Below are positions 1 to 59,156 of a stretch of DNA of 59,156 nucleotides, piece after piece (the first letter of the stretch is position 1; each line of letters starts with the position of its first letter). The position numbers and the translations under genes were made by a program. The notes beneath the pieces are model-generated. The model ran no database searches. It was not told the origin of the DNA and was given only the letters and a program-made list of their open reading frames with translations. This DNA comes from Propionibacteriaceae bacterium (GTDB lineage Bacteria; Actinomycetota; Actinomycetes; Propionibacteriales; Propionibacteriaceae), in assembly GCA_031271975.1 (NCBI GenBank), contig JAISUR010000026.1, forward strand, positions 1 to 59,156. Direction: 5' to 3'.

Positions 1-3000
1 AACTGGAACGTCTTCTTCTTCACCAAATTCAACGCCGTCACATTCGTCACCAGCTGCGTCACATAATGATTCCGCAAACCAGCAACCGCATCCTGCACCC
101 CAGCAATCGCAGCCTCAACCTCAGCCTGGGTCCGGCCAGAATCAGCCAACACCGCCTGAGCGGCCTCCAACTTCTCGACCAACACGGCCACAGACGCGTC
201 CGTGTAGCGGTCAGTCGGAACAGCCTCCACCAGCGTCACCAACGCCTCCAGGATGTCCACGTTGACCGGACTGCCGACCCTCGACGTGTCCACTTCGGCC
301 TGGCCAACAGCGGCCAGCAACGCGTCGAACACGGCGTCCACATCAGTTTGCGAGGCCGCCGAGTTGTCAGCGACCAGCGCCGCGGCGTCCGCGACCGGGC
401 CAGCCAACGCGGCCGCACTGGCAGCGGTCAACGTGCCCGAATCCAACAACGCCTGCGCGCCGGCCAACAGGTCGGCCAAAGCCGTCGTGTCACCAGTCGG
501 CACAACCGTCACCGTAGCCGTGACCGTCACCGTGGAACCGACTACCGTGCCCGTCACCGTGAACGTGCCGAGGGCCGCATAGTCGCTGGCCGAGATCGGA
601 TCCCAAACCACCGGAGAGTAGACCGAATCGCCTGTTGACAGGAGGGTCAGCACGGTCTCGGGCATCCGCGGGGCTTGTTCGACAACTGTTTCCGCAGTGG
701 CCTCGAAGGCCTTGATCACCGGCCAGTTATAGACCTCAATCTCGTACACCGACGGGTTAGCGCCGGTGCCGTTGGTGACGGCCTTCTCGTAGATGAGGCG
801 CAGCTTGGTGAACTCCAACGTGTCCAGCGGGATGTTGACGATTTCCTGGGCTAAGTACTGGCCCTCGTCCGGATCGACGGCGATGCTGGCGAGCGTCACC
901 CATTCGCCGTCCACCTCATACTGCAAGTGGGCCAGGCCCACGCGGCCCCACCATTCCTTGAAGTAGATCCGCACATAGTTGGCCGTCTGCTCCGCCGGCC
1001 ATTCCAAGGCCACCCAAGCGCCCGACTCGTCGCCCAAACCGGAATTCCATCGTCCGGACTCGGTGCCCAGCGTGGTGTCGTCGTAAGTCGTGGTGGTGTC
1101 ACCGTCGATGACGTGCTGCGGGCCGTAGCCGGCCAGCCGCCAACTGGACGACGCCGTGGCGGTGGACTGCGGGTCCAGAGCCATGTTTGGCACCAGCAAG
1201 TCATCTGCCGCGTCTTGCAGCGCGACAACCGCTTCATCCACTTCGGCCTGCGTCGCGGCCGGATTGGCCAGCACGCCCTGCGCATCCGAGAGCGCAGCCG
1301 CGAAATCGGCCCAGCCAGACGTGAAGTCTGCGGCGTTCAACAGTTCCTTCTCGGCCACCAGTACGCGCAGCGCCTTCACATTCGTCAAGTCGTCCACGGC
1401 GTCTTCCAGAGCACCGCCGACAGCCTCGATCTGGGCCTGAGTCGGGCTGCTGGTCAAGGCGGCCTGGGCATCAGCCAACGCTGTCGCGAACGGCGCCCAG
1501 GTGTTGACCGTGTAATCGGCTTCCACGCGGTTGGCGTTTGCGTCCACCAAAGCCTGCAACTCGGTCAGCGTGGCCGGGCGCGGCAGGACAGTGACCCGCG
1601 CGGTTGCGGCCACGGTGGTGTTCGACACCACGCCGGTGGCGGTGTACACGCCAGGGGTGGCGTAGTCGGACGGGTTCGGTGGATCCCAAGTGACTTCCCG
1701 GCTGCCCCAGTTCCCTTCGGCATAGCGGGCCATCACCCTGGCCGGCAGCACCGGGGCCTTGCCTGCCCGGGTGGTGACGTTCACCGTGCGGGTGACAACC
1801 GGATCCACCGGGGACAGCAGCAGCAACTCGTAGAAGCAAGGAACCGCGGAGTTGCCCACCAGACCCAACGCGCTGGTCGCGGTCTGGCCGGAAGTGAATA
1901 CGATCATCACCGCCTGCAGGGTAAGACCGTCAACGTCCACGTCAACGTTCTCCGCTGCTTGCAACTGGTCGCCGGTTGGGGTGTACGCAATCGTGGCGAG
2001 CTTGATCCAGTCCTCCGCCGTGTCAGCGTCGCAAGGCGCGTTCTCCGGAGGGCAGTAGTAGACATCCGCCGTGCCCAGGCGGTGGTACCACTTGCCGAAG
2101 TTGATCTGCACGGTTGAGCCGCGGGATTCCGGCGTGGTGAAGGTGACCATCGCCCAAACCGGGAAGCTGGCATTGGCAGCATGCCAACGGCCATTCCCGA
2201 CGCCACCGGGCGAGTTGTCTGTGCCAGTATAAAGCGTGCCGTCGATCAACGCCGCAGGGGGATACGAACCGCTGGAATGCTGATGTTTCGCGGTCGCGGT
2301 CGTGTTCCCTGTGCTGGCCAACGCGTAATTGATCCGGGTTCCGGTCGTGACCGAAGAACCCAGTGACGTATAGCCGCTGTTGACCTTGTCCGGGCCGTAG
2401 ACCTCGAACTCGTTCACCTGTAGGCCCACGCCGTCGGCGGTCGCCAAACGCACAGCCGTCGTGGTGACGGATGATATCGGGATGGACGTAGTGCCGGAAT
2501 CCAGGCTGGGCAGCGTGACCGCGTCCGTCCAGACATCGCCGACCAGGTATTGAATCTTGGCTTCGGAGGCGTACGCCTGCTTCATCACCAACACCACTTC
2601 TTCGACGGTACGGGTCTGCCCCAGGTCGATGGCGACCCAGGCCGGCTCGGAGGCCTTCAGCGAATGCGGCTGCCACCAGCAGGACGGCGTCGGGTTGTTG
2701 GTGAACGAATTGGAAGACGTCGAGCAGGAGGTGGCGATGTAGCCGTCGACCACGGACTGCGAACGGTAGGCGCCCGCATTCTCGTAGGTGCTCTTCGCCG
2801 TCGAAGACGACGACGTGAAGCCGTGCGGCGCGTAGTTGTACAGCGCATAGCCGCTGGTGATCGCGGTGCCGGTGCCTTCGGCGATCAGGATCGTCACCTC
2901 GTTGGTGAACACCACGCCGGAGTAGCTGGCGCCGGGCGTCTCATAGACGTCTTCCCAGACGTTCTTGACGCTGGTCACGCCGGTGAGCCCAGTGTCGGAC

Positions 3001-4685
3001 CAGTCGAAGCCGATGTTGGCGGCGGTGCTGGTCTTGTTGAGCAGCATCACGGCCACGCGCTGCTTGCCGTCCTTGTCGGCCAGCGGACGCGACCAGACTT
3101 GCAGGCCAGTGGCGTCCTCGCGGATCTTCACCGGCTGGATCACATCCGGATCCTGGTCAATGGCGAGGATGTCGTCGTTCATCAAGATCTCGATGTGCTT
3201 ATCCGTCAGCAGCGCGGGCGGCGCGGAGACGATCAGCGGGGATGCCGCCATCGCCCACATCGACACCTGCGTGCGCCACCACTCGGGATCGTTCGAAGTG
3301 CTGGACTGGTTGATCACCAGGTAATCCGGGTCGGGATAAGCGCCCGGGCGCGAACCGTTGCGGTTGAGGTTGCGCTCCCAGTAGTACCAGTACTTGTCGC
3401 CGGGGCTGGGGGCCGAAAGGTCGGCGCCGGTGCGATAACCGTGAGCGATCTTGTAGGCCCAGTCGCCGGACGACTCGTCGCCCCACTCGCAGGTGTCATA
3501 AATGATCGTGCCCTCGGGATCGGCGTCCCGCAGCGCTTGATAGAAGGAGGCATACAGTTCGGCGTTGGTGATCGACGGGAAGTTGCGGTTGGCAACCGCC
3601 GATGAGCCGCAGTGGTCCATCTTGATGGCGTCAATGCCCCACTCGACATACTTGGCGATGTCATTTCGGAAGAACTCGAACCAGTTCTGGCCGCCGTTGC
3701 CGTAGCCGTCGCCGCAAGCCTGCTGGTCCGGATCCGCGTACAGGCCGATCTTCAAACCTCTGGCGTGCAGCCAGTCGGCCAGCACCTTGATGTCACCGGA
3801 GAACCGCTCCGAGATGACAATGTTGCCCTCGTCGTCGCGATACGGCTCGGGATAGGTGCGGGCGGTGCCGTGAGCGGTGGTCGGATCGTAGGCCTGCCAC
3901 CAGCCCTCGTCCAGCCAGACGATGTCGTAGCCCTTCTGGAACAGGCCTTTGGCTTCCAGGCCGGCGACAGCGGTGCGCACACCCTCTTCGGTGATCGCGC
4001 GGCTCATCGTGTACCAGGTGTTCCAGCCCATGTACGGCGTGGGCACGTCTTTCAGGCCGCGTTCGGCGGTGGCGTCCACCGTCATCGTCACGGTGCCCGC
4101 GTCGTCTCCGGAACCGTAGTCACCGGTAATCGTCACGCCCTCCCTGGGGGTGTCCCAATACGCGCTCGGATAGGGGTTGTTCCAGGTAACGGGGACGAGC
4201 ACGCGCCCGCCGTTGGCCTGATTCACGTTCACTTGAAGGGGCAGCACCGGCGGCACGCCCGTCGTCGTGGTGATGTGCAGCGGATCTGCGCTGACCAGCG
4301 GAGAATCGTTGTAGACGCCCGTGATCTTCACCCCTGTGGTCGGGGTGACGCGGATCTTGGAGGCGACAACCGGCTCGTCGAAGACGACGGACTCAGAGCC
4401 GCTGACTTCTTCTGATCCGAACTGTTGCCAAGCTTCGGCGTCCCAGTCGTACAACTCGAATGCCAACTCTTGCTGGGTGGTGGAAGTGACCTCAATGCGG
4501 GTGAAAGTTCGCGCGGTGCCGAAATCCCGTCCGGAATCGGTGCCGAGCCTGTTGATTCCCGCCGTGATGTCATAGGAGCCTTCGCCTTCCGCATACGCGG
4601 AGGGGGTGCCGAGCGCCACCTGACCCGTGAGGAACAGGGCCAGTGCCGCGGTGATCGCTATCGTTCTGGTATGGGGGTTGGACAT
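1..4685 (-). CDS. Secreted multi-modular GH27 alpha-galactosidase (melibiase), C-terminus beyond window
   Basis: Predicted secreted enzyme releasing terminal alpha-galactose from glycans. The frame is open from the ATG at 4685 to the window edge (more than 1,560 residues). The start has an AAGGAG site 5-6 bases upstream and is followed by a signal peptide (about 1-32). An Ig-like segment precedes the GH27 barrel, which begins near residue 219 (YMGWNTWYTMSRAI). The likely nucleophile is Asp357 in DAIKMDHCG and the likely acid/base Asp422 in GYRTGADLS; the CEWG and ILAIDQDP family blocks are also present. Downstream come discoidin-like (F5/8 type C/CBM32) domains at about 608-763, 786-958 and 1165-1320, Ig-like Big_4 domains, and FIVAR-like helical modules near 1033-1160 and at the edge. 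Such accessory modules usually bind host glycans. It is transcribed alone. The wall anchor, if any, lies outside the window. Confidence 0.88.
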   Translation of the reverse strand, partial: MSNPHTRTIAITAALALFLTGQVALGTPSAYAEGEGSYDITAGINRLGTDSGRDFGTARTFTRIEVTSTTQQELAFELYDWDAEAWQQFGSEEVSGSESVVFDEPVVASKIRVTPTTGVKITGVYNDSPLVSADPLHITTTTGVPPVLPLQVNVNQANGGRVLVPVTWNNPYPSAYWDTPREGVTITGDYGSGDDAGTVTMTVDATAERGLKDVPTPYMGWNTWYTMSRAITEEGVRTAVAGLEAKGLFQKGYDIVWLDEGWWQAYDPTTAHGTARTYPEPYRDDEGNIVISERFSGDIKVLADWLHARGLKIGLYADPDQQACGDGYGNGGQNWFEFFRNDIAKYVEWGIDAIKMDHCGSSAVANRNFPSITNAELYASFYQALRDADPEGTIIYDTCEWGDESSGDWAYKIAHGYRTGADLSAPSPGDKYWYYWERNLNRNGSRPGAYPDPDYLVINQSSTSNDPEWWRTQVSMWAMAASPLIVSAPPALLTDKHIEILMNDDILAIDQDPDVIQPVKIREDATGLQVWSRPLADKDGKQRVAVMLLNKTSTAANIGFDWSDTGLTGVTSVKNVWEDVYETPGASYSGVVFTNEVTILIAEGTGTAITSGYALYNYAPHGFTSSSSTAKSTYENAGAYRSQSVVDGYIATSCSTSSNSFTNNPTPSCWWQPHSLKASEPAWVAIDLGQTRTVEEVVLVMKQAYASEAKIQYLVGDVWTDAVTLPSLDSGTTSIPISSVTTTAVRLATADGVGLQVNEFEVYGPDKVNSGYTSLGSSVTTGTRINYALASTGNTTATAKHQHSSGSYPPAALIDGTLYTGTDNSPGGVGNGRWHAANASFPVWAMVTFTTPESRGSTVQINFGKWYHRLGTADVYYCPPENAPCDADTAEDWIKLATIAYTPTGDQLQAAENVDVDVDGLTLQAVMIVFTSGQTATSALGLVGNSAVPCFYELLLLSPVDPVVTRTVNVTTRAGKAPVLPARVMARYAEGNWGSREVTWDPPNPSDYATPGVYTATGVVSNTTVAATARVTVLPRPATLTELQALVDANANRVEADYTVNTWAPFATALADAQAALTSSPTQAQIEAVGGALEDAVDDLTNVKALRVLVAEKELLNAADFTSGWADFAAALSDAQGVLANPAATQAEVDEAVVALQDAADDLLVPNMALDPQSTATASSSWRLAGYGPQHVIDGDTTTTYDDTTLGTESGRWNSGLGDESGAWVALEWPAEQTANYVRIYFKEWWGRVGLAHLQYEVDGEWVTLASIAVDPDEGQYLAQEIVNIPLDTLEFTKLRLIYEKAVTNGTGANPSVYEIEVYNWPVIKAFEATAETVVEQAPRMPETVLTLLSTGDSVYSPVVWDPISASDYAALGTFTVTGTVVGSTVTVTATVTVVPTGDTTALADLLAGAQALLDSGTLTAASAAALAGPVADAAALVADNSAASQTDVDAVFDALLAAVGQAEVDTSRVGSPVNVDILEALVTLVEAVPTDRYTDASVAVLVEKLEAAQAVLADSGRTQAEVEAAIAGVQDAVAGLRNHYVTQLVTNVTALNLVKKKTFQ

Positions 4686-4821
4686 GCCACTCCTTCGAGG
4701 CTGACGAATACCTTGGGTGTTAATCTGGCCTGTTTGACCAGCGGAAACCAGGAACAAAACCATTGACCAACTGGAGAAATCGACGAAACAACAAACAGAG
4801 CCGTTCCGGCACCCTCCCGGC

Positions 4822-5061
4822 GTCATGCCGGACACCTGCCCCCCGTCATGCCGGACGACGTCCGATGCCCACTCCCCCGTCATGCCGGACTTGTTCCGGC
4901 ATCCTGGGACGCAGTCCCATGCACCCTGAAAGGGTGCCCCTCACGGGCCACACGGACTACGTCCGAGATCCCGGAACAAGTCCGGGATGACACAGAGGAT
5001 GCCAGCCGGACGACGTCCGATGCCCACTCCCCCGTCATGCCGGACTTGTTCCGGCATGACA
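4822..5061. repeat. Intergenic palindromic repeat cluster with one full-length composite unit (4879-4991)
   Basis: This fills most of the 415-base gap between the GH27 gene and the aldo/keto reductase. The complete unit begins GTCATGCCGGACTTGTTCCG and ends with the inverted counterpart (GGAACAAGTCCGGGATGAC). Between them lie two further hairpins, GGGACGCAGTCCC and CGGACTACGTCCG, around a GGGTGCCCCT centre, so the whole 113-bp unit is an imperfect palindrome made of smaller palindromes. Partial copies flank it at 4822-4878 and 5033-5061. No gene is seen here. Confidence 0.85.
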
Positions 5062-5073
5062 GGTTAGAGGCGG

Positions 5074-5096
5074 CATAATCATCCCTGGGAAGGGAC
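5074..5096 (+). promoter_or_regulatory. Candidate -10 box (CATAAT) and Shine-Dalgarno of the aldo/keto reductase gene
   Basis: CATAAT at 5074-5079 lies 21 bases before the ATG, with a GGGAAGGGA ribosome-binding stretch between them. No convincing -35 is visible. The box begins about 13 bases after the last palindromic repeat arm. Confidence 0.4.
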
Positions 5097-5100
5097 GAAC

Positions 5101-6078
5101 ATGGAGTATGTGCGACTTGGCGGTGCCGGCCTCAAGGTGTCGCAGGTGATCTTGGGCTGCATGAGCTTCGGCGATCCGGGGCGGGGCAACCACGGCTGGA
5201 CGCTGCCAGAAGAGCAGAGCCGGCCAATCCTGGAAGCCGCGCTGGAAGCCGGAATCACCACTTGGGACACGGCCGACGTGTATTCCGACGGGCACTCCGA
5301 GGAGATCGTGGGCCGGGCGATCCGGGAGCTGACCAAGCGCGAGGACATCGTGTTGGCCACGAAGGTCAACGGGCGGATGGGACCGGGGCCCAACGACCAA
5401 GGGCTCTCGCGCGGGCACATCCTGTCGGCTGTGGACGCCAGCCTGCGCCGGCTCGGCACGGACTACATCGATCTCTACCAAATCCACCGCTGGGATCCGA
5501 ACACGCCCATCGCGGAAACGATGCAAGCGCTCAACGACCTGGTCCGCTGGGGCAAAGTGCGCTACATCGGGGCGTCGTCGATGTGGGCCTGGCAGTTTGC
5601 CAAAGCCCAGGAGACGGCCCGCGCCAACGGCTGGACGCCGTTCGTGTCGATGCAGGACCAGTACAACCTGCTGCAGCGCGAAGAAGAGCGCGAAATGCAT
5701 CCGCTTTGCCTGGACCAATCCGTTGGCGTGATCCCGTGGTCGCCGCTGGCGCGCGGCAAGGTGACCCGCCCGTGGGACGAAACGACGAACCGCACTGCCA
5801 CTGACCTGTTCGGCGCCGGGCTCTACCGCACCACAGAAGAATCCAACCGTCAGATTGTCGCAGCCGTAGCGCAAGTGGCGGCGGCGCGCGGGGTCTCGAT
5901 GGCCCAAGTCGCGCTGGCGTGGGTGCGCCAGCAGCGTGCCGTGACAGCTCCGATCGTGGGGGCCACCAAGCCGGAACATTTGGCCGACGCCGTGGCTTCA
6001 GTCGACCTGGAACTCACGCCGGAAGAGCTTGCCGCCCTGGAAGCTCCCTACACCCCACGCGCTCCCGAAGGCTTCTGA
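5101..6078 (+). CDS. Aldo/keto reductase, YajO/Tas-like
   Basis: NAD(P)H-dependent reductase of the AKR superfamily, cytoplasmic, 325 residues and full length. The catalytic tetrad is visible as Asp56 and Tyr61 (TWDTADVYSDG), Lys88 (LATKVN) and His129 (LYQIHRWD). The C-terminal cofactor-binding segment (APIVGATKPEHL) is present. The family reduces aldehydes, ketones or sugars; the substrate cannot be read from sequence. It is monocistronic and converges on ureD, with only five bases between the stop codons. Confidence 0.93.
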   Translation: MEYVRLGGAGLKVSQVILGCMSFGDPGRGNHGWTLPEEQSRPILEAALEAGITTWDTADVYSDGHSEEIVGRAIRELTKREDIVLATKVNGRMGPGPNDQGLSRGHILSAVDASLRRLGTDYIDLYQIHRWDPNTPIAETMQALNDLVRWGKVRYIGASSMWAWQFAKAQETARANGWTPFVSMQDQYNLLQREEEREMHPLCLDQSVGVIPWSPLARGKVTRPWDETTNRTATDLFGAGLYRTTEESNRQIVAAVAQVAAARGVSMAQVALAWVRQQRAVTAPIVGATKPEHLADAVASVDLELTPEELAALEAPYTPRAPEGF

Positions 6079-6083
6079 CCGGG

Positions 6084-6788
6084 CTAAGCGGCCCAAGCGT
6101 CGAAGACCGGATCCAGTTTGGCCCTGTGAGCGGCGTCGGTGAGCGCGCGCGCCACCACGCCAGGGCGGGCGAGCTTCAACCAGGCCGGATCCGTCTCGGC
6201 CGGATCGGCGCCCACAAGCATGGCTTGGTCGAGCACTTTTGCCGCGCCCATGATGCCGGGCAGCCGATGGCGCCCGTCGGCGAGCAACTGTTCCCGCAGC
6301 ACCGGCCCAGCGGGGTCGTCGACCCGCGTCGTCGCGCGCAGCCAGCCGCCCTGCTCGCCGCTGCGGCCCAACACGAGCGTCTCACGCAGGCAAGCGGTGG
6401 CGCCTTTGCCCAGCGTCACCGTTGTCAGGCGTTCCAGCCGCGCTCCGTCCGCGACGACCAGCGGCATTGCCTTCCAAACCAGCGCACCCGCGTTGCCCAC
6501 GGAGATCCGGGTCGTGTACGCGGCGCCAAGGCCATCGCCGGGATAGGCGACCACCCCGGCCACTTCCACGATCTCCAGCTTGGTGCGGGCGCCCACGCGG
6601 ACGGCCACCTCGATCCAGTCGCCGTCCAGCAGGATTGCCTGCGTTGGGATGAGCGCCACCGACAGCGTGCCGGGAGCCCCGTTCACCACGCGGGCGACGA
6701 AAGGGGCCACTTTGTCGGCGGCATCGTTTGCCGCGCCCGTGATGCGGAGGTGTCCGCGTTCCGCTTCCAGTTCCAACAAACGGGTCAT
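6084..6788 (-). CDS. ureD: Urease accessory protein UreD (UreH)
   Basis: Last gene of the urease operon. UreD docks on apo-urease and with UreF and UreG forms the GTP-dependent nickel-insertion complex. The product is 234 residues, short compared with proteobacterial UreD (about 270) but in keeping with the short actinobacterial forms. Family blocks include [24 protein letters not shown] and a C-terminal segment ending VFDAWAA. Its ATG overlaps the ureG stop codon in an ATGA arrangement, implying translational coupling and supporting the position of the unusual ureG stop. Confidence 0.88.
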
Positions 6789-7693
6789 GTTCGCTCCCTT
6801 TGCCGGACTTCGTCCGGAGATCCCGGAACGAGTCCGGGATGACGAGTGGAGGTGGCGTCATCCCGCTCCCTTTGCCGGACTTCGTCCGGAGATCCCGGAA
6901 CGAGTCCGGGATGACGAGTGGAGGTGGCGTCATCCCGCCCCCTTTGCCGGACTTCGTCCGGAGATCCCGGAACAGGTCCGGGATGACGTGGTGAGGTGGT
7001 AGCAGGTTGGTCGTGGGTGTGCCACGTCCCTTCTTCGGCGTGGAAATGGGGCGCCATCGGACCGGGGTCGGTCGGGGTGTGGGCGCCGGAACGTTTGGCT
7101 TGCAGCACGTATTCAACCCAGGCGGCCAGTTTCGCCACCGAGGCTGGGTCGTTCTTCGACAGGGCGATCACCGGGCGCGAATCACGGGCCGCTTCCGCGT
7201 CGGCGACCATCTGGGCGACGTCGACGCCGACGTACGGACCCAGATCCGTCTTGTTGACAACGAGCAGGTCGGCACGCGCGATACCCGGGCCTCCTTTGCG
7301 CGCCACGTCGCCACCACCGGCAACGTCCAGCACAAAGATCTGCGCGTCCACGAGGGCGGGTGAGAAGGTCGCCGTGAGGTTGTCGCCACCCGACTCCACC
7401 AACACGATGTCGGGGTTGAATTCGGCCTCCAAGTCCTCCACGACAAGCAGGTTCGCGGTGACATCGTCCCGGATGGCGGTGTGCGGGCAGGCGCCCGTCT
7501 CCACGGCTCGGATCCGTTCGGGCTCCAAGACTCCGGCGGCGCGCAGGAAACGGGCGTCTTCGTCGGTGTAGATGTCGTTGGTGACTACGGCGATGGAACG
7601 CTGGCCAGCCAAGGCCCCGCAGATCAGGGCGATCAGCGAACTCTTGCCGGTACCGACCGGCCCGGCCACCCCCAAGCGCAGCGCTGGGCTCAT
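6785..7693 (-). CDS. ureG: Urease accessory GTPase UreG with His-rich and repeat-encoded C-terminal tail
   Basis: SIMIBI-class GTPase that powers nickel delivery to urease. Residues 1-205 are a normal UreG: P-loop GPVGTGKS (11-18), the Cys-Pro-His metal site (69-71), [13 protein letters not shown], and NKTD (147-150). UreG is normally about 205 residues; this one is 302. The extra part holds a His-rich stretch ([13 protein letters not shown], 216-228) followed by three 24-residue copies starting [16 protein letters not shown] at 236, 260 and 284. These are encoded by three 72-bp copies of the genomic palindromic repeat. The stop overlaps the ureD start, so the tail is within the coupled reading frame. 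The operon has no ureE; the His-rich segment could partly replace its nickel-storage role (inference). Confidence 0.93.
6798..6990. repeat. Three in-frame 72-bp palindromic repeat copies in the ureG 3' end
   Basis: The word GCCGGACTTCGTCCGG occurs at 6802, 6874 and 6946, exactly 72 bases (24 codons) apart. Each copy holds the CCGGACTTCGTCCGG hairpin and the TCCCGGAACGAGTCCGGGAT hairpin found throughout the window. Copies one and two are nearly identical; copy three differs at a few positions. Confidence 0.95.
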
Positions 7694-7711
7694 AGTTTCC
7701 CTCCTCGCACG

Positions 7712-8410
7712 TCAGGCACTGAACAGCCTCTCCCGCGCAACAGCGTGCGCCTGCGCCCAGCCGTCGATCTGCGGGGCTGCCAGCGCCGGCATGGTTTCCG
7801 GTTCCATCACCTGGCTTGCCCGTTCGGCCATCTCCTCCACTGCCGCGAACGAGCCGAGCGCCCAATCGGAGGCCTGCAACGGGTCGAGCGGGGCGAGTTT
7901 CAAGCAGGCCGACAGGACGGTCTGCACGTCGTCGTAGCCGACCAGCCGGGCAGTCTGCCGAGCCGACAACTTCGCGGCGGCGCCGATGGCCCCCAACACG
8001 ATGGGGCGCGGCGGGCGCGGCTGCTCCGTCTCGAAATACCCGGCGACCTGTTTCCCGGCGTCGCGCAGCGCCCGGCAACCGCCCCAAAGCCGTTCCAGCA
8101 GCCGTTGATATCCGCGGCCGAGCGTTTCCTCGTTCGCCCGCACCGCCGCACTCGGCGTGCGCGAGGCCCACTCCATCCAGGTGCGCGCGATAACGGACGT
8201 CGGCTCCTCCAAACGCAGCGCCCGCACCACCAGCACGGCGGCGGCCGCGGCCTGCTCCGTGACGGTGGCCAGCCGGGCCTGCAAGAATGCCGCGACATCG
8301 TCGGTGCGCATGCCCGCGGCCAGCGCCGGTTCCAGCGAACCCGACTGTGTGTAGCCGCCGGCGGGCAGGCGCGCGTCTGCCAGCAGCATCAAGACGAGTT
8401 CGGCAGACAC
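7712..8410 (-). CDS. ureF: Urease accessory protein UreF
   Basis: Bridging protein of the UreD-UreF-UreG nickel-insertion complex. The product is 232 residues, all-helical as expected, and begins MSAELVLMLLADARLPAGGYTQSGSLE, which contains the typical UreF N-terminal LADxRLPxGGYxxSxGLE-type block. It lies between ureBC (9-base gap) and ureG (18-base gap). The order ureA-ureBC-ureF-ureG-ureD matches the mycobacterial operon. Confidence 0.9.
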   Translation of the reverse strand: MSAELVLMLLADARLPAGGYTQSGSLEPALAAGMRTDDVAAFLQARLATVTEQAAAAAVLVVRALRLEEPTSVIARTWMEWASRTPSAAVRANEETLGRGYQRLLERLWGGCRALRDAGKQVAGYFETEQPRPPRPIVLGAIGAAAKLSARQTARLVGYDDVQTVLSACLKLAPLDPLQASDWALGSFAAVEEMAERASQVMEPETMPALAAPQIDGWAQAHAVARERLFSA

Positions 8411-8419
8411 GGCAACCCC

Positions 8420-10639
8420 CTAGAACATCGTGTATAGCTGGGCCAGGGGCAGGCGTTCGGCGGGCGCGGGGGTGACAGTTTCGCCGTTGATGTCGATCCG
8501 GAAGGTAGCCGGGTCGATGTCGATCTGCGGCAGATCACTGTTGAGCTTCATCTGGGCTTTGCCGACTCCGCGCGTGTCGGCCACCGGCGCCAACTCGCGC
8601 CGCAAGCCCAGCTTCGCGGCCAATCCGTCCGCGATTGCCGCCGGCGACACGAACGAATAGGACACGTGCGGCCCACCCTCGTATCCCAGCGCCGGGCGTT
8701 GCAGCACCGGCTGGGGTGTGGGAATGGAGGCGTTGGGATCACCGAGGGCCGCATAGACCAGCGCGCCGCCCTTGATCACCACGTCCGGCCGGATGCCGAA
8801 GAACTTCGGCTGCCAAAGCACCAAGTCGGCCATCTTGCCCGGCTCGATCGAGCCGATGTAGGAGTCGATGCCGTGGGCTATCGCCGGGTTCACGGTGTAC
8901 TTGGCGACGAAGCGCTTGGCGCGCAGATTGTCCGCCGGCGTGGACGGATCCAGATCGCCGCGGCGCAGCTTCATGACGTGTGCCACCTGCCAGGTGCGGG
9001 CGATCACCTCGCCGATACGGCCCATGGCTTGTGCGTCCGAACTGGTGATGGAGATGGCGCCCATGTCGTGCAAGATGTCTTCGGCCGCGATGGTGGTGCC
9101 CCGGATGCGCGACTCGGCGAAGGCCAGATCCTCGGGCACTTTCGGATTCAAGTGGTGGCAGACAATCAGCATGTCGAGGTGTTCGGCGAGCGTGTTGACC
9201 GTGTGCGGGAGCGTCGGGTTGGTGGACCCGGGGATGACGTTCGGATGGGACACGACCTTCAGGATGTCCGGCGCATGCCCGCCGCCGGCGCCCTCGGCGT
9301 GGAAGGCGTGGATGGAGCGGCCGTTGATGGCGGCCAGCGTCGACTCCACATATCCGGCTTCGTTCAACGAGTCAGAGTGCAGCGCCACCTGCAAACCCCA
9401 GCGATCGGCCGCCGTGAGGGCCGCGTCGATGGCGGCCGGGGTAGAACCCCAGTCTTCATGCACTTTGTAGCCGCCCGCGCCGCCGAGCGCCTGTTCGGCC
9501 AGCGCCGCGGCGGAAACCGTGTTCCCTTTGCCGAGCAGCAGCAGGTTGACAGGGAGGTGGTCGAGCGAACGCAGGATGTGTGCCAGGTGCCACGGCCCGG
9601 GCGTGACGGTCGTCGCCTTGGTGCCTTCAGCCGGACCGGTGCCGCCACCCAGCACGGTCGTGATGCCCGTCCCCAATGCTTCGATGATCTGCGATTCCGA
9701 CATCAGGTGCACGTGCGAATCGACGCCGCCGGCAGTCAGGATCCGGCCTTCGCCGCTGATGACTTCGGTGCCCGCTCCGATCTCCAATTGGGGATGCACA
9801 CCATCGGCGATATCCGGGTTGCCCGCCCGCCCCAAGGCGGTGATCTTGCCGTCTTTGATGCCGACGTCGGCCTTCACGATGCCCCACCAGTCCAACACGA
9901 TGGCGTTGGTGATGACGGTGTCGAGCGCCCCCGAGGCCGCGGTGGCCGATCCCTGCGCCATGGATTCGCGCACCGACTTGCCGCCGCCGAACACGGCCTC
10001 TTCGCCGCCGACCGTGTAATCCTGCTCCACTTCGATCCAAAGGTCGGTGTCGCCGAGGCGCACCTGGTCGCCCGCCGTAGGCCCGTAGAGTGCCGCGTAG
10101 CGATCCCGGGTGACGGTCAGCGGGCTTGTCTCCGCTGGCCGGACTTCGTCCGGAGATGCCGGAACGAGTCCGGCATGACGGGTGGGGGAGTCATCGCGGA
10201 CGCCCAACGCGTCACCGCGGACCCCCGGCGCGTCGTCACGGGCCCCCAAGACGTCATCCCGGACTTGTTCCCGGGGTCCCCGCAAAGTATCGAAGAACTC
10301 TGTGGGGTGGAGTTCCGGGATCTCGGACGAAGTCCGAATCTGCAACCCAGGCACAACCTTTCGCCCACCGAGCGCGACGACCGACACCTCCCGCGTCACT
10401 CCGGGCTCGAAGCGGATCGACGTGCCCGAGGGGATGTCCAGCCGGAACCCGGCGGCCGCATCCCGGTCGAAAATGAGCGCCGAGTTGGTGTCCGGCAGGT
10501 GGAAATGCGAACCAACCTGGATCGGCCGGTCGCCGCCGTTTTCGATGACGATGGTCTTGCGCGCCCGGGAGGCGTTCAGTTCGACATTGCCCGCGGCGAT
10601 CCGGTAGGCGCCGGGGCCGGAAGTGTTCGAGCCTGCCAT
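8420..10639 (-). CDS. ureC: Urease beta-alpha subunit fusion (UreB-UreC)
   Basis: Catalytic nickel subunit of urease (urea to ammonia and carbamate) fused to the beta subunit in one 739-residue ORF. Residues 1-102 are UreB ([34 protein letters not shown]); about 174-739 are UreC. Nickel and catalytic residues are intact: His309 and His311 (DSHVHL), Lys392 (YKVHEDWG, the carbamylated lysine), the HSDSLNEAG and [12 protein letters not shown] histidines, CHHLNP, and the SSDAQAMG aspartate. Residues 103-173 are a linker encoded by palindromic repeats. I see no stop and no ATG or GTG near the natural UreC start ([14 protein letters not shown]), so separate UreC synthesis is not evident. The ATG at 10639 lies one base after the ureA stop; a TTG at 10651 is less likely. 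Confidence 0.92.
10127..10345. repeat. Palindromic repeat modules inside ureBC (encoding the UreB-UreC linker)
   Basis: Contains the CCGGACTTCGTCCGG and GATGCCGGAACGAGTCCGGC hairpins near 10138-10180, degenerate GTCATC-type units to about 10250, CGTCATCCCGGACTTGTTCC (10251-10270), the second module (GGGGTCCCCGCAAAGTATCG, near 10274) and a CGGACGAAGTCCG hairpin at its end. All are read in frame as part of the fusion protein. Confidence 0.9.
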
Positions 10640-10640
10640 G

Positions 10641-10946
10641 TCATGCCCCAATCGGTTCGTGGATGGTGACGAGCTTGCGCCCGTCCGGGAAGGTCGCCTC
10701 CACCTGGATGTCGGGCAGCATCTCGGCCACGCCCGTCATGACGTCGGCCGCGGTCAGCACGGACCGCCCTGCCTCCATCAACTCGGCGACAGACTTGCCC
10801 TCGCGGGCCCTTTCGATGACCCAGGTAGTGAGCACGGCCACCGCCTCGGGGTAGTTCAACTTGACTCCGCGCGCCTTGCGGTCGCGGGCAACCATGCCCG
10901 CAACGGAGAGCAACAGCTTCTCCTGATCAGCCAAAGTCAGGTGCAT
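10641..10946 (-). CDS. ureA: Urease gamma subunit UreA
   Basis: Small structural subunit of urease, 101 residues and full length for the family. The ATG at 10946 ([20 protein letters not shown]) is chosen over an upstream in-frame start because an AAGGAG site sits six bases before it and because it matches the usual UreA N-terminus. Conserved blocks include [16 protein letters not shown] and [18 protein letters not shown]. First gene of the operon. The 232-base divergent gap to the next gene must hold its promoter; a GTTGAAA followed by TAGGCAT near 11005-11025 on this strand is only a weak candidate. Confidence 0.95.
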
Positions 10947-11116
10947 TGGGACTCCTTGTCGTCCAGTGTGGCGATCACCAGTCAACAGGGCCCGGATGAA
11001 TGCCTAGTAAACGCCGGGTTTCAACCGCGTTTCGAGGCCCTGTTTTCACCAACTCTCAAGCTTTCAGGGAGACTTGAGCTTTTCTCTCAGCATCCTTTCA
11101 GGTCCGGATGACTAGC

Positions 11117-11122
11117 CATTAT
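11117..11122 (+). promoter_or_regulatory. Weak candidate -10 (CATTAT) for the secreted FN3-EEP gene
   Basis: CATTAT lies 57 bases before the ATG at 11179. Upstream, a small inverted repeat (CTCAAG at 11055-11060, CTTGAG at 11073-11078) could be an operator or a weak hairpin. No clear -35. The ribosome-binding stretch before the ATG (GGGGGAT) is poor. Confidence 0.28.
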
Positions 11123-11178
11123 GGTCAATTCACACGAGCCCTTGCAGGGGAAGGCAAGGGGTTTGGGGGATACAGATA

Positions 11179-13356
11179 ATGTCATCTGTCAGAGCAGCGC
11201 TTTGCCTGTTGCTGGTAGCGGTATTTGGTTTGCCGCTGGCCACGCCGGCCGCGTCAGCCGCGACATACACGCACGCCACACCAGCCGCTCCAACGGCCGT
11301 CAGCGTCAGCCGCAGTTCCGTAGATTTGTCATGGAAGGCCGTCGCAGACGCGCCCAAGTACCGGATTCAGTATTCGACGTCGTCGTCGATGTCGAATCCC
11401 ACGTATATCCGGGTCAGCGGCACCCGCTACGAACTGACCGGACTGAAGGCGTCGACGACGTACTACTTCAAGGTGCGCGTCATCGACGAGGAGGGCGTGA
11501 ACCTCTCGGCGTATTCCAAGGCGCTGAAGGTGAAGACATCGTCCAAGTCCGGCTACACCCATCTCTCGCCCACGGGGCTCACAGTCACTGGCACCGGCCC
11601 GACGGCTGTGGCTCTGCAATGGAATTCGCGCGGGGACGGCATTCGCTACCGCGTCCAGTATTCGACGAGTTCTTCCATGGCCAACGCCAAATACAAGCGC
11701 GTCACCGGAACTTCCACCACCATCAGCGGCTTGACGTTGAACAAGACCTACTATTTCAAGGTCCGCGTAATCACAAACTCCGGCTCAAATCTCTCCTCGT
11801 ATTCCCCCAAAGTATCCGCCAAAACCGGCTATTCCTTCAGCGCACCGAAGGGCTTGAAAGTCTCCGATTCCAGCCAGACCCAGGCCTTGATGTCGTGGAC
11901 GGAATCCGCCGGCGCCGAACGCTACCGGATCCAGGTCGGCACCTCAGCGTCCATGGCAAACCCGGTCTACTACCGCTATTCGGGCAAGTCGGCGATCGTG
12001 CCGGGCCTGAAGGCGGGCAAGTCGTACTGGTTCAAGATCCGCGTCATCACGCCGGACGGCGAAAACCTCAGCCCCTACTCGTCGGCGGTCAAGCTGACCA
12101 CGCCCACCGCAGCGGACCGCAAGTACCTGGCGCCGACCGGGCTGACCGCGAAAGCCGCCAAGCCGGGCCACCTGACCACGAGCTGGACGTCTTCCGGCTC
12201 AGGGCTGTATTACCAAGTGCGCTATTCACAGAACTCGAACATGTCCGAGTCGAAGACCGTCACCACTACGTCCACCAGCGCCGAGTTGAAGAACTTGGCC
12301 GACGAGACGCAGTACTACTTGCAGTTGCGCATCGTGACGTCCAAGAACGTGGCGCAGAGCCCATATGGCACGACGGCGACCGTGACGACCGCGAAGGAAG
12401 TGAACACGCCGCTGGTCGTCGCCTCGTACAACATTCGCTGCTTCAACTGCTACGAGGGCAAGACGAACGAACGCACCTGGTATGACCGGCGCGACACAGT
12501 CGTGGCTTTGGTGAAGGCGCAGGCCCCGGACGTGATCGGCTTCCAGGAGGCCGCCCAGTCGTGGCTGACCGAGAACGGCAAGAAGGTCTCACTGAGCCAA
12601 TTCGAGGACCTCATCAACCGGCTCGGCAGTCCATACAAGCTGGTGAATACCGCCCGCAACAACTGCGTGAAGTCGACGACACCGACCGGCTGCGTCTACA
12701 AGGACCAAGGCGCTTCCAAGGGCACGAAGATCGTCTACAACTCGGACAAACTGACGTTGGTGGCCGAAGGCTCCAAGCAGCTCTCCTACATTTCCACCAA
12801 AGACAACGAGCGCTACGTCGCCTGGGCGATCTTCGAGCAGAAGGCTTCCGGCAAGTACTTCTTCTTCGCGGACACCCACCTGGAGCACGCCAGCGGCACC
12901 AGCTACTACAACCTGCGCAAGAAGCAGACCGAAGAGATCATGGCCGAGATCGCCAAGCAGAACACGGACGACCTGCCGACGTTCCTGGTGGGCGACTTCA
13001 ATTCGCACAAGACCACCTCGCCCAGCAACGCCCCTTACGACGTGGTGCTCAAGAACGGCCTGATCGATCCGCTGGGGAACTACTACAAGTCGACCACGTC
13101 GGTGAACCCGGATGTGCTTTCCAAGCGGATCCGCACCAACTACAACTCGTACAACAGTTGGGCGCTGAGCCCGCCGAAGTCGTCCACGAACGTGAACGGC
13201 AGCTACTTGGACTACATGTTCGTGGATCCGCGCATCCGCACCACCGAGTGGGAAACCGTCCTGGACCTGGACTCCGCCGGCAAGTGGGTGGGCATCATCC
13301 CGTCCGACCACAACATGCTGCGCATGGTCACGTACTTGCCAACCGCCGAAGGGTAG
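11179..13356 (+). CDS. Secreted fibronectin type III / endonuclease-exonuclease-phosphatase (EEP) protein
   Basis: Predicted secreted phosphoesterase or nuclease of 725 residues. A signal peptide (1-28, ending ATPAASAA) is followed by four FN3 domains (about 35-125, 130-220, 225-315, 320-405) that share the pattern YRIQYSTSSSMSNPTY...TYYFKVRVI. The C-terminal EEP domain (412-721) has IGFQEA (metal-binding Glu), ADTHLEH (His), VGDFNSH (Asp, Asn) and PSDHNML (Asp-His). The family includes DNase I, exonuclease III and sphingomyelinases; extracellular DNA or phospholipid headgroups are plausible substrates but not proven. No sorting motif is seen, so release into the medium is likely. It converges on a paralogue (13409-14875). 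Confidence 0.88.
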   Translation: MSSVRAALCLLLVAVFGLPLATPAASAATYTHATPAAPTAVSVSRSSVDLSWKAVADAPKYRIQYSTSSSMSNPTYIRVSGTRYELTGLKASTTYYFKVRVIDEEGVNLSAYSKALKVKTSSKSGYTHLSPTGLTVTGTGPTAVALQWNSRGDGIRYRVQYSTSSSMANAKYKRVTGTSTTISGLTLNKTYYFKVRVITNSGSNLSSYSPKVSAKTGYSFSAPKGLKVSDSSQTQALMSWTESAGAERYRIQVGTSASMANPVYYRYSGKSAIVPGLKAGKSYWFKIRVITPDGENLSPYSSAVKLTTPTAADRKYLAPTGLTAKAAKPGHLTTSWTSSGSGLYYQVRYSQNSNMSESKTVTTTSTSAELKNLADETQYYLQLRIVTSKNVAQSPYGTTATVTTAKEVNTPLVVASYNIRCFNCYEGKTNERTWYDRRDTVVALVKAQAPDVIGFQEAAQSWLTENGKKVSLSQFEDLINRLGSPYKLVNTARNNCVKSTTPTGCVYKDQGASKGTKIVYNSDKLTLVAEGSKQLSYISTKDNERYVAWAIFEQKASGKYFFFADTHLEHASGTSYYNLRKKQTEEIMAEIAKQNTDDLPTFLVGDFNSHKTTSPSNAPYDVVLKNGLIDPLGNYYKSTTSVNPDVLSKRIRTNYNSYNSWALSPPKSSTNVNGSYLDYMFVDPRIRTTEWETVLDLDSAGKWVGIIPSDHNMLRMVTYLPTAEG

Positions 13357-13361
13357 TAGCC

Positions 13362-13400
13362 ACGTCATCCCGGGCCCGTCCCGGATCTCGGACGGATGAG
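13362..13400. repeat. Short degenerate palindromic repeat between convergent EEP genes
   Basis: CGTCATCCCGGGCCCGTCCC followed by GGATCTCGGACGGATGAGG is a degenerate copy of the window-wide repeat. It occupies the 52-base gap between the two stop codons, where a transcription terminator would be expected, and its GC-rich hairpin may serve that role. Confidence 0.6.
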
Positions 13401-13408
13401 GAATGCCG

Positions 13409-14875
13409 CTACGGCAGCAGGACGGTCGCGCGGAGCATGTTGTGATCCGAGGGGATCGTGCCCACGAAGCGGCCCTTGGAATTGACCTTGACTACCGTCT
13501 CCCATTCGAGGACCCGCATCGGCGTGACCATGATGTAGTCGATGTACGTGCCGTACTTGGGCGGGTTGCGGGAGTAGCGGTTGTAGCTGGAGTAGTTGGC
13601 GTGGATCTTCTTCTCCGGCTCGGCCACACCCGGGTCAGAGGATTGGCCGATCGGATCGAGGAAGGCATCTGTGAAGACGTAGTACGCGGCGTTGGAGCCG
13701 GACTTGCGCGGATACGTGTTGAAGTCGCCAACCATGAATGTGGGCAACTCACCGCCGTAGCGCGCGTTTATCGCCTTGAGTGTGGCGACGCATTCTTTGG
13801 CTTGCCGGGCGCGGCGGTTGGCCATCGCCTTGCCGCCGTTCGGTTCTAGGTGCGCGGATCCGAAAAGGAACAGCTTGCCTGTGGACTTCTGCTCGAACAC
13901 GGCCCAAGCTAGGCGCCGGTCGGACTTGCCCGATTCGAGCTTCTCAGTACCCTCTTCGACAACCTTGACCGTGTCGGAGTTGTAGATGATGCCGTCCGTC
14001 GCACCCGAGATGCGTTGCTTCGTCCCCTTGTACGCGCCGCCGACAAGGTTGATCAGTTGGTCGAACTGTCTGATAGAGCGGGCCTGGGAAGCCTCTTGAA
14101 TGCCCACCACATCTGGCATCTGGCCCTTGATGGTGGCGGCGACGGCGGCCTTGCGGCTCTTCCACGACTTTCCGCCACAACGCACACATTTGACGTTGTA
14201 GGTGCCGACCACCAACGGGACGTTGTCCACAACCTCGCCGTCCACGACGAGCGACCATTCGCTGGCGGGCTTGCCTTCGGCGTCCACCACGCGGGCCTGG
14301 GCATAATACGTGCCCGCTTCCAAGTCCTCGAAGGTGATCTTCGTCTTCTCGATCACCTGGACGGTCTCTTGCAAAGCATCCTTGTCGGGGCCGAACGCCA
14401 GCTCGTAGGCCAGCACCTCATCGGAATCGGCGGCATCCCATTTCAGGGTGGCTTTCATGGCGATGGAGGTGTCCAGCTTCACGACGGGAGCCGCCAGCGT
14501 GTAGACCGGCGCCCCAGTCGTGAACGCCACTGGCTCGGTGGGCTCGGAGATGTCGCCCTCTTCGGCGGAGCGGAGCCGCACGTAGTACGTCGTTTCGGGA
14601 TCCAAGTCGGAGATGGCCACCTTGTCTTCGGCGGCCGGGATGCGCTGTGCGGAGGCGAAATTCTCATCCGGGGCGACTTCCACCACGAAGTCGGCGTTGG
14701 CGGGGGCTTCCCAGGTGACCAAGGCCGACGTGTTGCGGGTGTTGACGGCGATGTTGCTGGGGGAAACCGGTTCGAAGACGGAAGGAACTGCGGAGGCTGT
14801 TGCGAGGGGTCCCAAAGCTAGGACGAAGACGGCGGTTAGACCTCTCCTGATCCACGTTACGTGGCAGTCCCGCAT
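13409..14875 (-). CDS. Secreted FN3 / EEP phosphoesterase, paralogue of the 11179 gene
   Basis: A 488-residue secreted protein with a signal peptide (ending ATASA, about 1-29), two FN3-like domains (about 36-130 and 132-225) and a C-terminal EEP domain (about 228-486). The catalytic blocks match the convergent neighbour: GTYNVKCVRC, VGIQEAS, GSAHLEPNGG, VGDFNTYP and PSDHNML. The start is supported by a CAGGAGG site 5 bases upstream. The two proteins differ in FN3 number but end almost identically, pointing to a local duplication with inversion. Substrate unknown. Confidence 0.87.
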   Translation of the reverse strand: MRDCHVTWIRRGLTAVFVLALGPLATASAVPSVFEPVSPSNIAVNTRNTSALVTWEAPANADFVVEVAPDENFASAQRIPAAEDKVAISDLDPETTYYVRLRSAEEGDISEPTEPVAFTTGAPVYTLAAPVVKLDTSIAMKATLKWDAADSDEVLAYELAFGPDKDALQETVQVIEKTKITFEDLEAGTYYAQARVVDAEGKPASEWSLVVDGEVVDNVPLVVGTYNVKCVRCGGKSWKSRKAAVAATIKGQMPDVVGIQEASQARSIRQFDQLINLVGGAYKGTKQRISGATDGIIYNSDTVKVVEEGTEKLESGKSDRRLAWAVFEQKSTGKLFLFGSAHLEPNGGKAMANRRARQAKECVATLKAINARYGGELPTFMVGDFNTYPRKSGSNAAYYVFTDAFLDPIGQSSDPGVAEPEKKIHANYSSYNRYSRNPPKYGTYIDYIMVTPMRVLEWETVVKVNSKGRFVGTIPSDHNMLRATVLLP

Positions 14876-14931
14876 GCGGCCTCCTGGTGGGTGCAGAGCT
14901 AAAGGTTATCAACTCTTAGGAGCACCTGAGA

Positions 14932-14937
14932 ATAATA
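14932..14937 (-). promoter_or_regulatory. Candidate -10 (TATTAT) of the 13409-14875 gene
   Basis: TATTAT on the minus strand, 56 bases before the ATG, lies in the only AT-rich part of the gap. A good -35 at normal spacing is not evident. Confidence 0.4.
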
Positions 14938-15030
14938 CGGAGATTTTCTCAGAAAGCGAAAGTCGTTGTCCAACTGACGACTCACAGCCAGGAGACAGGC
15001 AAACCAGGCCGCGGCGGCTACGCGACCTTG

Positions 15031-15043
15031 TATCCTGTGACGC
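15031..15043 (+). promoter_or_regulatory. Leaderless promoter: TATCCT, 7 bases before ATG
   Basis: TATCCT (15031-15036) fits the actinobacterial TANNNT -10, and the ATG at 15044 is at the expected transcription start. No Shine-Dalgarno is present. Confidence 0.55.
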
Positions 15044-16384
15044 ATGGCTCGCGTGATCACCTACGGCACCTTCGATCTGTTCCACGAGGGGCACCGCCGC
15101 CTCCTCGAAAGAGCCAAGGCCCTCGGCGACTACCTGATCGTCGGCGTCACGACAGACAATTACGACGCTTCGCGGGGCAAGCTGAACGTGGCGCAGACGT
15201 TGATGGAGCGCATTGAGAACGTGCGGGCCTCGGGGCTGGCCGACTTGATCATCACCGAGGAGTACGAAGGCCAGAAGGTCAACGACATCCAGCAGTACGA
15301 GGTGGACATCTTCGCGATCGGCTCCGACTGGCTGGGCAAGTTTGATTACCTGAAGGACTACTGCGAGGTCGTCTACCTGGAGCGCACCAAGGGTGTCTCC
15401 AGCACCCAGTTGCGCAACGAGAGCGGCGGGGTGCTGCGCGTAGGCGTGGTCGGCGCCGGCCGGATAGCCGCCCGCTTCGTGGCTGAGGCGCGGTACGTCA
15501 GCGGCGTCAACGTGGAGGCCGTCTATTCGCGCACATTCGCCAAAGCCCAAGAGTTCGCCGCGAAACTGGAATTGCAGTGGGCCAACGACACTTTGGACTC
15601 GCTGCTGAAGCATGTAGACGCGGTATATATCGCCACGCCGCACGGCACGCACTACGAATACGCCCGCCAAGCGATCGCAGCGGGCACGCACGTGCTGTGC
15701 GAGAAGCCGATGACGCTCAGCGCCGCCCAAACCGCCGAGTTGTACGCCTTGGCCGAATCCAAGTCCGTCGTGTTGTTGGAAGCCGTGAAGACGGCGTTCT
15801 CTCCCGGCTTCCAGCGCATGATAGCCGTCGCCCGCTCAGGCCTCATCGGGCGAATACGCTCGGTGGACGCCACGTTCACGAAACTGGTGGACGGCGGCCG
15901 CGAATATGACGCCACCGACGGCGGCTCGATTTCCGAGTTGGCCACCTACCCCTTGCTCGCGGCCGTCAAATTGCTGGGCTGCGAATACTCCGAATTGCGT
16001 ACGGTGAGCTTCAAGCCCGCCGAGAGCCCGGTGGAAGTCTTCTCCCGCGTCGACCTGATCTATCCACACGCGGTGGCGTCGGCGCGCACCGGCATCGGCG
16101 TCAAGGCCGAAGGTGAGCTGGTAGTCGCCGGGACGAAGGGCTACATCTACGTGCCCGCGCCGTGGTGGCTGACCGAGTATTTCGAAATGCGCTTCGAGGA
16201 CCAGCGCGGAAACAAGAAGTATTTCTACAAGTTCGAGGGTGACGGGCTGCGCTACGAGTTGGCCGAGTTCGCCGCGATGATCCGCTCCGGCCAGCAGGTT
16301 TCGTTCAAATTCCGCCCCGAGGAGTCAGTGGCAATCGCGACCATCATCGAAGCGGCCCGGGCAGACGCTACGATCATAAGCTGA
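15044..16384 (+). CDS. Fusion of glycerol-3-phosphate cytidylyltransferase (TagD-like) and Gfo/Idh/MocA oxidoreductase
   Basis: Bifunctional protein of 446 residues. Residues 1-130 are a TagD-type nucleotidyltransferase making CDP-glycerol: GTFDLFHEGH holds the HxGH motif (14-17) and RTKGVSSTQLR is the family signature. Residues 137-446 are a Gfo/Idh/MocA NAD(P)-dependent oxidoreductase with a Rossmann loop (VGVVGAGRIA) and the HVLCEKPMTL block. The fused halves suggest supply of an unusual polyol or sugar for a wall polymer, or that the cytidylyltransferase acts on the reduced product (inference). It is followed after 30 bases by the CDP-glycerol glycerophosphotransferase gene, its likely partner. 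Both halves look intact. Confidence 0.88.
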   Translation: MARVITYGTFDLFHEGHRRLLERAKALGDYLIVGVTTDNYDASRGKLNVAQTLMERIENVRASGLADLIITEEYEGQKVNDIQQYEVDIFAIGSDWLGKFDYLKDYCEVVYLERTKGVSSTQLRNESGGVLRVGVVGAGRIAARFVAEARYVSGVNVEAVYSRTFAKAQEFAAKLELQWANDTLDSLLKHVDAVYIATPHGTHYEYARQAIAAGTHVLCEKPMTLSAAQTAELYALAESKSVVLLEAVKTAFSPGFQRMIAVARSGLIGRIRSVDATFTKLVDGGREYDATDGGSISELATYPLLAAVKLLGCEYSELRTVSFKPAESPVEVFSRVDLIYPHAVASARTGIGVKAEGELVVAGTKGYIYVPAPWWLTEYFEMRFEDQRGNKKYFYKFEGDGLRYELAEFAAMIRSGQQVSFKFRPEESVAIATIIEAARADATIIS

Positions 16385-16414
16385 GTATCGACCAGGTGAA
16401 TCAGGAGGCCACGG

Positions 16415-18889
16415 TTGGCCAAAATCGGCATTAAGAAGCTCATCCAACGCGCCCCGGGCTTCCTGGCGCGCTCCGAGATCCCGGCAGTGCGTTGGGCGTA
16501 TTTCACCGGCCGCAAGGTGGCGCGCGGTGCGGTGCATTTGGTCTCCCCACTCCAACCGGGCTGGATATCGCACCTGGTCGACGTTTCCTGGACTGGTCCC
16601 ACCACACTCGAAATCTACGGGTGGGCGTACGAACGCGGCGTGCCGCTGACGAAAACGCCGCAAGTTGAAGTGGCGTTGCACGCGCACGGCAAGCGCGCCG
16701 TGGCCGGGCAGGTGACCATGGTCAACGAGCCACGGGCCAACGCGGCACCCAAAGTGGCCGACTACGACCTGTCGGTGACTGGTTTCCGGGCGGAATTCGA
16801 CGTGACTGGGCTTCCGGTAGGGCGCTGGTGGGTCCACATCAAGGTGCGTTCAGACCACTCCACCGGTACAGGCACGTTCTTGCGCCGCATGGGACTCGGC
16901 TCGGCCTTCAACCCGCAGAGCCGCCTCGTCGGCGACCGGGTGATCACGCCGGGTTGGCACATCCGGGCAGGTCTGACGCTGCGAGTGCGCAAACCGAAGG
17001 TATTGGCCACGCAAGCCGTGATCGATGGCCGCGAATTGCGCGTGGCGTGCCGCGAGGGCGAGCCGCTCATTTCCTTGGACACCGGTGGCAGCGTTGTCCC
17101 GAAGCTGCGGCCAGGCACACATCTCTCGCAACCGGACGACGATGGTTTCGACGAATCCAATTCCGTAACGCTGCCCGGCGATTGGCTGCCCATGTCCACA
17201 TATCGGGTGTTGGCTACGGATTCTTCGGACAAGACCCGGCCCGTAAGCGCCGCCCAAACCCAGTTCGGCGTCCCAGAACGCCTTCCTTTCCTTTACGCCG
17301 GATACGACGCCACCCTGCGCGTGCTCGACGCCCAAGCGCTCGTCGTGGTGACCGAAACGGAAGTGGTGGAAAGCCCGGAGCTCGGCGTGCGGATCGCTGG
17401 CAAAGTTCTCGGCGCCGTCGATGGCTTGAACCTGCGGCTCGTGGGTCCCCGCGCGACACGGTCCGTGACGGCCGACGTTGGCGACGACGGCTCCTTCACC
17501 GCATTCGGCTCCTGGCTCGCGCCCGAATGGGGACGCCCGGCCCGGCCGCCGCTGCCCGGCATCTACACGCTCCAAGCCGGCGACGCCAGCGGCGCCAACG
17601 TCTACGTGATGGCCAGCGACGAAATCACGTCCCGCGGCGCCGTCATGTATTACGGCGCCGAGATCAAGTGCCGCCTCGGAGTCTTCGCTGGCCGACGCCT
17701 GGCCTACCGCGTCCTCAAACCCACGAGAGACGACGAACTGGGCGGCTTCAACCAGTCCCGTCTGCAACGCGAGTACACCAGCGGGAAACCCGCTTTGCGG
17801 GACACTTTCTTCTTCGAGTCTTTCTACGGCACCCAGGCCACATGCAACCCGTATGGTTTGGACCGCGACATCGCAACCCGCTTCCCGGACATCCCCCGCT
17901 ATTGGGGGATCGCGGACGCCTCCGTCGCCGTCCCAGAAGGCGCCATTCCAGTGATCGAAGGCACCGTCGAGTGGTGGGAAGCGCGGCAGCGATCCCGCTA
18001 CGTGGTCGCAAACGACTGGCTGCGCGGCAAGTTCGAACGCATGCCCGGCCAGCGCGTCCTGCAGACCTGGCACGGCTCGATGCTGAAACGCATCGGTTTG
18101 GACCGCATCGACGCGGACATCATCTACCGGCGGCAGTTGCTGGCTGAGACGAAGCGCTGGAGTTTCCTGCTGTCGCAAAACCCGGACGCCACGAAAGTCT
18201 GGCATTCGGCGTACGCGTGGACGGGCGAGATCTGGGAGGAGGGCTATCCCCGCAACGACGCCCTCTTCAACGAATCCGGTGAGCCGATCCGGGAGTTGCT
18301 GGGCATCCAGCCCGGCCAAAAGGCGATCCTGTACGCGCCGACGTGGCGCGAAGGCACGGAGGAAGTCGTGCTCACCTTGGACGCGGCCCGCCTGGCCAAA
18401 GACCTCGGCGACGAGTATGTCGTGCTGCTGCGCAGCCACGCCCGCACCATGAAGTTCGGCGAAGCCGTGCGTGTGCCCGGCGTGATCGACGTGACGACGT
18501 ACCCCAACATCACCGACCTGTTCTTAGCCGCCGACGCCCTGATCACGGACTACTCGTCAGTCATGTTCGACTACTCGAACACCCGCCGCCCGATGATCTT
18601 CTTCGTGCCCGACATGGACCAATACCGCGACTCGGAGCGCGGGGTCTACTTCGACCTGTCCGAGCTGGCCCCGGGCCCCGTGCTGGCCACCCACGAGGAA
18701 GTTCTCGCGGCCGTGCGCGCCATGGAGAAAGACGAGCCGCAATACGCGGCCAAGTACGACGCCTGGCGAGCCCGCTTCAACCCGTGGGACGACGGCCACG
18801 TGGCCCAACGGATAAACGACCGGCTACTGGAAAACACCGCACATAGTTCTCCGCTGCGCCCCGATACTTTGCGGGGACCCCAGGGTTAG
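16415..18889 (+). CDS. CDP-glycerol glycerophosphotransferase family protein (TagB/TagF-like)
   Basis: Polymerises or primes poly(glycerol phosphate)-type teichoic acid from CDP-glycerol at the inner face of the membrane. The TTG start is chosen because an AGGAGG site lies six bases upstream. Of 824 residues, about 1-420 form beta-rich segments common in actinobacterial members; about 440-810 are the catalytic domain, with QTWHGSMLKRIG, EGYPRNDALF, ILYAPTWREG and LITDYSSVMFDYSNTRRPMIFF. The last 14 residues (SSPLRPDTLRGPQG) and the stop codon are encoded by the genomic repeat module carrying GATACTTTGCGGGGACCC, so the original C-terminus has probably been replaced. Confidence 0.9.
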   Translation: MAKIGIKKLIQRAPGFLARSEIPAVRWAYFTGRKVARGAVHLVSPLQPGWISHLVDVSWTGPTTLEIYGWAYERGVPLTKTPQVEVALHAHGKRAVAGQVTMVNEPRANAAPKVADYDLSVTGFRAEFDVTGLPVGRWWVHIKVRSDHSTGTGTFLRRMGLGSAFNPQSRLVGDRVITPGWHIRAGLTLRVRKPKVLATQAVIDGRELRVACREGEPLISLDTGGSVVPKLRPGTHLSQPDDDGFDESNSVTLPGDWLPMSTYRVLATDSSDKTRPVSAAQTQFGVPERLPFLYAGYDATLRVLDAQALVVVTETEVVESPELGVRIAGKVLGAVDGLNLRLVGPRATRSVTADVGDDGSFTAFGSWLAPEWGRPARPPLPGIYTLQAGDASGANVYVMASDEITSRGAVMYYGAEIKCRLGVFAGRRLAYRVLKPTRDDELGGFNQSRLQREYTSGKPALRDTFFFESFYGTQATCNPYGLDRDIATRFPDIPRYWGIADASVAVPEGAIPVIEGTVEWWEARQRSRYVVANDWLRGKFERMPGQRVLQTWHGSMLKRIGLDRIDADIIYRRQLLAETKRWSFLLSQNPDATKVWHSAYAWTGEIWEEGYPRNDALFNESGEPIRELLGIQPGQKAILYAPTWREGTEEVVLTLDAARLAKDLGDEYVVLLRSHARTMKFGEAVRVPGVIDVTTYPNITDLFLAADALITDYSSVMFDYSNTRRPMIFFVPDMDQYRDSERGVYFDLSELAPGPVLATHEEVLAAVRAMEKDEPQYAAKYDAWRARFNPWDDGHVAQRINDRLLENTAHSSPLRPDTLRGPQG

Positions 18890-19051
18890 GCTGAACCCCA
18901 CCACGTCATCCCGGACTCGTTCCGGGATCAACCCCACCACGTCATCCCGGACTCGTTCCGGGATCTCGGACGTAGTCGGTGGGCCCGACTGGGCACCCCT
19001 GGCGGGGTACATGGGACTTTGTCCCAAGATCCCGGACCAAGTCCGGGAGGA
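18858..19051. repeat. Palindromic repeat cluster overlapping the end of the glycerophosphotransferase gene
   Basis: Starts within the gene with the CGATACTTTGCGGGGACCCC module, then two GTCATCCCGGACTCGTTCCG copies 36 bases apart (18905, 18941), then a full composite unit to 19051 with the GGGACTTTGTCCC and GATCCCGGACCAAGTCCGGG arms. It occupies the 179-base gap between convergent genes. Confidence 0.88.
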
Positions 19052-19068
19052 CGGCCCAGAGGGAACTG

Positions 19069-20202
19069 TCACACGAAGGGGCTGTCGTAGGTCGGGATCC
19101 GGCCGAGCTGCGGAAGGGTGATGCCGTCAAAGCTCATGGAATCCGCGGCGGCTGCCGCCCTCATGTCGTTGATGCTGGCTTCCATCAGCTCGTACAGGGT
19201 CAAGATGCCGCTGATGACAGTGGTACAAGCCGCGATCTCGGCGGCCGCTGCGATGAGGCCCGCCAGCAATCCCCAACCCGTCCACGAAGTGGAGGCGGCG
19301 GCCGCGAGGGTGATGCCCAGGGCGATCAGCAAGTCGAGCAGCGCCACCATTTGGCTGGCCACCGCCTGAGCGTGCTGGTACATACCGGTGGCGACGTTTT
19401 CGAATTGGGCCTTCAAGTCGATCAGTGGTGCGGGCATGTCGTCGATGGTGTCGATCGCACGGTTGAAGTTGGAGTTCATGGCGGCGGCGGAGTTGCCCTG
19501 CCAGCTTCCCAGCACGCTCGCCTTGGCATTGCTGAGTTGCACTCCAAGCCGCTCATGGTAGTCGGCCAGGTGGCCCAGGGCGTCGCCACCGACCGCGGCC
19601 TTGTTCCAGTCGCCGGCCAGCTTCTCGTACACCCAGTCCAACGGGTTGGGAATGCCGAGCACTTCCATCGCCCCGAGAACGTAGGTGCTGGGGCTCACGA
19701 AACCGGCGGCGCAATCGATGATCAAGTCCACCAGATTTGGTATTGGCTCGGAAGCTGAAGGCGTGGTCAACGCGGAAGCGGGATCCCCCGAATACGAATG
19801 CGTGGGCCGGGTGTGGTACGGATTGTAGTTTGGCATCGAATTGTCGTAGTGGCCAGCCTCATGGCCGCCGGGCAGATTCGGATAATAGGTGCTGTCGGAA
19901 ACTGCAGCGTCCAACGCGTCTGCCGTCGAGGCGTCTGCCTGTACGTAGTAGTTTCGCAGGTTGGCCAGTTCCGTCCCGGCTGTCGACAGGTACGTGGCGA
20001 CGCGGTCATCGAAGGCTTGGATCTTCCCGCCGACGCTCGCGGCGATGCCGGCGAATTGCTGGAAGAGCGACCCCGTCGAGGATCCGGCGTCGGAAACATA
20101 ACTGGTGTAGGCGCTGGCTGCGCCGGCGGAAGTGGCAAAGCCGGAGATCGTCGTCGCAAATGCGGCTAGGTCTTCGGAATTCCAGGCGAAATCGGGAGCC
20201 AT
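19069..20202 (-). CDS. WXG100/EspB-like protein, probable type VII secretion substrate
   Basis: A 377-residue helical protein. It lacks a signal peptide. Residues 1-105 form a helical WXG100-like stretch with repeated Ala/Ser/Phe heptads; about 200-290 form a second helical hairpin with a WQG motif (SVLGSWQGNSAAAMNSNF), the WxG turn of ESX substrates; about 295-345 are hydrophobic (ALGITLAAAASTSWTGWGLLAGLIAAAAE). A Gly/Pro/Tyr-rich linker (about 105-165) separates the halves. No EccC, EccD or small Esx partner lies nearby, so the secretion machinery must be elsewhere. It could be a toxin-like effector without a visible toxin domain. Monocistronic. Confidence 0.65.
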   Translation of the reverse strand: MAPDFAWNSEDLAAFATTISGFATSAGAASAYTSYVSDAGSSTGSLFQQFAGIAASVGGKIQAFDDRVATYLSTAGTELANLRNYYVQADASTADALDAAVSDSTYYPNLPGGHEAGHYDNSMPNYNPYHTRPTHSYSGDPASALTTPSASEPIPNLVDLIIDCAAGFVSPSTYVLGAMEVLGIPNPLDWVYEKLAGDWNKAAVGGDALGHLADYHERLGVQLSNAKASVLGSWQGNSAAAMNSNFNRAIDTIDDMPAPLIDLKAQFENVATGMYQHAQAVASQMVALLDLLIALGITLAAAASTSWTGWGLLAGLIAAAAEIAACTTVISGILTLYELMEASINDMRAAAAADSMSFDGITLPQLGRIPTYDSPFV

Positions 20203-20317
20203 GATTCAATCCTTGTCAGTAGATCGGGTACTTGACGTCAGGGTAACTAAGGATCGAAAACCGCGCCATGGGACTTGGTTCCCATGGACGGCGACAAAGT
20301 TCTCCGCTGCGCTGGCA

Positions 20318-20328
20318 TACTTTTCGTC
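20318..20328 (+). promoter_or_regulatory. Leaderless promoter: TACTTT, 5 bases before ATG
   Basis: TACTTT at 20318-20323 (or CATACT at 20316-20321) is followed by the ATG at 20329 with no Shine-Dalgarno. This supports 20329 over upstream TTG (20275) and ATG (20284) starts. Confidence 0.45.
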
Positions 20329-21948
20329 ATGCAGGAACAGGTGAAAGACATCGCCAGGGCCGTCCAGACCAAGTTTGCCCAGCGGCCGGCCTTGCGGCAC
20401 GATCCGATTCCGCCCGAACAGCCCTATCCGGACGCGCAGTATGTCTTCCTCGTGGGCGCGGTGCCGCGCAAGTACGCGGGCCGCACCGCTTCAATCCTGC
20501 ACAAGACGCGGCTTTGGTACGAGCATTACGGCATCGAATCGCTGATCGTGCCGGCCGTGCCCACACCCGAAATGGACGACTTGGAGCATCATTTCCGCGA
20601 AACCGGCGCACTGGCGGACGGCGTGCGCATCAAGCCGCTGCTGGATTTCTATCCGGACGACACCGTGGGCACGCCGGTGTTGCACGAATTGGAGGAACCG
20701 GGCCTGCGCTGGCTGAAGGAAGAATCCCAGCCGGTGTACCGCTTCTACGACGACATGGGCGTCTACCGCGTCTACAAGCGGCTCGACTACGCTGGGCGGC
20801 TCATCGTGAAGGACTATTTCGGCGAGAATCGCATCCGCACCCGTCGCGACGAATTCCGCACGGATGGCACGCTGCGGCGCTCGGCGTTCATGGATCCGCA
20901 ACTCAACGAGCCGCGCCAGGAGATTTTGTACGCGCACGACGGCACCCCGCAATATGCCCGCTGGACGCTTTACGACCAGGACGACTATCAACTCCATACC
21001 CAGCGCATCGTGTTTTTCGGGCCGGATGGCGCTCCGGTGCGCGAAGAGTTCAAGTACGACCCGATCATCCACACCTGCCTGGATCAGATCGTCGGCGACA
21101 AGCTGACTTTCATCACCTGCGAAGACCGCAAGGCGGATCGGGAGTTTCTCACCTACGCAAATCCCAACGTCCGCAAACTGGTTGTCTACCACAACACCCA
21201 CATCAAAGAGCCCTACACCGACATCCACTCTTTCCGGCCGATGTTCATGCCGCTGCTGTCCAACCCGAAGAAAGTGGACGCCGAAGTGTTCTTGACTGAG
21301 AGCCAGCGGGCTGACGTTGAAGCCCACTTCGGCAAGAACGAGAAATTCCGCGTCATCCCGCACACGGTCCACGATCCGGTGCTCGCCGAAGGTGTCGAAA
21401 GGGATCCAAACCTGGTGATCATGATGGCCCGCCTCCACCCGCAAAAACACGTCGAGCACGCGATCGAAGCGTTCAAATATGTCGTCAAAGCCAAGCCGCA
21501 GGCCCGCCTGGAAATCTACGGCCGCGGCGACCAGAAGCTCTACTTGGAGTCTGTCATCCGACGCATGGGCGTGGGTGACTCGGTCAAACTCATGGGCTTC
21601 ACCGACAATCCGAGCTTGGTCTATCAGCGGGCGAGTGTTTGCATCCTGACCAGCCGCTACGAAGGCCAGTCGCTGACTGTCCTGGAAGCTCTGATGCATT
21701 CCTGCCCGATGGTCTCCTACGACTTGCGGTACGGCCCGTCGGAGTTCATCCAGGATGGCGTGAATGGCTTCTTGGTGCCGAATCGCTCCATTCGGGCGCT
21801 GGCGAAACGTGTCGTCCAAATCCTCGACGACAAAGCGTTACGCGACAGGATGGTAGCTAATGCGCGCCCGTCGGTGGAGAAGTTCGACACCGCCACATTC
21901 CTGCGGCGCTGGGGCGGACTGTTGAACGAGTTGGCCGGAAAGAAGTAG
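20329..21948 (+). CDS. GT4 glycosyltransferase, teichoic-acid glucosyltransferase (TagE/TarM)-like
   Basis: Retaining glycosyltransferase of about 539 residues with a GT-B fold. The N-terminal half resembles the poly(glycerol-phosphate) alpha-glucosyltransferase family (LDYAGRLIVKDYFGENRIRTRRDEF, VVYHNTHIKEPYTD). The C-terminal GT4 domain shows VIMMARLHPQKHVEHAIEAF, LEIYGRGDQKLYLE, VKLMGFTDNPSLVYQRASVCILTSRYEGQSLTVLEAL (the Glu-x7-Glu sugar-nucleotide site) and NGFLVPNRSI. Role: decoration of the glycerol-phosphate polymer made by the neighbouring enzymes (inference from family and context). It is followed after four bases by the LicD gene, so the two are co-transcribed. Confidence 0.85.
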   Translation: MQEQVKDIARAVQTKFAQRPALRHDPIPPEQPYPDAQYVFLVGAVPRKYAGRTASILHKTRLWYEHYGIESLIVPAVPTPEMDDLEHHFRETGALADGVRIKPLLDFYPDDTVGTPVLHELEEPGLRWLKEESQPVYRFYDDMGVYRVYKRLDYAGRLIVKDYFGENRIRTRRDEFRTDGTLRRSAFMDPQLNEPRQEILYAHDGTPQYARWTLYDQDDYQLHTQRIVFFGPDGAPVREEFKYDPIIHTCLDQIVGDKLTFITCEDRKADREFLTYANPNVRKLVVYHNTHIKEPYTDIHSFRPMFMPLLSNPKKVDAEVFLTESQRADVEAHFGKNEKFRVIPHTVHDPVLAEGVERDPNLVIMMARLHPQKHVEHAIEAFKYVVKAKPQARLEIYGRGDQKLYLESVIRRMGVGDSVKLMGFTDNPSLVYQRASVCILTSRYEGQSLTVLEALMHSCPMVSYDLRYGPSEFIQDGVNGFLVPNRSIRALAKRVVQILDDKALRDRMVANARPSVEKFDTATFLRRWGGLLNELAGKK

Positions 21949-21952
21949 CCCC

Positions 21953-24298
21953 ATGAATCGAGCGGCGGAGCTGTGTGAAGCCATCGAACGGATTTGGTGT
22001 GATCCGGGCGACGCCGCGGCGGCGGACCTGGTCAGGGCCATAGTTGGAGGTGCGCTGAGACTTCGTGCCGAGTCTCCCAGCTGGGACCGCACTTCGTGCG
22101 AGATCCCGGAACAAGTCCGGGATGACGATCGAGGGAGTCAGGACAACGGAGTCCGGTTGGGTGCTGGCAGGGACCACACTTCCTGGGAGATCCCGGAACG
22201 AGTCCGGGATGGCGAGGGCACCGCGGAGCCGCCAACCGCATCCACCGCCGCGATCTGGCGCTACTACCTGTTGCACACCAACCAGTGGCGCGAAGAAGTG
22301 GGCGTCGCCGGCATGCGCCGGGCCCTGAATGCCGTCAACGCCTGTTTCGCCGCCAAGACCGACGAAGAAGCCTTGGCCCGCTTCGAGCAGACGTTGGCCG
22401 TGTTGGGCGACCAGCCGGATTACCCATACGACAGGCCCTGCCGAACCGAGGGCCCCATAACCATCCCCGACGCGGACTGGGCCGCGCTGACCGACATCCA
22501 TCCCGACTCCGCCCACCGCCATGCCGACACCCCCCACCGTCATGCCGACACCCCCCACCGTCATCCCGGACTTGTTCCGGGATCTCGGACGAAGTCCGAT
22601 CCGAACCAATCAACCCAGCCCGACTCCGCCCAACCGGACTCCGTCCGGAGATGCCGGAACGAGTCCGGCATGACGGGTGAGAGGGGGAGATGCGCAAACC
22701 AGCCCAGCATGACGGGCGAGAAGGAGACACGCGCAAACCAGCCCAGCATGACGGGCGAGAGGCCCAGCATGACGGGCGAGGGATTGGCCGAGCTGACGAC
22801 GTGGCTCACCTCCAACTCCATCGTCTACACGCTGGCCGAGCAAACCCTGGAGGCCGCCTTGCTGTACGGCGGCCCGCCACCTTGGGAGATCGCCCAGGCC
22901 ATCGCCGTCCCGCGGGCCGACTTCGACAAGCTCGCCAAGCTCACATTGCCCAAGGGTTGGAAGCTGCAACACGTCGGCGCCGGATCGTGGAAGCGGCCCG
23001 TCGCCCGTGCCAGCATCGGCAAGGAGCACGTAGACATCGTGGTGCTGGAATCCAGCCACGAGGGGGCGGCCAAGCTCAAGGGCTTGCCCGTGCGCCTGCG
23101 CGATTCCCAACTGCAAGTCGCCAAGACGCGCTACCGCCGGATGCAAGGCACGAAGCTGTTGCGGGCGTTGGCCAGCCGCCAACCAGGTGCCGTCTACGCC
23201 CAGGTACGCAAGGCCTTGGAACAAGCCCCTGGCAAGGCGGAATACCTGGTCGGAGCCGGTTTGCCCGGTAACTTGGCCGCGGTCAGCTTCCCGTCCGAGT
23301 GGCTGGCACCGGTGCCCGCGACCTACGCCGGGACGGATGTTTTCATCCCCGCCGAGGCCGAGAAAGTGCTGGAGCAGCGCGGGTTGGGGGGTCAGGATGA
23401 CGATGAAGGGGGTCGGGACGACGGTCGAGGGGGTCAGGACGACAACGCTCCCGCGGCCAGTCCACGCAAACGGGACCGCTTTGGGCTGATCCGCGTGAAG
23501 TACGGTTCGGCCGAGTGGTACCAACTGCAACAGCAGGTGCTGGCCGCGTTGCTCGATTTCGATGCGCTCTGCGCGGAGCACGGCCTGACTTACTACCTGC
23601 TGGGCGGCTCGCTGCTGGGCGCGGTGCGGCACGGCGGCTTCATCCCGTGGGACGACGACATGGACGTTTCGATGCCGCGGGCCGACTTCGACAGGCTGAT
23701 CGAGATCATGGGTGACCAGGAGCAGCACCATCTCAGGCTCTTCTGGAACACCACCTGGCCGAAGTACTACATGGTGTTCGCCAAGATGGTAACCACGCGC
23801 GACTCGGAGTTTTCCAGTTACCGCAACCCGTTGCCGCGCCACTTCTCGAAGCCGTACGTGGACGTGTTCCCCCTGGATCCGGGACCGGCCAAAGAGCCGG
23901 ACCAGCTCGTCCAGAAACGCCGCATGTACCGCGACGCCCTCTTCTTCAAGAAGCGCGTGATGGTGGCCAGCCGCAAGCGGGCCAAATGGAAGCGCTGGCT
24001 GGTCTCCTGCGTCCTGCCGCACAAGGTGTTGCAGCAAGGCTTCGACAAGCTTGCCCGGATGTATGCCAACGATCCGAAAGCCGACCGTTTGGTGAACTTC
24101 GCCTCCACGTATCTGCCGCGCCGCGAGACTTTCCCCCCCGAGGCCTACGGCACACCGCGCCGCGTCCTGTTCGAAGGGCACCTGGTGCCGATTCCGCAGG
24201 ATGCCGACAAAGTGCTCCGGATCGTCTTCGGCGACTACCTGCGGCTACCGCCGCCCGAACAGCGCAAACCGCTGCACTTGCCGCACTTGGCCGAGTGA
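21953..24298 (+). CDS. LicD-family phosphotransferase with a degenerate second LicD domain and in-frame repeats
   Basis: Members of this family transfer phosphocholine or similar phospho-groups onto wall polymers. The 781-residue protein has an active-looking C-terminal LicD domain (about 533-780) with LLGGSLLGAVRHGGFIPWDD, DMDVSMPRADFDRL and VDVFPLDPG. The middle region (about 290-475) repeats the same plan in degraded form: GGPPPWEIAQAIAVPRADFDKL lacks the catalytic Asp cluster, followed by VDIVVLES and a matching C-terminal block (FPSEWLAPVPATYAGTDVFIPAEAEKVL against FPPEAYGTPRRVLFEGHLVPIPQDADKVL). Repeat-derived segments interrupt the N-terminal helical region at about residues 40-90 and 183-281. 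An Asp/Gly-rich linker at 478-500 joins the two halves. Confidence 0.85.
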   Translation: MNRAAELCEAIERIWCDPGDAAAADLVRAIVGGALRLRAESPSWDRTSCEIPEQVRDDDRGSQDNGVRLGAGRDHTSWEIPERVRDGEGTAEPPTASTAAIWRYYLLHTNQWREEVGVAGMRRALNAVNACFAAKTDEEALARFEQTLAVLGDQPDYPYDRPCRTEGPITIPDADWAALTDIHPDSAHRHADTPHRHADTPHRHPGLVPGSRTKSDPNQSTQPDSAQPDSVRRCRNESGMTGERGRCANQPSMTGEKETRANQPSMTGERPSMTGEGLAELTTWLTSNSIVYTLAEQTLEAALLYGGPPPWEIAQAIAVPRADFDKLAKLTLPKGWKLQHVGAGSWKRPVARASIGKEHVDIVVLESSHEGAAKLKGLPVRLRDSQLQVAKTRYRRMQGTKLLRALASRQPGAVYAQVRKALEQAPGKAEYLVGAGLPGNLAAVSFPSEWLAPVPATYAGTDVFIPAEAEKVLEQRGLGGQDDDEGGRDDGRGGQDDNAPAASPRKRDRFGLIRVKYGSAEWYQLQQQVLAALLDFDALCAEHGLTYYLLGGSLLGAVRHGGFIPWDDDMDVSMPRADFDRLIEIMGDQEQHHLRLFWNTTWPKYYMVFAKMVTTRDSEFSSYRNPLPRHFSKPYVDVFPLDPGPAKEPDQLVQKRRMYRDALFFKKRVMVASRKRAKWKRWLVSCVLPHKVLQQGFDKLARMYANDPKADRLVNFASTYLPRRETFPPEAYGTPRRVLFEGHLVPIPQDADKVLRIVFGDYLRLPPPEQRKPLHLPHLAE
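22073..22212. repeat. In-frame palindromic repeats, first cluster in the LicD gene
   Basis: Two units, each a stem (CCGCACTTCGTGCGAGATC or CACACTTCCTGGGAGATC) joined to GATCCCGGAACAAGTCCGGG or a close variant. They are read as EIPEQVRDD and EIPERVRDG within the protein. Confidence 0.9.
22500..22790. repeat. In-frame palindromic and tandem repeats, second cluster in the LicD gene
   Basis: CGTCATCCCGGACTTGTTCC with a CGGACGAAGTCCG arm (22559-22600), a CCGGACTCCGTCCGG / CCGGAACGAGTCCGGCATGA unit (22633-22675), preceded by an ACCGTCATGCCGACACCCCC tandem and followed by three or four short repeats around CCCAGCATGACGGGCGAG. All are in frame and encode about 100 residues. Confidence 0.9.
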
Positions 24299-24323
24299 TG
24301 CAGGGCGCGAAACGCTCTCAATT

Positions 24324-25028
24324 TCAGTGGCGCTTGCCGCCCCGGCCGGACACGTAGGCCAGGGCTACCACGGCCAGCACCAGCAAGAGGGCGCCGCCGG
24401 CGAAAAGCTGCGGCAGGATCGAGTGCAACACTTCGCTGGCTGTGGGCTCGCCGGTCGATTCGGGGGTCGGTTCCGCGGTCGGAACTGATTGCGTGGGAGT
24501 CACGCTCACTTCGGGGGTTGGTTCCACCGTGGGCTGCTCGGTGGGCTCAGCGGTGGCCGTGGGCGTGACTGTCGCCGCGCCGCTGGTGCCGGTGTGCGGC
24601 TCCAGGTTCTCCATGGAGTCGGGCACCTCAGCCTCGCCACGCCAATAGCCTTCGACCGTCTTCCACTTGCCCTTGCCGTAGGAAAACTGGTAGGCCCCGC
24701 CCATGGGCACGCCGTCGGTATCGTTGACGCGGTACTCCACGGTGTAGGTGTCTTTGGGGAGGTCGAGCAGCAGGTCCACCTGGATCTGGGTCCAGTCGAC
24801 GTACAGCGGGCCGCGGGTGACATCTTGGCCTTTTGAGTTTGTGACCAGGAGTTTTGCGGTACTGGCGTCGACGATGTGCTCGAAGGCCACCGTAACCGAG
24901 CCCGGCGGATACTCCAATTCCTGATGGATCTTTGGTTCGCAAACGATGTCATCGGCGCCCGCGGCAATTCCGGCAGGGGAAAGCAGGAGTGCCACCAATG
25001 TGGCGCTGACAAGCCACAGCGACCTCAC
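24324..25028 (-). CDS. CopC-domain secreted protein with C-terminal membrane anchor
   Basis: A 235-residue surface protein. The GTG at 25028 is chosen because a GGAGGAG site lies a few bases upstream and a signal peptide follows directly (VSATLVALLLSPAGIAAGA); the long upstream extension of the frame looks non-coding. Residues about 35-125 match the CopC fold: LEYPPGSVTVAFEHIVDAST, DTYTVEYRVNDTDGVPMGGA, YQFSYG. A Thr/Pro-rich spacer (TPTATAEPTEQPTVEPTPE) leads to a transmembrane helix (LFAGGALLLVLAVVALAYVSG) and a basic tail. CopC proteins bind copper, but the usual CopD partner is absent and the N-terminal copper His is not clearly placed, so the role is open. It is divergent from the PLD-like gene. 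Confidence 0.72.
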   Translation of the reverse strand: MRSLWLVSATLVALLLSPAGIAAGADDIVCEPKIHQELEYPPGSVTVAFEHIVDASTAKLLVTNSKGQDVTRGPLYVDWTQIQVDLLLDLPKDTYTVEYRVNDTDGVPMGGAYQFSYGKGKWKTVEGYWRGEAEVPDSMENLEPHTGTSGAATVTPTATAEPTEQPTVEPTPEVSVTPTQSVPTAEPTPESTGEPTASEVLHSILPQLFAGGALLLVLAVVALAYVSGRGGKRH

Positions 25029-25080
25029 AGGTTCACTCCTCCCCGCCTCAACTGAATGGAAATTCCCGGGCCAAAGGTAA

Positions 25081-25086
25081 TAGTAT
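25081..25086 (+). promoter_or_regulatory. Candidate -10 (TAGTAT) of the PLD-like/FN3 operon
   Basis: TAGTAT lies 42 bases before the GTG start at 25129, in the AT-rich part of a divergent gap. No good -35 is visible. Confidence 0.35.
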
Positions 25087-25128
25087 AGTGAAGCCCAATG
25101 TGTATGCCGCGTGCTGTGGAGGTAAATA

Positions 25129-26526
25129 GTGCAGCATTTCCGAATACCAAGCGTCTTGCTGAGAGCCGTGTTCATCCTGGGTGTGAGTGTGTCTTTGGTG
25201 CTCTCGTCAGTCGGTCCCGCGTCAGCGTTGACGTACAGCTCAAGCGGCGGAAAGCTCATCGTTCCCACGGCTGACACCTGCCCCACGGTCACCGACGCCC
25301 CGCGGGCGGTCGAGGTGTGGCTGAACACGACAGATTCCGAGACCCGCGGCTGGTGGGATCCGAAGAACAACGATCCTTGGGACTTCTCCATCAAGATGGG
25401 CCAGTTGGTCTGCGGCGCCGCGCCGAACGCCTCCATCCGGGTCGGGATGTACTTCGTGCGTTCCATCGGCACCGCGACGCGCAAAGAGTCTGATCCGGAC
25501 GCCATCTTTGACGCGCTCGTCTATCTGCACACGAAGAAGAACGCCAACGTCGAGATGGTCTTGGAGAACTTCCAGCACACCGGCGTGGACCGGGAGCGGA
25601 TCATGACGAAGTGGTCGCAGATCGGAACGGTGCGCTTCTGCCGCAACGGCTGCCTGAACTACAACAAGGAGAGCGTCTACTACGCGATTGAGCACGAGAA
25701 GTACATCACGATCTCCGACACCAACTATCCCGGCGAGACCTCCGGCGTGCACCCGATGCTGATCTCCTCCTCGGGCAACCTGGCCCGCAGCCAGATCCGC
25801 AACTACTGGCAGGAGGCCGTCGCGGTCTACGACGACAAAGAACTCAACCGCCAGTTCGTTTTGCGGCACGACGCGCTGTGGTCCTGCGGGGCAACCTCCA
25901 GCCCCAAGGCCGAGGGTTGCAAGACGAAGACGACGGCCATCGCCGCCGCCGCGCTGAAGAGCGAGCACAAGATCTGGTACGACCCGATCCAGCGCCACGC
26001 CACCGACTCCGGACGCGGCACATTCGTCTCGTTCTCCCCGCAGAAATACTCCGTGACCAACTTCTACATCACCGAGTTCAACCGCACGGACTGCACGGTG
26101 GACAAGCGGGTGCGCGTGGCCATGTTCAAACTCACCGGCACGCGCGCGCTCGACATGGCCAAAGCCCTGTCCGCGCTGGTGAAACGCGGCTGCCAAGTCG
26201 AAGTGCTGCTGTCCTCGGACGGCGGCTCGCACGTGGTGGACAAGGCGGCGTTGAAGATCTTGAAAGCCGCCAAGATCACGACGCGCTGCTCGATGATCGC
26301 GATGCACACCAAGCTCGTCATGATCGGCCCGATGGTCGGTGACGACGGCATCGTGATGGCCGGCTCGGTCAACATGTCGCTGGCCGCCATGCGCCGCAAC
26401 GACGAGCATGTGCTCACCTTCGACACCCGAAGAGCCGACGGCGCCTATAAAGAAGACCTGCGCCGGGCGTATGCGCAATACGCCGCGGGCTTCGACGAGT
26501 TGAACAGGAACAACGAAGCATGCTGA
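25129..26526 (+). CDS. Secreted phospholipase D-like (HKD) protein
   Basis: A 465-residue secreted protein. The GTG start has a GGAGG site six bases upstream. A signal peptide (about 1-34, ending GPASA) precedes two PLD-like half-domains: YAIEHEKYITISD with MLISSSGNLARSQ in the first, and IAMHTKLVMIG with IVMAGSVNMSLAAMRRNDE in the second. Both keep the His-x-Lys pair; the downstream Asp of the classic HxKxxxxD is not at standard spacing, so activity as a phospholipase, nuclease or phosphotransferase is uncertain. Several paired cysteines suit an extracellular setting. The stop overlaps the next gene's start by seven bases, so the two are translationally coupled. Confidence 0.8.
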   Translation: MQHFRIPSVLLRAVFILGVSVSLVLSSVGPASALTYSSSGGKLIVPTADTCPTVTDAPRAVEVWLNTTDSETRGWWDPKNNDPWDFSIKMGQLVCGAAPNASIRVGMYFVRSIGTATRKESDPDAIFDALVYLHTKKNANVEMVLENFQHTGVDRERIMTKWSQIGTVRFCRNGCLNYNKESVYYAIEHEKYITISDTNYPGETSGVHPMLISSSGNLARSQIRNYWQEAVAVYDDKELNRQFVLRHDALWSCGATSSPKAEGCKTKTTAIAAAALKSEHKIWYDPIQRHATDSGRGTFVSFSPQKYSVTNFYITEFNRTDCTVDKRVRVAMFKLTGTRALDMAKALSALVKRGCQVEVLLSSDGGSHVVDKAALKILKAAKITTRCSMIAMHTKLVMIGPMVGDDGIVMAGSVNMSLAAMRRNDEHVLTFDTRRADGAYKEDLRRAYAQYAAGFDELNRNNEAC

Positions 26527-28103
26527 AGAAGATCATTCGCCGCGCGGCGAAGTTCGCCGCAGCGCTCGGTATTTCCACCACGCTTGTCGCCGCCCTGTTA
26601 GTGGCCACGGCCAGCCCAGCCTCCGCGCTGAGCGCGCCCACCATCAGCACGCTCAAGGCTGAGGGCGCCTTCTCGGCGTCGATTACATGGACCGCCGTGC
26701 CAGGAGCCACCGCCTACCAGTGGCAGTCGTCCACCAGCACCAAGTTCACCTCCCCGCTGTCCGGCATCGTCACCACAAACGGCGTGCCCTACATCAAAGA
26801 CTTGACCGTCGCCAAGGTGAACTACTTCCGGGTGCGCACCTGGGACGCCGTGGGCAATGTCGCGACGAGCGACTGGAGCCCGGTCAAGTCGGTGAAGCCG
26901 GTGTACACCTGGCAGAAGGCCGGCAAGGTCTCGCTGGTTACGCAAAACTCCACGCGTTTGGAAGTCGCCTGGACGCACATCACCGGGGCGCCGTCCTACA
27001 TCGTCCGGGCCAAAGCCACCGGCAAACCGACCGTCTACGCCGGCGTCGAGTCCGGCAGCCAGGTGGTGTTGAACGGCTTGGTGCGCAACACGACCTATTC
27101 GATCCAGGTCTGCATCGCGGACAAACCCAAGCCTGAAGCCGACCTGCCCATCCGCAATGTCGGCGCTTACAGCACCGCTGTCAAGATCAAGACGCTGAAC
27201 AATACGCTGAACGGCCCGATGAACTTGGTGGCCTCCAACGCCACCAACACCACCGTGGATCTGGAGTTCGACGCGCCGGACGGGGTCAACGCGGCCACTG
27301 ACATCTACCAGATCGTCTACGCCTACGACACGTCGATCAAGAAGTCCAAGAAGACGTTCTACACCGCCGACGTGGTGGGCTCCGGCACGCAGGCGCACCC
27401 CAAGTTCACCGTGACCGGCATGCCGGAAAACCGCAACCTCTACGCGAAGGTGCAGGTGATCGACAAGGCCACCAAGAAGGTGCGCAGCGACCTGACCGAC
27501 TATGTGCTGCTGAAGACGCTCATGCCCTATGGCACGATTTCCGGCAAAGTCACCGGGTATCCCTCCGGGAAGTACAAGGACGTCCTGATCGAGGCCTATC
27601 GCACCACGACCGACAACCAGGTCGGAGTGCTCTCGGCCACGGCCGACTTGGCGTCCGACGGCAAGTACACGCTGAATGTGGCGGCCAACGCCCAGTACCG
27701 CGTCGTGGCGCAGTACATCGGCCAGGACAACTACAAGTCCACCTGGAACAACAACGTGGCCCGGTACGAGGACGCGCCGGTTTATCCCAACGGTCACAAG
27801 CTGGTCATGGGCGAGACTGTCGCCAACATCAACATCGCCCTGGCGCAAGGCATCAAGATCACCGGCGTCGTGACGAACAGCTCCGGATCCGGCCTGCAGG
27901 ACGTCGACGTGAGCGCCATGTCCGGCAACGAGATGATCGCGCGCACCCGCACTGCGGCTGGCGGCGGCTACACGTTGGATGGCTTGACGCCTGGCTTGGC
28001 CTACAAGCTGCACTTCCACTACCTGGGCGGCGGCAAGTCGGACAAGAACTACACCGTCACTCCGACGGGGAACTTGACGTACACGACAGTCAAACTGAGC
28101 TGA
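26520..28103 (+). CDS. Secreted FN3 and carboxypeptidase-regulatory-like domain protein
   Basis: A 527-residue secreted protein. After a signal peptide (1-36, ending ASPASA) come three FN3-like domains (about 38-125, 128-215, 220-330) with typical patterns (ITWTAVPGATAYQWQ, VNYFRVRTWDAVGN). The C-terminal part (about 338-527) has two Cna-B/carboxypeptidase-regulatory-like beta domains (GTISGKVTGYPSGKYKDVLI; ITGVVTNSSGSGLQDVDVSA). No enzyme motif and no sorting signal are seen. The overlap with the PLD-like gene suggests it is a partner, perhaps for binding or localisation (inference). Confidence 0.78.
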   Translation: MLKKIIRRAAKFAAALGISTTLVAALLVATASPASALSAPTISTLKAEGAFSASITWTAVPGATAYQWQSSTSTKFTSPLSGIVTTNGVPYIKDLTVAKVNYFRVRTWDAVGNVATSDWSPVKSVKPVYTWQKAGKVSLVTQNSTRLEVAWTHITGAPSYIVRAKATGKPTVYAGVESGSQVVLNGLVRNTTYSIQVCIADKPKPEADLPIRNVGAYSTAVKIKTLNNTLNGPMNLVASNATNTTVDLEFDAPDGVNAATDIYQIVYAYDTSIKKSKKTFYTADVVGSGTQAHPKFTVTGMPENRNLYAKVQVIDKATKKVRSDLTDYVLLKTLMPYGTISGKVTGYPSGKYKDVLIEAYRTTTDNQVGVLSATADLASDGKYTLNVAANAQYRVVAQYIGQDNYKSTWNNNVARYEDAPVYPNGHKLVMGETVANINIALAQGIKITGVVTNSSGSGLQDVDVSAMSGNEMIARTRTAAGGGYTLDGLTPGLAYKLHFHYLGGGKSDKNYTVTPTGNLTYTTVKLS

Positions 28104-28114
28104 CGGCCCGTGGC

Positions 28115-28873
28115 TCAGGAAACCGAGCCGGTGTAGGCGTTGACGACCTCTTGCGGGTCGCCGTCCATCATCAGCTTGCCCTTTTCGATCCAGATCACCC
28201 GCGTACAGGTGTCCAGGATCGTCTGCATGGAGTGTGACACCAGGAAGACCGTGCCAGCGGCGTCCTTGATGGCGCGGATGCGCTCCTCGGACTTCTTGCG
28301 GAAGCGGCGGTCGCCGACGTTCAGTGCTTCGTCCACGATCAGGATGTCGTGCTGCTTGAGTGTCGCGATGGCGAACTTCAACCGGGCCGACATGCCGGAC
28401 GAGTACGTGTTCATCGGCAGGTCGATGAAGTCTTTGAGGTCGGTGAAGTCGATGATCTCTTCCGTGCGGGCCTCCACCTCGGGCCGGGTCAAGCCCAGCG
28501 CCAAGCCGCCCAGCACAATGTTGCGCTCGCCGGACATGGTCGGCAACAGCGCGGCGCGCACTCCGAGCATGTTGGGCCGCGAGCGCGCGTACACCGCCCC
28601 CGAGGCTGGACTCAACAGGCCGGTGATGGCGCGCATCAACGTGGATTTCCCGGAGCCGTTGGAGCCGATAACGCCGATGGACTCGTTCTCGTAGGCGACG
28701 AAGCTGACGCCTTTCAAAGCGTGTACCGTGCGCGTCTTCACCGTGTTGCGCTTGACGAGTTTGCGGCCCACGCGGGCCAGCCGCCCAGAACTGTGCACGC
28801 GGTATTTCACGTGCAGGTCGTCGACGATGACGACGGGATTGCGGTCCGGATCGATGTGCAACTCAGCGGCCAT
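28115..28873 (-). CDS. Teichoic acid / polysaccharide ABC exporter, ATP-binding protein (TagH-like)
   Basis: ATPase of a wall-glycopolymer export system, 252 residues. Walker A is IGSNGSGKSTL, the signature is YSSGMSARLKFAIA, Walker B is ILIVDEALNVGD, and the switch His is in LVSHSMQ. The N-terminal block YRVHSSGRLARVGRKLV and the ALKGVSF start are typical of TagH/RfbE-type exporters. It overlaps the permease gene by 11 bases. The C-terminal carbohydrate-binding domain of some O-antigen exporters is absent. Confidence 0.92.
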   Translation of the reverse strand: MAAELHIDPDRNPVVIVDDLHVKYRVHSSGRLARVGRKLVKRNTVKTRTVHALKGVSFVAYENESIGVIGSNGSGKSTLMRAITGLLSPASGAVYARSRPNMLGVRAALLPTMSGERNIVLGGLALGLTRPEVEARTEEIIDFTDLKDFIDLPMNTYSSGMSARLKFAIATLKQHDILIVDEALNVGDRRFRKKSEERIRAIKDAAGTVFLVSHSMQTILDTCTRVIWIEKGKLMMDGDPQEVVNAYTGSVS

Positions 28874-29717
28874 AGCGTTCCTCCGCGCTCCAGAAGAACC
28901 GCAGGCCCACGATGAAAAACACCAGCGCGAAACCGCTGAAATACAGCCAGTACAGCGGATCGACCTCGATGCCCATCAGCGCTGAGCGGGCCAACTGCAC
29001 CATCTGATAGATCGGGTGGAAATCGTAGATCGTCACGATCCACGGCCAGCGGTCGAAGATGCGCCCGACGTCGAAAAGCACCCCAGAAGTGAAGAACAAG
29101 ATGCGGGTGACCAGCGGGATGATCTCCGTCATGTCCTGCAAGTGCACCGTGATCCGGGCCGCGATCAGGGCCACGCCGGCGTTGAACAGTGTGGACAAGA
29201 TGATCACCGGCACGATCAGCAGCCATTCCACCGACGGCCAGTGCCCCATGACGGGCAGGATCACCACCAGCATCCCCCACGACGGCAGCGCCGAAAGCAA
29301 CTCCTCCAGCACGATCGCCACCGGCAGCGTCACGCGCGGGAACGCCAAGGACTGCACCAGGTTGCGTTGGTTGATGATCGAGCGGGCGCCGCGGTTGAAA
29401 CAACCTCGGAAAAACTGGAAGAAGAACACGCCGATGACGACGCGGGCCGGGTAATCCGGCGGGCGGGCGTCACCTTGCAGCACGCCGAAGATCAGGCCGT
29501 AGACGATGGCGTTGAAAACTGGCTGCAGCACCAGCCAGGCCATGCCGAGCCGGTTCTCCGTGAACGTGGAGACCAGCCGGAACTTCGCCATGTTCCAAAT
29601 GAACTCACGGCGGGCCCACGTTTGCGCGAGGTAGCGGAAGAACGGTGGGCGGCCGCCCACACGGTGCAGACCAAGCGCTTTGGCTTGGGCCGCAATGCTC
29701 GAATCCTCGCTAGACAT
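28863..29717 (-). CDS. Teichoic acid / polysaccharide ABC exporter, permease (TagG-like)
   Basis: Integral membrane protein of 284 residues with six predicted helices and the ABC-2 exporter pattern: AWLVLQPVFNAIVYGLIFGV, VVIGVFFFQFF, ILFFTSGVLFDVGRIF, and a final IEVDPLYWLYFSGFALVFFIVGLRFF. It forms the channel for undecaprenyl-linked polymer with the overlapping TagH-like ATPase, the export step for the polymer made by the upstream gene cluster. TAGACT on the minus strand (29726-29731), eight bases before the ATG and overlapping the pgi stop codon, could be its own -10. Confidence 0.9.
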   Translation of the reverse strand: MSSEDSSIAAQAKALGLHRVGGRPPFFRYLAQTWARREFIWNMAKFRLVSTFTENRLGMAWLVLQPVFNAIVYGLIFGVLQGDARPPDYPARVVIGVFFFQFFRGCFNRGARSIINQRNLVQSLAFPRVTLPVAIVLEELLSALPSWGMLVVILPVMGHWPSVEWLLIVPVIILSTLFNAGVALIAARITVHLQDMTEIIPLVTRILFFTSGVLFDVGRIFDRWPWIVTIYDFHPIYQMVQLARSALMGIEVDPLYWLYFSGFALVFFIVGLRFFWSAEERYGR

Positions 29718-29728
29718 CGCGTAGCAGT

Positions 29729-31375
29729 CTAGCCCCGGTTCTCCAGGTAATACCGAACTAACGCTTGTGTGGAGGCATCTTGGGCCGCCAACGCGGCCGC
29801 GTCACCGCCCACCGCGGGCGCGATCTGCAGGGCCAACTGCTTGCCGAGCTCCACCCCCCACTGGTCGAAGGAATCGATGCCCCACACCACGCCCTGGGTG
29901 AAGGTGATGTGTTCGTAGAGCGCGATCAACTGGCCGACCACGCCCGGGGTCAGCGCCGGCGCCATTATCGACGTGGTGGGCCGGTTGCCCTGGAAGACGC
30001 GGGCCGAGACGATCGCCTCCGGCGTACCCTCGGCGCGGACTTGGTCTGCTGTCTTGCCGAACGCCAACGCCTTGGTCTGCGCGAAGAAGTTGGACAAGAA
30101 CAGCTCGTGCACGTCCACTTCGCCGTCTTTGAGCGGATGGGCCGGGGTGGCGACGGCGATGAAGTCGGCCGGTATGAGCTGCGTGCCTTGGTGGATGAGC
30201 TGGTAGAAGGCGTGCTGGCCGTTCGTGCCCGGCTCACCCCAGAACACCTCGCCGGTGGCGGACGTTACCGGCGTGCCGTCGGCGCGGACGCCTTTGCCGT
30301 TCGACTCCATGGTGAGCTGCTGCAGGTAGGCGGCGAAGCGGTGCAGGCTCTGCGCGTAAGGCAGGATGGCGTGCGAGGTGGCGCCCAGGAAGTTGACATA
30401 CCAGATGTTCAGCAAGCCCAGCAGCGCGGGCACGTTTTCGGCTAGCGGGGCGGCGGCGAAGTGCGTGTCGATGGCGTGGAAACCGCCCAGGAATTCCGCG
30501 AAGCGTTCCGGGCCGATCGCTATGGCCAAGATCGTGCCCACAGCCGAATCCACCGAGTAGCGGCCACCCACCCAATCCCAGAATCCGAAAGCGTTGGCCG
30601 GGTCGATGCCAAACGCGGCCACCTTGTCCAAGGCGGTGGACACCGCGACGAAGTGCTTCGAGATGGCGCCGTCGGCCGGGATGCCCTTGGCAGCCAGCGA
30701 GTTGAGCAGCCAGTCGCGGCACAGCCGGGCATTCGTCAGTGTCTCCAACGTGGTGAACGTCTTCGAGGCGATGATGAACAAAGTGGTCTCCGGATCCAGG
30801 CCGGCCGTCTTCTGGGCGGCGTCGGTGGGATCGATATTGGAAATGAAGCGGCAGGACAACCCCGGTTGGACGTAGGGCTGCAACGCCTCATAGACCATCA
30901 CCGGGCCCAAGTCCGAGCCGCCGATGCCGATGTTGACCACCGTCTCGATGCGCTTGCCGGTGACGCCTTGCCACTGGCCCGAACGCACCTGCTCCGCGAA
31001 GGCGTAGACCCGCCGCAAGACTTGGTACACCTCGGCGGTGACATCCACGCCCTCCACCACCAGCGAATCGCCTTCGGGACGGCGCAGCGCGGTGTGCAGC
31101 ACCGAGCGGTTCTCCGTGGTGTTGATCCGCTCGCCGGAGTACATCGCGTCCCGGCGCTCAGCCAAGCCGACCTGCTCGCCCAGCTCGACCAGCGCCGCCA
31201 GCACCTCGTCGGTGAGCAAGTTCTTCGACAGGTCGACATACAGGTCGCCAGCGCGGCGCGTGAACCGCTCCGCCCGGCCCGGATCGGCGGCGAACCAGCC
31301 CGGCAAATCAGGGGAAAAAGTGGCGGCGAGGGCGGCGAGTTTGCCCCAAGCTGGCGTTGTGGTGGCATCGATCAT
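29729..31375 (-). CDS. pgi: Glucose-6-phosphate isomerase
   Basis: Interconverts glucose-6-phosphate and fructose-6-phosphate. 548 residues, full length. Signatures include [41 protein letters not shown], and LTMESNGKG with the catalytic Glu, plus [16 protein letters not shown] near the C-terminus. Its ATG has no Shine-Dalgarno and sits six bases after a TAGGCT box, suggesting leaderless transcription from a bidirectional promoter. Confidence 0.97.
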
Positions 31376-31392
31376 GGCAGTAGCCTACCGAC
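31376..31392. promoter_or_regulatory. Bidirectional leaderless promoter with overlapping -10 boxes
   Basis: Plus strand: TAGCCT (31381-31386), six bases, then GTG (31393). Minus strand: TAGGCT (31387-31382), six bases, then the pgi ATG (31375). The two -10 boxes overlap by five bases. The plus-strand unit also has TTGTGG 18 bases upstream as a partial -35. Neither gene has a Shine-Dalgarno. Confidence 0.6.
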
Positions 31393-31971
31393 GTGGGCAG
31401 AGGTTTGGGCCGGGTTCGGACGTGGCTGAAAGTAGCTGTGCCCATCGCCGTGCTCGCCGGCGGGGCGGCCGCGATCTGGCTGGCGGGCGGATTCGAGCTG
31501 CGCGACACCCAGACGATCCGTATGCAGGTCGGCGACATCATCGACGTGGGCCCGATGACCTTCCAACCGCTGCGGGCGCTCGGGAGCAACAGCTACGACG
31601 ACACGACCCGGGTCATCATCGAGGGCTACTGCCACAACACCACCGACTCCACAGTCCGTTTCCTAGACCAAAACGGCGCGTTCGCCATGGTGAACACCCA
31701 GACGCTCTACGCCACCGAGGGCAGCATCTTGCTGCACTTGGGTTGGGGCGAGGATGCCTTCTCCGAGGAGATCAACCCAACGGACTTCCCGGTGCCCTGC
31801 CAGCTCTCGTCCTACACCAAGGAGGATTTGCGCGGACACACGGAGATCGGTCTGGCGATCTGGCCGATGCAGCCCAGCACCAGCAAATACTCCAGCATCA
31901 AGTCCGTCGGCTACTCCTACAGCGGCGCCGACCCCTTCTCGGTGCGCCTGCCCATGGAAGTGACCGAGTAG
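31393..31971 (+). CDS. Membrane-anchored protein of unknown function
   Basis: A 192-residue protein with a basic N-terminus and one transmembrane helix (VAVPIAVLAGGAAAIWLAGG), followed by a beta-rich extracytoplasmic domain with two cysteines (EGYCHNTT and PVPCQLSS). I do not recognise a family. Its plan (one N-terminal helix plus a small Cys-containing beta domain) resembles the two small proteins at 36794-37824, which may be distant relatives. It is transcribed divergently from pgi. Confidence 0.7.
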   Translation: MGRGLGRVRTWLKVAVPIAVLAGGAAAIWLAGGFELRDTQTIRMQVGDIIDVGPMTFQPLRALGSNSYDDTTRVIIEGYCHNTTDSTVRFLDQNGAFAMVNTQTLYATEGSILLHLGWGEDAFSEEINPTDFPVPCQLSSYTKEDLRGHTEIGLAIWPMQPSTSKYSSIKSVGYSYSGADPFSVRLPMEVTE

Positions 31972-31984
31972 ATATCCCGGACCA

Positions 31985-32305
31985 CCCAACCGAGTCATCC
32001 CGCATCACCCAACCGAGTCATCCCGCATCACCCAACCCTGTCATCCCGGACTCGTTCCGGGATCTCGCACGCAGTGCGGTCCCAGCCCACCAACAACCGG
32101 ACTCCGTCCGAGATGCCGGAACAAGTCCGGCATGACGAAAAGACAACACGCACGCACCACACCAACCCCGTCGCCCCGACCACCCAACCGAGTCATCCCG
32201 GACTCGTTCCGGGATCTCGGACGTAGTCCGTGTGGCCCGTTAGGGGCACTCCTCCAGTGCGGATAGGACTGTGACCCAAGATGCCGGAACAAGTCCGGCA
32301 TGACG
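31985..32305. repeat. Intergenic palindromic repeat cluster
   Basis: Covers nearly all of the 344-base gap between the hypothetical gene and the convergent C1A protease. It begins with two short GTCATCCCGCATCACCCAAC tandem copies, then a unit with the GATCTCGCACGCAGTGCGG arm, an inverted arm (CCGGAACAAGTCCGGCATGA), and a full composite unit at about 32193-32304 that runs in the opposite internal order (CGGACGTAGTCCG first). No gene is seen. Confidence 0.88.
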
Positions 32306-32315
32306 AGAAAAGAAC

Positions 32316-35051
32316 CTAGTTCTTCACTTTCCAGTGCGCGTACAAGGTGAACGGGCCAGTTTGGCTGATCTTGCCGCCCTTGACGGCCTTCACGCCTTTG
32401 ACCGGATCGGTGTACCAGCCCTGGAAGGTGTAGCCGGGCATCGTCAGCTTGGGCAGCGTCGGATACTTCGCCTTGTACTTGAAGCTGATCGGAGCCGGGA
32501 CCGGCGTCGTCACACCCGGCGTGCCGGCGTCATTGTGGTCGAACGTGGTGGCCTGCGTGGCAGCCACATTCACGGTGAACGCCGCCACCACTGAGTTGGC
32601 CGCCGGCCCGTAGGTGACCGACACCGCCTGCGTGCCGGCCGTCTTGAAACTTGTCGGCGAGAACTTCAGCAGCTTGTCAGTCAATGGCACAGTGACCGGC
32701 GGCCCGGACGAGAACACAACCGTCGCCGTGCCTGCCGCCTTGTTGAGCGGAGCACCCAAGACGTAGTCGGCCTGCTGCCCGCTGAAAGTGATGCTGGTCA
32801 CATCGGCCCACTGGGCGTACAGCTTCAGCTTCGTGCCGCTGACCCCCGCGACGCTCGCCACGTTCACCGGCGCGCCCGCCGTGATCGCCACTCCCGAGCC
32901 GTCAGCTTTCGTATTCCAACCTTCGAAGGGGATCTTCGAGTACGTGGCCGTCGGGAGCGATGGCCAAACGCCGTCGAAAGCGGCCTTCACCGACTTCGGC
33001 TTGCCAACCGTCCCCCCTTGGGCGTTGAACGACACCGTGTAGGTGTTGGATTTCCACCGGGCATACAACGTGTATGGCGTGGTGAGGACGTTGATCGTTT
33101 CCTTTGCCTTCACTTTCCGGCCACCGCTGCCCGGCGTGGTGTACCAGCCCTGGAAGGTATAGCCCGCGCGCGTGACCACGGGCAACGCGGGCATCTTCGA
33201 TTTGTAGCTGAAACTCGCCGGCGCAGGTGTGGTGGAGCCGCCCTGCGAGTCGTACACGATCTGGCCGGGGATCACGTCGTAAGTGAACGGGACTTTCGCG
33301 CCCCAAGGCTTGTAGAGCAGGTTGGCGCTCTGGCCTGCTCCCGCCGTCTTGGAACTGAAGTCGGTGACCACCACATCCGGGCTGGAAGTGCTCACCGTGA
33401 TTGTCGAACTCGGCGTGTCCAACGTGCTGATGGTGATGGTCTCGCCGCCCGCCTTCACCGCGGGAGCGCCCGTAACGTAGGTGTCGACCGGATAGCCGGA
33501 AATCACCGCCGTGGTGGCGCTCGCGGGCGTCGCGCTGGTCACCGCAAGCGCCTTCACGTTGAAGTTGCCGGCGACGTTGGCGCACTTGACGTTCTTGCGG
33601 TACCACGCGCAAACGCGGTTCTTGTAGTAGGAGGCCAAGTCAGTCCACGAACTGCCGCCGTTGGTGGAAAAGTAGCTCTGCCCGGAAGAGATCTTGACCT
33701 GTTTGTAGTCGACGCTGTAGGACGCGTACTCGATTCCGGCCCATGCCTCGTTCACCTCGACCACGACGGCGAACTTGGCGCCCTTCGCCAACTGGACCGG
33801 TGTGGGGAACTTGACCGTGGTGTAACCGGCGAAGGGCGCGGTGCCAGAGATTTCCGTGGCTTCACCGTCGATTTTCTGCAATGCCCCACTGCTGGGCTTG
33901 CCCGACTTGGGGCTCACGTAGACGCGCACCGTGTAGTGGACGCCCGGATCGGTGACGCTGAACGAGGCGCCGCGGATGCTGCTGGCGGCGCTCGCGGTGA
34001 ACACGTTGGCCAACTGCAGCGTGAAGCCGCTGCCCAACGACAACCCGTTTTGCATCCCGTAGGGATCGTGCGAATAGACCTTGGAGATGGCGTCACCTGC
34101 CGTGCCCGATTGCAGGTCGTAGATGGCGCCGTCCATGACGGACCGGTCGTAGTACGACAGCCAGAAGTAGCCGCCCAGACCCCAGTCGGCGCCCCACGAG
34201 TTCTTGACCAGGAAAGCCCCGTCGGCGGGGGGCTGGTAGGCGCTCCTGAAGTTGCTGGCGGAGTAATTGTCGTCCCAGCCAACGATCGTGACCGCATGGC
34301 CGTACCAGCCGTACTCGTCCCAATCGGCGGCGTTGTACCAGGCATACGTTGCGGAGTTCAGGTATCGCGAGTTGGCGTTGTAGCCGATCCACACGGCGCC
34401 GTATTCCATGATCGCCCGCTGGATTGTCTGCACGGCTTCAGTGCCATAACGCGGAGAAGGCAGCAGGTACCAGTTGTTCAGGCGGTATTCGGTTGTCGCG
34501 ATCTGCGACGACGACGGCTTGCTCGGATACGGAAAGGCAGTCTCACTGCGGGCTCCGAGGCCGCGGATCCAGGTGGCGGCCGCCATCCAGGCATCCCCGC
34601 CCGAATTCAAGGCCGTGCCCACTTTGCCGAACGACGACCCGTTGTAATTCGCGTACACCAGGTGGCTGGGTGAAATCTGCGTGCCCGCTGGGGCGGCCGA
34701 ATTCCGAGCCAGCGCAGACTCTCCCGAAGCGGCGGCCGCGAAAGCCCAGCAGGAGCCGTAAGGGCTCTGGTTCCTGACCGCGGTGACCCAATCCGGATGG
34801 GCGACACGCAGGTCGTAGCTGGAAGGGATGACGGACAGCGGCGCCATCATCATGCCTGACTGGGTCAGGTAGGCGGATCGGTCGACACCGTTGGTCCGCA
34901 GACCGTGGACGCTCGTCGAACCATCACCACCCAAGTCTGTGATCCGCAGCGTCGCTTCATTGCTGGCTGCCCCGGCGTCGGTAGCCACCGGGCACCCGAT
35001 CATGAGCGCGACCGATATCAAGATGGCCGCCGCCCGCGCGGAACGTCCCAT
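32316..35051 (-). CDS. Secreted papain-family (C1A) cysteine protease with InlB B-type repeats
   Basis: A 911-residue secreted protease. The ATG at 35051 is used, with an AAAGGA site upstream and an immediate signal peptide (AAAILISVALMIGCPVATDA). The catalytic triad is Cys101 (YGSCWAFAAAA), His252 (YGHAVTIVGWDD) and Asn284 (VKNSWGADWG). A lectin-like beta domain follows (about 350-500: FTLQLANVFTASAASSIRGA). The C-terminal half has three Listeria-Bacteroides (InlB B) repeats of the type FSYKSKMPALPVVTRAGYTF / QGWYTTPG / YTLYARWK, alternating with Ig-like segments (GAPVNKAAGTA-type). Such proteases act on surface or host proteins. No LPXTG is visible; the final repeat ends in AHWKVKN. It is a paralogue of the gene at 37860-40559. 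Confidence 0.92.
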   Translation of the reverse strand: MGRSARAAAILISVALMIGCPVATDAGAASNEATLRITDLGGDGSTSVHGLRTNGVDRSAYLTQSGMMMAPLSVIPSSYDLRVAHPDWVTAVRNQSPYGSCWAFAAAASGESALARNSAAPAGTQISPSHLVYANYNGSSFGKVGTALNSGGDAWMAAATWIRGLGARSETAFPYPSKPSSSQIATTEYRLNNWYLLPSPRYGTEAVQTIQRAIMEYGAVWIGYNANSRYLNSATYAWYNAADWDEYGWYGHAVTIVGWDDNYSASNFRSAYQPPADGAFLVKNSWGADWGLGGYFWLSYYDRSVMDGAIYDLQSGTAGDAISKVYSHDPYGMQNGLSLGSGFTLQLANVFTASAASSIRGASFSVTDPGVHYTVRVYVSPKSGKPSSGALQKIDGEATEISGTAPFAGYTTVKFPTPVQLAKGAKFAVVVEVNEAWAGIEYASYSVDYKQVKISSGQSYFSTNGGSSWTDLASYYKNRVCAWYRKNVKCANVAGNFNVKALAVTSATPASATTAVISGYPVDTYVTGAPAVKAGGETITISTLDTPSSTITVSTSSPDVVVTDFSSKTAGAGQSANLLYKPWGAKVPFTYDVIPGQIVYDSQGGSTTPAPASFSYKSKMPALPVVTRAGYTFQGWYTTPGSGGRKVKAKETINVLTTPYTLYARWKSNTYTVSFNAQGGTVGKPKSVKAAFDGVWPSLPTATYSKIPFEGWNTKADGSGVAITAGAPVNVASVAGVSGTKLKLYAQWADVTSITFSGQQADYVLGAPLNKAAGTATVVFSSGPPVTVPLTDKLLKFSPTSFKTAGTQAVSVTYGPAANSVVAAFTVNVAATQATTFDHNDAGTPGVTTPVPAPISFKYKAKYPTLPKLTMPGYTFQGWYTDPVKGVKAVKGGKISQTGPFTLYAHWKVKN

Positions 35052-35129
35052 AGGGGGATCCTTTTCCTCGTCGAATCGGATGTGCCATTGTCCCACAAGA
35101 TCACCCACAACGTACTCCGTTCCCCTCCG

Positions 35130-35396
35130 ATTCTTTGCGGGGCCCTCCCCGTCATCCCGCAGTCCGTGTGTCCCGCCAGGGGCACGCCTGCGGCGCGCAT
35201 GGGACTACGTCCCAAGATCCCGGAACAAGTCCGGGATGACGGGGAGGGGGTTTAATCCCGGGACAAGTCCGGGATGACGGGGAGGGGGTTTAATCCCGGG
35301 ACAAGTCCGCGATGACGGGGAGGGGGTTTAATCCCGGGACAAGTCCGCGATGACGTGGTTGGGGGTTTAACCCCGGAACAAGTCCGGGATGACGAC
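35130..35396. repeat. Repeat cluster with 38-bp tandem array upstream of the membrane operon
   Basis: Fills the 378-base divergent gap. It starts with a variant of the second module (CGATTCTTTGCGGGGCCCTC), continues with a composite unit whose left arm is truncated (GTCATCCCGCAGTCCGTGTG, then GGGACTACGTCCC and GATCCCGGAACAAGTCCGGG), and ends with a tandem array of about four 38-bp copies (AATCCCGGGACAAGTCCGGG plus ATGACGGGGAGGGGGTTT). Copies three and four share a G-to-C change (GTCCGCGATGAC), indicating slippage or unequal crossover within the array. Confidence 0.9.
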
Positions 35397-35417
35397 GGGG
35401 TTCGGGAAACTGCCTGG

Positions 35418-35429
35418 GATAATAGTCGC
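35418..35429 (+). promoter_or_regulatory. Leaderless promoter: GATAAT, 6 bases before GTG
   Basis: GATAAT (35418-35423) is followed six bases later by the GTG at 35430. No Shine-Dalgarno is present, and the sequence upstream is repeat, so this decides the start. Confidence 0.55.
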
Positions 35430-36797
35430 GTGCCTGAGCTGAAGGGATGGCTGGAGACGGGCGGGCTGCTGGCGCGCGGCACGTGGAGCCTCTGGCGCAA
35501 GACGTGGCTGCGGGTCTGCGCGATCTACACGGTCACGTGGGCGGTCTCGCAGTTCCTTTGGCTGGCCGCGGCATGGGTGGCCACGCGGACGCCGACAGTC
35601 GTCTACGACTGGGATGCCGCGGAAATGGTTCAGGCGGAGACGTGGACACAGTGGGCTGCGGTCGTCGTCGTGGCGCTCAGCTTCTTGGTCATCCTCGTCG
35701 GCACGATCATCGCGCTGCGGGTGCTGGGCAATGCCGTCGGCGACGAAAACGGCATCCCGCGCGCAGAGGAACGCGGCTCGTTGACACGCACATTGTCGCT
35801 GACGTTGCTGGCCTTCCTCGGCATCTATTCCTGCCTCGACTACCTGACCGACGCCGCTTCCACCGTGTACGTCGACGCCATGTTGATAACGGGCGACGTC
35901 TGGTCCACGAATGTGTTCGGGCCGCTGAATCCGTCCACTTTCACAGACCTGTGGATCGTCTTGGCGGTGATCGGCGGGGCATTTGCAGCGCGGCGCTTGA
36001 TCGACTGGCTCGGCCAGCGCACCGGAAAGCTGTGGCTCGGGTTCCTGGCCGCCTGGCTGGAGGCGTTCTATCTGCTGGCCGCCTTCGAAGTGGGCATCGA
36101 CGCGGTCGGCAAGATCGTGGGTTGGCTGCGGGTGCGGGCAGTCGCCAGCTGGTTTGCGGACTTTGTGGACTTCATCACCTTCGGCGTGCACGTCCCGGAG
36201 TTGCTGGCTGAAGCCTGGGATTGGTTCGCCGTGGTGGCCTGGCCGGTGATCAGCCACGCGGTGTTGCGGCCCATCTTCTGGCTCGCTTTGGCCGCCCTGG
36301 TGTTGGGCACCCAGATCAAGTCGTTCGGCGAACTGCTCGAAGCGGGCCAGTTGAGCCAGGCCTTGGCCGGACGGACGCGCTTGTCGCACCAGCTTGAGAG
36401 TTTGGAACGCGATCAGCGCAAACGCTCCGTGGTGGTGCAGCTCCAGGACGCGCTGTTCTCGGACTTGGACGAGAAGTACCTGCCGATCTATCAGATTTTG
36501 AAGCTGACGCTGCGCTCGTCAATCGCCGTGTTGGGGGCTTACCTCGTCGCGTTCAACCTCATCCAAGTCACCGAGAAGTGGGTCGAGTACGGCCTGGGCG
36601 CGTTGTTCATCGACCATTCGGTCAACCAGATCGTGTTCGTCTTCAGCTACCTGCAGCCGGTGGTGACGGTGTTCTTCGCGGTGCTGCGATTCGCGCTGTT
36701 GGCGGCCGCCTACTGCCTCATGTTCGGGGGCGGCGACCGCCCTGAAGCCGCAGCGTCCACGCAGTCGGCAACCTCGGAAGCGGAGGTGGCGGCATGA
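35430..36797 (+). CDS. Polytopic membrane protein of unknown function
   Basis: A 455-residue protein with about eight predicted transmembrane helices (for example VCAIYTVTWAVSQFLWLAAAW, WAAVVVVALSFLVILVGTII, LWIVLAVIGGAFAA, VVTVFFAVLRFALLAAAYCLMF) and a cytoplasmic segment near 320-365 (SHQLESLERDQRKRSVVVQL). I recognise no family. Reading upstream of the GTG would translate the repeat, so 35430 is preferred. First gene of a three-gene operon with ATGA overlaps, between two C1A protease genes transcribed from the other strand. Confidence 0.78.
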   Translation: MPELKGWLETGGLLARGTWSLWRKTWLRVCAIYTVTWAVSQFLWLAAAWVATRTPTVVYDWDAAEMVQAETWTQWAAVVVVALSFLVILVGTIIALRVLGNAVGDENGIPRAEERGSLTRTLSLTLLAFLGIYSCLDYLTDAASTVYVDAMLITGDVWSTNVFGPLNPSTFTDLWIVLAVIGGAFAARRLIDWLGQRTGKLWLGFLAAWLEAFYLLAAFEVGIDAVGKIVGWLRVRAVASWFADFVDFITFGVHVPELLAEAWDWFAVVAWPVISHAVLRPIFWLALAALVLGTQIKSFGELLEAGQLSQALAGRTRLSHQLESLERDQRKRSVVVQLQDALFSDLDEKYLPIYQILKLTLRSSIAVLGAYLVAFNLIQVTEKWVEYGLGALFIDHSVNQIVFVFSYLQPVVTVFFAVLRFALLAAAYCLMFGGGDRPEAAASTQSATSEAEVAA

Positions 36798-37333
36798 AAG
36801 CCGGATCTGTCGCGGTGGGCGCCCTCTCCGCCATCCTCGCCGCCCTGGTCACGCTCGCCGGGCCGCCAGACGACACCGGCTACCTGAAACAGGTCGGTTT
36901 GGAAGCCGAGATCAAAGCCGGCGTGCGCGTGCGTATCACCGACACGCAGATCGCCCACTCGGTAAGCAGCCACACCGGCGGCCAGGTCCGGGACGGTTGG
37001 GGACAGTGCTATCTGGTGGTCTCCTACGAGGTCGTTTCGCACGCTGCGGGCGGCGGCTTTGACTGGACGCTGATTTCAGGCGAGAAGAGCTACCGGACCA
37101 CCGACATGCCCTTCGCCAAAGGCATCGGCTTCACTGCCCGTTCCATGGCGCCGTTCCTCATTCCTTGTGACCGGATCGCCGGCGCGCGGCTGCGGACTGA
37201 ATCGATCGGATCGCTGTACAGCTACCACTGGATCACCGAATTCGACCTGGGTTTGACCCCAGAACGCGTCGCGGGCATGGAGATCCAGGACATGATCGCG
37301 CTCGCCGCCGAAGAGCAGGAGGGCATCGCATGA
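36794..37333 (+). CDS. Small membrane-anchored protein, operon with polytopic partner
   Basis: A 179-residue protein with an N-terminal hydrophobic segment (SVAVGALSAILAALVTLAGPP) and a beta-rich outer domain with two cysteines (GWGQCYLVVSYEV and FLIPCDRIAGARL). No family recognised. It overlaps the upstream and downstream genes by four bases each (ATGA), so all three products are probably made in fixed proportion and may form a complex. Confidence 0.72.
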   Translation: MKAGSVAVGALSAILAALVTLAGPPDDTGYLKQVGLEAEIKAGVRVRITDTQIAHSVSSHTGGQVRDGWGQCYLVVSYEVVSHAAGGGFDWTLISGEKSYRTTDMPFAKGIGFTARSMAPFLIPCDRIAGARLRTESIGSLYSYHWITEFDLGLTPERVAGMEIQDMIALAAEEQEGIA

Positions 37334-37824
37334 AGTGGCGCGCTCTGCTAGCCGTAGCGGCTGCCCTGCTCGTGTACTGGGGCGCCCATGCGGTGTTGTT
37401 CGCCTATTCGCTCCCGAAGTACGAACGGATCGGACCAGGTGTGTGGGTGCCGTACCCGGATTACGCGGTCGAAGTGCGTTTGGACCAGATGCGGATAAGC
37501 GATGTGGCCGCCGACTTCAGCGGCGAAATGACCGTCGCCACGACGGGCACATCCTGGGTCGGGGTGACGTTGTCTGTGCGGAGGATCGAAGGGGTCGCGG
37601 ACCCGTCGTATTGCAGCTTCCGGGTGCTGGGCTCCGGCGACCACTACTGGAACACCGGGCTCAACGACGATTCGATGCGGCTGTGCATCAACGCCTGGGA
37701 TGAAGGCTCCGTGCAGGAAACGGTCTGGTACGCCGTGCCCAAGTCGTACCTCGGCGAGATCACCGGCATCGCGATGCCCTCGGCCTACACGTTCGAGACC
37801 ACGCCGTTGCTCACCTGGGAGTGA
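37330..37824 (+). CDS. Small membrane-anchored protein, last gene of the operon
   Basis: A 164-residue protein with an N-terminal membrane helix (LLAVAAALLVYWGAHAVLFAYSL) and a beta-rich outer domain with two cysteines (PSYCSFRVLG and SMRLCINAW). Unknown function. Similar in plan to its neighbour at 36794 and to 31393-31971. Its stop faces the stop of the second C1A protease gene after a 35-base gap. Confidence 0.7.
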   Translation: MKWRALLAVAAALLVYWGAHAVLFAYSLPKYERIGPGVWVPYPDYAVEVRLDQMRISDVAADFSGEMTVATTGTSWVGVTLSVRRIEGVADPSYCSFRVLGSGDHYWNTGLNDDSMRLCINAWDEGSVQETVWYAVPKSYLGEITGIAMPSAYTFETTPLLTWE

Positions 37825-37859
37825 GCCTCCGTGTGCCCCGGCAGGGGCACCAACGAATT

Positions 37860-40559
37860 TCACTTCCAGTGGGCATACAGCGTGAACGGGCCGCTCTGCG
37901 TCGGCTTGCTGCCTTTCTTCAACTGGGATCCGCCGACCGGCTTCGTGTACCAACCCTTGAAGGTGAAACCCTCGCGGGTTGCCGTTGGCAGGGCCCCCAG
38001 CTTCTTCTTGTAGCCGAAGTTGACCGTCGCCGCCACCGGGTCTCCGCCGTTGGCGTCAAAGGTGATCGGCTGTGTGGCCGCCACCTCCACATTGAATGTC
38101 CCGGTGACCGAGAACGGGCCATAGGTGACGCTGATCGTCTGCTGGCCGACGCGCTTGGCCGACTTGGAGTATCCACTCAGTTTCAGATGCGAATCGCTCA
38201 ACGAGACAGTGGCCGTGGATTCGTCCTCCAGGATCAGCTTCACAGTGCCCTGCTTCTTGTTGAAACCAGCCCCGAGGACGTATTGGTCCTGGAAGCCGTC
38301 AAACTCCATCGCCGTCACCTTGGACCAGCGGGCGTAAAGAGTCTTCGAACCGGTGAGCGCCACTGTGTCCGTGGGCTGCAAGGCGGCGCCATTGCGGGTC
38401 AGTGACCAACCCAGGAACTTCAGGTTGGCGTAGCTGGATGTGGGCAGTTGCTCCCCCCAAAGCGAGCCGTTGTAGACGTACTTGGACTTGTACGTCTTCG
38501 ACTTCCCGTTCACGACGAGTTTCGGCGTCGAGCCACCGTTGGCGTTGAAGCTGACCTTGTACTTCTTGCCCGTCCAATGAGCGTAGAGCGTGTAGTCGGA
38601 AGTGCTCATGGCCGTCTTGCCGGAGGCGTACTTGTCACCGCCGGCCGGAGCGGAATACCAGCCCGCGAACGAGTATCCGGCGCGGGTCGGAGTCGGCAGC
38701 TTGGGCAGTTTGCCCTGGTAGCTGAACAGGACCGGGTTCTGCGCTTTGGACGACAACGTGCCGCCGTTCGGATCAAGGGTGATCTTGCCGGAGCGGACGG
38801 TGTAGTTGAATGAGGCAGACTTGCCCCAAGGGGTGTAGGTGACGGTCGCCTGCCCGGACCGCTTCGAGTCGAAAGTGATGCGGATGTCCGGATCGGACAA
38901 CGCAATGGTCGCCACAACAGAGCCGTTGACAATGGCCTGCACCGCGCCCGCGTTCTTGTTGAACGGCGCGCCCACCAGATACTCGGTCTGCTGATGGCCG
39001 TCGAGCTGCAACGTGACGTCGGCGTGCGCCGAGGCGAACGCCTTGATGTTGAAGTTGCCGACCTGGCCCAGCGCACCTTCGTTAACGGTCACCGTTCGCA
39101 GGTCCGTCCACGCGGAGCCGTCACCGGAAACGTAGCTCTCCCCGGCGTTCAGCGTGACTGTTTCAGTCGACATCCGCCCTTCAACGGGCAGCGCCAATCC
39201 GGAGCTGCCGACCAGATCCACCACCACGGCGAACTTGGTCCCTTCGGTGACCAGCACCGGCGTGGGCAGTGTCACCGTCGTGTATCCAGCGAAACGCGCC
39301 GTGCCTGAGACGGAGGTTCCGCCCCCGTTGATCTTCTCAGCCTTCCCGGATGTCGGAGTGGCCGCGACGTCGGTGAAGAACCGCACTGTGTAGGCCGTGT
39401 TCGGCTGGGCGGTCGCGAACTGGACCGACTGGATGAACTCGTCATCTTCGGCCGTGAACACGTTGGCCTGAGACATGGTCGAATCCTGGAATGTCTGGAC
39501 CATCAAGAAGCCGAACGGGTCGTGGTTGTAGTTCTTGGTCAAGCCGTCGTCCGCGGTGCCGCCCGACACGTCGAAGATGGCGATGTCGGCGATGGACTGG
39601 TCGTAGTAGGACATCCAGAAATAGCCGCCGTCGCCCCACGAGGAGCCCCAACTGTTCTTGATCAGGAACGCGCCGTCGCCCGGCGGGGTCTTCTGGAAGT
39701 TGGCGGCGGGAAAGCTGTCATCCCAGCCCATCAGCGTCACCGCGTGGTTGCCGTAGTTGGGCGTGTCCACGTAGTACGAGTTGTACGTCTTGCTCCAAAA
39801 TGTGGAGTTTCCGCCGCTCTGGCCCGACGAATAGTACGAGATGTAGGCGGCTCCATAGGTGGTCAGCGCTTCCTTGACGACATCCACGTTGGCCTGCTGG
39901 TACGCGCCGGAACTGTCCCGCGGAGTGGGCAGGATGTAGAGGTTTTTCAAGTGGTACGGCGACTGCTGCAACTCGGCGGCGCTCGGCGCGGAGTTCTTGG
40001 AGGCGTCGGTTGGGTAGTAGGGAAAGGCCGCTGCCGTCTCGGCCCCCAACCAGGCCGCCCATACGCCAGCAGCCTGCAGGTGGTTACCGCCCATCTGGAG
40101 GGGATGGCAGTTGGGCCACGAGCAGTTGGTGGCGTACGGGTCGGCGCTGGAGTTCGAGTAGAAGGTTTTCGTCGCCGGATAGTCGTTGTAGACCGAATAG
40201 ACCAGGTGACGCTGGGAAAGCTGTGTGCCCGACGGCGCGGCCGAGTTGCGCACGATCCCGGATTCGGCCGAGGCGACTGAAGCGAAGGACCAGCAGGTGC
40301 CGAACGAGCCTTGGTTGGCCACGGGCGTGCTCCAAGTCGTGTTGCGCAAGTCGAAATAGGACGGCAGCACGCCGCGCATCCGCTTCACCGCATACTTGGT
40401 GTCGCTGACGGCGGACAGATCCACCTTGATGGGAACGTGTCCCAGGCCGCCGGCATCCGCAGGCGGCTCCGCGACGGAATCCGCGAAGGCCACCGTGGGT
40501 GTGGCCACTGACAGGCTGATTGCGAACATGGCGACGCAAAGCCGACTGGCTAGGCTCAT
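37860..40559 (-). CDS. Secreted papain-family (C1A) cysteine protease with InlB B-type repeats, second paralogue
   Basis: An 899-residue secreted protease with the same architecture as 32316-35051. Signal peptide about 1-26 (ATPTVAFA). Triad: Cys89 (FGTCWSFASVA), His272 (GNHAVTLMGWDD), Asn302 (IKNSWGSSWGDGGYFWMSYY). A lectin-like beta domain (about 350-480) is followed by three InlB B-type repeats (KLPKLPTPTRAGYSFAGWYS, VSFNANGG, TREGFTFKGWYTKP) and Ig-like segments (EYLVGAPFNKNAGAVQA; QYVLGAGFNKKQGTV). The start has a GGGGAAAG ribosome-binding stretch. Ends AHWK without a wall-sorting signal. Probably acts on surface or environmental proteins. Confidence 0.92.
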   Translation of the reverse strand: MSLASRLCVAMFAISLSVATPTVAFADSVAEPPADAGGLGHVPIKVDLSAVSDTKYAVKRMRGVLPSYFDLRNTTWSTPVANQGSFGTCWSFASVASAESGIVRNSAAPSGTQLSQRHLVYSVYNDYPATKTFYSNSSADPYATNCSWPNCHPLQMGGNHLQAAGVWAAWLGAETAAAFPYYPTDASKNSAPSAAELQQSPYHLKNLYILPTPRDSSGAYQQANVDVVKEALTTYGAAYISYYSSGQSGGNSTFWSKTYNSYYVDTPNYGNHAVTLMGWDDSFPAANFQKTPPGDGAFLIKNSWGSSWGDGGYFWMSYYDQSIADIAIFDVSGGTADDGLTKNYNHDPFGFLMVQTFQDSTMSQANVFTAEDDEFIQSVQFATAQPNTAYTVRFFTDVAATPTSGKAEKINGGGTSVSGTARFAGYTTVTLPTPVLVTEGTKFAVVVDLVGSSGLALPVEGRMSTETVTLNAGESYVSGDGSAWTDLRTVTVNEGALGQVGNFNIKAFASAHADVTLQLDGHQQTEYLVGAPFNKNAGAVQAIVNGSVVATIALSDPDIRITFDSKRSGQATVTYTPWGKSASFNYTVRSGKITLDPNGGTLSSKAQNPVLFSYQGKLPKLPTPTRAGYSFAGWYSAPAGGDKYASGKTAMSTSDYTLYAHWTGKKYKVSFNANGGSTPKLVVNGKSKTYKSKYVYNGSLWGEQLPTSSYANLKFLGWSLTRNGAALQPTDTVALTGSKTLYARWSKVTAMEFDGFQDQYVLGAGFNKKQGTVKLILEDESTATVSLSDSHLKLSGYSKSAKRVGQQTISVTYGPFSVTGTFNVEVAATQPITFDANGGDPVAATVNFGYKKKLGALPTATREGFTFKGWYTKPVGGSQLKKGSKPTQSGPFTLYAHWK

Positions 40560-40573
40560 CTTTCTTTCCCCGT

Positions 40574-40602
40574 AACTGCCGGTCCCCCCGGCTCAGACAG
40601 TT
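40574..40602 (-). other. 5' leader hairpin of the second C1A protease gene
   Basis: AACTG (40574-40578) pairs with CAGTT (40598-40602), and inner CCGG pairs with CCGG, around a C-rich/G-rich loop. On the mRNA this gives a stable hairpin directly before the GGGGAAAG ribosome-binding site, so it could influence translation or mRNA stability. The rest of 40603-40712 is AT-richer and holds no gene; the promoter is probably there. Confidence 0.4.
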
Positions 40603-40712
40603 AGTTGAGTAGCCCCGAGCCTAGCAAGCGTTTTGGGCGACCGAGAATGAAATTGGATTATTTCTTTACGGGCGTAATTTCCGGGGTTTCTTAAATGCCT
40701 TGGAGAATCGGT

Positions 40713-41342
40713 TTACGGGGCTAGCCGCTCACGCAACCAAATGTTGTCCGACTTGCGGTAACGCACCCGATCATGCAGCCGCGATTTCCGTCCCTGCCAG
40801 AATTCCCAGACCTCGGGAACGAGCCGGTAACCGCCCCAATGCTCGGGGCGCGGCGGGGTCAGTCCATATTTCGCGGACGCCTTTGCGGCGTTGGCCAGCA
40901 GCACCGCCCGCGAAGCAATAACTTCACTCTGCGGAGAGGCCCAAGCCCCGATGCGCGAATCGAGCGGGCGCTTTGCGAAATAGGCGTCCGACTCGGCGGG
41001 CGTCACCTTTTCCACGAGCCCTTCGACGCGGACCACCCGCTCCAACTCGACCCAGTGAAATTGGATGGCGGCGTGCTGGTTGGCGTCCAACTCGCGCCCC
41101 TTGCGGGAGTGGTAGTTGCTGAAGAACACCAGCCCGCGGGCGTCCGTCCCCTTCAGCAACAGCACCCGCGTGGAGGGCTTCCCGTCGGCCACGGTAGCCA
41201 GCGTCATCGCCGTGGGCTCGGGCACGCCCGCCGCGATAGCCTCGGCCAGCCATTTCTCAAATACGGCCGCTGGCGTCCCCGGCAGCGCCGCCTCGTCCAA
41301 CTCGCCCAGTTCATAGCTCTTGCGCATCCCACTCAAGTCCAT
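40713..41342 (-). CDS. pdxH: Pyridoxine/pyridoxamine 5'-phosphate oxidase
   Basis: FMN enzyme converting pyridoxamine- or pyridoxine-5'-phosphate to pyridoxal phosphate. 209 residues, full length. Family blocks: [76 protein letters not shown], and the C-terminal [17 protein letters not shown] with IWLRERLAP. Monocistronic, leaderless by the look of its promoter. Confidence 0.96.
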
Positions 41343-41354
41343 GAGGGGAGTCTA
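41343..41354 (-). promoter_or_regulatory. Leaderless promoter of pdxH: TAGACT, 6 bases before ATG
   Basis: On the minus strand TAGACT (41354-41349) is followed by CCCCTC and the ATG at 41342. No Shine-Dalgarno. The palindromic repeat starts about 16 bases further upstream. Confidence 0.5.
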
Positions 41355-41370
41355 GGGCCAACCCCACCCG

Positions 41371-41622
41371 TCATGCCGGACCTGTTCCGGCAACCCCTCC
41401 CCGTCATGCCGGACCTGTTCCGGCATCTTGGGACGAAGTCCCACGCACCCCACAGGGGTGCCCCTAACGGGACACACGGACTGCGTCCGAGATCCCGGAA
41501 CACCACCCCACAACGTTCTTCGATACTTTGCGGGGACCCCGGAACACCACCCCACAAAGTTCTTCGATACTTTGCGGGGACCCCGGGACGAGCCCGGGAT
41601 GACAACTCACCCCCCGGGATGA
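41371..41622. repeat. Intergenic repeat cluster with both modules
   Basis: Fills most of the 357-base divergent gap. Two GTCATGCCGGACCTGTTCCG copies are followed by the arms GGGACGAAGTCCC and CGGACTGCGTCCG; then the unit is interrupted by two near-identical 44-bp copies carrying TTCTTCGATACTTTGCGGGG (ACCACCCCACAAcG/aG, then the module), before closing with CCCCGGGACGAGCCCGGGAT. The second module thus sits inserted in the right half of the first. No gene is seen. Confidence 0.9.
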
Positions 41623-41699
41623 CGGGTGGTTAGCGGGTCCGAGTAGACTTCAGGCAACCTTGCCCGGCGCAGGCAAATCCCCGAAAGGAGCAACTCCGA

Positions 41700-42701
41700 G
41701 TGAGCCAACCAGATTGGAGCGGTGTGCCCGCCAATTCCGGTTGGGCGAACAAGGTCTACGCCCGCTACGTGCCCCCTGCCGTGCTGCAGCAGGAGGTGCG
41801 CGCCGACGCGTTCAGCAAGGGAATCATCGATCCGCGGCCGCTGAGCATCGGGGACTTGCTGTCGGGCACGTTCCGGGCGGTGCGGTTCGCGCCGGGCGTG
41901 ATGATGGGGCTGACCCTCGTCATCGCATTGCTCAGCCAGTTGCTGGCGCTCGCGTTCGCGTTCGGCACCGGGAACGCTAGTTTCGATTTGAACGACCTGC
42001 TGTTCGGCGGCACGGATGCGGCCTGGTCGTCGTACATGAGTTCGCTGGGGATGTCGTCGCTTTGCACCACGCTGGCGAGTGTCGTGGCGAGCGTGTACCT
42101 GACCCATGCCGTGTTCCAGGGCGTGCTCGGCCGCGAGGTCAAACCACCCGAAGCGCTGCATGTGCTGCGGCTGCGCGTTTGGCCGGTGATAGTGCTGACC
42201 TTGCTGCAATATGCCGTGATGATGGTCGCGTTCGGGCTGTGGATCGCCATGATCGCGGTTGGCGTGGCTGGAGCGTCGGCGATGATCGGGCTGGCGATCC
42301 TGGCGGTTTTCGGCGGGATCTTCGTGGGCGGCTGGCTCTGGGTGCGGCTCACGTTCGCCGTTCCCGCCATCGTCGTCGAAGGCTTGGGACCGATCCAAGG
42401 CTTGCGGCGCGGCTGGCTGCTCAGCCGCGGGATTTTCGGGCACGTGCTGGGCTACCGGCTGCTCGCGTCGATCCTCATCGGCATCGCGGTGGGCACGGTC
42501 ACCCAAGGCTTCTCGGTGGCGCTGGGTCTGTTCGCCGGAGTCATTCCGGCCGCCATGATCGCCGTCACCCCCATCGCGTCTGTCGTGTCCATCACTTTGT
42601 CGGCGCCGCTCCACGAGGCCGTGTCCACACTGCTGTACGTGGACGCCCGCATCCGCCGCGAAGGCTACGACATCGAGTTGCTGGAGACGATGACCGGATG
42701 A
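41700..42701 (+). CDS. Polytopic membrane protein, first gene of the MoxR/DUF58 operon
   Basis: A 333-residue protein with about six transmembrane helices; resembles the membrane domain of the glycerophosphoryl diester phosphodiesterase-associated family (LSIGDLLSGTFRAVRFAPGV, GLGPIQGLRRGWLLSRGIFGHVLGYRLL, TLLYVDARIRREGYDIEL). The GTG start follows an AAGGAG site. In actinobacteria this gene commonly precedes DUF4129, DUF4350, MoxR and DUF58 genes, as here. The exact role is unknown. Confidence 0.82.
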   Translation: MSQPDWSGVPANSGWANKVYARYVPPAVLQQEVRADAFSKGIIDPRPLSIGDLLSGTFRAVRFAPGVMMGLTLVIALLSQLLALAFAFGTGNASFDLNDLLFGGTDAAWSSYMSSLGMSSLCTTLASVVASVYLTHAVFQGVLGREVKPPEALHVLRLRVWPVIVLTLLQYAVMMVAFGLWIAMIAVGVAGASAMIGLAILAVFGGIFVGGWLWVRLTFAVPAIVVEGLGPIQGLRRGWLLSRGIFGHVLGYRLLASILIGIAVGTVTQGFSVALGLFAGVIPAAMIAVTPIASVVSITLSAPLHEAVSTLLYVDARIRREGYDIELLETMTG

Positions 42702-43354
42702 GTTTGCCCCTGGAGATTCCCGTGGACCCGGACCGCGACGAGGCCCGCCGCCAGCTCGCCGAAGAGTTGGCAAAGCCGGAATACGGCGACTCGGCGAACT
42801 GGTGGGACACCTTTTGGAACCGGATCCTGGACTGGCTGACCGGCGATCCCGGCGTGCGCGTCGACGTGCCGGCGGAGTTGATCGCGGGAATCGTGATCGG
42901 CGTGATCGCGGTGGCGGCCGTCATCCTGCTGGTCGCGGCGGGGCCCTTGGGCACGTGGCGCAAACCTGTGCCGACCGGCGACATGTTCGCGGGCGACACC
43001 CGGCCCGCCGACGATCTGCGCGCCGAGGCCGAACTCTTGGCTGGCCAGGGCCAGTGGACCCAGGCATGCCTGCAGCGTTTCCGGGCCATGATCCGTTCAT
43101 TCTCAGAACGCGTGATCATCGAGGAGACACCCGGCATGACGGCGTCGGAAGCCGTCGCCCAAGCCATGTCGCGCCTGCCGAGCCTGAGCAACCCGCTGCT
43201 CGGCGCCGCCCGCGAATTTGACTGGATGGCCTACGGCGGCAGGCAAGGCACCCAGGCCAGCTACCAGGCGTTGGCCGATCTGGACACCACCGCCGCGAAC
43301 ACCGTACCGCTGCGCGCCGACGAGGCCCAGGTGGTGGTTGGGATGGGGTTCTGA
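42698..43354 (+). CDS. DUF4129 membrane protein
   Basis: A 218-residue protein starting at the ATG that overlaps the previous stop (ATGA). One transmembrane helix (LIAGIVIGVIAVAAVILLVAAG) and a C-terminal cytoplasmic domain with the DUF4129 pattern (RAEAELLAGQGQWTQACLQRFRAMIRSF, EETPGMTASEAVAQ, FDWMAYGGRQG). The family often contains a transglutaminase-like neighbour or domain, absent here. Probably part of a membrane complex with the MoxR ATPase. Confidence 0.82.
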   Translation: MSLPLEIPVDPDRDEARRQLAEELAKPEYGDSANWWDTFWNRILDWLTGDPGVRVDVPAELIAGIVIGVIAVAAVILLVAAGPLGTWRKPVPTGDMFAGDTRPADDLRAEAELLAGQGQWTQACLQRFRAMIRSFSERVIIEETPGMTASEAVAQAMSRLPSLSNPLLGAAREFDWMAYGGRQGTQASYQALADLDTTAANTVPLRADEAQVVVGMGF

Positions 43355-43355
43355 G

Positions 43356-44495
43356 ATGCAGCGCTGGATGTGGGGTTTGGGAGCCGTCGTGGCCGGCTTT
43401 GTCGCTTTGGTGGTGTTCTCGGCGATGCTGCCCGAGTCGATGGTGGACAAGGAAGGCTCCATCGAGAACGCAGGCGACCTGGGGACGCGGGCAGTGGCGC
43501 AGGTGCTGCGGAACAACGGCGTGGAGGTCAGCCAAGTCACCTCACTCAACGCGGCCCTTGCCGCCCCGGCGGGTTCCACGCTCGCCATCTACCTCACCGA
43601 CGACCTGTCCAGTTCAGCGCTGCGCAAACTGGCGGACGCGCCTGCCGACCTGGTCCTCATCTTTGGCGCCCCCGAATACGGCAGGCTCGACGACACCATC
43701 GCGGCGCTGCTCGGCGACACGATGATCCAGCAGTTGGCATTCCACACCCACCTGACGGTGGATCCCGGCTGCACCGACCCGGACGCGGTCGCGGCAGGCG
43801 ACATCGGAACCGTCTACTACGGCATTTACGACGCCTCCGAAAGCTCGATGCAGTGCTACCCCGACTCGGACAACGTGTCCATCTACACCGACCTGCGCAC
43901 GAGCGCACACCGGGTGACGGCCATCTCGTCCCCATACATGTTCACCAATTCGGAAATCCTGCTCGACGGGCAGGCCGCGCTGGCGCTGCGGACGCTGGGG
44001 AGACACGCGCGGCTGACTTGGTACTTGCCCGCCGCCGACGCGACCCAAGAAAGCTTGTTCGAAGAAGAAGAAGAAGCCAACCACGAGTTGGACTTGCTCC
44101 CGGGCTGGTTCTCGTACGTGTGCTGGATGGGCGCCATCGCTGGAATCGCCGCCGCGGCGTGGCAGGGCCGGCGTTTCGGCAAGCTGGTGCCGGAGAAGCT
44201 GCCAGTCGCCGTGCCCGCCGCCGAAGCCGCAACCGGGCTGGGCAGGCTGTACCGCCAATCTGGGGCCCGCGGCCATGCCGCCGCCGCCCTGCGCGCGTGG
44301 ACGCTGTCGCAGCTCGCCGGAAAGCTCGGCATTCCCGCCAACGCCAATCCGCAACTCGTCACGCAACGCGCCGCGGCGGCGTTGCGGCTCGACCCCGCCC
44401 GTGTGCAGCGGATTTTCTACGGACCCCCGCCTGGAACCGACGCGGAATTCGTCGCCCTGGCTGCTGAATTGCGCCTGTTGAGAAGAGGAACATGA
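43356..44495 (+). CDS. DUF4350 membrane protein
   Basis: A 379-residue protein one base after the DUF4129 stop. An N-terminal helix (LGAVVAGFVALVVFSAML) is followed by an outer domain (about 30-225: VAQVLRNNGVEVSQV, LVLIFGAPEYGRL), an acidic patch (LFEEEEEANHELD), a second helix (WFSYVCWMGAIAGIAAAAW) and a cytoplasmic helical domain with RLYRQSGARGHAAAALR. This is the DUF4350 layout. Overlaps moxR by four bases. Confidence 0.8.
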   Translation: MQRWMWGLGAVVAGFVALVVFSAMLPESMVDKEGSIENAGDLGTRAVAQVLRNNGVEVSQVTSLNAALAAPAGSTLAIYLTDDLSSSALRKLADAPADLVLIFGAPEYGRLDDTIAALLGDTMIQQLAFHTHLTVDPGCTDPDAVAAGDIGTVYYGIYDASESSMQCYPDSDNVSIYTDLRTSAHRVTAISSPYMFTNSEILLDGQAALALRTLGRHARLTWYLPAADATQESLFEEEEEANHELDLLPGWFSYVCWMGAIAGIAAAAWQGRRFGKLVPEKLPVAVPAAEAATGLGRLYRQSGARGHAAAALRAWTLSQLAGKLGIPANANPQLVTQRAAAALRLDPARVQRIFYGPPPGTDAEFVALAAELRLLRRGT

Positions 44496-45442
44496 ATCGC
44501 TACCAACAACAACTAGCCCTGGTCCGACAGGAAGTCGGCAAGTCTGTCGTCGGGCAGCACCAAGCCGTAACCGGCCTGCTCATCGGCCTGCTGTGTGACG
44601 GCCACATCCTGCTTGAGGGCGTGCCTGGTGTGGCCAAAACCCTGCTGGTGCGGTCCTTGGCGGCGTCACTGGCACTCGACACGAAACGAGTGCAGTTCAC
44701 CCCGGACTTGATGCCCGGAGATGTCACTGGGTCGATCATCTACGACGCGAAAACGGGCGAGTTCCAATTCCGGCCCGGCCCAGTGTTCACAAACCTGTTG
44801 CTCGCCGACGAAATCAACCGCACCCCGCCGAAGACCCAGTCGTCGCTGCTGGAAGCCATGGAAGAACGGCAGGTGACCGCTGACGGCGTGACGCACCCAC
44901 TGCCCAGCCCGTTCATGGTCATCGCCACGCAGAACCCGGTGGAACACGAGGGCACCTATCCACTGCCGGAGGCGCAACTCGACCGCTTCCTGCTCAAATT
45001 GGAGTTGCCGCTGCCTTCGCGCGACGACGAGATTTCCGTGGCCGCGCGGCACGCCGCCGGGTTCGATCCGCGCGATCTGAAAGCCGCCGGGCTGGCACCG
45101 GTCACCAACGCAGCGGAGTTGGCGGCCGCCCGCGCCGAGGTTTCGCAGGTGCGTATCGACGCGCCCGTGCTGGCCTACGCCGTGGACATTTGCCGGGCCA
45201 CCCGCTCGGCTCCGTCAGTGGCCTTGGGCGTCTCTCCGCGCGGCACGACGGCGTTGATGAAGACCGCTCGCGCGTGGGCATGGCTGTCCGGCCGGGATTT
45301 CGTGACGCCCGACGACGTGAAAGCCCTCGCGGTGGCCACGTTGAACCACCGCATCAAGGTGCGCACGGAGGCCGAAATGGACGGCACCACGGCCGCGAGC
45401 GTCATCGCAAACGTGTTGGCGACAGTCCCGGTGCCGCGTTAA
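44492..45442 (+). CDS. MoxR-family AAA+ ATPase
   Basis: Cytoplasmic chaperone-like ATPase of 316 residues. Walker A LLEGVPGVAKT (44-51), Walker B NLLLADEINRTPPKTQSSLLEAMEE, sensor-1 FMVIATQNPVEHEG, and a sensor-2 region near PRGTTALMKTARAWA. MoxR proteins act with DUF58/vWA proteins encoded alongside to assemble or activate complexes. It starts in an ATGA overlap with DUF4350 and abuts the DUF58 gene (TAAATG). Confidence 0.95.
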   Translation: MNRYQQQLALVRQEVGKSVVGQHQAVTGLLIGLLCDGHILLEGVPGVAKTLLVRSLAASLALDTKRVQFTPDLMPGDVTGSIIYDAKTGEFQFRPGPVFTNLLLADEINRTPPKTQSSLLEAMEERQVTADGVTHPLPSPFMVIATQNPVEHEGTYPLPEAQLDRFLLKLELPLPSRDDEISVAARHAAGFDPRDLKAAGLAPVTNAAELAAARAEVSQVRIDAPVLAYAVDICRATRSAPSVALGVSPRGTTALMKTARAWAWLSGRDFVTPDDVKALAVATLNHRIKVRTEAEMDGTTAASVIANVLATVPVPR

Positions 45443-46738
45443 ATGGCTATCTCCGGCCGCGTACCACTGCTGTTGCTGCTGGGCATCATCCCAGTGGCGC
45501 TGCTTCCGGCGCCCGGCACCATCTTGGCCTGGACAGGCCTCATTGCCCTGCTGACTTGGGCCGATTATCTGCTTTCCGCCCGTCCGCAGGGCATCGCGTT
45601 GCGCCGCGAGCTTCCATCGAGCGTGCGGCTTTCCGAGGACGCCACCTCCCACCTGACGTTGACCAACACGGGCAATCGCGGGGCGCGGATCCAGGTGCGC
45701 GACGCCTGGCCGCCGAGCGCGAACGCCGCGGCCGACCGCCCACTCGCCAGTTTGCCCGCGGGCGAATCAATGCGGCAGTCCACCGGGCTGCGGCCCACCC
45801 GCCGCGGCGATCTGGAAGCTGGTGACGTGACGCTGCGCTCGTTCGGACCGTTGCGCCTGGCCGCGCGGCAGGCCAGCTTCCCAGTCCCAGCGGTGCTGAA
45901 AGTGCTGCCCGAGTTCCGATCTAGGGTGCATCTGCCGTACCGGTTGGCCCGCCTGCGGGACTTGGATGGCCAGGCGGCGGTGCATGTGCGCGGCCAAGGC
46001 ACCGAGTTCGACAGCCTGCGCGAATACGCGTTGGGCGACGATGTCCGGTCGATCGACTGGCGGGCGTCCGCGCGCGCCCAGAAGACGATGATCCGCACTT
46101 GGCGCCCCGAACGCGACCGCCGCATTCTGATCGTGCTGGACACCTCGCGTTGGGCGGCGGGCCGCATGGGCGACGCGACGCGTTTGGACGCCGGCATTGA
46201 GGCATGCCTGCTGATGGGCGCGCTGGGTGCAGCTTCCGGCGACCGGGCCAGCCTGCTCGCCGTCGACCGGGAAGTGCGCGCCCGTTTCCTGGGCTCCACG
46301 CTGCGCTCCGAGGTCATAGCAGGTTTCGCCGACGCCCTGAGCCGCGTCGAACCGGTGCTGATCGAAGCGGACTGGACGCTGGTCGCCGCCCAAGTGGAAG
46401 CCCTCAACACCCAGCGCGCGTTGGTGATCCTGGTCACGGGCTTGGATCCCGCCCTTTACGCCGAAGGCCTGGGTGCCGTCCTGCCCGCCCTGGCCAAACG
46501 CCACCAGGTGATCGTCGCCCACGTCACCGACCCGGAACTCGAACTCATGCGCGACGACGACTCTTCACTCGGCGCCGCCTACGACGCGGCGGCCGCCAGC
46601 CGGCTGACGCTGGCCGAAGCCAACCTTGCCGAGCGGGTCTCCCGCCTGGGCGTCAAAGTCGTCCAGGCCGGCCCGGACCGCCTCGCCCCCGCCGTCTGCG
46701 ACGCCTACCTCGCGCTGAAGGCCGCAGGGAGGCTATAG
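45443..46738 (+). CDS. DUF58 (vWA-like) protein
   Basis: A 431-residue protein with two N-terminal membrane helices (VPLLLLLGIIPVALLPAPG and ILAWTGLIALLTWADYLLSA), a beta domain (about 55-160), and the DUF58 region: GQGTEFDSLREYALGDDVRSIDW, RERDRRILIVLDTS-like block (ERDRRILIVLDTSRWAAG) with the MIDAS-like DTS. Works with the preceding MoxR ATPase. Last gene of the operon, followed by a repeat array that may help terminate it. Confidence 0.92.
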   Translation: MAISGRVPLLLLLGIIPVALLPAPGTILAWTGLIALLTWADYLLSARPQGIALRRELPSSVRLSEDATSHLTLTNTGNRGARIQVRDAWPPSANAAADRPLASLPAGESMRQSTGLRPTRRGDLEAGDVTLRSFGPLRLAARQASFPVPAVLKVLPEFRSRVHLPYRLARLRDLDGQAAVHVRGQGTEFDSLREYALGDDVRSIDWRASARAQKTMIRTWRPERDRRILIVLDTSRWAAGRMGDATRLDAGIEACLLMGALGAASGDRASLLAVDREVRARFLGSTLRSEVIAGFADALSRVEPVLIEADWTLVAAQVEALNTQRALVILVTGLDPALYAEGLGAVLPALAKRHQVIVAHVTDPELELMRDDDSSLGAAYDAAAASRLTLAEANLAERVSRLGVKVVQAGPDRLAPAVCDAYLALKAAGRL

Positions 46739-46749
46739 GCCCCAACCTG

Positions 46750-46995
46750 GTCATGCCGGACTTGTTCCGGCAACCCCTCCTCCGTCATGCCGGACTTGTT
46801 CCGGCAACCCCTCCTCCGTCATGCCGGACTTGTTCCGGCAACCCCTCCTCCGTCATGCCGGACTTGTTCCGGCATCTTGGGACGAAGTCCCATCCCCCAC
46901 CAGAAGGGTGCCCCTGCGGGCCACACGGACTACGTCCGAGATCCCGGAACAAGTCCGGGATGACGCGGTGGGGAGTTCCGGGAACTTGGCACGAA
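46750..46995. repeat. Repeat cluster: 34-bp tandem array plus full composite unit
   Basis: GTCATGCCGGACTTGTTCCG begins at 46750, 46784, 46818 and 46852, a 34-bp period. The fourth copy is the left arm of a full composite unit (46852-46964) with GGGACGAAGTCCC, AAGGGTGCCCCT, CGGACTACGTCCG and GATCCCGGAACAAGTCCGGG. A decayed fragment follows (CACGAAGTCCCATACACCCC). It fills the 283-base convergent gap between the DUF58 operon and the phosphoesterase. Confidence 0.92.
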
Positions 46996-47021
46996 GTCCC
47001 ATACACCCCACACAGCATCCA

Positions 47022-50000
47022 TTACTGCACGATTGTGAAGCTGTCCACCGGGATGGTGCTATTGGCGTAGTACGAGTTCACCTGGATCTCATTGGTCGTG
47101 ACCGTGACCGTCGAATACATCGACTCGCCCAGCTTGGTCGTGGTGGAGCTGCCCAGATTGATCGGCACCTGGTTCCACACCCGGCTCACGAAGGCGTAGG
47201 TCTTTCCGCCCGAGTTGCGCGGGATCAGGTAGACGATGCCTTCCGTATTCGAGTTGATGGTGTTGATGTCGGTCTGGTTGCAGTTCCAAACGCCGTTCAT
47301 GACGGGGCAACTGCGGATGTACTGGTGGTCGTGGCCTGCCAGGACGAGGTCCACGCCGGCCGCCTCGAAGTATGGCCGCAACGTCGACCGGATGGCCGGA
47401 GCGCCGTAGTCGCCGCCCGACACGGAGTTGCCGGCGTGGGCGCCGCCATAGGGCGACTTGTGCTCCACGATGATTATGAAGCGCTCCTTGCCCGTGGCCG
47501 GGTTGGTCCGATATTGGTTGGCCACCCGCTGGACGTACTGGCCGTGGGTGTTCAGACTGGACGTGGAATAGTGGTTCAGATTCAGGTGGATGAAGACCGC
47601 GTTGCCGTAGACGTACGAGTACTCCATCGTGAAGCCGTCCGATCCCCGCGGGAAGATGGCGTTCCACATCCGCCCGTCGGAATTGGCCCGGTCATCGTGG
47701 TTGCCGAGGACCGGGTTGAAGGCCGGCGTGGCCAGCAGCGAACCGTTGGCCGTCGTCCACTCCTCGACTTCGGCCGTCGTGGTGTCGTTGGTGATGTCAC
47801 CCGCATGCGTCACGAAGGCCGCATCTGGGTTGCGTTCCAACGCTTTGGTGATCGTGTCGGCCCAGATGGTCTTGTAGCTCCCCAGCGATCCTTGCGAGTC
47901 GGCCACGGCGACGAACTTGAACGTCTCGGACGCAGACCCCGCGGTCTTGAACTGGTACACGTCGCTCGTTAGCACCTGGGTCGACGTCGTCGCCTTGATC
48001 TGGTACTGGTACGTCGTTCCAGGCTGCAGCGTCCCGGCTGGGATTGTGGATGTGACCAGGTGGTACGCGCTCATCGTGTCGGTCACCTGCGCCCAAGTCG
48101 AGGTGACGGTGGCCGCGGCCGGGCCGGTCAGGGATTGGCCGGCGGGGGCGTAGGTCAACGTGGCGCCGGTGATGCCCGCCGTGCGCTTGATCAGCCAGGT
48201 GAATACACGGGCCGTCTGCGGATCGGTGCTGAAGCCGTTGTTGATGCCGAACGGCGTGAACGTCGCCGCCTGCAGCCCGGTCTGGGTGACCGGCACCACG
48301 ATGTCGGGCTCGCCCGCCCGCGTGAATGTGACCGAGCCAGTCCGCGTCTCGGTGGACGTGTTCGCCCCGGCGGTGAAGGTGACCGCGGCGGTCGTCGTGT
48401 ACGAGGTGCGCGAGGCCGTCAGCCAATCCGGTTTCGACAGCGTCCACGACGCGTTCGAATACACGGTCAGCGACGAAGTGCCGCCCGCGGACGAGTAGCT
48501 CAGCGACGTCGGGTTGGTGTACCACAGCGGGCTGCCCGCCTGGTAGACCGTGATGGCGAGATTGGCCTTGCCGGAGCCTGGCGCCGTCAGGTAGATCAGG
48601 CCGGAGCGGGTCGTCTGGGCGTTGTTCTTCTCGGCGGCCGTGATCGTCAACGTCTCGGTGGTGACGCCGGAGGTGACCGTGCCGGAAGACGGGCTGACGC
48701 TCACCCACGCTGGCTTTGACAGCACGTTCCAGGTAACTCCCGTGGTCAACGTCACGCTGCTTTGGGAGCCGACGGCGTAGCTGATGTCGGCCCGTGTCGC
48801 GGACAGCGTCCACGGCGCGACCCACGCCTGCGACACGTTCACCACAACGTCGTCAAGACCCTCGCGGGCGAAAACAACTGTGCCGGACCGCACGCCGGTG
48901 GTCGTGTTCACGGCCGCCGTCAAGGTGACGCCCGCCGTGGTCGTGTATGAATCCCGCGACGCGCTGATCCAATCCGGCTTGGACTTGAGGGTCCACGCGC
49001 CGTTGGAGTAGATCGTCGTCACCAGGGCGTTCCCAGCCGCGGTGAAGTTCAGCGAGGTGGGAGTGGCGTACCAGTACGGGCTGGCTTGCTGGTAGACCGT
49101 GATGGCGAGCGTTGCCTTGCCCGTCGCAGTCAAGTAGACGACACCGGAACGGGTGGCGGTGGACGGGTTCTGCTGGTTGGCGGTGATCGTCAACTCGGGG
49201 TAGCTCACTCCGGATGTGACGGTGCCGCTGGACGGGTTGACGTCAACCCACGTCGGCTTGGTCGACACCTTCCAGGTCACGCCAGTGGACAGCGTCACGC
49301 TGGCCGCCGAACCTGCCCGATAGCCGACATCGGCCCGCGTGGCCGACAGGGACCATGGGGCCACCCAGGCCTGGGACACGCTTACCGTCACATCGGGCTG
49401 CCCGTCACGGGCGAACACGACCTGGCCCGAACGCACCCCGGTCGTATTGTTGGCGGCGGCCGTCAGCGTGACACCCGCCGTCGTCGTGTAGGAGTCGCGC
49501 GACGAGGTGACCCAATCCGGCTTCGACTTGAGCGTCCACGGGCCGTTCGAATAAACCGTCGTTACCAACGCGTTCCCGGCGGCCGTGAAACTCAACGACG
49601 TCGGCGTCGCATACCAGACGGTCGCCTTGGACTGCGTTACCGTCACCTGAATCTCCACGGAGGAACTGGTGGCGGAGCGCAGCACGATGGTCCCGGTTCG
49701 GTCGGCCACAGTTGACGTGTTGGCGGAGGTCGCCGTGACGGTGAGCGCGGCGTTGCCGGAGCCCGATGTCGGCGTCACGGTCGCCCAGGTGGGCTTCGAG
49801 TAAACCGTCCAGGCGATGTTGGATTCGAGGGCCACGGTGGCCGACGAGTTGGCCGGCGAAGCGACTGTCACCGAGCTGGGGGCCTTGAAGATCCGGGGTT
49901 CGACCAGGCCGCGATTGATCGTGAAGTGGTCCACCATCGCGCCATCGGCGGTCATGGCGTAGACGTCCAGCGCGTCGTCCACATCGACGACGGAGTATGT

Positions 50001-51230
50001 CTTGTATTCGGCAAGGTTCTTGACAGCGGAGGAGCCGTAGCTGGTGTAGGCGGCCAGCCAACCGCTGGCAGCGGAATAGGTGCCCGAAGACGGGTTCTCC
50101 TGTTCGATGCTGGAGGCGCCGGGCGTGATGTAGATGACGCCGTCTTCCACATTGAAGCTGTCGTGCTGGTCGCCGCCCGTATTGCGGAGGATGTCCGGGG
50201 TTGTGCCGTCGCCAATCGGCCACGAGCGCGTGTACGCGGCGGTGCGACCCTGCAGCACGAGCGCCACCCCGATCTGGCGGAACTTGGCGTGCAACGCCGT
50301 GCGGATGGCGGCGTTGATGACTGTCGTGTGGCCGCCCCAGAACTCGGTCGGGATTTCGGCGATGATCCAGGTGCCGTCCGGAACGGCGGCCACCTGGGCG
50401 TCGATCCAGGACAGCGTCGCGTTGATGTCGGCTGTCGCCGTACGGTAGGTGTTGATCGACAGGAACAGCGCGCCGTCGTGGTAGGCGGCGTAGTTGTCGG
50501 TCACATAGGCAGAGCCAGAGGCCAGCGGCAGGCCGGTGCCAAGCGCGTAGTAGCGGTTGGATGAGCCGTCGGCGTGGGCGCTCGGGACGATCATGTTGCT
50601 GGCGAGCACCGACTGGGCGTGCTGCGAGACCAGGCCGTCCCAGTGGGAGAGGTCGGAACTGGAGCCGTAAGCGCCCGCGATGGCCAGGAACGCCGCCTCG
50701 GGGAAATTGTCCAGGGCCGACTCAGCGGTCTGGCGGAACGTGTTCACGTAGCTTGTCGTGGACTTCCAGTACGGATTGCCGAAGGCGAGGAAGTTGAAGC
50801 TGTCGCCGGAGTTGGGGGTCTCGTAGTAGTAGGTCGGGGACCGGTCACCCTTGGACGAGATCACGCAGTAGGCGTACTCCTCGCCGGCTTCCAGGCCGGT
50901 GACGGCCACGTGGTAGTACGCGACCGACGAGTAGACCGTCGGAGTGGGCGCCTGCCGGGACGTCGCAAGCGTGGCCGCCGCGCAGTTGAAGTCGTCGGCG
51001 AGCCCGATCGCCAGCCCGGTCTGCGGGGCGGTGGTCGCGGTGCCAGCCGTATGCCAAGAGAAGGTGGCGCTCGTAGTCACGTCGCCGCCCGGCACAGGCG
51101 TGACGTTGATCGAGGCAATAGCGGGAACCGCCACCGCAGGGTCGGCGATTGCCGTTGTGGTCGTGATAATAAGGGGCAGGGCGCATGCGAAAGCGGCAAA
51201 GCCAGCAACAGCCCGGTTGCGACGAGACAT
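47022..51230 (-). CDS. Giant secreted metallophosphoesterase with BACON-like repeats and a degenerate N-terminal twin
   Basis: A 1,402-residue secreted protein with a signal peptide (about 1-29). The C-terminal unit (about 1010-1402) is a purple-acid-phosphatase-like enzyme: an FN3-like domain, then VAVADSQGS (Asp1111), VTHAGDITND, VLGNHDDRAN, IIVEHKSPYG and LVLAGHDHQYIRS, all metal ligands present. The N-terminal unit (about 35-445) has the same fold order, but the ligands are replaced: FLAFGNPYWKS, LAIAGAYGSSSD, IVPSAHADGS, IIAEIPTEFWGGHT, LVLQGRTAAYTRS. Between them lie about seven BACON/Ig-like repeats (W-TLKSKPDWVTSSRDSYTTT... RSGQVVFARDGQPDVTVSVSQ), two pairs nearly identical. A role in releasing phosphate outside the cell is likely; the inactive unit may bind substrate. 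Confidence 0.88.
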   Translation of the reverse strand: MSRRNRAVAGFAAFACALPLIITTTTAIADPAVAVPAIASINVTPVPGGDVTTSATFSWHTAGTATTAPQTGLAIGLADDFNCAAATLATSRQAPTPTVYSSVAYYHVAVTGLEAGEEYAYCVISSKGDRSPTYYYETPNSGDSFNFLAFGNPYWKSTTSYVNTFRQTAESALDNFPEAAFLAIAGAYGSSSDLSHWDGLVSQHAQSVLASNMIVPSAHADGSSNRYYALGTGLPLASGSAYVTDNYAAYHDGALFLSINTYRTATADINATLSWIDAQVAAVPDGTWIIAEIPTEFWGGHTTVINAAIRTALHAKFRQIGVALVLQGRTAAYTRSWPIGDGTTPDILRNTGGDQHDSFNVEDGVIYITPGASSIEQENPSSGTYSAASGWLAAYTSYGSSAVKNLAEYKTYSVVDVDDALDVYAMTADGAMVDHFTINRGLVEPRIFKAPSSVTVASPANSSATVALESNIAWTVYSKPTWATVTPTSGSGNAALTVTATSANTSTVADRTGTIVLRSATSSSVEIQVTVTQSKATVWYATPTSLSFTAAGNALVTTVYSNGPWTLKSKPDWVTSSRDSYTTTAGVTLTAAANNTTGVRSGQVVFARDGQPDVTVSVSQAWVAPWSLSATRADVGYRAGSAASVTLSTGVTWKVSTKPTWVDVNPSSGTVTSGVSYPELTITANQQNPSTATRSGVVYLTATGKATLAITVYQQASPYWYATPTSLNFTAAGNALVTTIYSNGAWTLKSKPDWISASRDSYTTTAGVTLTAAVNTTTGVRSGTVVFAREGLDDVVVNVSQAWVAPWTLSATRADISYAVGSQSSVTLTTGVTWNVLSKPAWVSVSPSSGTVTSGVTTETLTITAAEKNNAQTTRSGLIYLTAPGSGKANLAITVYQAGSPLWYTNPTSLSYSSAGGTSSLTVYSNASWTLSKPDWLTASRTSYTTTAAVTFTAGANTSTETRTGSVTFTRAGEPDIVVPVTQTGLQAATFTPFGINNGFSTDPQTARVFTWLIKRTAGITGATLTYAPAGQSLTGPAAATVTSTWAQVTDTMSAYHLVTSTIPAGTLQPGTTYQYQIKATTSTQVLTSDVYQFKTAGSASETFKFVAVADSQGSLGSYKTIWADTITKALERNPDAAFVTHAGDITNDTTTAEVEEWTTANGSLLATPAFNPVLGNHDDRANSDGRMWNAIFPRGSDGFTMEYSYVYGNAVFIHLNLNHYSTSSLNTHGQYVQRVANQYRTNPATGKERFIIIVEHKSPYGGAHAGNSVSGGDYGAPAIRSTLRPYFEAAGVDLVLAGHDHQYIRSCPVMNGVWNCNQTDINTINSNTEGIVYLIPRNSGGKTYAFVSRVWNQVPINLGSSTTTKLGESMYSTVTVTTNEIQVNSYYANSTIPVDSFTIVQ

Positions 51231-51356
51231 GGGGGACAGCCTTTCCGGATCGGGCCCGGCAGGGACATCAACCGGGTTCCAAGACCCAGCCTAGGGGAAA
51301 ATCGCCCGCAGGAGCAATGGTCCCGTCCGCCCCGGATCGATCCCTGCCAAACCTCC

Positions 51357-51402
51357 GTCATCCCGGACTCGTTCCGGGATCTTCGCACGTAGTGCGACTG
51401 CG
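51357..51402. repeat. Single short palindromic repeat copy
   Basis: GTCATCCCGGACTCGTTCCG followed by GGGATCTTCGCACGTAGTGCGAC: one core hairpin plus one arm (GCACGTAGTGC). It lies between dedA and the phosphoesterase start, in a 193-base gap that must also hold the phosphoesterase promoter. Confidence 0.85.
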
Positions 51403-51423
51403 GCAGCGGCTGGCCGGTGGCCC

Positions 51424-52110
51424 CTACGAGGCCGCCTTCGCCGCGCGCTTCTGGACCACGAACTCGACCACCATCGGGATCACGGAGATCAGGACTATCG
51501 CCACCAGCACGGCGTCGATGTTGTCGCGGATGAACCAGACGTTGCCCAGGAAGTAGCCCGCTACGGTGACGCCGATGGCCCAGATCACACCGCCTATGGC
51601 CGTATAGGTGATGAAGGCGCGGAAGCTCATTTTGCCGATGCCGGCGATGAGGGTTACGAAGGTGCGGACGAAGGGGACGAAGCGGGCCAGGATCAGGGCG
51701 CGGTTGCCATACTTTTCGAGCAGTTCGTGGGTCTTGTCGACGTACTTGGGGGCGAAGATCTTGCCGGCCAGGCCTTCGCGGGGTTTGAAAAGCTTCGGGC
51801 CGATGAAATGGCCCACCCAATAGCCGGCCACATTGCCGCCGACCGCGGCCAAAGTCAGCACGCCACACGAGACGATCAGCACCTGCCACGGCTCCATGCC
51901 CGGGAAAGTGATCGACGGCGGGTTCATCGCCACGAACATGCCCACGGTGAACAGCAGCGAGTCGCCCGGCAGGACGGGGAAGATGGCGCATTCGGTGAAG
52001 ATGATGATGGCCACGCCCCACAGCGCCCAGTTGCCCAAGGAATGGATGATGTACTCCGGATCGAGCCAGTCGGGAAGTAGCAGCGGGATGAGCGCGAGTG
52101 ATGCAACCAT
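51424..52110 (-). CDS. DedA-family membrane protein
   Basis: A 228-residue inner-membrane protein of the DedA/SNARE-associated family, which transports undecaprenyl phosphate or phospholipids across the membrane in characterised members. Signatures: FTECAIFPVLPGDSLLFTVG, GGNVAGYWVGHFIGPKLF, KYGNRALILARFVPFVRTFV, LIAGIGKMSFRAFITYTAIG with the conserved Arg and Gly residues. Predicted four to five helices. A -10-like TACCCT (minus strand, 52125-52120) lies nine bases before the ATG. Confidence 0.94.
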   Translation of the reverse strand: MVASLALIPLLLPDWLDPEYIIHSLGNWALWGVAIIIFTECAIFPVLPGDSLLFTVGMFVAMNPPSITFPGMEPWQVLIVSCGVLTLAAVGGNVAGYWVGHFIGPKLFKPREGLAGKIFAPKYVDKTHELLEKYGNRALILARFVPFVRTFVTLIAGIGKMSFRAFITYTAIGGVIWAIGVTVAGYFLGNVWFIRDNIDAVLVAIVLISVIPMVVEFVVQKRAAKAAS

Positions 52111-52119
52111 GTCGAGTCA

Positions 52120-52129
52120 AGGGTAGCGT
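52120..52129. promoter_or_regulatory. Candidate overlapping divergent -10 boxes between dedA and the SpoU methyltransferase gene
   Basis: Minus strand TACCCT (52125-52120) points to dedA; plus strand TAGCGT (52124-52129) points to the methyltransferase gene, whose short leader carries a GGAGG site. The two starts are only 39 bases apart, so the promoters must overlap. Confidence 0.4.
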
Positions 52130-52149
52130 GGAGCCAAACCGGAGGTGTG

Positions 52150-52773
52150 ATGTTAAGCGAGGAAGAGTTCAACGCGCTGGCTGACCCGGGCGTGGGCCCG
52201 CACCCGGAGCCCTGGCCCGACGACCCGCGCCTGGATCCCGAACTGCTGGCGGCCGGCGACCGCCGCAACGTCATCGACAAGTACCGCTACTGGAAGCTGG
52301 AAGCGATCGTCGCCGACCTTGACACCTCCCGGTCCGCGCTGCACGTCGCCATCCAAAACTGGGAACACGACTTCAACATCGGCTCGATCGTGCGCACCGC
52401 CAACGCGTTCAACGTGGCCGGCGTGCACATCTTGGGCCGACGCCGCTGGAACCGCCGCGGCGCGATGGTCACCGACCGCTATCTGCACGTCTACCACCAC
52501 CCGGACGAGCAGAGTTTCCTGTCCTGGCTGGCCGAGCGCGGCATCGCGCCCGTCGGTGTGGACAACCTGCCCGGCTCAGTGCCGCTGGAAACGACCGAGC
52601 TGCCCGAACACTGCTGCCTCATCTTCGGCTCGGAAGGCCCCGGGCTGACCGAATCCCTGGTAGCCGAGTGCGAACGCCTGGTGGCGATAACGCAGCACGG
52701 CTCGACACGTTCGATCAACGCCGGGGCGGCGGCCGCGATCGCGATGTACCACTGGGCCAAGCGGTGGCTGTAG
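52150..52773 (+). CDS. SpoU/TrmH-family RNA 2'-O-methyltransferase
   Basis: Methylates a ribose 2'-hydroxyl in tRNA or rRNA using S-adenosylmethionine, with a deep-knot SPOUT fold. 207 residues. The ATG at 52150 is preferred to the GTG one codon upstream because GGAGG is too close to the GTG. Motifs: NWEHDFNIGSIVRTANAF (motif 1), CLIFGSEGPGLTESLV (motif 2) and ITQHGSTRSINAGAAAAIAM (motif 3). Target base not predictable. Confidence 0.92.
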   Translation: MLSEEEFNALADPGVGPHPEPWPDDPRLDPELLAAGDRRNVIDKYRYWKLEAIVADLDTSRSALHVAIQNWEHDFNIGSIVRTANAFNVAGVHILGRRRWNRRGAMVTDRYLHVYHHPDEQSFLSWLAERGIAPVGVDNLPGSVPLETTELPEHCCLIFGSEGPGLTESLVAECERLVAITQHGSTRSINAGAAAAIAMYHWAKRWL

Positions 52774-52783
52774 GCTCTGCTTC
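52771..52783 (+). promoter_or_regulatory. Leaderless promoter TAGGCT overlapping the SpoU gene stop codon
   Basis: TAGGCT (52771-52776) begins with the TAG stop of the upstream gene and is followed by seven bases and the ATG at 52784. No Shine-Dalgarno. Confidence 0.5.
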
Positions 52784-54046
52784 ATGCCAGCTTTCAAGCC
52801 CTTCAAGGCGCTGCGATACGCGCCCGGCGCCGATCTCGACGCCGTCATCGCGCCGCCCTACGACGTGCTTTCCGACACCGACATCGCCGAGCTGAAAGGC
52901 CGCGACCCGCACAACATCACGCACATCGACATCCCCGCCGGAGGCGACCTTTCCCGGCCCGGGCAGGCGTTCGCACCCGCCGCAGGCGATGATCCATATG
53001 CGCGCGCGGCGGCAACCCTACTCGATTGGCTGGCCCAGGGCGTCTTGGTGCAGGACGGCGCGCCCACGTTCACGATCTACCGGATGAGCTTCACCGACGC
53101 CACCGGCGCGCCCCGCGAGATTTCCGGCGTGCTGGGCGGTCTGGAAGTCGTCGACTTGGACGCGGGCGGCGTGCTGCCACACGAGCGCACCACGCCGAAA
53201 GCCGTCTCCGACCGTCTCGACCTGACGCGGGCCACCGCCACCAACCTGTCGCCGGTTTGGGGCTTGTCGCTGGCCGACGGGTTGACAGCGGCTTTGGCCG
53301 AGCCCGGCGAACCGGTCGGTGAACTCTCGGTCGAAGGCGTGGTACACCGCGTCGAGCGGGTTGCCGACCCGGCCCGTATCGCCCAGATCGAGGCCATCTT
53401 GGCAGCCGACGACGTGCTCATCGCCGACGGCCACCACCGCTATGCGATCTCCCGGACGTATCGCGACGAGGTGCGCGCCGCCACCGGCCGCCACGACACA
53501 GACGCCGAATACACCTTGGCGTTTGTCAACGAACTCGTCGACGACCAGCTCTCCATCGACGCCATCCACCGGCTTTACGCGGGATTGTGCTGGGAACATC
53601 TGCGCGGGGTGCTCGCCGAGTCCTTCGACCTGGAGCCGCTGGCTGCCGGCCCGACACCCGCGACGCTGGCTGAAATGAACGCACGCGGCGCATTGGTCCT
53701 GCTCGACCCGAACGGCCCCGCGCAGTGGCTCACGCCCAAGCCGGGAGCTTTTGACGGTGTGCGCGCCCTCGACGGGGCCTATCTGGAACACGCCCTACAG
53801 CCCGTGATCGACGATCCGCACGGAGCAAACCTCCAAGTGAGCTACCAGCACGGGCTGCCCGAGATGCTGGAAGCCATCGCTTCGGGCGCCTACACCGGCG
53901 GGGTACTCATTCGGCCCACCTCGATCGCCGAGATTCGCCGCACGGCCCGCGAAGGTTTGCTAATGCCCCCCAAGTCCACCTTCTTCACCCCTAAACTACG
54001 AACTGGTTTCGTAATCCGCCCAACCGAGCCACTTCGGGCACAGTAA
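52784..54046 (+). CDS. DUF1015 family protein
   Basis: A 420-residue cytoplasmic protein of the widespread DUF1015 family. Characteristic blocks: PFKALRYAPG, VIAPPYDVLSDTD, NITHIDIP, YRMSFTDATGAPREISGVLGGLEV, VLPHERTTPK, and the DGHHRYAISRTYRDE motif. One archaeal relative (SerK) is a free-serine kinase; whether this bacterial member is a kinase is not established. Two-gene context with the SpoU gene, but it probably has its own promoter. Confidence 0.9.
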   Translation: MPAFKPFKALRYAPGADLDAVIAPPYDVLSDTDIAELKGRDPHNITHIDIPAGGDLSRPGQAFAPAAGDDPYARAAATLLDWLAQGVLVQDGAPTFTIYRMSFTDATGAPREISGVLGGLEVVDLDAGGVLPHERTTPKAVSDRLDLTRATATNLSPVWGLSLADGLTAALAEPGEPVGELSVEGVVHRVERVADPARIAQIEAILAADDVLIADGHHRYAISRTYRDEVRAATGRHDTDAEYTLAFVNELVDDQLSIDAIHRLYAGLCWEHLRGVLAESFDLEPLAAGPTPATLAEMNARGALVLLDPNGPAQWLTPKPGAFDGVRALDGAYLEHALQPVIDDPHGANLQVSYQHGLPEMLEAIASGAYTGGVLIRPTSIAEIRRTAREGLLMPPKSTFFTPKLRTGFVIRPTEPLRAQ

Positions 54047-54143
54047 CTAAGGCCCAAGAGGTACGTATAAACTCGGGGAGCGAAAACGCTACAGAGCAGG
54101 TAGCCTAGCGGGAGCGCAGTAGCCCCCGAAGACAGGAGAAAGA

Positions 54144-55652
54144 ATGTCACGCGTAGCGAGCGAGAAATGGCGTAGCAAGCTGACCAGTGCCGAAGATGCG
54201 GCCAAGTTCATCAAGAACGGAATGAATGTCGGAGTTAGCGGGTTCACCGGCTCCGGATATCCGAAGGCCGTTCCGGTGGCGCTGGCCGCCCAAATCAAGG
54301 AAGCCCACGACCGGGGCGAGGAATTCAAGGTCGGTATCTTCACCGGCGCCTCGACCGCCCCCGAATTGGACGGCGCCTTGAGCGATGTCTACGGTATGAG
54401 CCTGCGAATGCCCTACCAGTCGGATCCGAGCATGCGGAACCGCATCAACGACGGCACCACGTCCTATGTGGACGCACACCTTTCCCACTCCGGCCCCCAG
54501 GTGCTGGCCGGGCACTACGGCAAACTCGACGTCGCCATCATCGAGTTGACCGCCATCACGGCCGACGAAAAACTCATCCCGTCGTCTTCGCTGGGCAACA
54601 ACGTTTCCTGGATTGAGGCTGCTGACGCCATCATCTTGGAAGTCAACTCCTGGATGTCCGAAGGCCTGGAGGGCATGCACGACATCTGGTACGGCGTGAA
54701 GCTGCCTCCGGAGCGCACCCCCATCCCGATCACGTCCGCCGGACAGCGCATCGGCCAGAAATACTACGAGATCCCGTTCGAGAAGGTCATCGCCGTCGTC
54801 GAGACCGATGACGAAGACCGCAACACCCCGTTCAAGCCGCTCGACGAGGATTCGAAGAAGATCGCCGGCTACTACCTCGACTTCCTGGAGAACGAGGTGA
54901 AGCAGGGCCGCCTGCCGAAGAACCTGCTGCCACTGCAGTCCGGCGTGGGCAATATCGCCAACGCGGTCCTTTCCGGCCTGCTGACCGGTCCGTTCGAGAA
55001 TCTGACCTCCTACACCGAGGTGATCCAGGACGGCATGATCGACCTGATCGACGCCGGCAAGTTGGTCGCCGCATCCGCGACTGCGTTCTCGCTCGGCCCG
55101 GACTACGCGCAGAAGATGAACAACAACGCGGCCGAGTACGCCAAGACGATCGTGCTGCGCCAGCAGGACATCTCCAACCACCCGGAGCCGATCCGGCGCC
55201 TGGGCGTGCTGGCCTGCAACGGCCTGATCGAAGCGGACATCTACGGCAACGTGAACTCCACGCACATCATGGGATCCCGCATGCAGAACGGCATCGGCGG
55301 CTCGGGCGACTTCACGCGCAACTCGTACATCTCCGCGTTCGTAACGCCGTCCACGGCGAAAGGCGGGCAGATTTCGGCGATCGTGCCGATGGTTTCCCAC
55401 CACGACCACACCGAGCATGACGTGCACGTGATCATCACCGAGCAGGGCTTGGCGGACATCCGGGGCCTCGGCCCGCAGCAGCGCGCCAAAGTGATCATCG
55501 AGAAGTGCGCCCATCCGGATTACAAGCCGATCTTGGAGGACTACTTCGCCCGCGCGGTGGCCACGGCCAACAGCCAGCACACGCCGCACATCCTGCGCGA
55601 AGCGCTCGACTTCCACATCCGCTTCTTGGAGACCGGCTCGATGAAGCCGTAG
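54144..55652 (+). CDS. Acetyl-CoA hydrolase/transferase family protein (succinyl-CoA:acetate/propionate CoA-transferase-like)
   Basis: Moves coenzyme A between short acyl acids. 502 residues, full length, close in layout to AarC and propionibacterial CoA-transferases. The catalytic glutamate is Glu292 in SYTEVIQDG, the CoA-site loop is SGVGNIANAV, and the C-terminal block GGSGDFTRNSYISAF with IVPMVSHHDHTEHDVHVIITEQGLADIRG is typical. The start has an AGGAG site. Such enzymes link fermentation (acetate, propionate, succinate) or an acetate-driven TCA variant; which acids are used cannot be told. Followed by a clear terminator. Confidence 0.93.
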   Translation: MSRVASEKWRSKLTSAEDAAKFIKNGMNVGVSGFTGSGYPKAVPVALAAQIKEAHDRGEEFKVGIFTGASTAPELDGALSDVYGMSLRMPYQSDPSMRNRINDGTTSYVDAHLSHSGPQVLAGHYGKLDVAIIELTAITADEKLIPSSSLGNNVSWIEAADAIILEVNSWMSEGLEGMHDIWYGVKLPPERTPIPITSAGQRIGQKYYEIPFEKVIAVVETDDEDRNTPFKPLDEDSKKIAGYYLDFLENEVKQGRLPKNLLPLQSGVGNIANAVLSGLLTGPFENLTSYTEVIQDGMIDLIDAGKLVAASATAFSLGPDYAQKMNNNAAEYAKTIVLRQQDISNHPEPIRRLGVLACNGLIEADIYGNVNSTHIMGSRMQNGIGGSGDFTRNSYISAFVTPSTAKGGQISAIVPMVSHHDHTEHDVHVIITEQGLADIRGLGPQQRAKVIIEKCAHPDYKPILEDYFARAVATANSQHTPHILREALDFHIRFLETGSMKP

Positions 55653-55666
55653 CTTGAAATCACGCC

Positions 55667-55704
55667 GGCGCCCGTCCCAATGGGGGCGGGCGCCGCTATT
55701 TTCG
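55667..55704 (+). terminator. Rho-independent terminator of the CoA-transferase gene
   Basis: GGCGCCCGTCCC (55667-55678) pairs with GGGGGCGGGCGCC (55682-55694) across a short AAT loop, followed by GCTATTTTCGC. It lies 15 bases after the stop codon. Confidence 0.75.
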
Positions 55705-55727
55705 CTGGAGTTGTGGCACGCGGGCAG

Positions 55728-55739
55728 TAGAGTGCCCTC
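55728..55739 (+). promoter_or_regulatory. Leaderless promoter of trxB: TAGAGT, 6 bases before ATG
   Basis: TAGAGT (55728-55733), GCCCTC, then the ATG at 55740. No Shine-Dalgarno. Confidence 0.55.
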
Positions 55740-56699
55740 ATGGAAACTCGCGACGTCATCATCATTGGGTCTGGTCCGGCCGGATACACCGCAGGCATCT
55801 ACACCGCGCGGGCCGGGCTGAAACCGTTGCTGTTCGAGGGGTCGATTGACGCCGGCGGGGCGTTGATGACCACGACCGAGGTTGAGAACTACCCCGGCTA
55901 CGATGACGGCGTCATGGGCCCGGACCTGATGTTGAAAATGCGGGCCCAAGCTGCGAAGTTCGGCACCGAGATCATCACCGACGACATCGTCGCGGCGGAC
56001 TTGGCGCCCGACCCGAAGAAGATCACCGATTCCGAAGGCAACGAGTACTTCGCGAAGGCCGTCATCCTGGCCATGGGCGCCGGCTACCGCAAGCTGGGCC
56101 TGCCCGACGAAGAGCGGCTCACCGGCCGCGGCGTGAGTTGGTGCGCCACGTGCGACGGCTTCTTCTTCCGCGACAAGGATGTGGCCGTGGTCGGCGGCGG
56201 CGACTCAGCCCTGGAAGAGGCCATGTTCTTGACCCGCTTCGCGAACAAGGTGACGATCGTGCACCGCCGCGACACGCTGCGCGCCGAAGCTATCGAAGTG
56301 GAACGCGCCAAGGCCGAGCCCAAGATCGCCTTCGCTTGGAACTCCGTAGTCAGCGCCATCAACGGGGACAATGCCGTCGCTTCGCTGACACTGCGGGACA
56401 CCGCGACGGGGGCCGTCAGCGAACTACCCGTCAGCGGCGTGTTTGTCGCCATCGGCGCCGAACCGCGCAGCGGCTTGGTGAAGGGCCAAGTGGACTTGGA
56501 CGAATCCGGCTACGTGAAAGTGGCCCATCCGAGCACGGCGACGAATCTGCCCGGCGTATTCGCCTGCGGCGACCTGGTCAACTACCAATACCGCCAAGCC
56601 GTGGTGGCCGCCGGCGACGGCGCCAAAGCGGCGTTGGACGTGCAGGGGTACTTGCACCTTGTCGGCACACGGACTACGTCCGAGATCTCGGGTGACTAG
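55740..56699 (+). CDS. trxB: Thioredoxin reductase (NADPH), C-terminus altered by a repeat
   Basis: Flavoenzyme passing electrons from NADPH to thioredoxin. 319 residues. FAD site IIGSGPAGYTAGIYTARAG (9-27), redox pair Cys135/Cys138 (WCATCDG), NADPH site VVGGGDSALEEAMFL with HRRDTLRA, and the FAD-binding GVFACGDLVNYQYRQAVVAAGDGAKAAL near the end. The natural C-terminus should lie around DVQGYL; the last 11 residues (GTRTTSEISGD) come from a palindromic repeat arm (CACGGACTACGTCCGAGATC), which supplies the stop codon. All catalytic parts are intact. No thioredoxin gene is adjacent. Confidence 0.94.
   Translation: METRDVIIIGSGPAGYTAGIYTARAGLKPLLFEGSIDAGGALMTTTEVENYPGYDDGVMGPDLMLKMRAQAAKFGTEIITDDIVAADLAPDPKKITDSEGNEYFAKAVILAMGAGYRKLGLPDEERLTGRGVSWCATCDGFFFRDKDVAVVGGGDSALEEAMFLTRFANKVTIVHRRDTLRAEAIEVERAKAEPKIAFAWNSVVSAINGDNAVASLTLRDTATGAVSELPVSGVFVAIGAEPRSGLVKGQVDLDESGYVKVAHPSTATNLPGVFACGDLVNYQYRQAVVAAGDGAKAALDVQGYLHLVGTRTTSEISGD
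56668..56697. repeat. Repeat arm forming the 3' end of trxB
   Basis: CACGGACTACGTCCGAGATC followed by TCGGGTGAC is the right-internal arm of the composite repeat, read in frame as TRTTSEISGD. The remainder of the unit is missing. Confidence 0.85.
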
Positions 56700-56952
56700 T
56701 TGGGAGATTCGACGAGGCGGATCGGGATCCCAGCGAAGCATCGGAGCGTGACGGAGAACTCCGCGGGGCGCTGAGCACCCGCTCGGCGCCGCGGAACAAG
56801 GCCTGGAAGGCAACGCAAATCCCCCAGTAGACGCCGGCGGCGATCGCGAACGTCAGCAAGTAGTCGCCATGCAGGCTGGCCAGCAGCTTCGCCTGGGCGA
56901 AAATGTCCACCATAGACAAAGTGAAGACGAGCGACATGGCCTTCATCGCCAC
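56674..56952 (-). pseudogene. Remnant of an amino-acid ABC transporter permease (C-terminal fragment)
   Basis: The 92-residue frame encodes KAMSLVFTLSMVDIFAQAK, LLASLHGDYLLTFAIAAGVY and WGICVAFQALFRGAERVLSA, which looks like the last two membrane segments of a polar amino-acid ABC permease (HisM/GltK type, usually 215-280 residues). The 5' three quarters are absent: immediately upstream is a palindromic repeat. The 3' 30 codons run into Ser/Arg-rich sequence and then the trxB end, so the fragment is truncated on both sides. No solute-binding protein or ATPase lies nearby. Read as a gene remnant; homology is judged by eye. Confidence 0.55.
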
Positions 56953-56957
56953 CCACC

Positions 56958-57095
56958 GTCATCCCGGACCAGTTCCGAAACCCACCCACCGTCATCCCGG
57001 ACCAGTTCCGGGATCTTGGGACGAAGTCCCATGCACCCCGTAGGGGTGCCCCCAGAGGTCCGCGCTGACGGTCGGGGTGGTCCGAGATGACGGGC
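56958..57095. repeat. Palindromic repeat cluster after the permease remnant
   Basis: Two GTCATCCCGGACCAGTTCCG copies (about 56958 and 56989), then a composite unit with GGGACGAAGTCCC and AGGGGTGCCCCC whose right half has degenerated (GTCCGCGCTGACGGTCGGGG, GTCCGAGATGAC). Together with the remnant it makes up the 451-base gap between trxB and the next gene. Confidence 0.85.
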
Positions 57096-57138
57096 CGGAG
57101 TGGTTGAAGTACTCAGTGCGCGCCATTTTCCGTCCGAC

Positions 57139-57150
57139 TACGCTGAACGC
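57139..57150 (+). promoter_or_regulatory. Leaderless promoter: TACGCT, 6 bases before ATG
   Basis: TACGCT (57139-57144), GAACGC, then the ATG at 57151. No Shine-Dalgarno is present, which supports this start. Confidence 0.5.
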
Positions 57151-59156
57151 ATGTTCTCCAAGAAACGTGAAATTCCCGGCCCGGTCACCGAAGTCTTCAA
57201 AGGGTTACGCAAACAGCGGGCCGAGTTGGCCGAGGTTCTCGAACAGTTCATTGCCCTGGGCGAACGGGCTGTGGATGTCCTGAACTTGCAGCCAGACGAG
57301 TGGCAGACCATCGAAGGGGCGATCCAGTGGGCGCGCAACCTGCCCTGGGACACCAACAAGCTGGTGCCGGAGCAGTGGCGGCGGTTCGGCGAGGTCTACT
57401 CGCAGTTGCCAAGTTGGGCGAGCAACCCCAGCAAACACTGGCGCCCGGCAGGCGTCCCAGAGTGGTTCATGGCCCTGCAAGACATGCGGGGGTGGTCTGG
57501 CCCGCATCGGGAGATTTGGGCTCCGCAATGGTTCGAGCCGGTGCTCGATGTAGAAATCCCACGCCCTGGCCAACCGCACGTCGTGCTGCGCGCCTTCTTC
57601 TCTACGCTGGGATCGCACTACGGCGCGGCCGACAACTGGAACAACACCGACGCCGCAAGGCCAAGCGCGTTCCTCGACTATGTGCTGGAGCACATCAGCC
57701 AGGTGGAGCCGGCGCTCGCCGACGCCCCGGCGGACATCCGCAAGACGGCGCTTTCTTGGCTGGGCAAATTCCCCCACATGGCGCCTGGGCTGTTGCCGCT
57801 GGTGGCCGAATATGGCGCGTCTTCTGCCAAGGGCGTGCGCGATGCGGCCTTGGCTCTGCTGGTGGCGCTGCCTGAAGCGGACCAGCTCCAAACGCTGGCA
57901 GCCATGATCGCTGCCGCCAGCACTGCGAACGTGGCGAGCGCCATCGACGCGGCCGCGCGGTTGGGCGAGCCGGGTCGGGCGGTGTTGTCGGCGGCTCTGG
58001 CCGAAGGCCGCGGCGGCAAGCGCGACGAGTTGCTGGCCACCGCGCTGCACCGTAGCGAAGTCGCCGCCGCCGCGCCCGAAGCGGAACTCGACCTGCCGCC
58101 CACGCCGCCTTTGGAACCACCCAACCTGGGCGACGAGTTTCTGGCCCGGACCAAGGAAGCCGTGGCCCGCTATGCGGAGAGCACGCAAAAGGCGGTGAAC
58201 GAGCATCCAAAGTACGAATACCTCCGCAAGCGGTTGAGTTGGGTCCAGTCGATCGTTCACAGCGACCTGGTGAGCTTGCGCGACTACCTGAACGGAGCAG
58301 CTCCAGCACCCCGCTTCATGAGCGGCCGCCGCGACGAGGTCTATTTCCTCGTCCACGACCTCGTGGGCAAGAATCTGGCCGCCAACGCCCGGCTGTGCCT
58401 GCGTGAAACCAAGAACGGCGTGGATGTGTCACCCCGAATCAACGCCGCCTGCGGTGAGGATTACGATTGGCGCACGCTGCTTCTGGTGCTGGAGCAGGTG
58501 CGGCCCGACGCCGAGCGCATGGTCTCCGACATCGCCTTCTCCTGGTACGGCTGGAATCCCCCGAACCCCGACCTGATTTGGCCGTTCTTTGTGGAGCATC
58601 CCGAACGTCTGGACCAGGCGTTGGGGCTGGCGGCGGCTGGCCCGAAGCCGTCTTACTGGTACGTCGACCAGAAGGCAGTCGCACTGCAGATCCTGTCGTA
58701 TTTCCCCAAACTGCCCAACAAGTACGTGCCAGTGCTGGCTGAGTTGGCCACCGGTGAGGCGCGGACGTACCGCGGCGACGCGCAGAAAATCCTCGAAAAG
58801 CAGCCGGATGCTGTGCAGTTCGCCATCCGCGCGCTCGAATCCAGCAAACAGGAAGTGCGGGCCGCCGCCGCGCGGTGGGCGGCCAAGCTGGGCAAGCCCG
58901 AAGCCGTCGAACCGCTGCGCCAAGCGATGGCGAAGGAGAAGCGCGAGCCGGTGCAAGCCGCGATGCTGTCGGCGTTGCGTGTTCTCGGCGACGACATCTC
59001 GCACCACTTGACGCCGGAAGTGCTGGCGGCTTCTGCCAAGAAGGGGCTGGCTGGGAAGGCGCCGGCCTCGATGGTGTGGTTCCCGTTGGATGCGCTGCCG
59101 GCGTGCCGCTGGGCCGACAATACACCGGTCGACCCGGACATCATCCGATGGTGGGC
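57151..59156 (+). CDS. HEAT-repeat / DUF4132-like protein, truncated by window edge
   Basis: The frame is open from the ATG at 57151 to the end (668 residues seen). It is a cytoplasmic, largely helical protein with HEAT-like repeats (ALALLVALPEADQLQTLAAMIAAAS; AIRALESSKQEVRAAAARWAAKLGKPEAVEPLRQAM). The last visible stretch, WFPLDALPACRWADNTPVDPDIIRWW, resembles the entry to the DUF4132 (MolR/WGR-associated) family, whose catalytic role, if any, is unknown. No transmembrane segment. What follows is outside the window. Confidence 0.6.
   Translation, partial: MFSKKREIPGPVTEVFKGLRKQRAELAEVLEQFIALGERAVDVLNLQPDEWQTIEGAIQWARNLPWDTNKLVPEQWRRFGEVYSQLPSWASNPSKHWRPAGVPEWFMALQDMRGWSGPHREIWAPQWFEPVLDVEIPRPGQPHVVLRAFFSTLGSHYGAADNWNNTDAARPSAFLDYVLEHISQVEPALADAPADIRKTALSWLGKFPHMAPGLLPLVAEYGASSAKGVRDAALALLVALPEADQLQTLAAMIAAASTANVASAIDAAARLGEPGRAVLSAALAEGRGGKRDELLATALHRSEVAAAAPEAELDLPPTPPLEPPNLGDEFLARTKEAVARYAESTQKAVNEHPKYEYLRKRLSWVQSIVHSDLVSLRDYLNGAAPAPRFMSGRRDEVYFLVHDLVGKNLAANARLCLRETKNGVDVSPRINAACGEDYDWRTLLLVLEQVRPDAERMVSDIAFSWYGWNPPNPDLIWPFFVEHPERLDQALGLAAAGPKPSYWYVDQKAVALQILSYFPKLPNKYVPVLAELATGEARTYRGDAQKILEKQPDAVQFAIRALESSKQEVRAAAARWAAKLGKPEAVEPLRQAMAKEKREPVQAAMLSALRVLGDDISHHLTPEVLAASAKKGLAGKAPASMVWFPLDALPACRWADNTPVDPDIIRWW

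Follow-up and report, generated by a model that had tools for sequence, protein, structure and literature searches.

Short palindromic repeats lie in frame inside several genes of the DNA studied here. The explanation that fits best, and that we consider very probable, is a CGTC-tagged REP that occupies mostly intergenic DNA, with a tolerated in-frame minority in genes. The window, meaning the whole stretch of 59,156 nucleotides that was analyzed, is one entire contig (C33) of a 2.70-Mb Propionibacteriaceae genome that is 99.86% complete. An earlier note on this DNA had claimed translated repeats in five ORFs (three copies in UreG, the linker of a UreB-UreC fusion, two clusters in a LicD protein, and the ends of a glycerophosphotransferase and of TrxB), and had read the element as a protein-remodeling repeat outside Rickettsiales that acts like Rickettsia palindromic elements. 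Palindromic repeats that are in frame, and would be translated, are confirmed in all five ORFs, each of which is open. The likeness to the Rickettsia elements also holds, as in-frame palindromes at linkers and termini outside Rickettsiales. The interpretation as a whole is partly supported: its remodeling part is overstated in view of the mostly intergenic copies described below.

The repeat unit and its class

The unit has a consensus close to CGTCATSCCGGACTYGTTCCGGSATC, with an 8-bp stem and a 5-nt loop, and its hairpin reads CGTC-ATSCCGGA-CTYGT-TCCGGSAT or a close variant. Stem, loop and stem are ATCCCGGA, CTTGT and TCCGGGAT, the dimensions of CGTC REP family 2, and the 3-nt tail that follows is CTC or CTT. 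The CGTC tag stands at one end: the profile consensus opens with CGTCATCC, and the tag is seen again in 21 aligned dimers. A second hairpin, of the type TTGGGACGAAGTCCCA or CTCGGACGAAGTCCGA, mostly comes after the first. Two facing copies often form a 114-bp composite unit, with the CGTC ends outward and a structured spacer between them; the aligned dimers, of 112-119 bp, were taken from 35 tag-outside pairs. One full-length composite unit with outward CGTC ends is intergenic in the window at 4878-4991. Among 195 nearly full copies, the pairs no more than 150 bp apart comprise 35 HH (tag outside), 9 TT and 54 HT (head-to-tail), so HT is the commonest orientation (54 of 98 close pairs) and HH exceeds TT. 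A 29-base pattern, searched with up to three mismatches, has 242 matches in the genome and none for the reversed control; the copy number is far above chance.

By sequence, the repeat fits a CGTC-tagged REP (stem 8, loop 5) and would extend a known kind of element, the translated CGTC REP, to an actinobacterium. As described by Di Nocera, De Gregorio and Rocco (2013, PMC3733652), the CGTC superfamily includes Neisseria dRS3 and Rickettsia RPE-4 and RPE-6. Members carry an unpaired CGTC (or TGTC, CCTC) at one end, a stem of 8-9 bp beginning with AT, a loop of 4-5 nt and a 3-nt tail that is mostly CCA. In that description HH dimers predominate, TT are rare and HT negligible, while the copies are mostly intergenic and near 3' ends, with an intragenic minority and no dedicated transposase. 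The hosts it gives for CGTC REPs are Proteobacteria, Chlorobi, Bacteroidetes, Spirochaetes and Thermotogae, and it reports intragenic GTAG and CGTC REPs in several species, with DnaE2 among the host proteins.

The present repeat agrees with this account in the tag, the AT-starting 8-bp stem, the 5-nt loop and the tag-outside dimers with structured spacers. It agrees as well in lying near the 3' ends of genes and between convergent genes, in its intragenic minority, and in DnaE2 as a host. It differs from the account in PMC3733652 in its actinobacterial host, in a tail of CTC or CTT rather than CCA, and in its many head-to-tail copies and clusters. The tail lowers but does not exclude membership of the class, because PMC3733652 says that most tails, not all, fit CCA. 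Like RPE-4 and RPE-6, which PMC3733652 places in the CGTC class, the repeat is found in frame within the ORFs of proteins that are intact by sequence; those elements belong to a different host phylum, and the class link comes from the description in that paper, not from sequence. Neisseria dRS3 is likewise of the CGTC class and, according to PMC3733652, forms large clusters, but it belongs to the CGTC-1 family with a 4-nt loop, a comparison made by description only. Such behavior outside Rickettsiales is not new, because PMC3733652 already reports REPs of both the GTAG and the CGTC type inside genes of several species and treats RPE-4 and RPE-6 as CGTC elements.

Distribution in the genome

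Copies were counted with a repeat profile on a genome sample of 60 stretches plus the window (1,254,174 bases), in which a simple codon-model finder called 1067 genes covering 91.4% of the sample. The profile finds 247 copies, of which 225 are intergenic and 22 overlap a called gene by at least 15 bases. Grouping the copies into islands gives 85 between genes, 10 within genes and 11 at gene ends (106 in all, a count that excludes six repeat islands without the motif). The median distance of copies is 31 bp to 3' gene ends versus 88 bp to 5' ends. Among gaps of at least 20 bp, 32 of 76 convergent ones hold a copy, compared with 60 of 514 others (unidirectional 45/381, divergent 15/133). In four related genomes, sampled as 60 stretches, 103 of 109 copies are intergenic. 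These counts show a palindrome that is mostly extragenic, with a minority of copies in genes. It is on this point that the earlier reading goes too far, while its placing of the element outside Rickettsiales stands.

The window is not typical, because it holds 7 of the 10 islands that lie wholly inside genes and genic copies are the exception (22/247). It also has repeat clusters between genes at 18895-19054 (after the glycerophosphotransferase gene), 32036-32305, 35145-35395 (with a 38-bp tandem array), 41357-41627, 46749-46967 (with a 34-bp tandem array) and 56953-57040.

A UreB-UreC reading frame joined by repeat DNA

The fused ureB-ureC ORF (8420-10651, minus strand) is open over 743 residues; the UreC of relatives has about 566. 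Its linker of about 70 residues (10124-10333, minus strand) consists of in-frame repeat copies of mixed modules, which occupy residues 105-172; the frame analysis described below numbers this protein from a start four codons later. The Urease_beta match covers residues 13-107 and Urease_alpha 179-298, so the repeat overlaps only the last three residues of Urease_beta. Among 93 other loci that carry both genes, some of which may be one genome under two names, just one (Cellulomonas timonensis) has them fused in one ORF, and its linker is unrelated.

From the end of UreB (residue 107) to residue 197, the only in-frame ATG, GTG or TTG codons are TTGs inside the linker (123, 135 and 149). None of the three codons occurs between residue 149 and residue 197, which is already past the conserved beginning of UreC; a CTG is in frame at residue 178. 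Because of this gap, a UreC made from any usual start carries repeat-coded residues or is joined to UreB. Judged from these codons, UreC can hardly escape either a repeat-coded head or complete fusion. The predicted structure of UreBC has a mean pLDDT of 52.7, and the linker, at about 26-36 in most blocks, is without secondary structure; the prediction decides nothing, because parts of UreC score as low as the linker and the whole model is poor. A putative UreB-UreC fusion built by repeats, in which the usual UreC start codons are lost, is new.

Repeat-coded tails and the LicD protein

The ureG gene (6785-7693, minus strand), whose stop overlaps the start of the next ORF (6084-6788), has a repeat-coded tail. 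Three tandem 72-bp units (6792-7007, minus strand), each made of first hairpin, second hairpin and spacer, form residues 236-298 in frame and give a 14-residue repeat peptide three times, one copy being a variant. The ORF has no stop ahead of the units, and the cobW match (8-176) is clear of them. In UreG relatives (12 loci given, 11 aligned), short and mostly His-rich tails are found at the site of the units.

The glycerophosphotransferase gene (16415-18889, plus strand) ends in a partial copy of the GGGGTCCCCGCAAAGTATCG module (repeat family D12) at 18845-18889. This tail shares DTLRGP with the UreBC linker, and the Glyphos_transf domain (458-805) is outside the repeat. TrxB ends in TRTTSEI, coded by the second-hairpin module at 56664-56699 (plus strand). 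Its repeat-coded tail is residues 309-319, outside the Pyr_redox_2 match (5-294), and matches to orthologues in the genus stop at residues 305-313. The alignment of host proteins with relatives that the earlier note had proposed does find insertion points that differ in length or sequence, as in the UreG and TrxB tails.

The LicD-family ORF (21953-24298, plus strand) contains two clusters. Cluster 1 (22085-22216, plus strand) has two antisense copies in the EIPEQVRDD frame, and cluster 2 (22508-22768, plus strand) has one sense and one antisense copy with tandem arrays of periods 21, 15 and 39. The repeats are at residues 45-87 and 203-241, the LicD domain (540-760) lies outside them, and the ORF carries RHPGLVPGS. 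The coding signal is confined to one frame between and after the clusters: frame +0 scores 17.6 between them, 39.0 after them and 54.2 in the LicD domain, with 4.4, 8.6 and 10.9 for the next-best frame. Ahead of cluster 1 the coding signal is unclear, at 2.0 versus 2.3 for the best alternative frame. In 29 other genomes of the genus the N-terminal half has no match, matches being limited to residues 507-775, and for this reason the claim that it is coding rests on codon usage.

Copies in genes outside the window

The DnaE2 copy lies inside the HHH_6 match (841-957), at a linker of varying length among 10 aligned relatives, several of them distant paralogues; the closest relative (G013) has a longer, unrelated insert at the repeat site. 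In the GT87 protein, all 11 aligned orthologues are without five residues at the repeat (+5 here). Part of the repeat peptide there coincides with ancestral sequence, since 10 of the 11 have LVPG or AVPG at this place. The acyl-ligase copy is inside the AMP-binding match (22-395), at a place where the lengths of relatives differ. Seven acyl-ligase relatives were given and six aligned; five have no REP, four of these being shorter and one (G021) about equal in length.

The acyl-ligase of genome G018, the sixth that aligned, has two REP-derived segments in the same linker, in the orientation opposite to that of the copy here. We read the REPs of the two species as independent insertions into one tolerant linker. 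Two species with oppositely oriented REPs in the same acyl-ligase linker are also new.

The claim that host domains stay intact, with insertions at linkers or termini, holds for the five hosts in the window, apart from the three-residue overlap with Urease_beta, and is qualified by the DnaE2 and acyl-ligase copies inside Pfam matches.

Reading frames and array periods

The earlier note had observed that repeat peptides arise in different frames and orientations, and they do; it had taken this as a tolerance of the element for translation in more than one frame. In the 1.25-Mb sample there is no excess of frames without stops over dinucleotide shuffles. Of six frames, 4.63 are open on average in 115 long intergenic copies, 4.61 in the shuffles and 4.85 in random genomic 43-mers. 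Multi-frame openness as an adaptation is accordingly rejected, shuffled sequence being equally open by composition alone, and in GC-rich genomes such openness should not be counted as an indication that DNA is coding.

Of 11 gene-frame pairs, 7 use the RHPGLVPGS frame (UreG, UreBC, LicD, DnaE2, GT87, lactonase and acyl-ligase), two the EIPEQVRDD frame and two a third frame. Against an expectation of one fifth, the binomial p is 0.002, for a preference that was noticed and chosen after seeing the data. The 11 pairs represent 15 of the 22 genic copies. The seven omitted (C16:2469, C16:152019, C16:175852, C46:1156, C41:74281, C7:31253 and C7:46706) supply or contain a stop, have a doubtful start or score weakly; at C16:2469 and C16:175852 the stop codon of the gene seems to come from the repeat. 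The preference depends on this omission, which was likewise decided with the data in view. One copy that was kept, C31:57375, may precede the true start of its gene. As a rule the frame preference is rejected: in relatives (G167, G168 and G009), none of six genic matches is in the RHPGLVPGS frame, two of the six having four mismatches and being probably due to chance.

In three genes of the window, the tandem-array periods are 72, 21, 21, 15 and 39, each a multiple of three. The lactonase has the sixth in-gene array, of period 19, which looks like self-similarity within one unit. Periods divisible by three make up 5 of 6 in genes versus 14 of 53 between genes (Fisher p 0.011), where the five come from three genes, all in the window, and some intergenic entries overlap and describe a single array. 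The periods fit selection that would keep host ORFs open, in a few genes.

Comparison of explanations

We propose that a CGTC REP multiplied in this lineage in two forms, tandem arrays and dimers whose tags point outward around a structured spacer, and that most copies came to rest between genes, shortly after the end of one. A minor fraction of the insertions would have struck coding sequence or run into it; where these preserved the frame in a variable linker or at a protein end, they may have been tolerated and translated as extra peptide, the rest being purged. Purging would explain the rarity of genic copies, and it is from this rarity that we infer it. The genic copies that are seen look like survivors of selection, with open frames in variable linkers and tails, and the host proteins are presumably made and working. 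At the ureB-ureC junction, insertions would have done away with the stop of ureB and the native start of ureC, leaving one beta-alpha chain or a UreC begun from a TTG within the repeat.

A stronger role is conceivable, in which the repeat is kept since its translated linker is useful and is tuned for several frames. The post hoc preference for RHPGLVPGS and the landing of insertions in linkers and tails speak for it, but so few copies overlap genes, the open frames so closely equal those of shuffled sequence, and the preference is so absent from related genomes that we think it improbable. We also see little likelihood that the read-through is an annotation artefact, with genes ending before the repeat or starting after it. 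This may well be the case for some copies at gene ends, such as the two stop suppliers and the doubtful starts at C41:74281 and C31:57375. It does not suit a UreC with a single CTG as its only candidate start between residues 149 and 197, a UreG that reaches its three units without a stop, or the DnaE2, GT87 and acyl-ligase genes, whose relatives can be aligned before and after the repeat without a change of frame.

Least probable are REPINs, that is, GTAG-type REPs moved by a REP-associated tyrosine transposase (RAYT). The resemblance is in the similar size, short palindromes, dimers, high copy number and intergenic location; the tag here is CGTC, not GTAG. For the mobilizer, Y1_Tnp (PF01797) was the sole transposase family searched, and it has no match in the genome itself, on which ground we reject RAYT-driven REPINs; nor has it any in G009, with 29 copies of the repeat. 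The family is present in 14 of 30 genomes of the genus, 11 of them without a repeat match. Compared with all these, the mostly intergenic CGTC REP remains our preferred explanation. It is a rather doubtful extension of it that REPs repeatedly build the same kind of linker, with the Pro/Gly-rich RHPGLVPGS frame selected, share recurrent landing sites across species (the acyl-ligase in G000 and G018, DnaE2 here and in PMC3733652) and create working fusions in bursts, such as a UreB-UreC chain.

Significance and occurrence in the family

The actinobacterial host is another new point, extending translated CGTC REPs to Actinomycetota; otherwise the analysis confirms known REP behavior. Literature searches of open-licence papers found no earlier report of an actinobacterial CGTC REP, and searches there for the repeat DNA and peptide strings gave no relevant paper. 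A 2025 survey (PMC12306157) includes three Actinomycetota genomes in its REP table and does not appear to name the CGTC class for them. Two clean test cases result: genes fused through repeat DNA, and a linker struck in two species.

With one mismatch allowed, the hairpin is present in 15 of 198 genomes of the family, including the one studied here. Those with more than 20 copies are this genome (G000, 173), G167 (71), G208 (61), G168 (59), G009 (29) and G018 (23). Among the matches listed, the loop is mostly CTYGT in this genome and mostly CTYGA in the others.

Repeat-derived segments in host genes

The acyl-ligase orthologue in the related genome G018 (L241, G018:C404) contains two internal segments derived from the palindromic repeat, at about 1384-1494 on the coding strand; these lie in the same linker as the copy in our own genome (G000), but in reversed orientation and from a different repeat variant. 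The closest DnaE2 orthologue (L212, in the related genome G013) carries in the same linker as our DnaE2 gene a 70-residue insert (2206-2415, minus strand) that is unrelated to the repeat. In the GT87 gene (L223, G000:C46:17389-18960), the CTCGTTCCGGGATCT of the repeat is found at the position of CTGGTCCCGGGCGTC in the relative L226, hinting that short sequence similarity was used for the insertion.

Where a repeat is antisense at the 3' end of a host gene, it appears to be the source of that gene's TGA stop. Examples are G000:C16:2469 and C16:175852 in our own genome, and the loci L252 and L254 in the related genome G167.

Within the window, a further module, GGGGTCCCCGCAAAGTATCGAAGAACT, is present alongside the palindromic repeats at 10251-10336, 18841-18889 and 41579-41627, and encodes DTLRGP in two proteins, within the UreBC linker and within the glycerophosphotransferase tail. 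Immediately ahead of the LicD domain is a low-complexity GGQDDDEGGRDDGRGGQDDN stretch (23378-23467) that looks like a decayed repeat or linker; scanning it with the repeat profile gave no match.

Origin of the urease cluster

For the urease cluster (window 6084-10946), only one of the 29 other same-genus genomes, G005, yields urease matches; among the named hits, a Bifidobacteriaceae MAG (L115) has the highest segment identity, 82%. Judging from these sequence matches, horizontal transfer may have brought in the cluster, with the repeats entering it later. In Cellulomonas timonensis (L112), ureB and ureC are also fused; the linker there bears no relation to the repeat.
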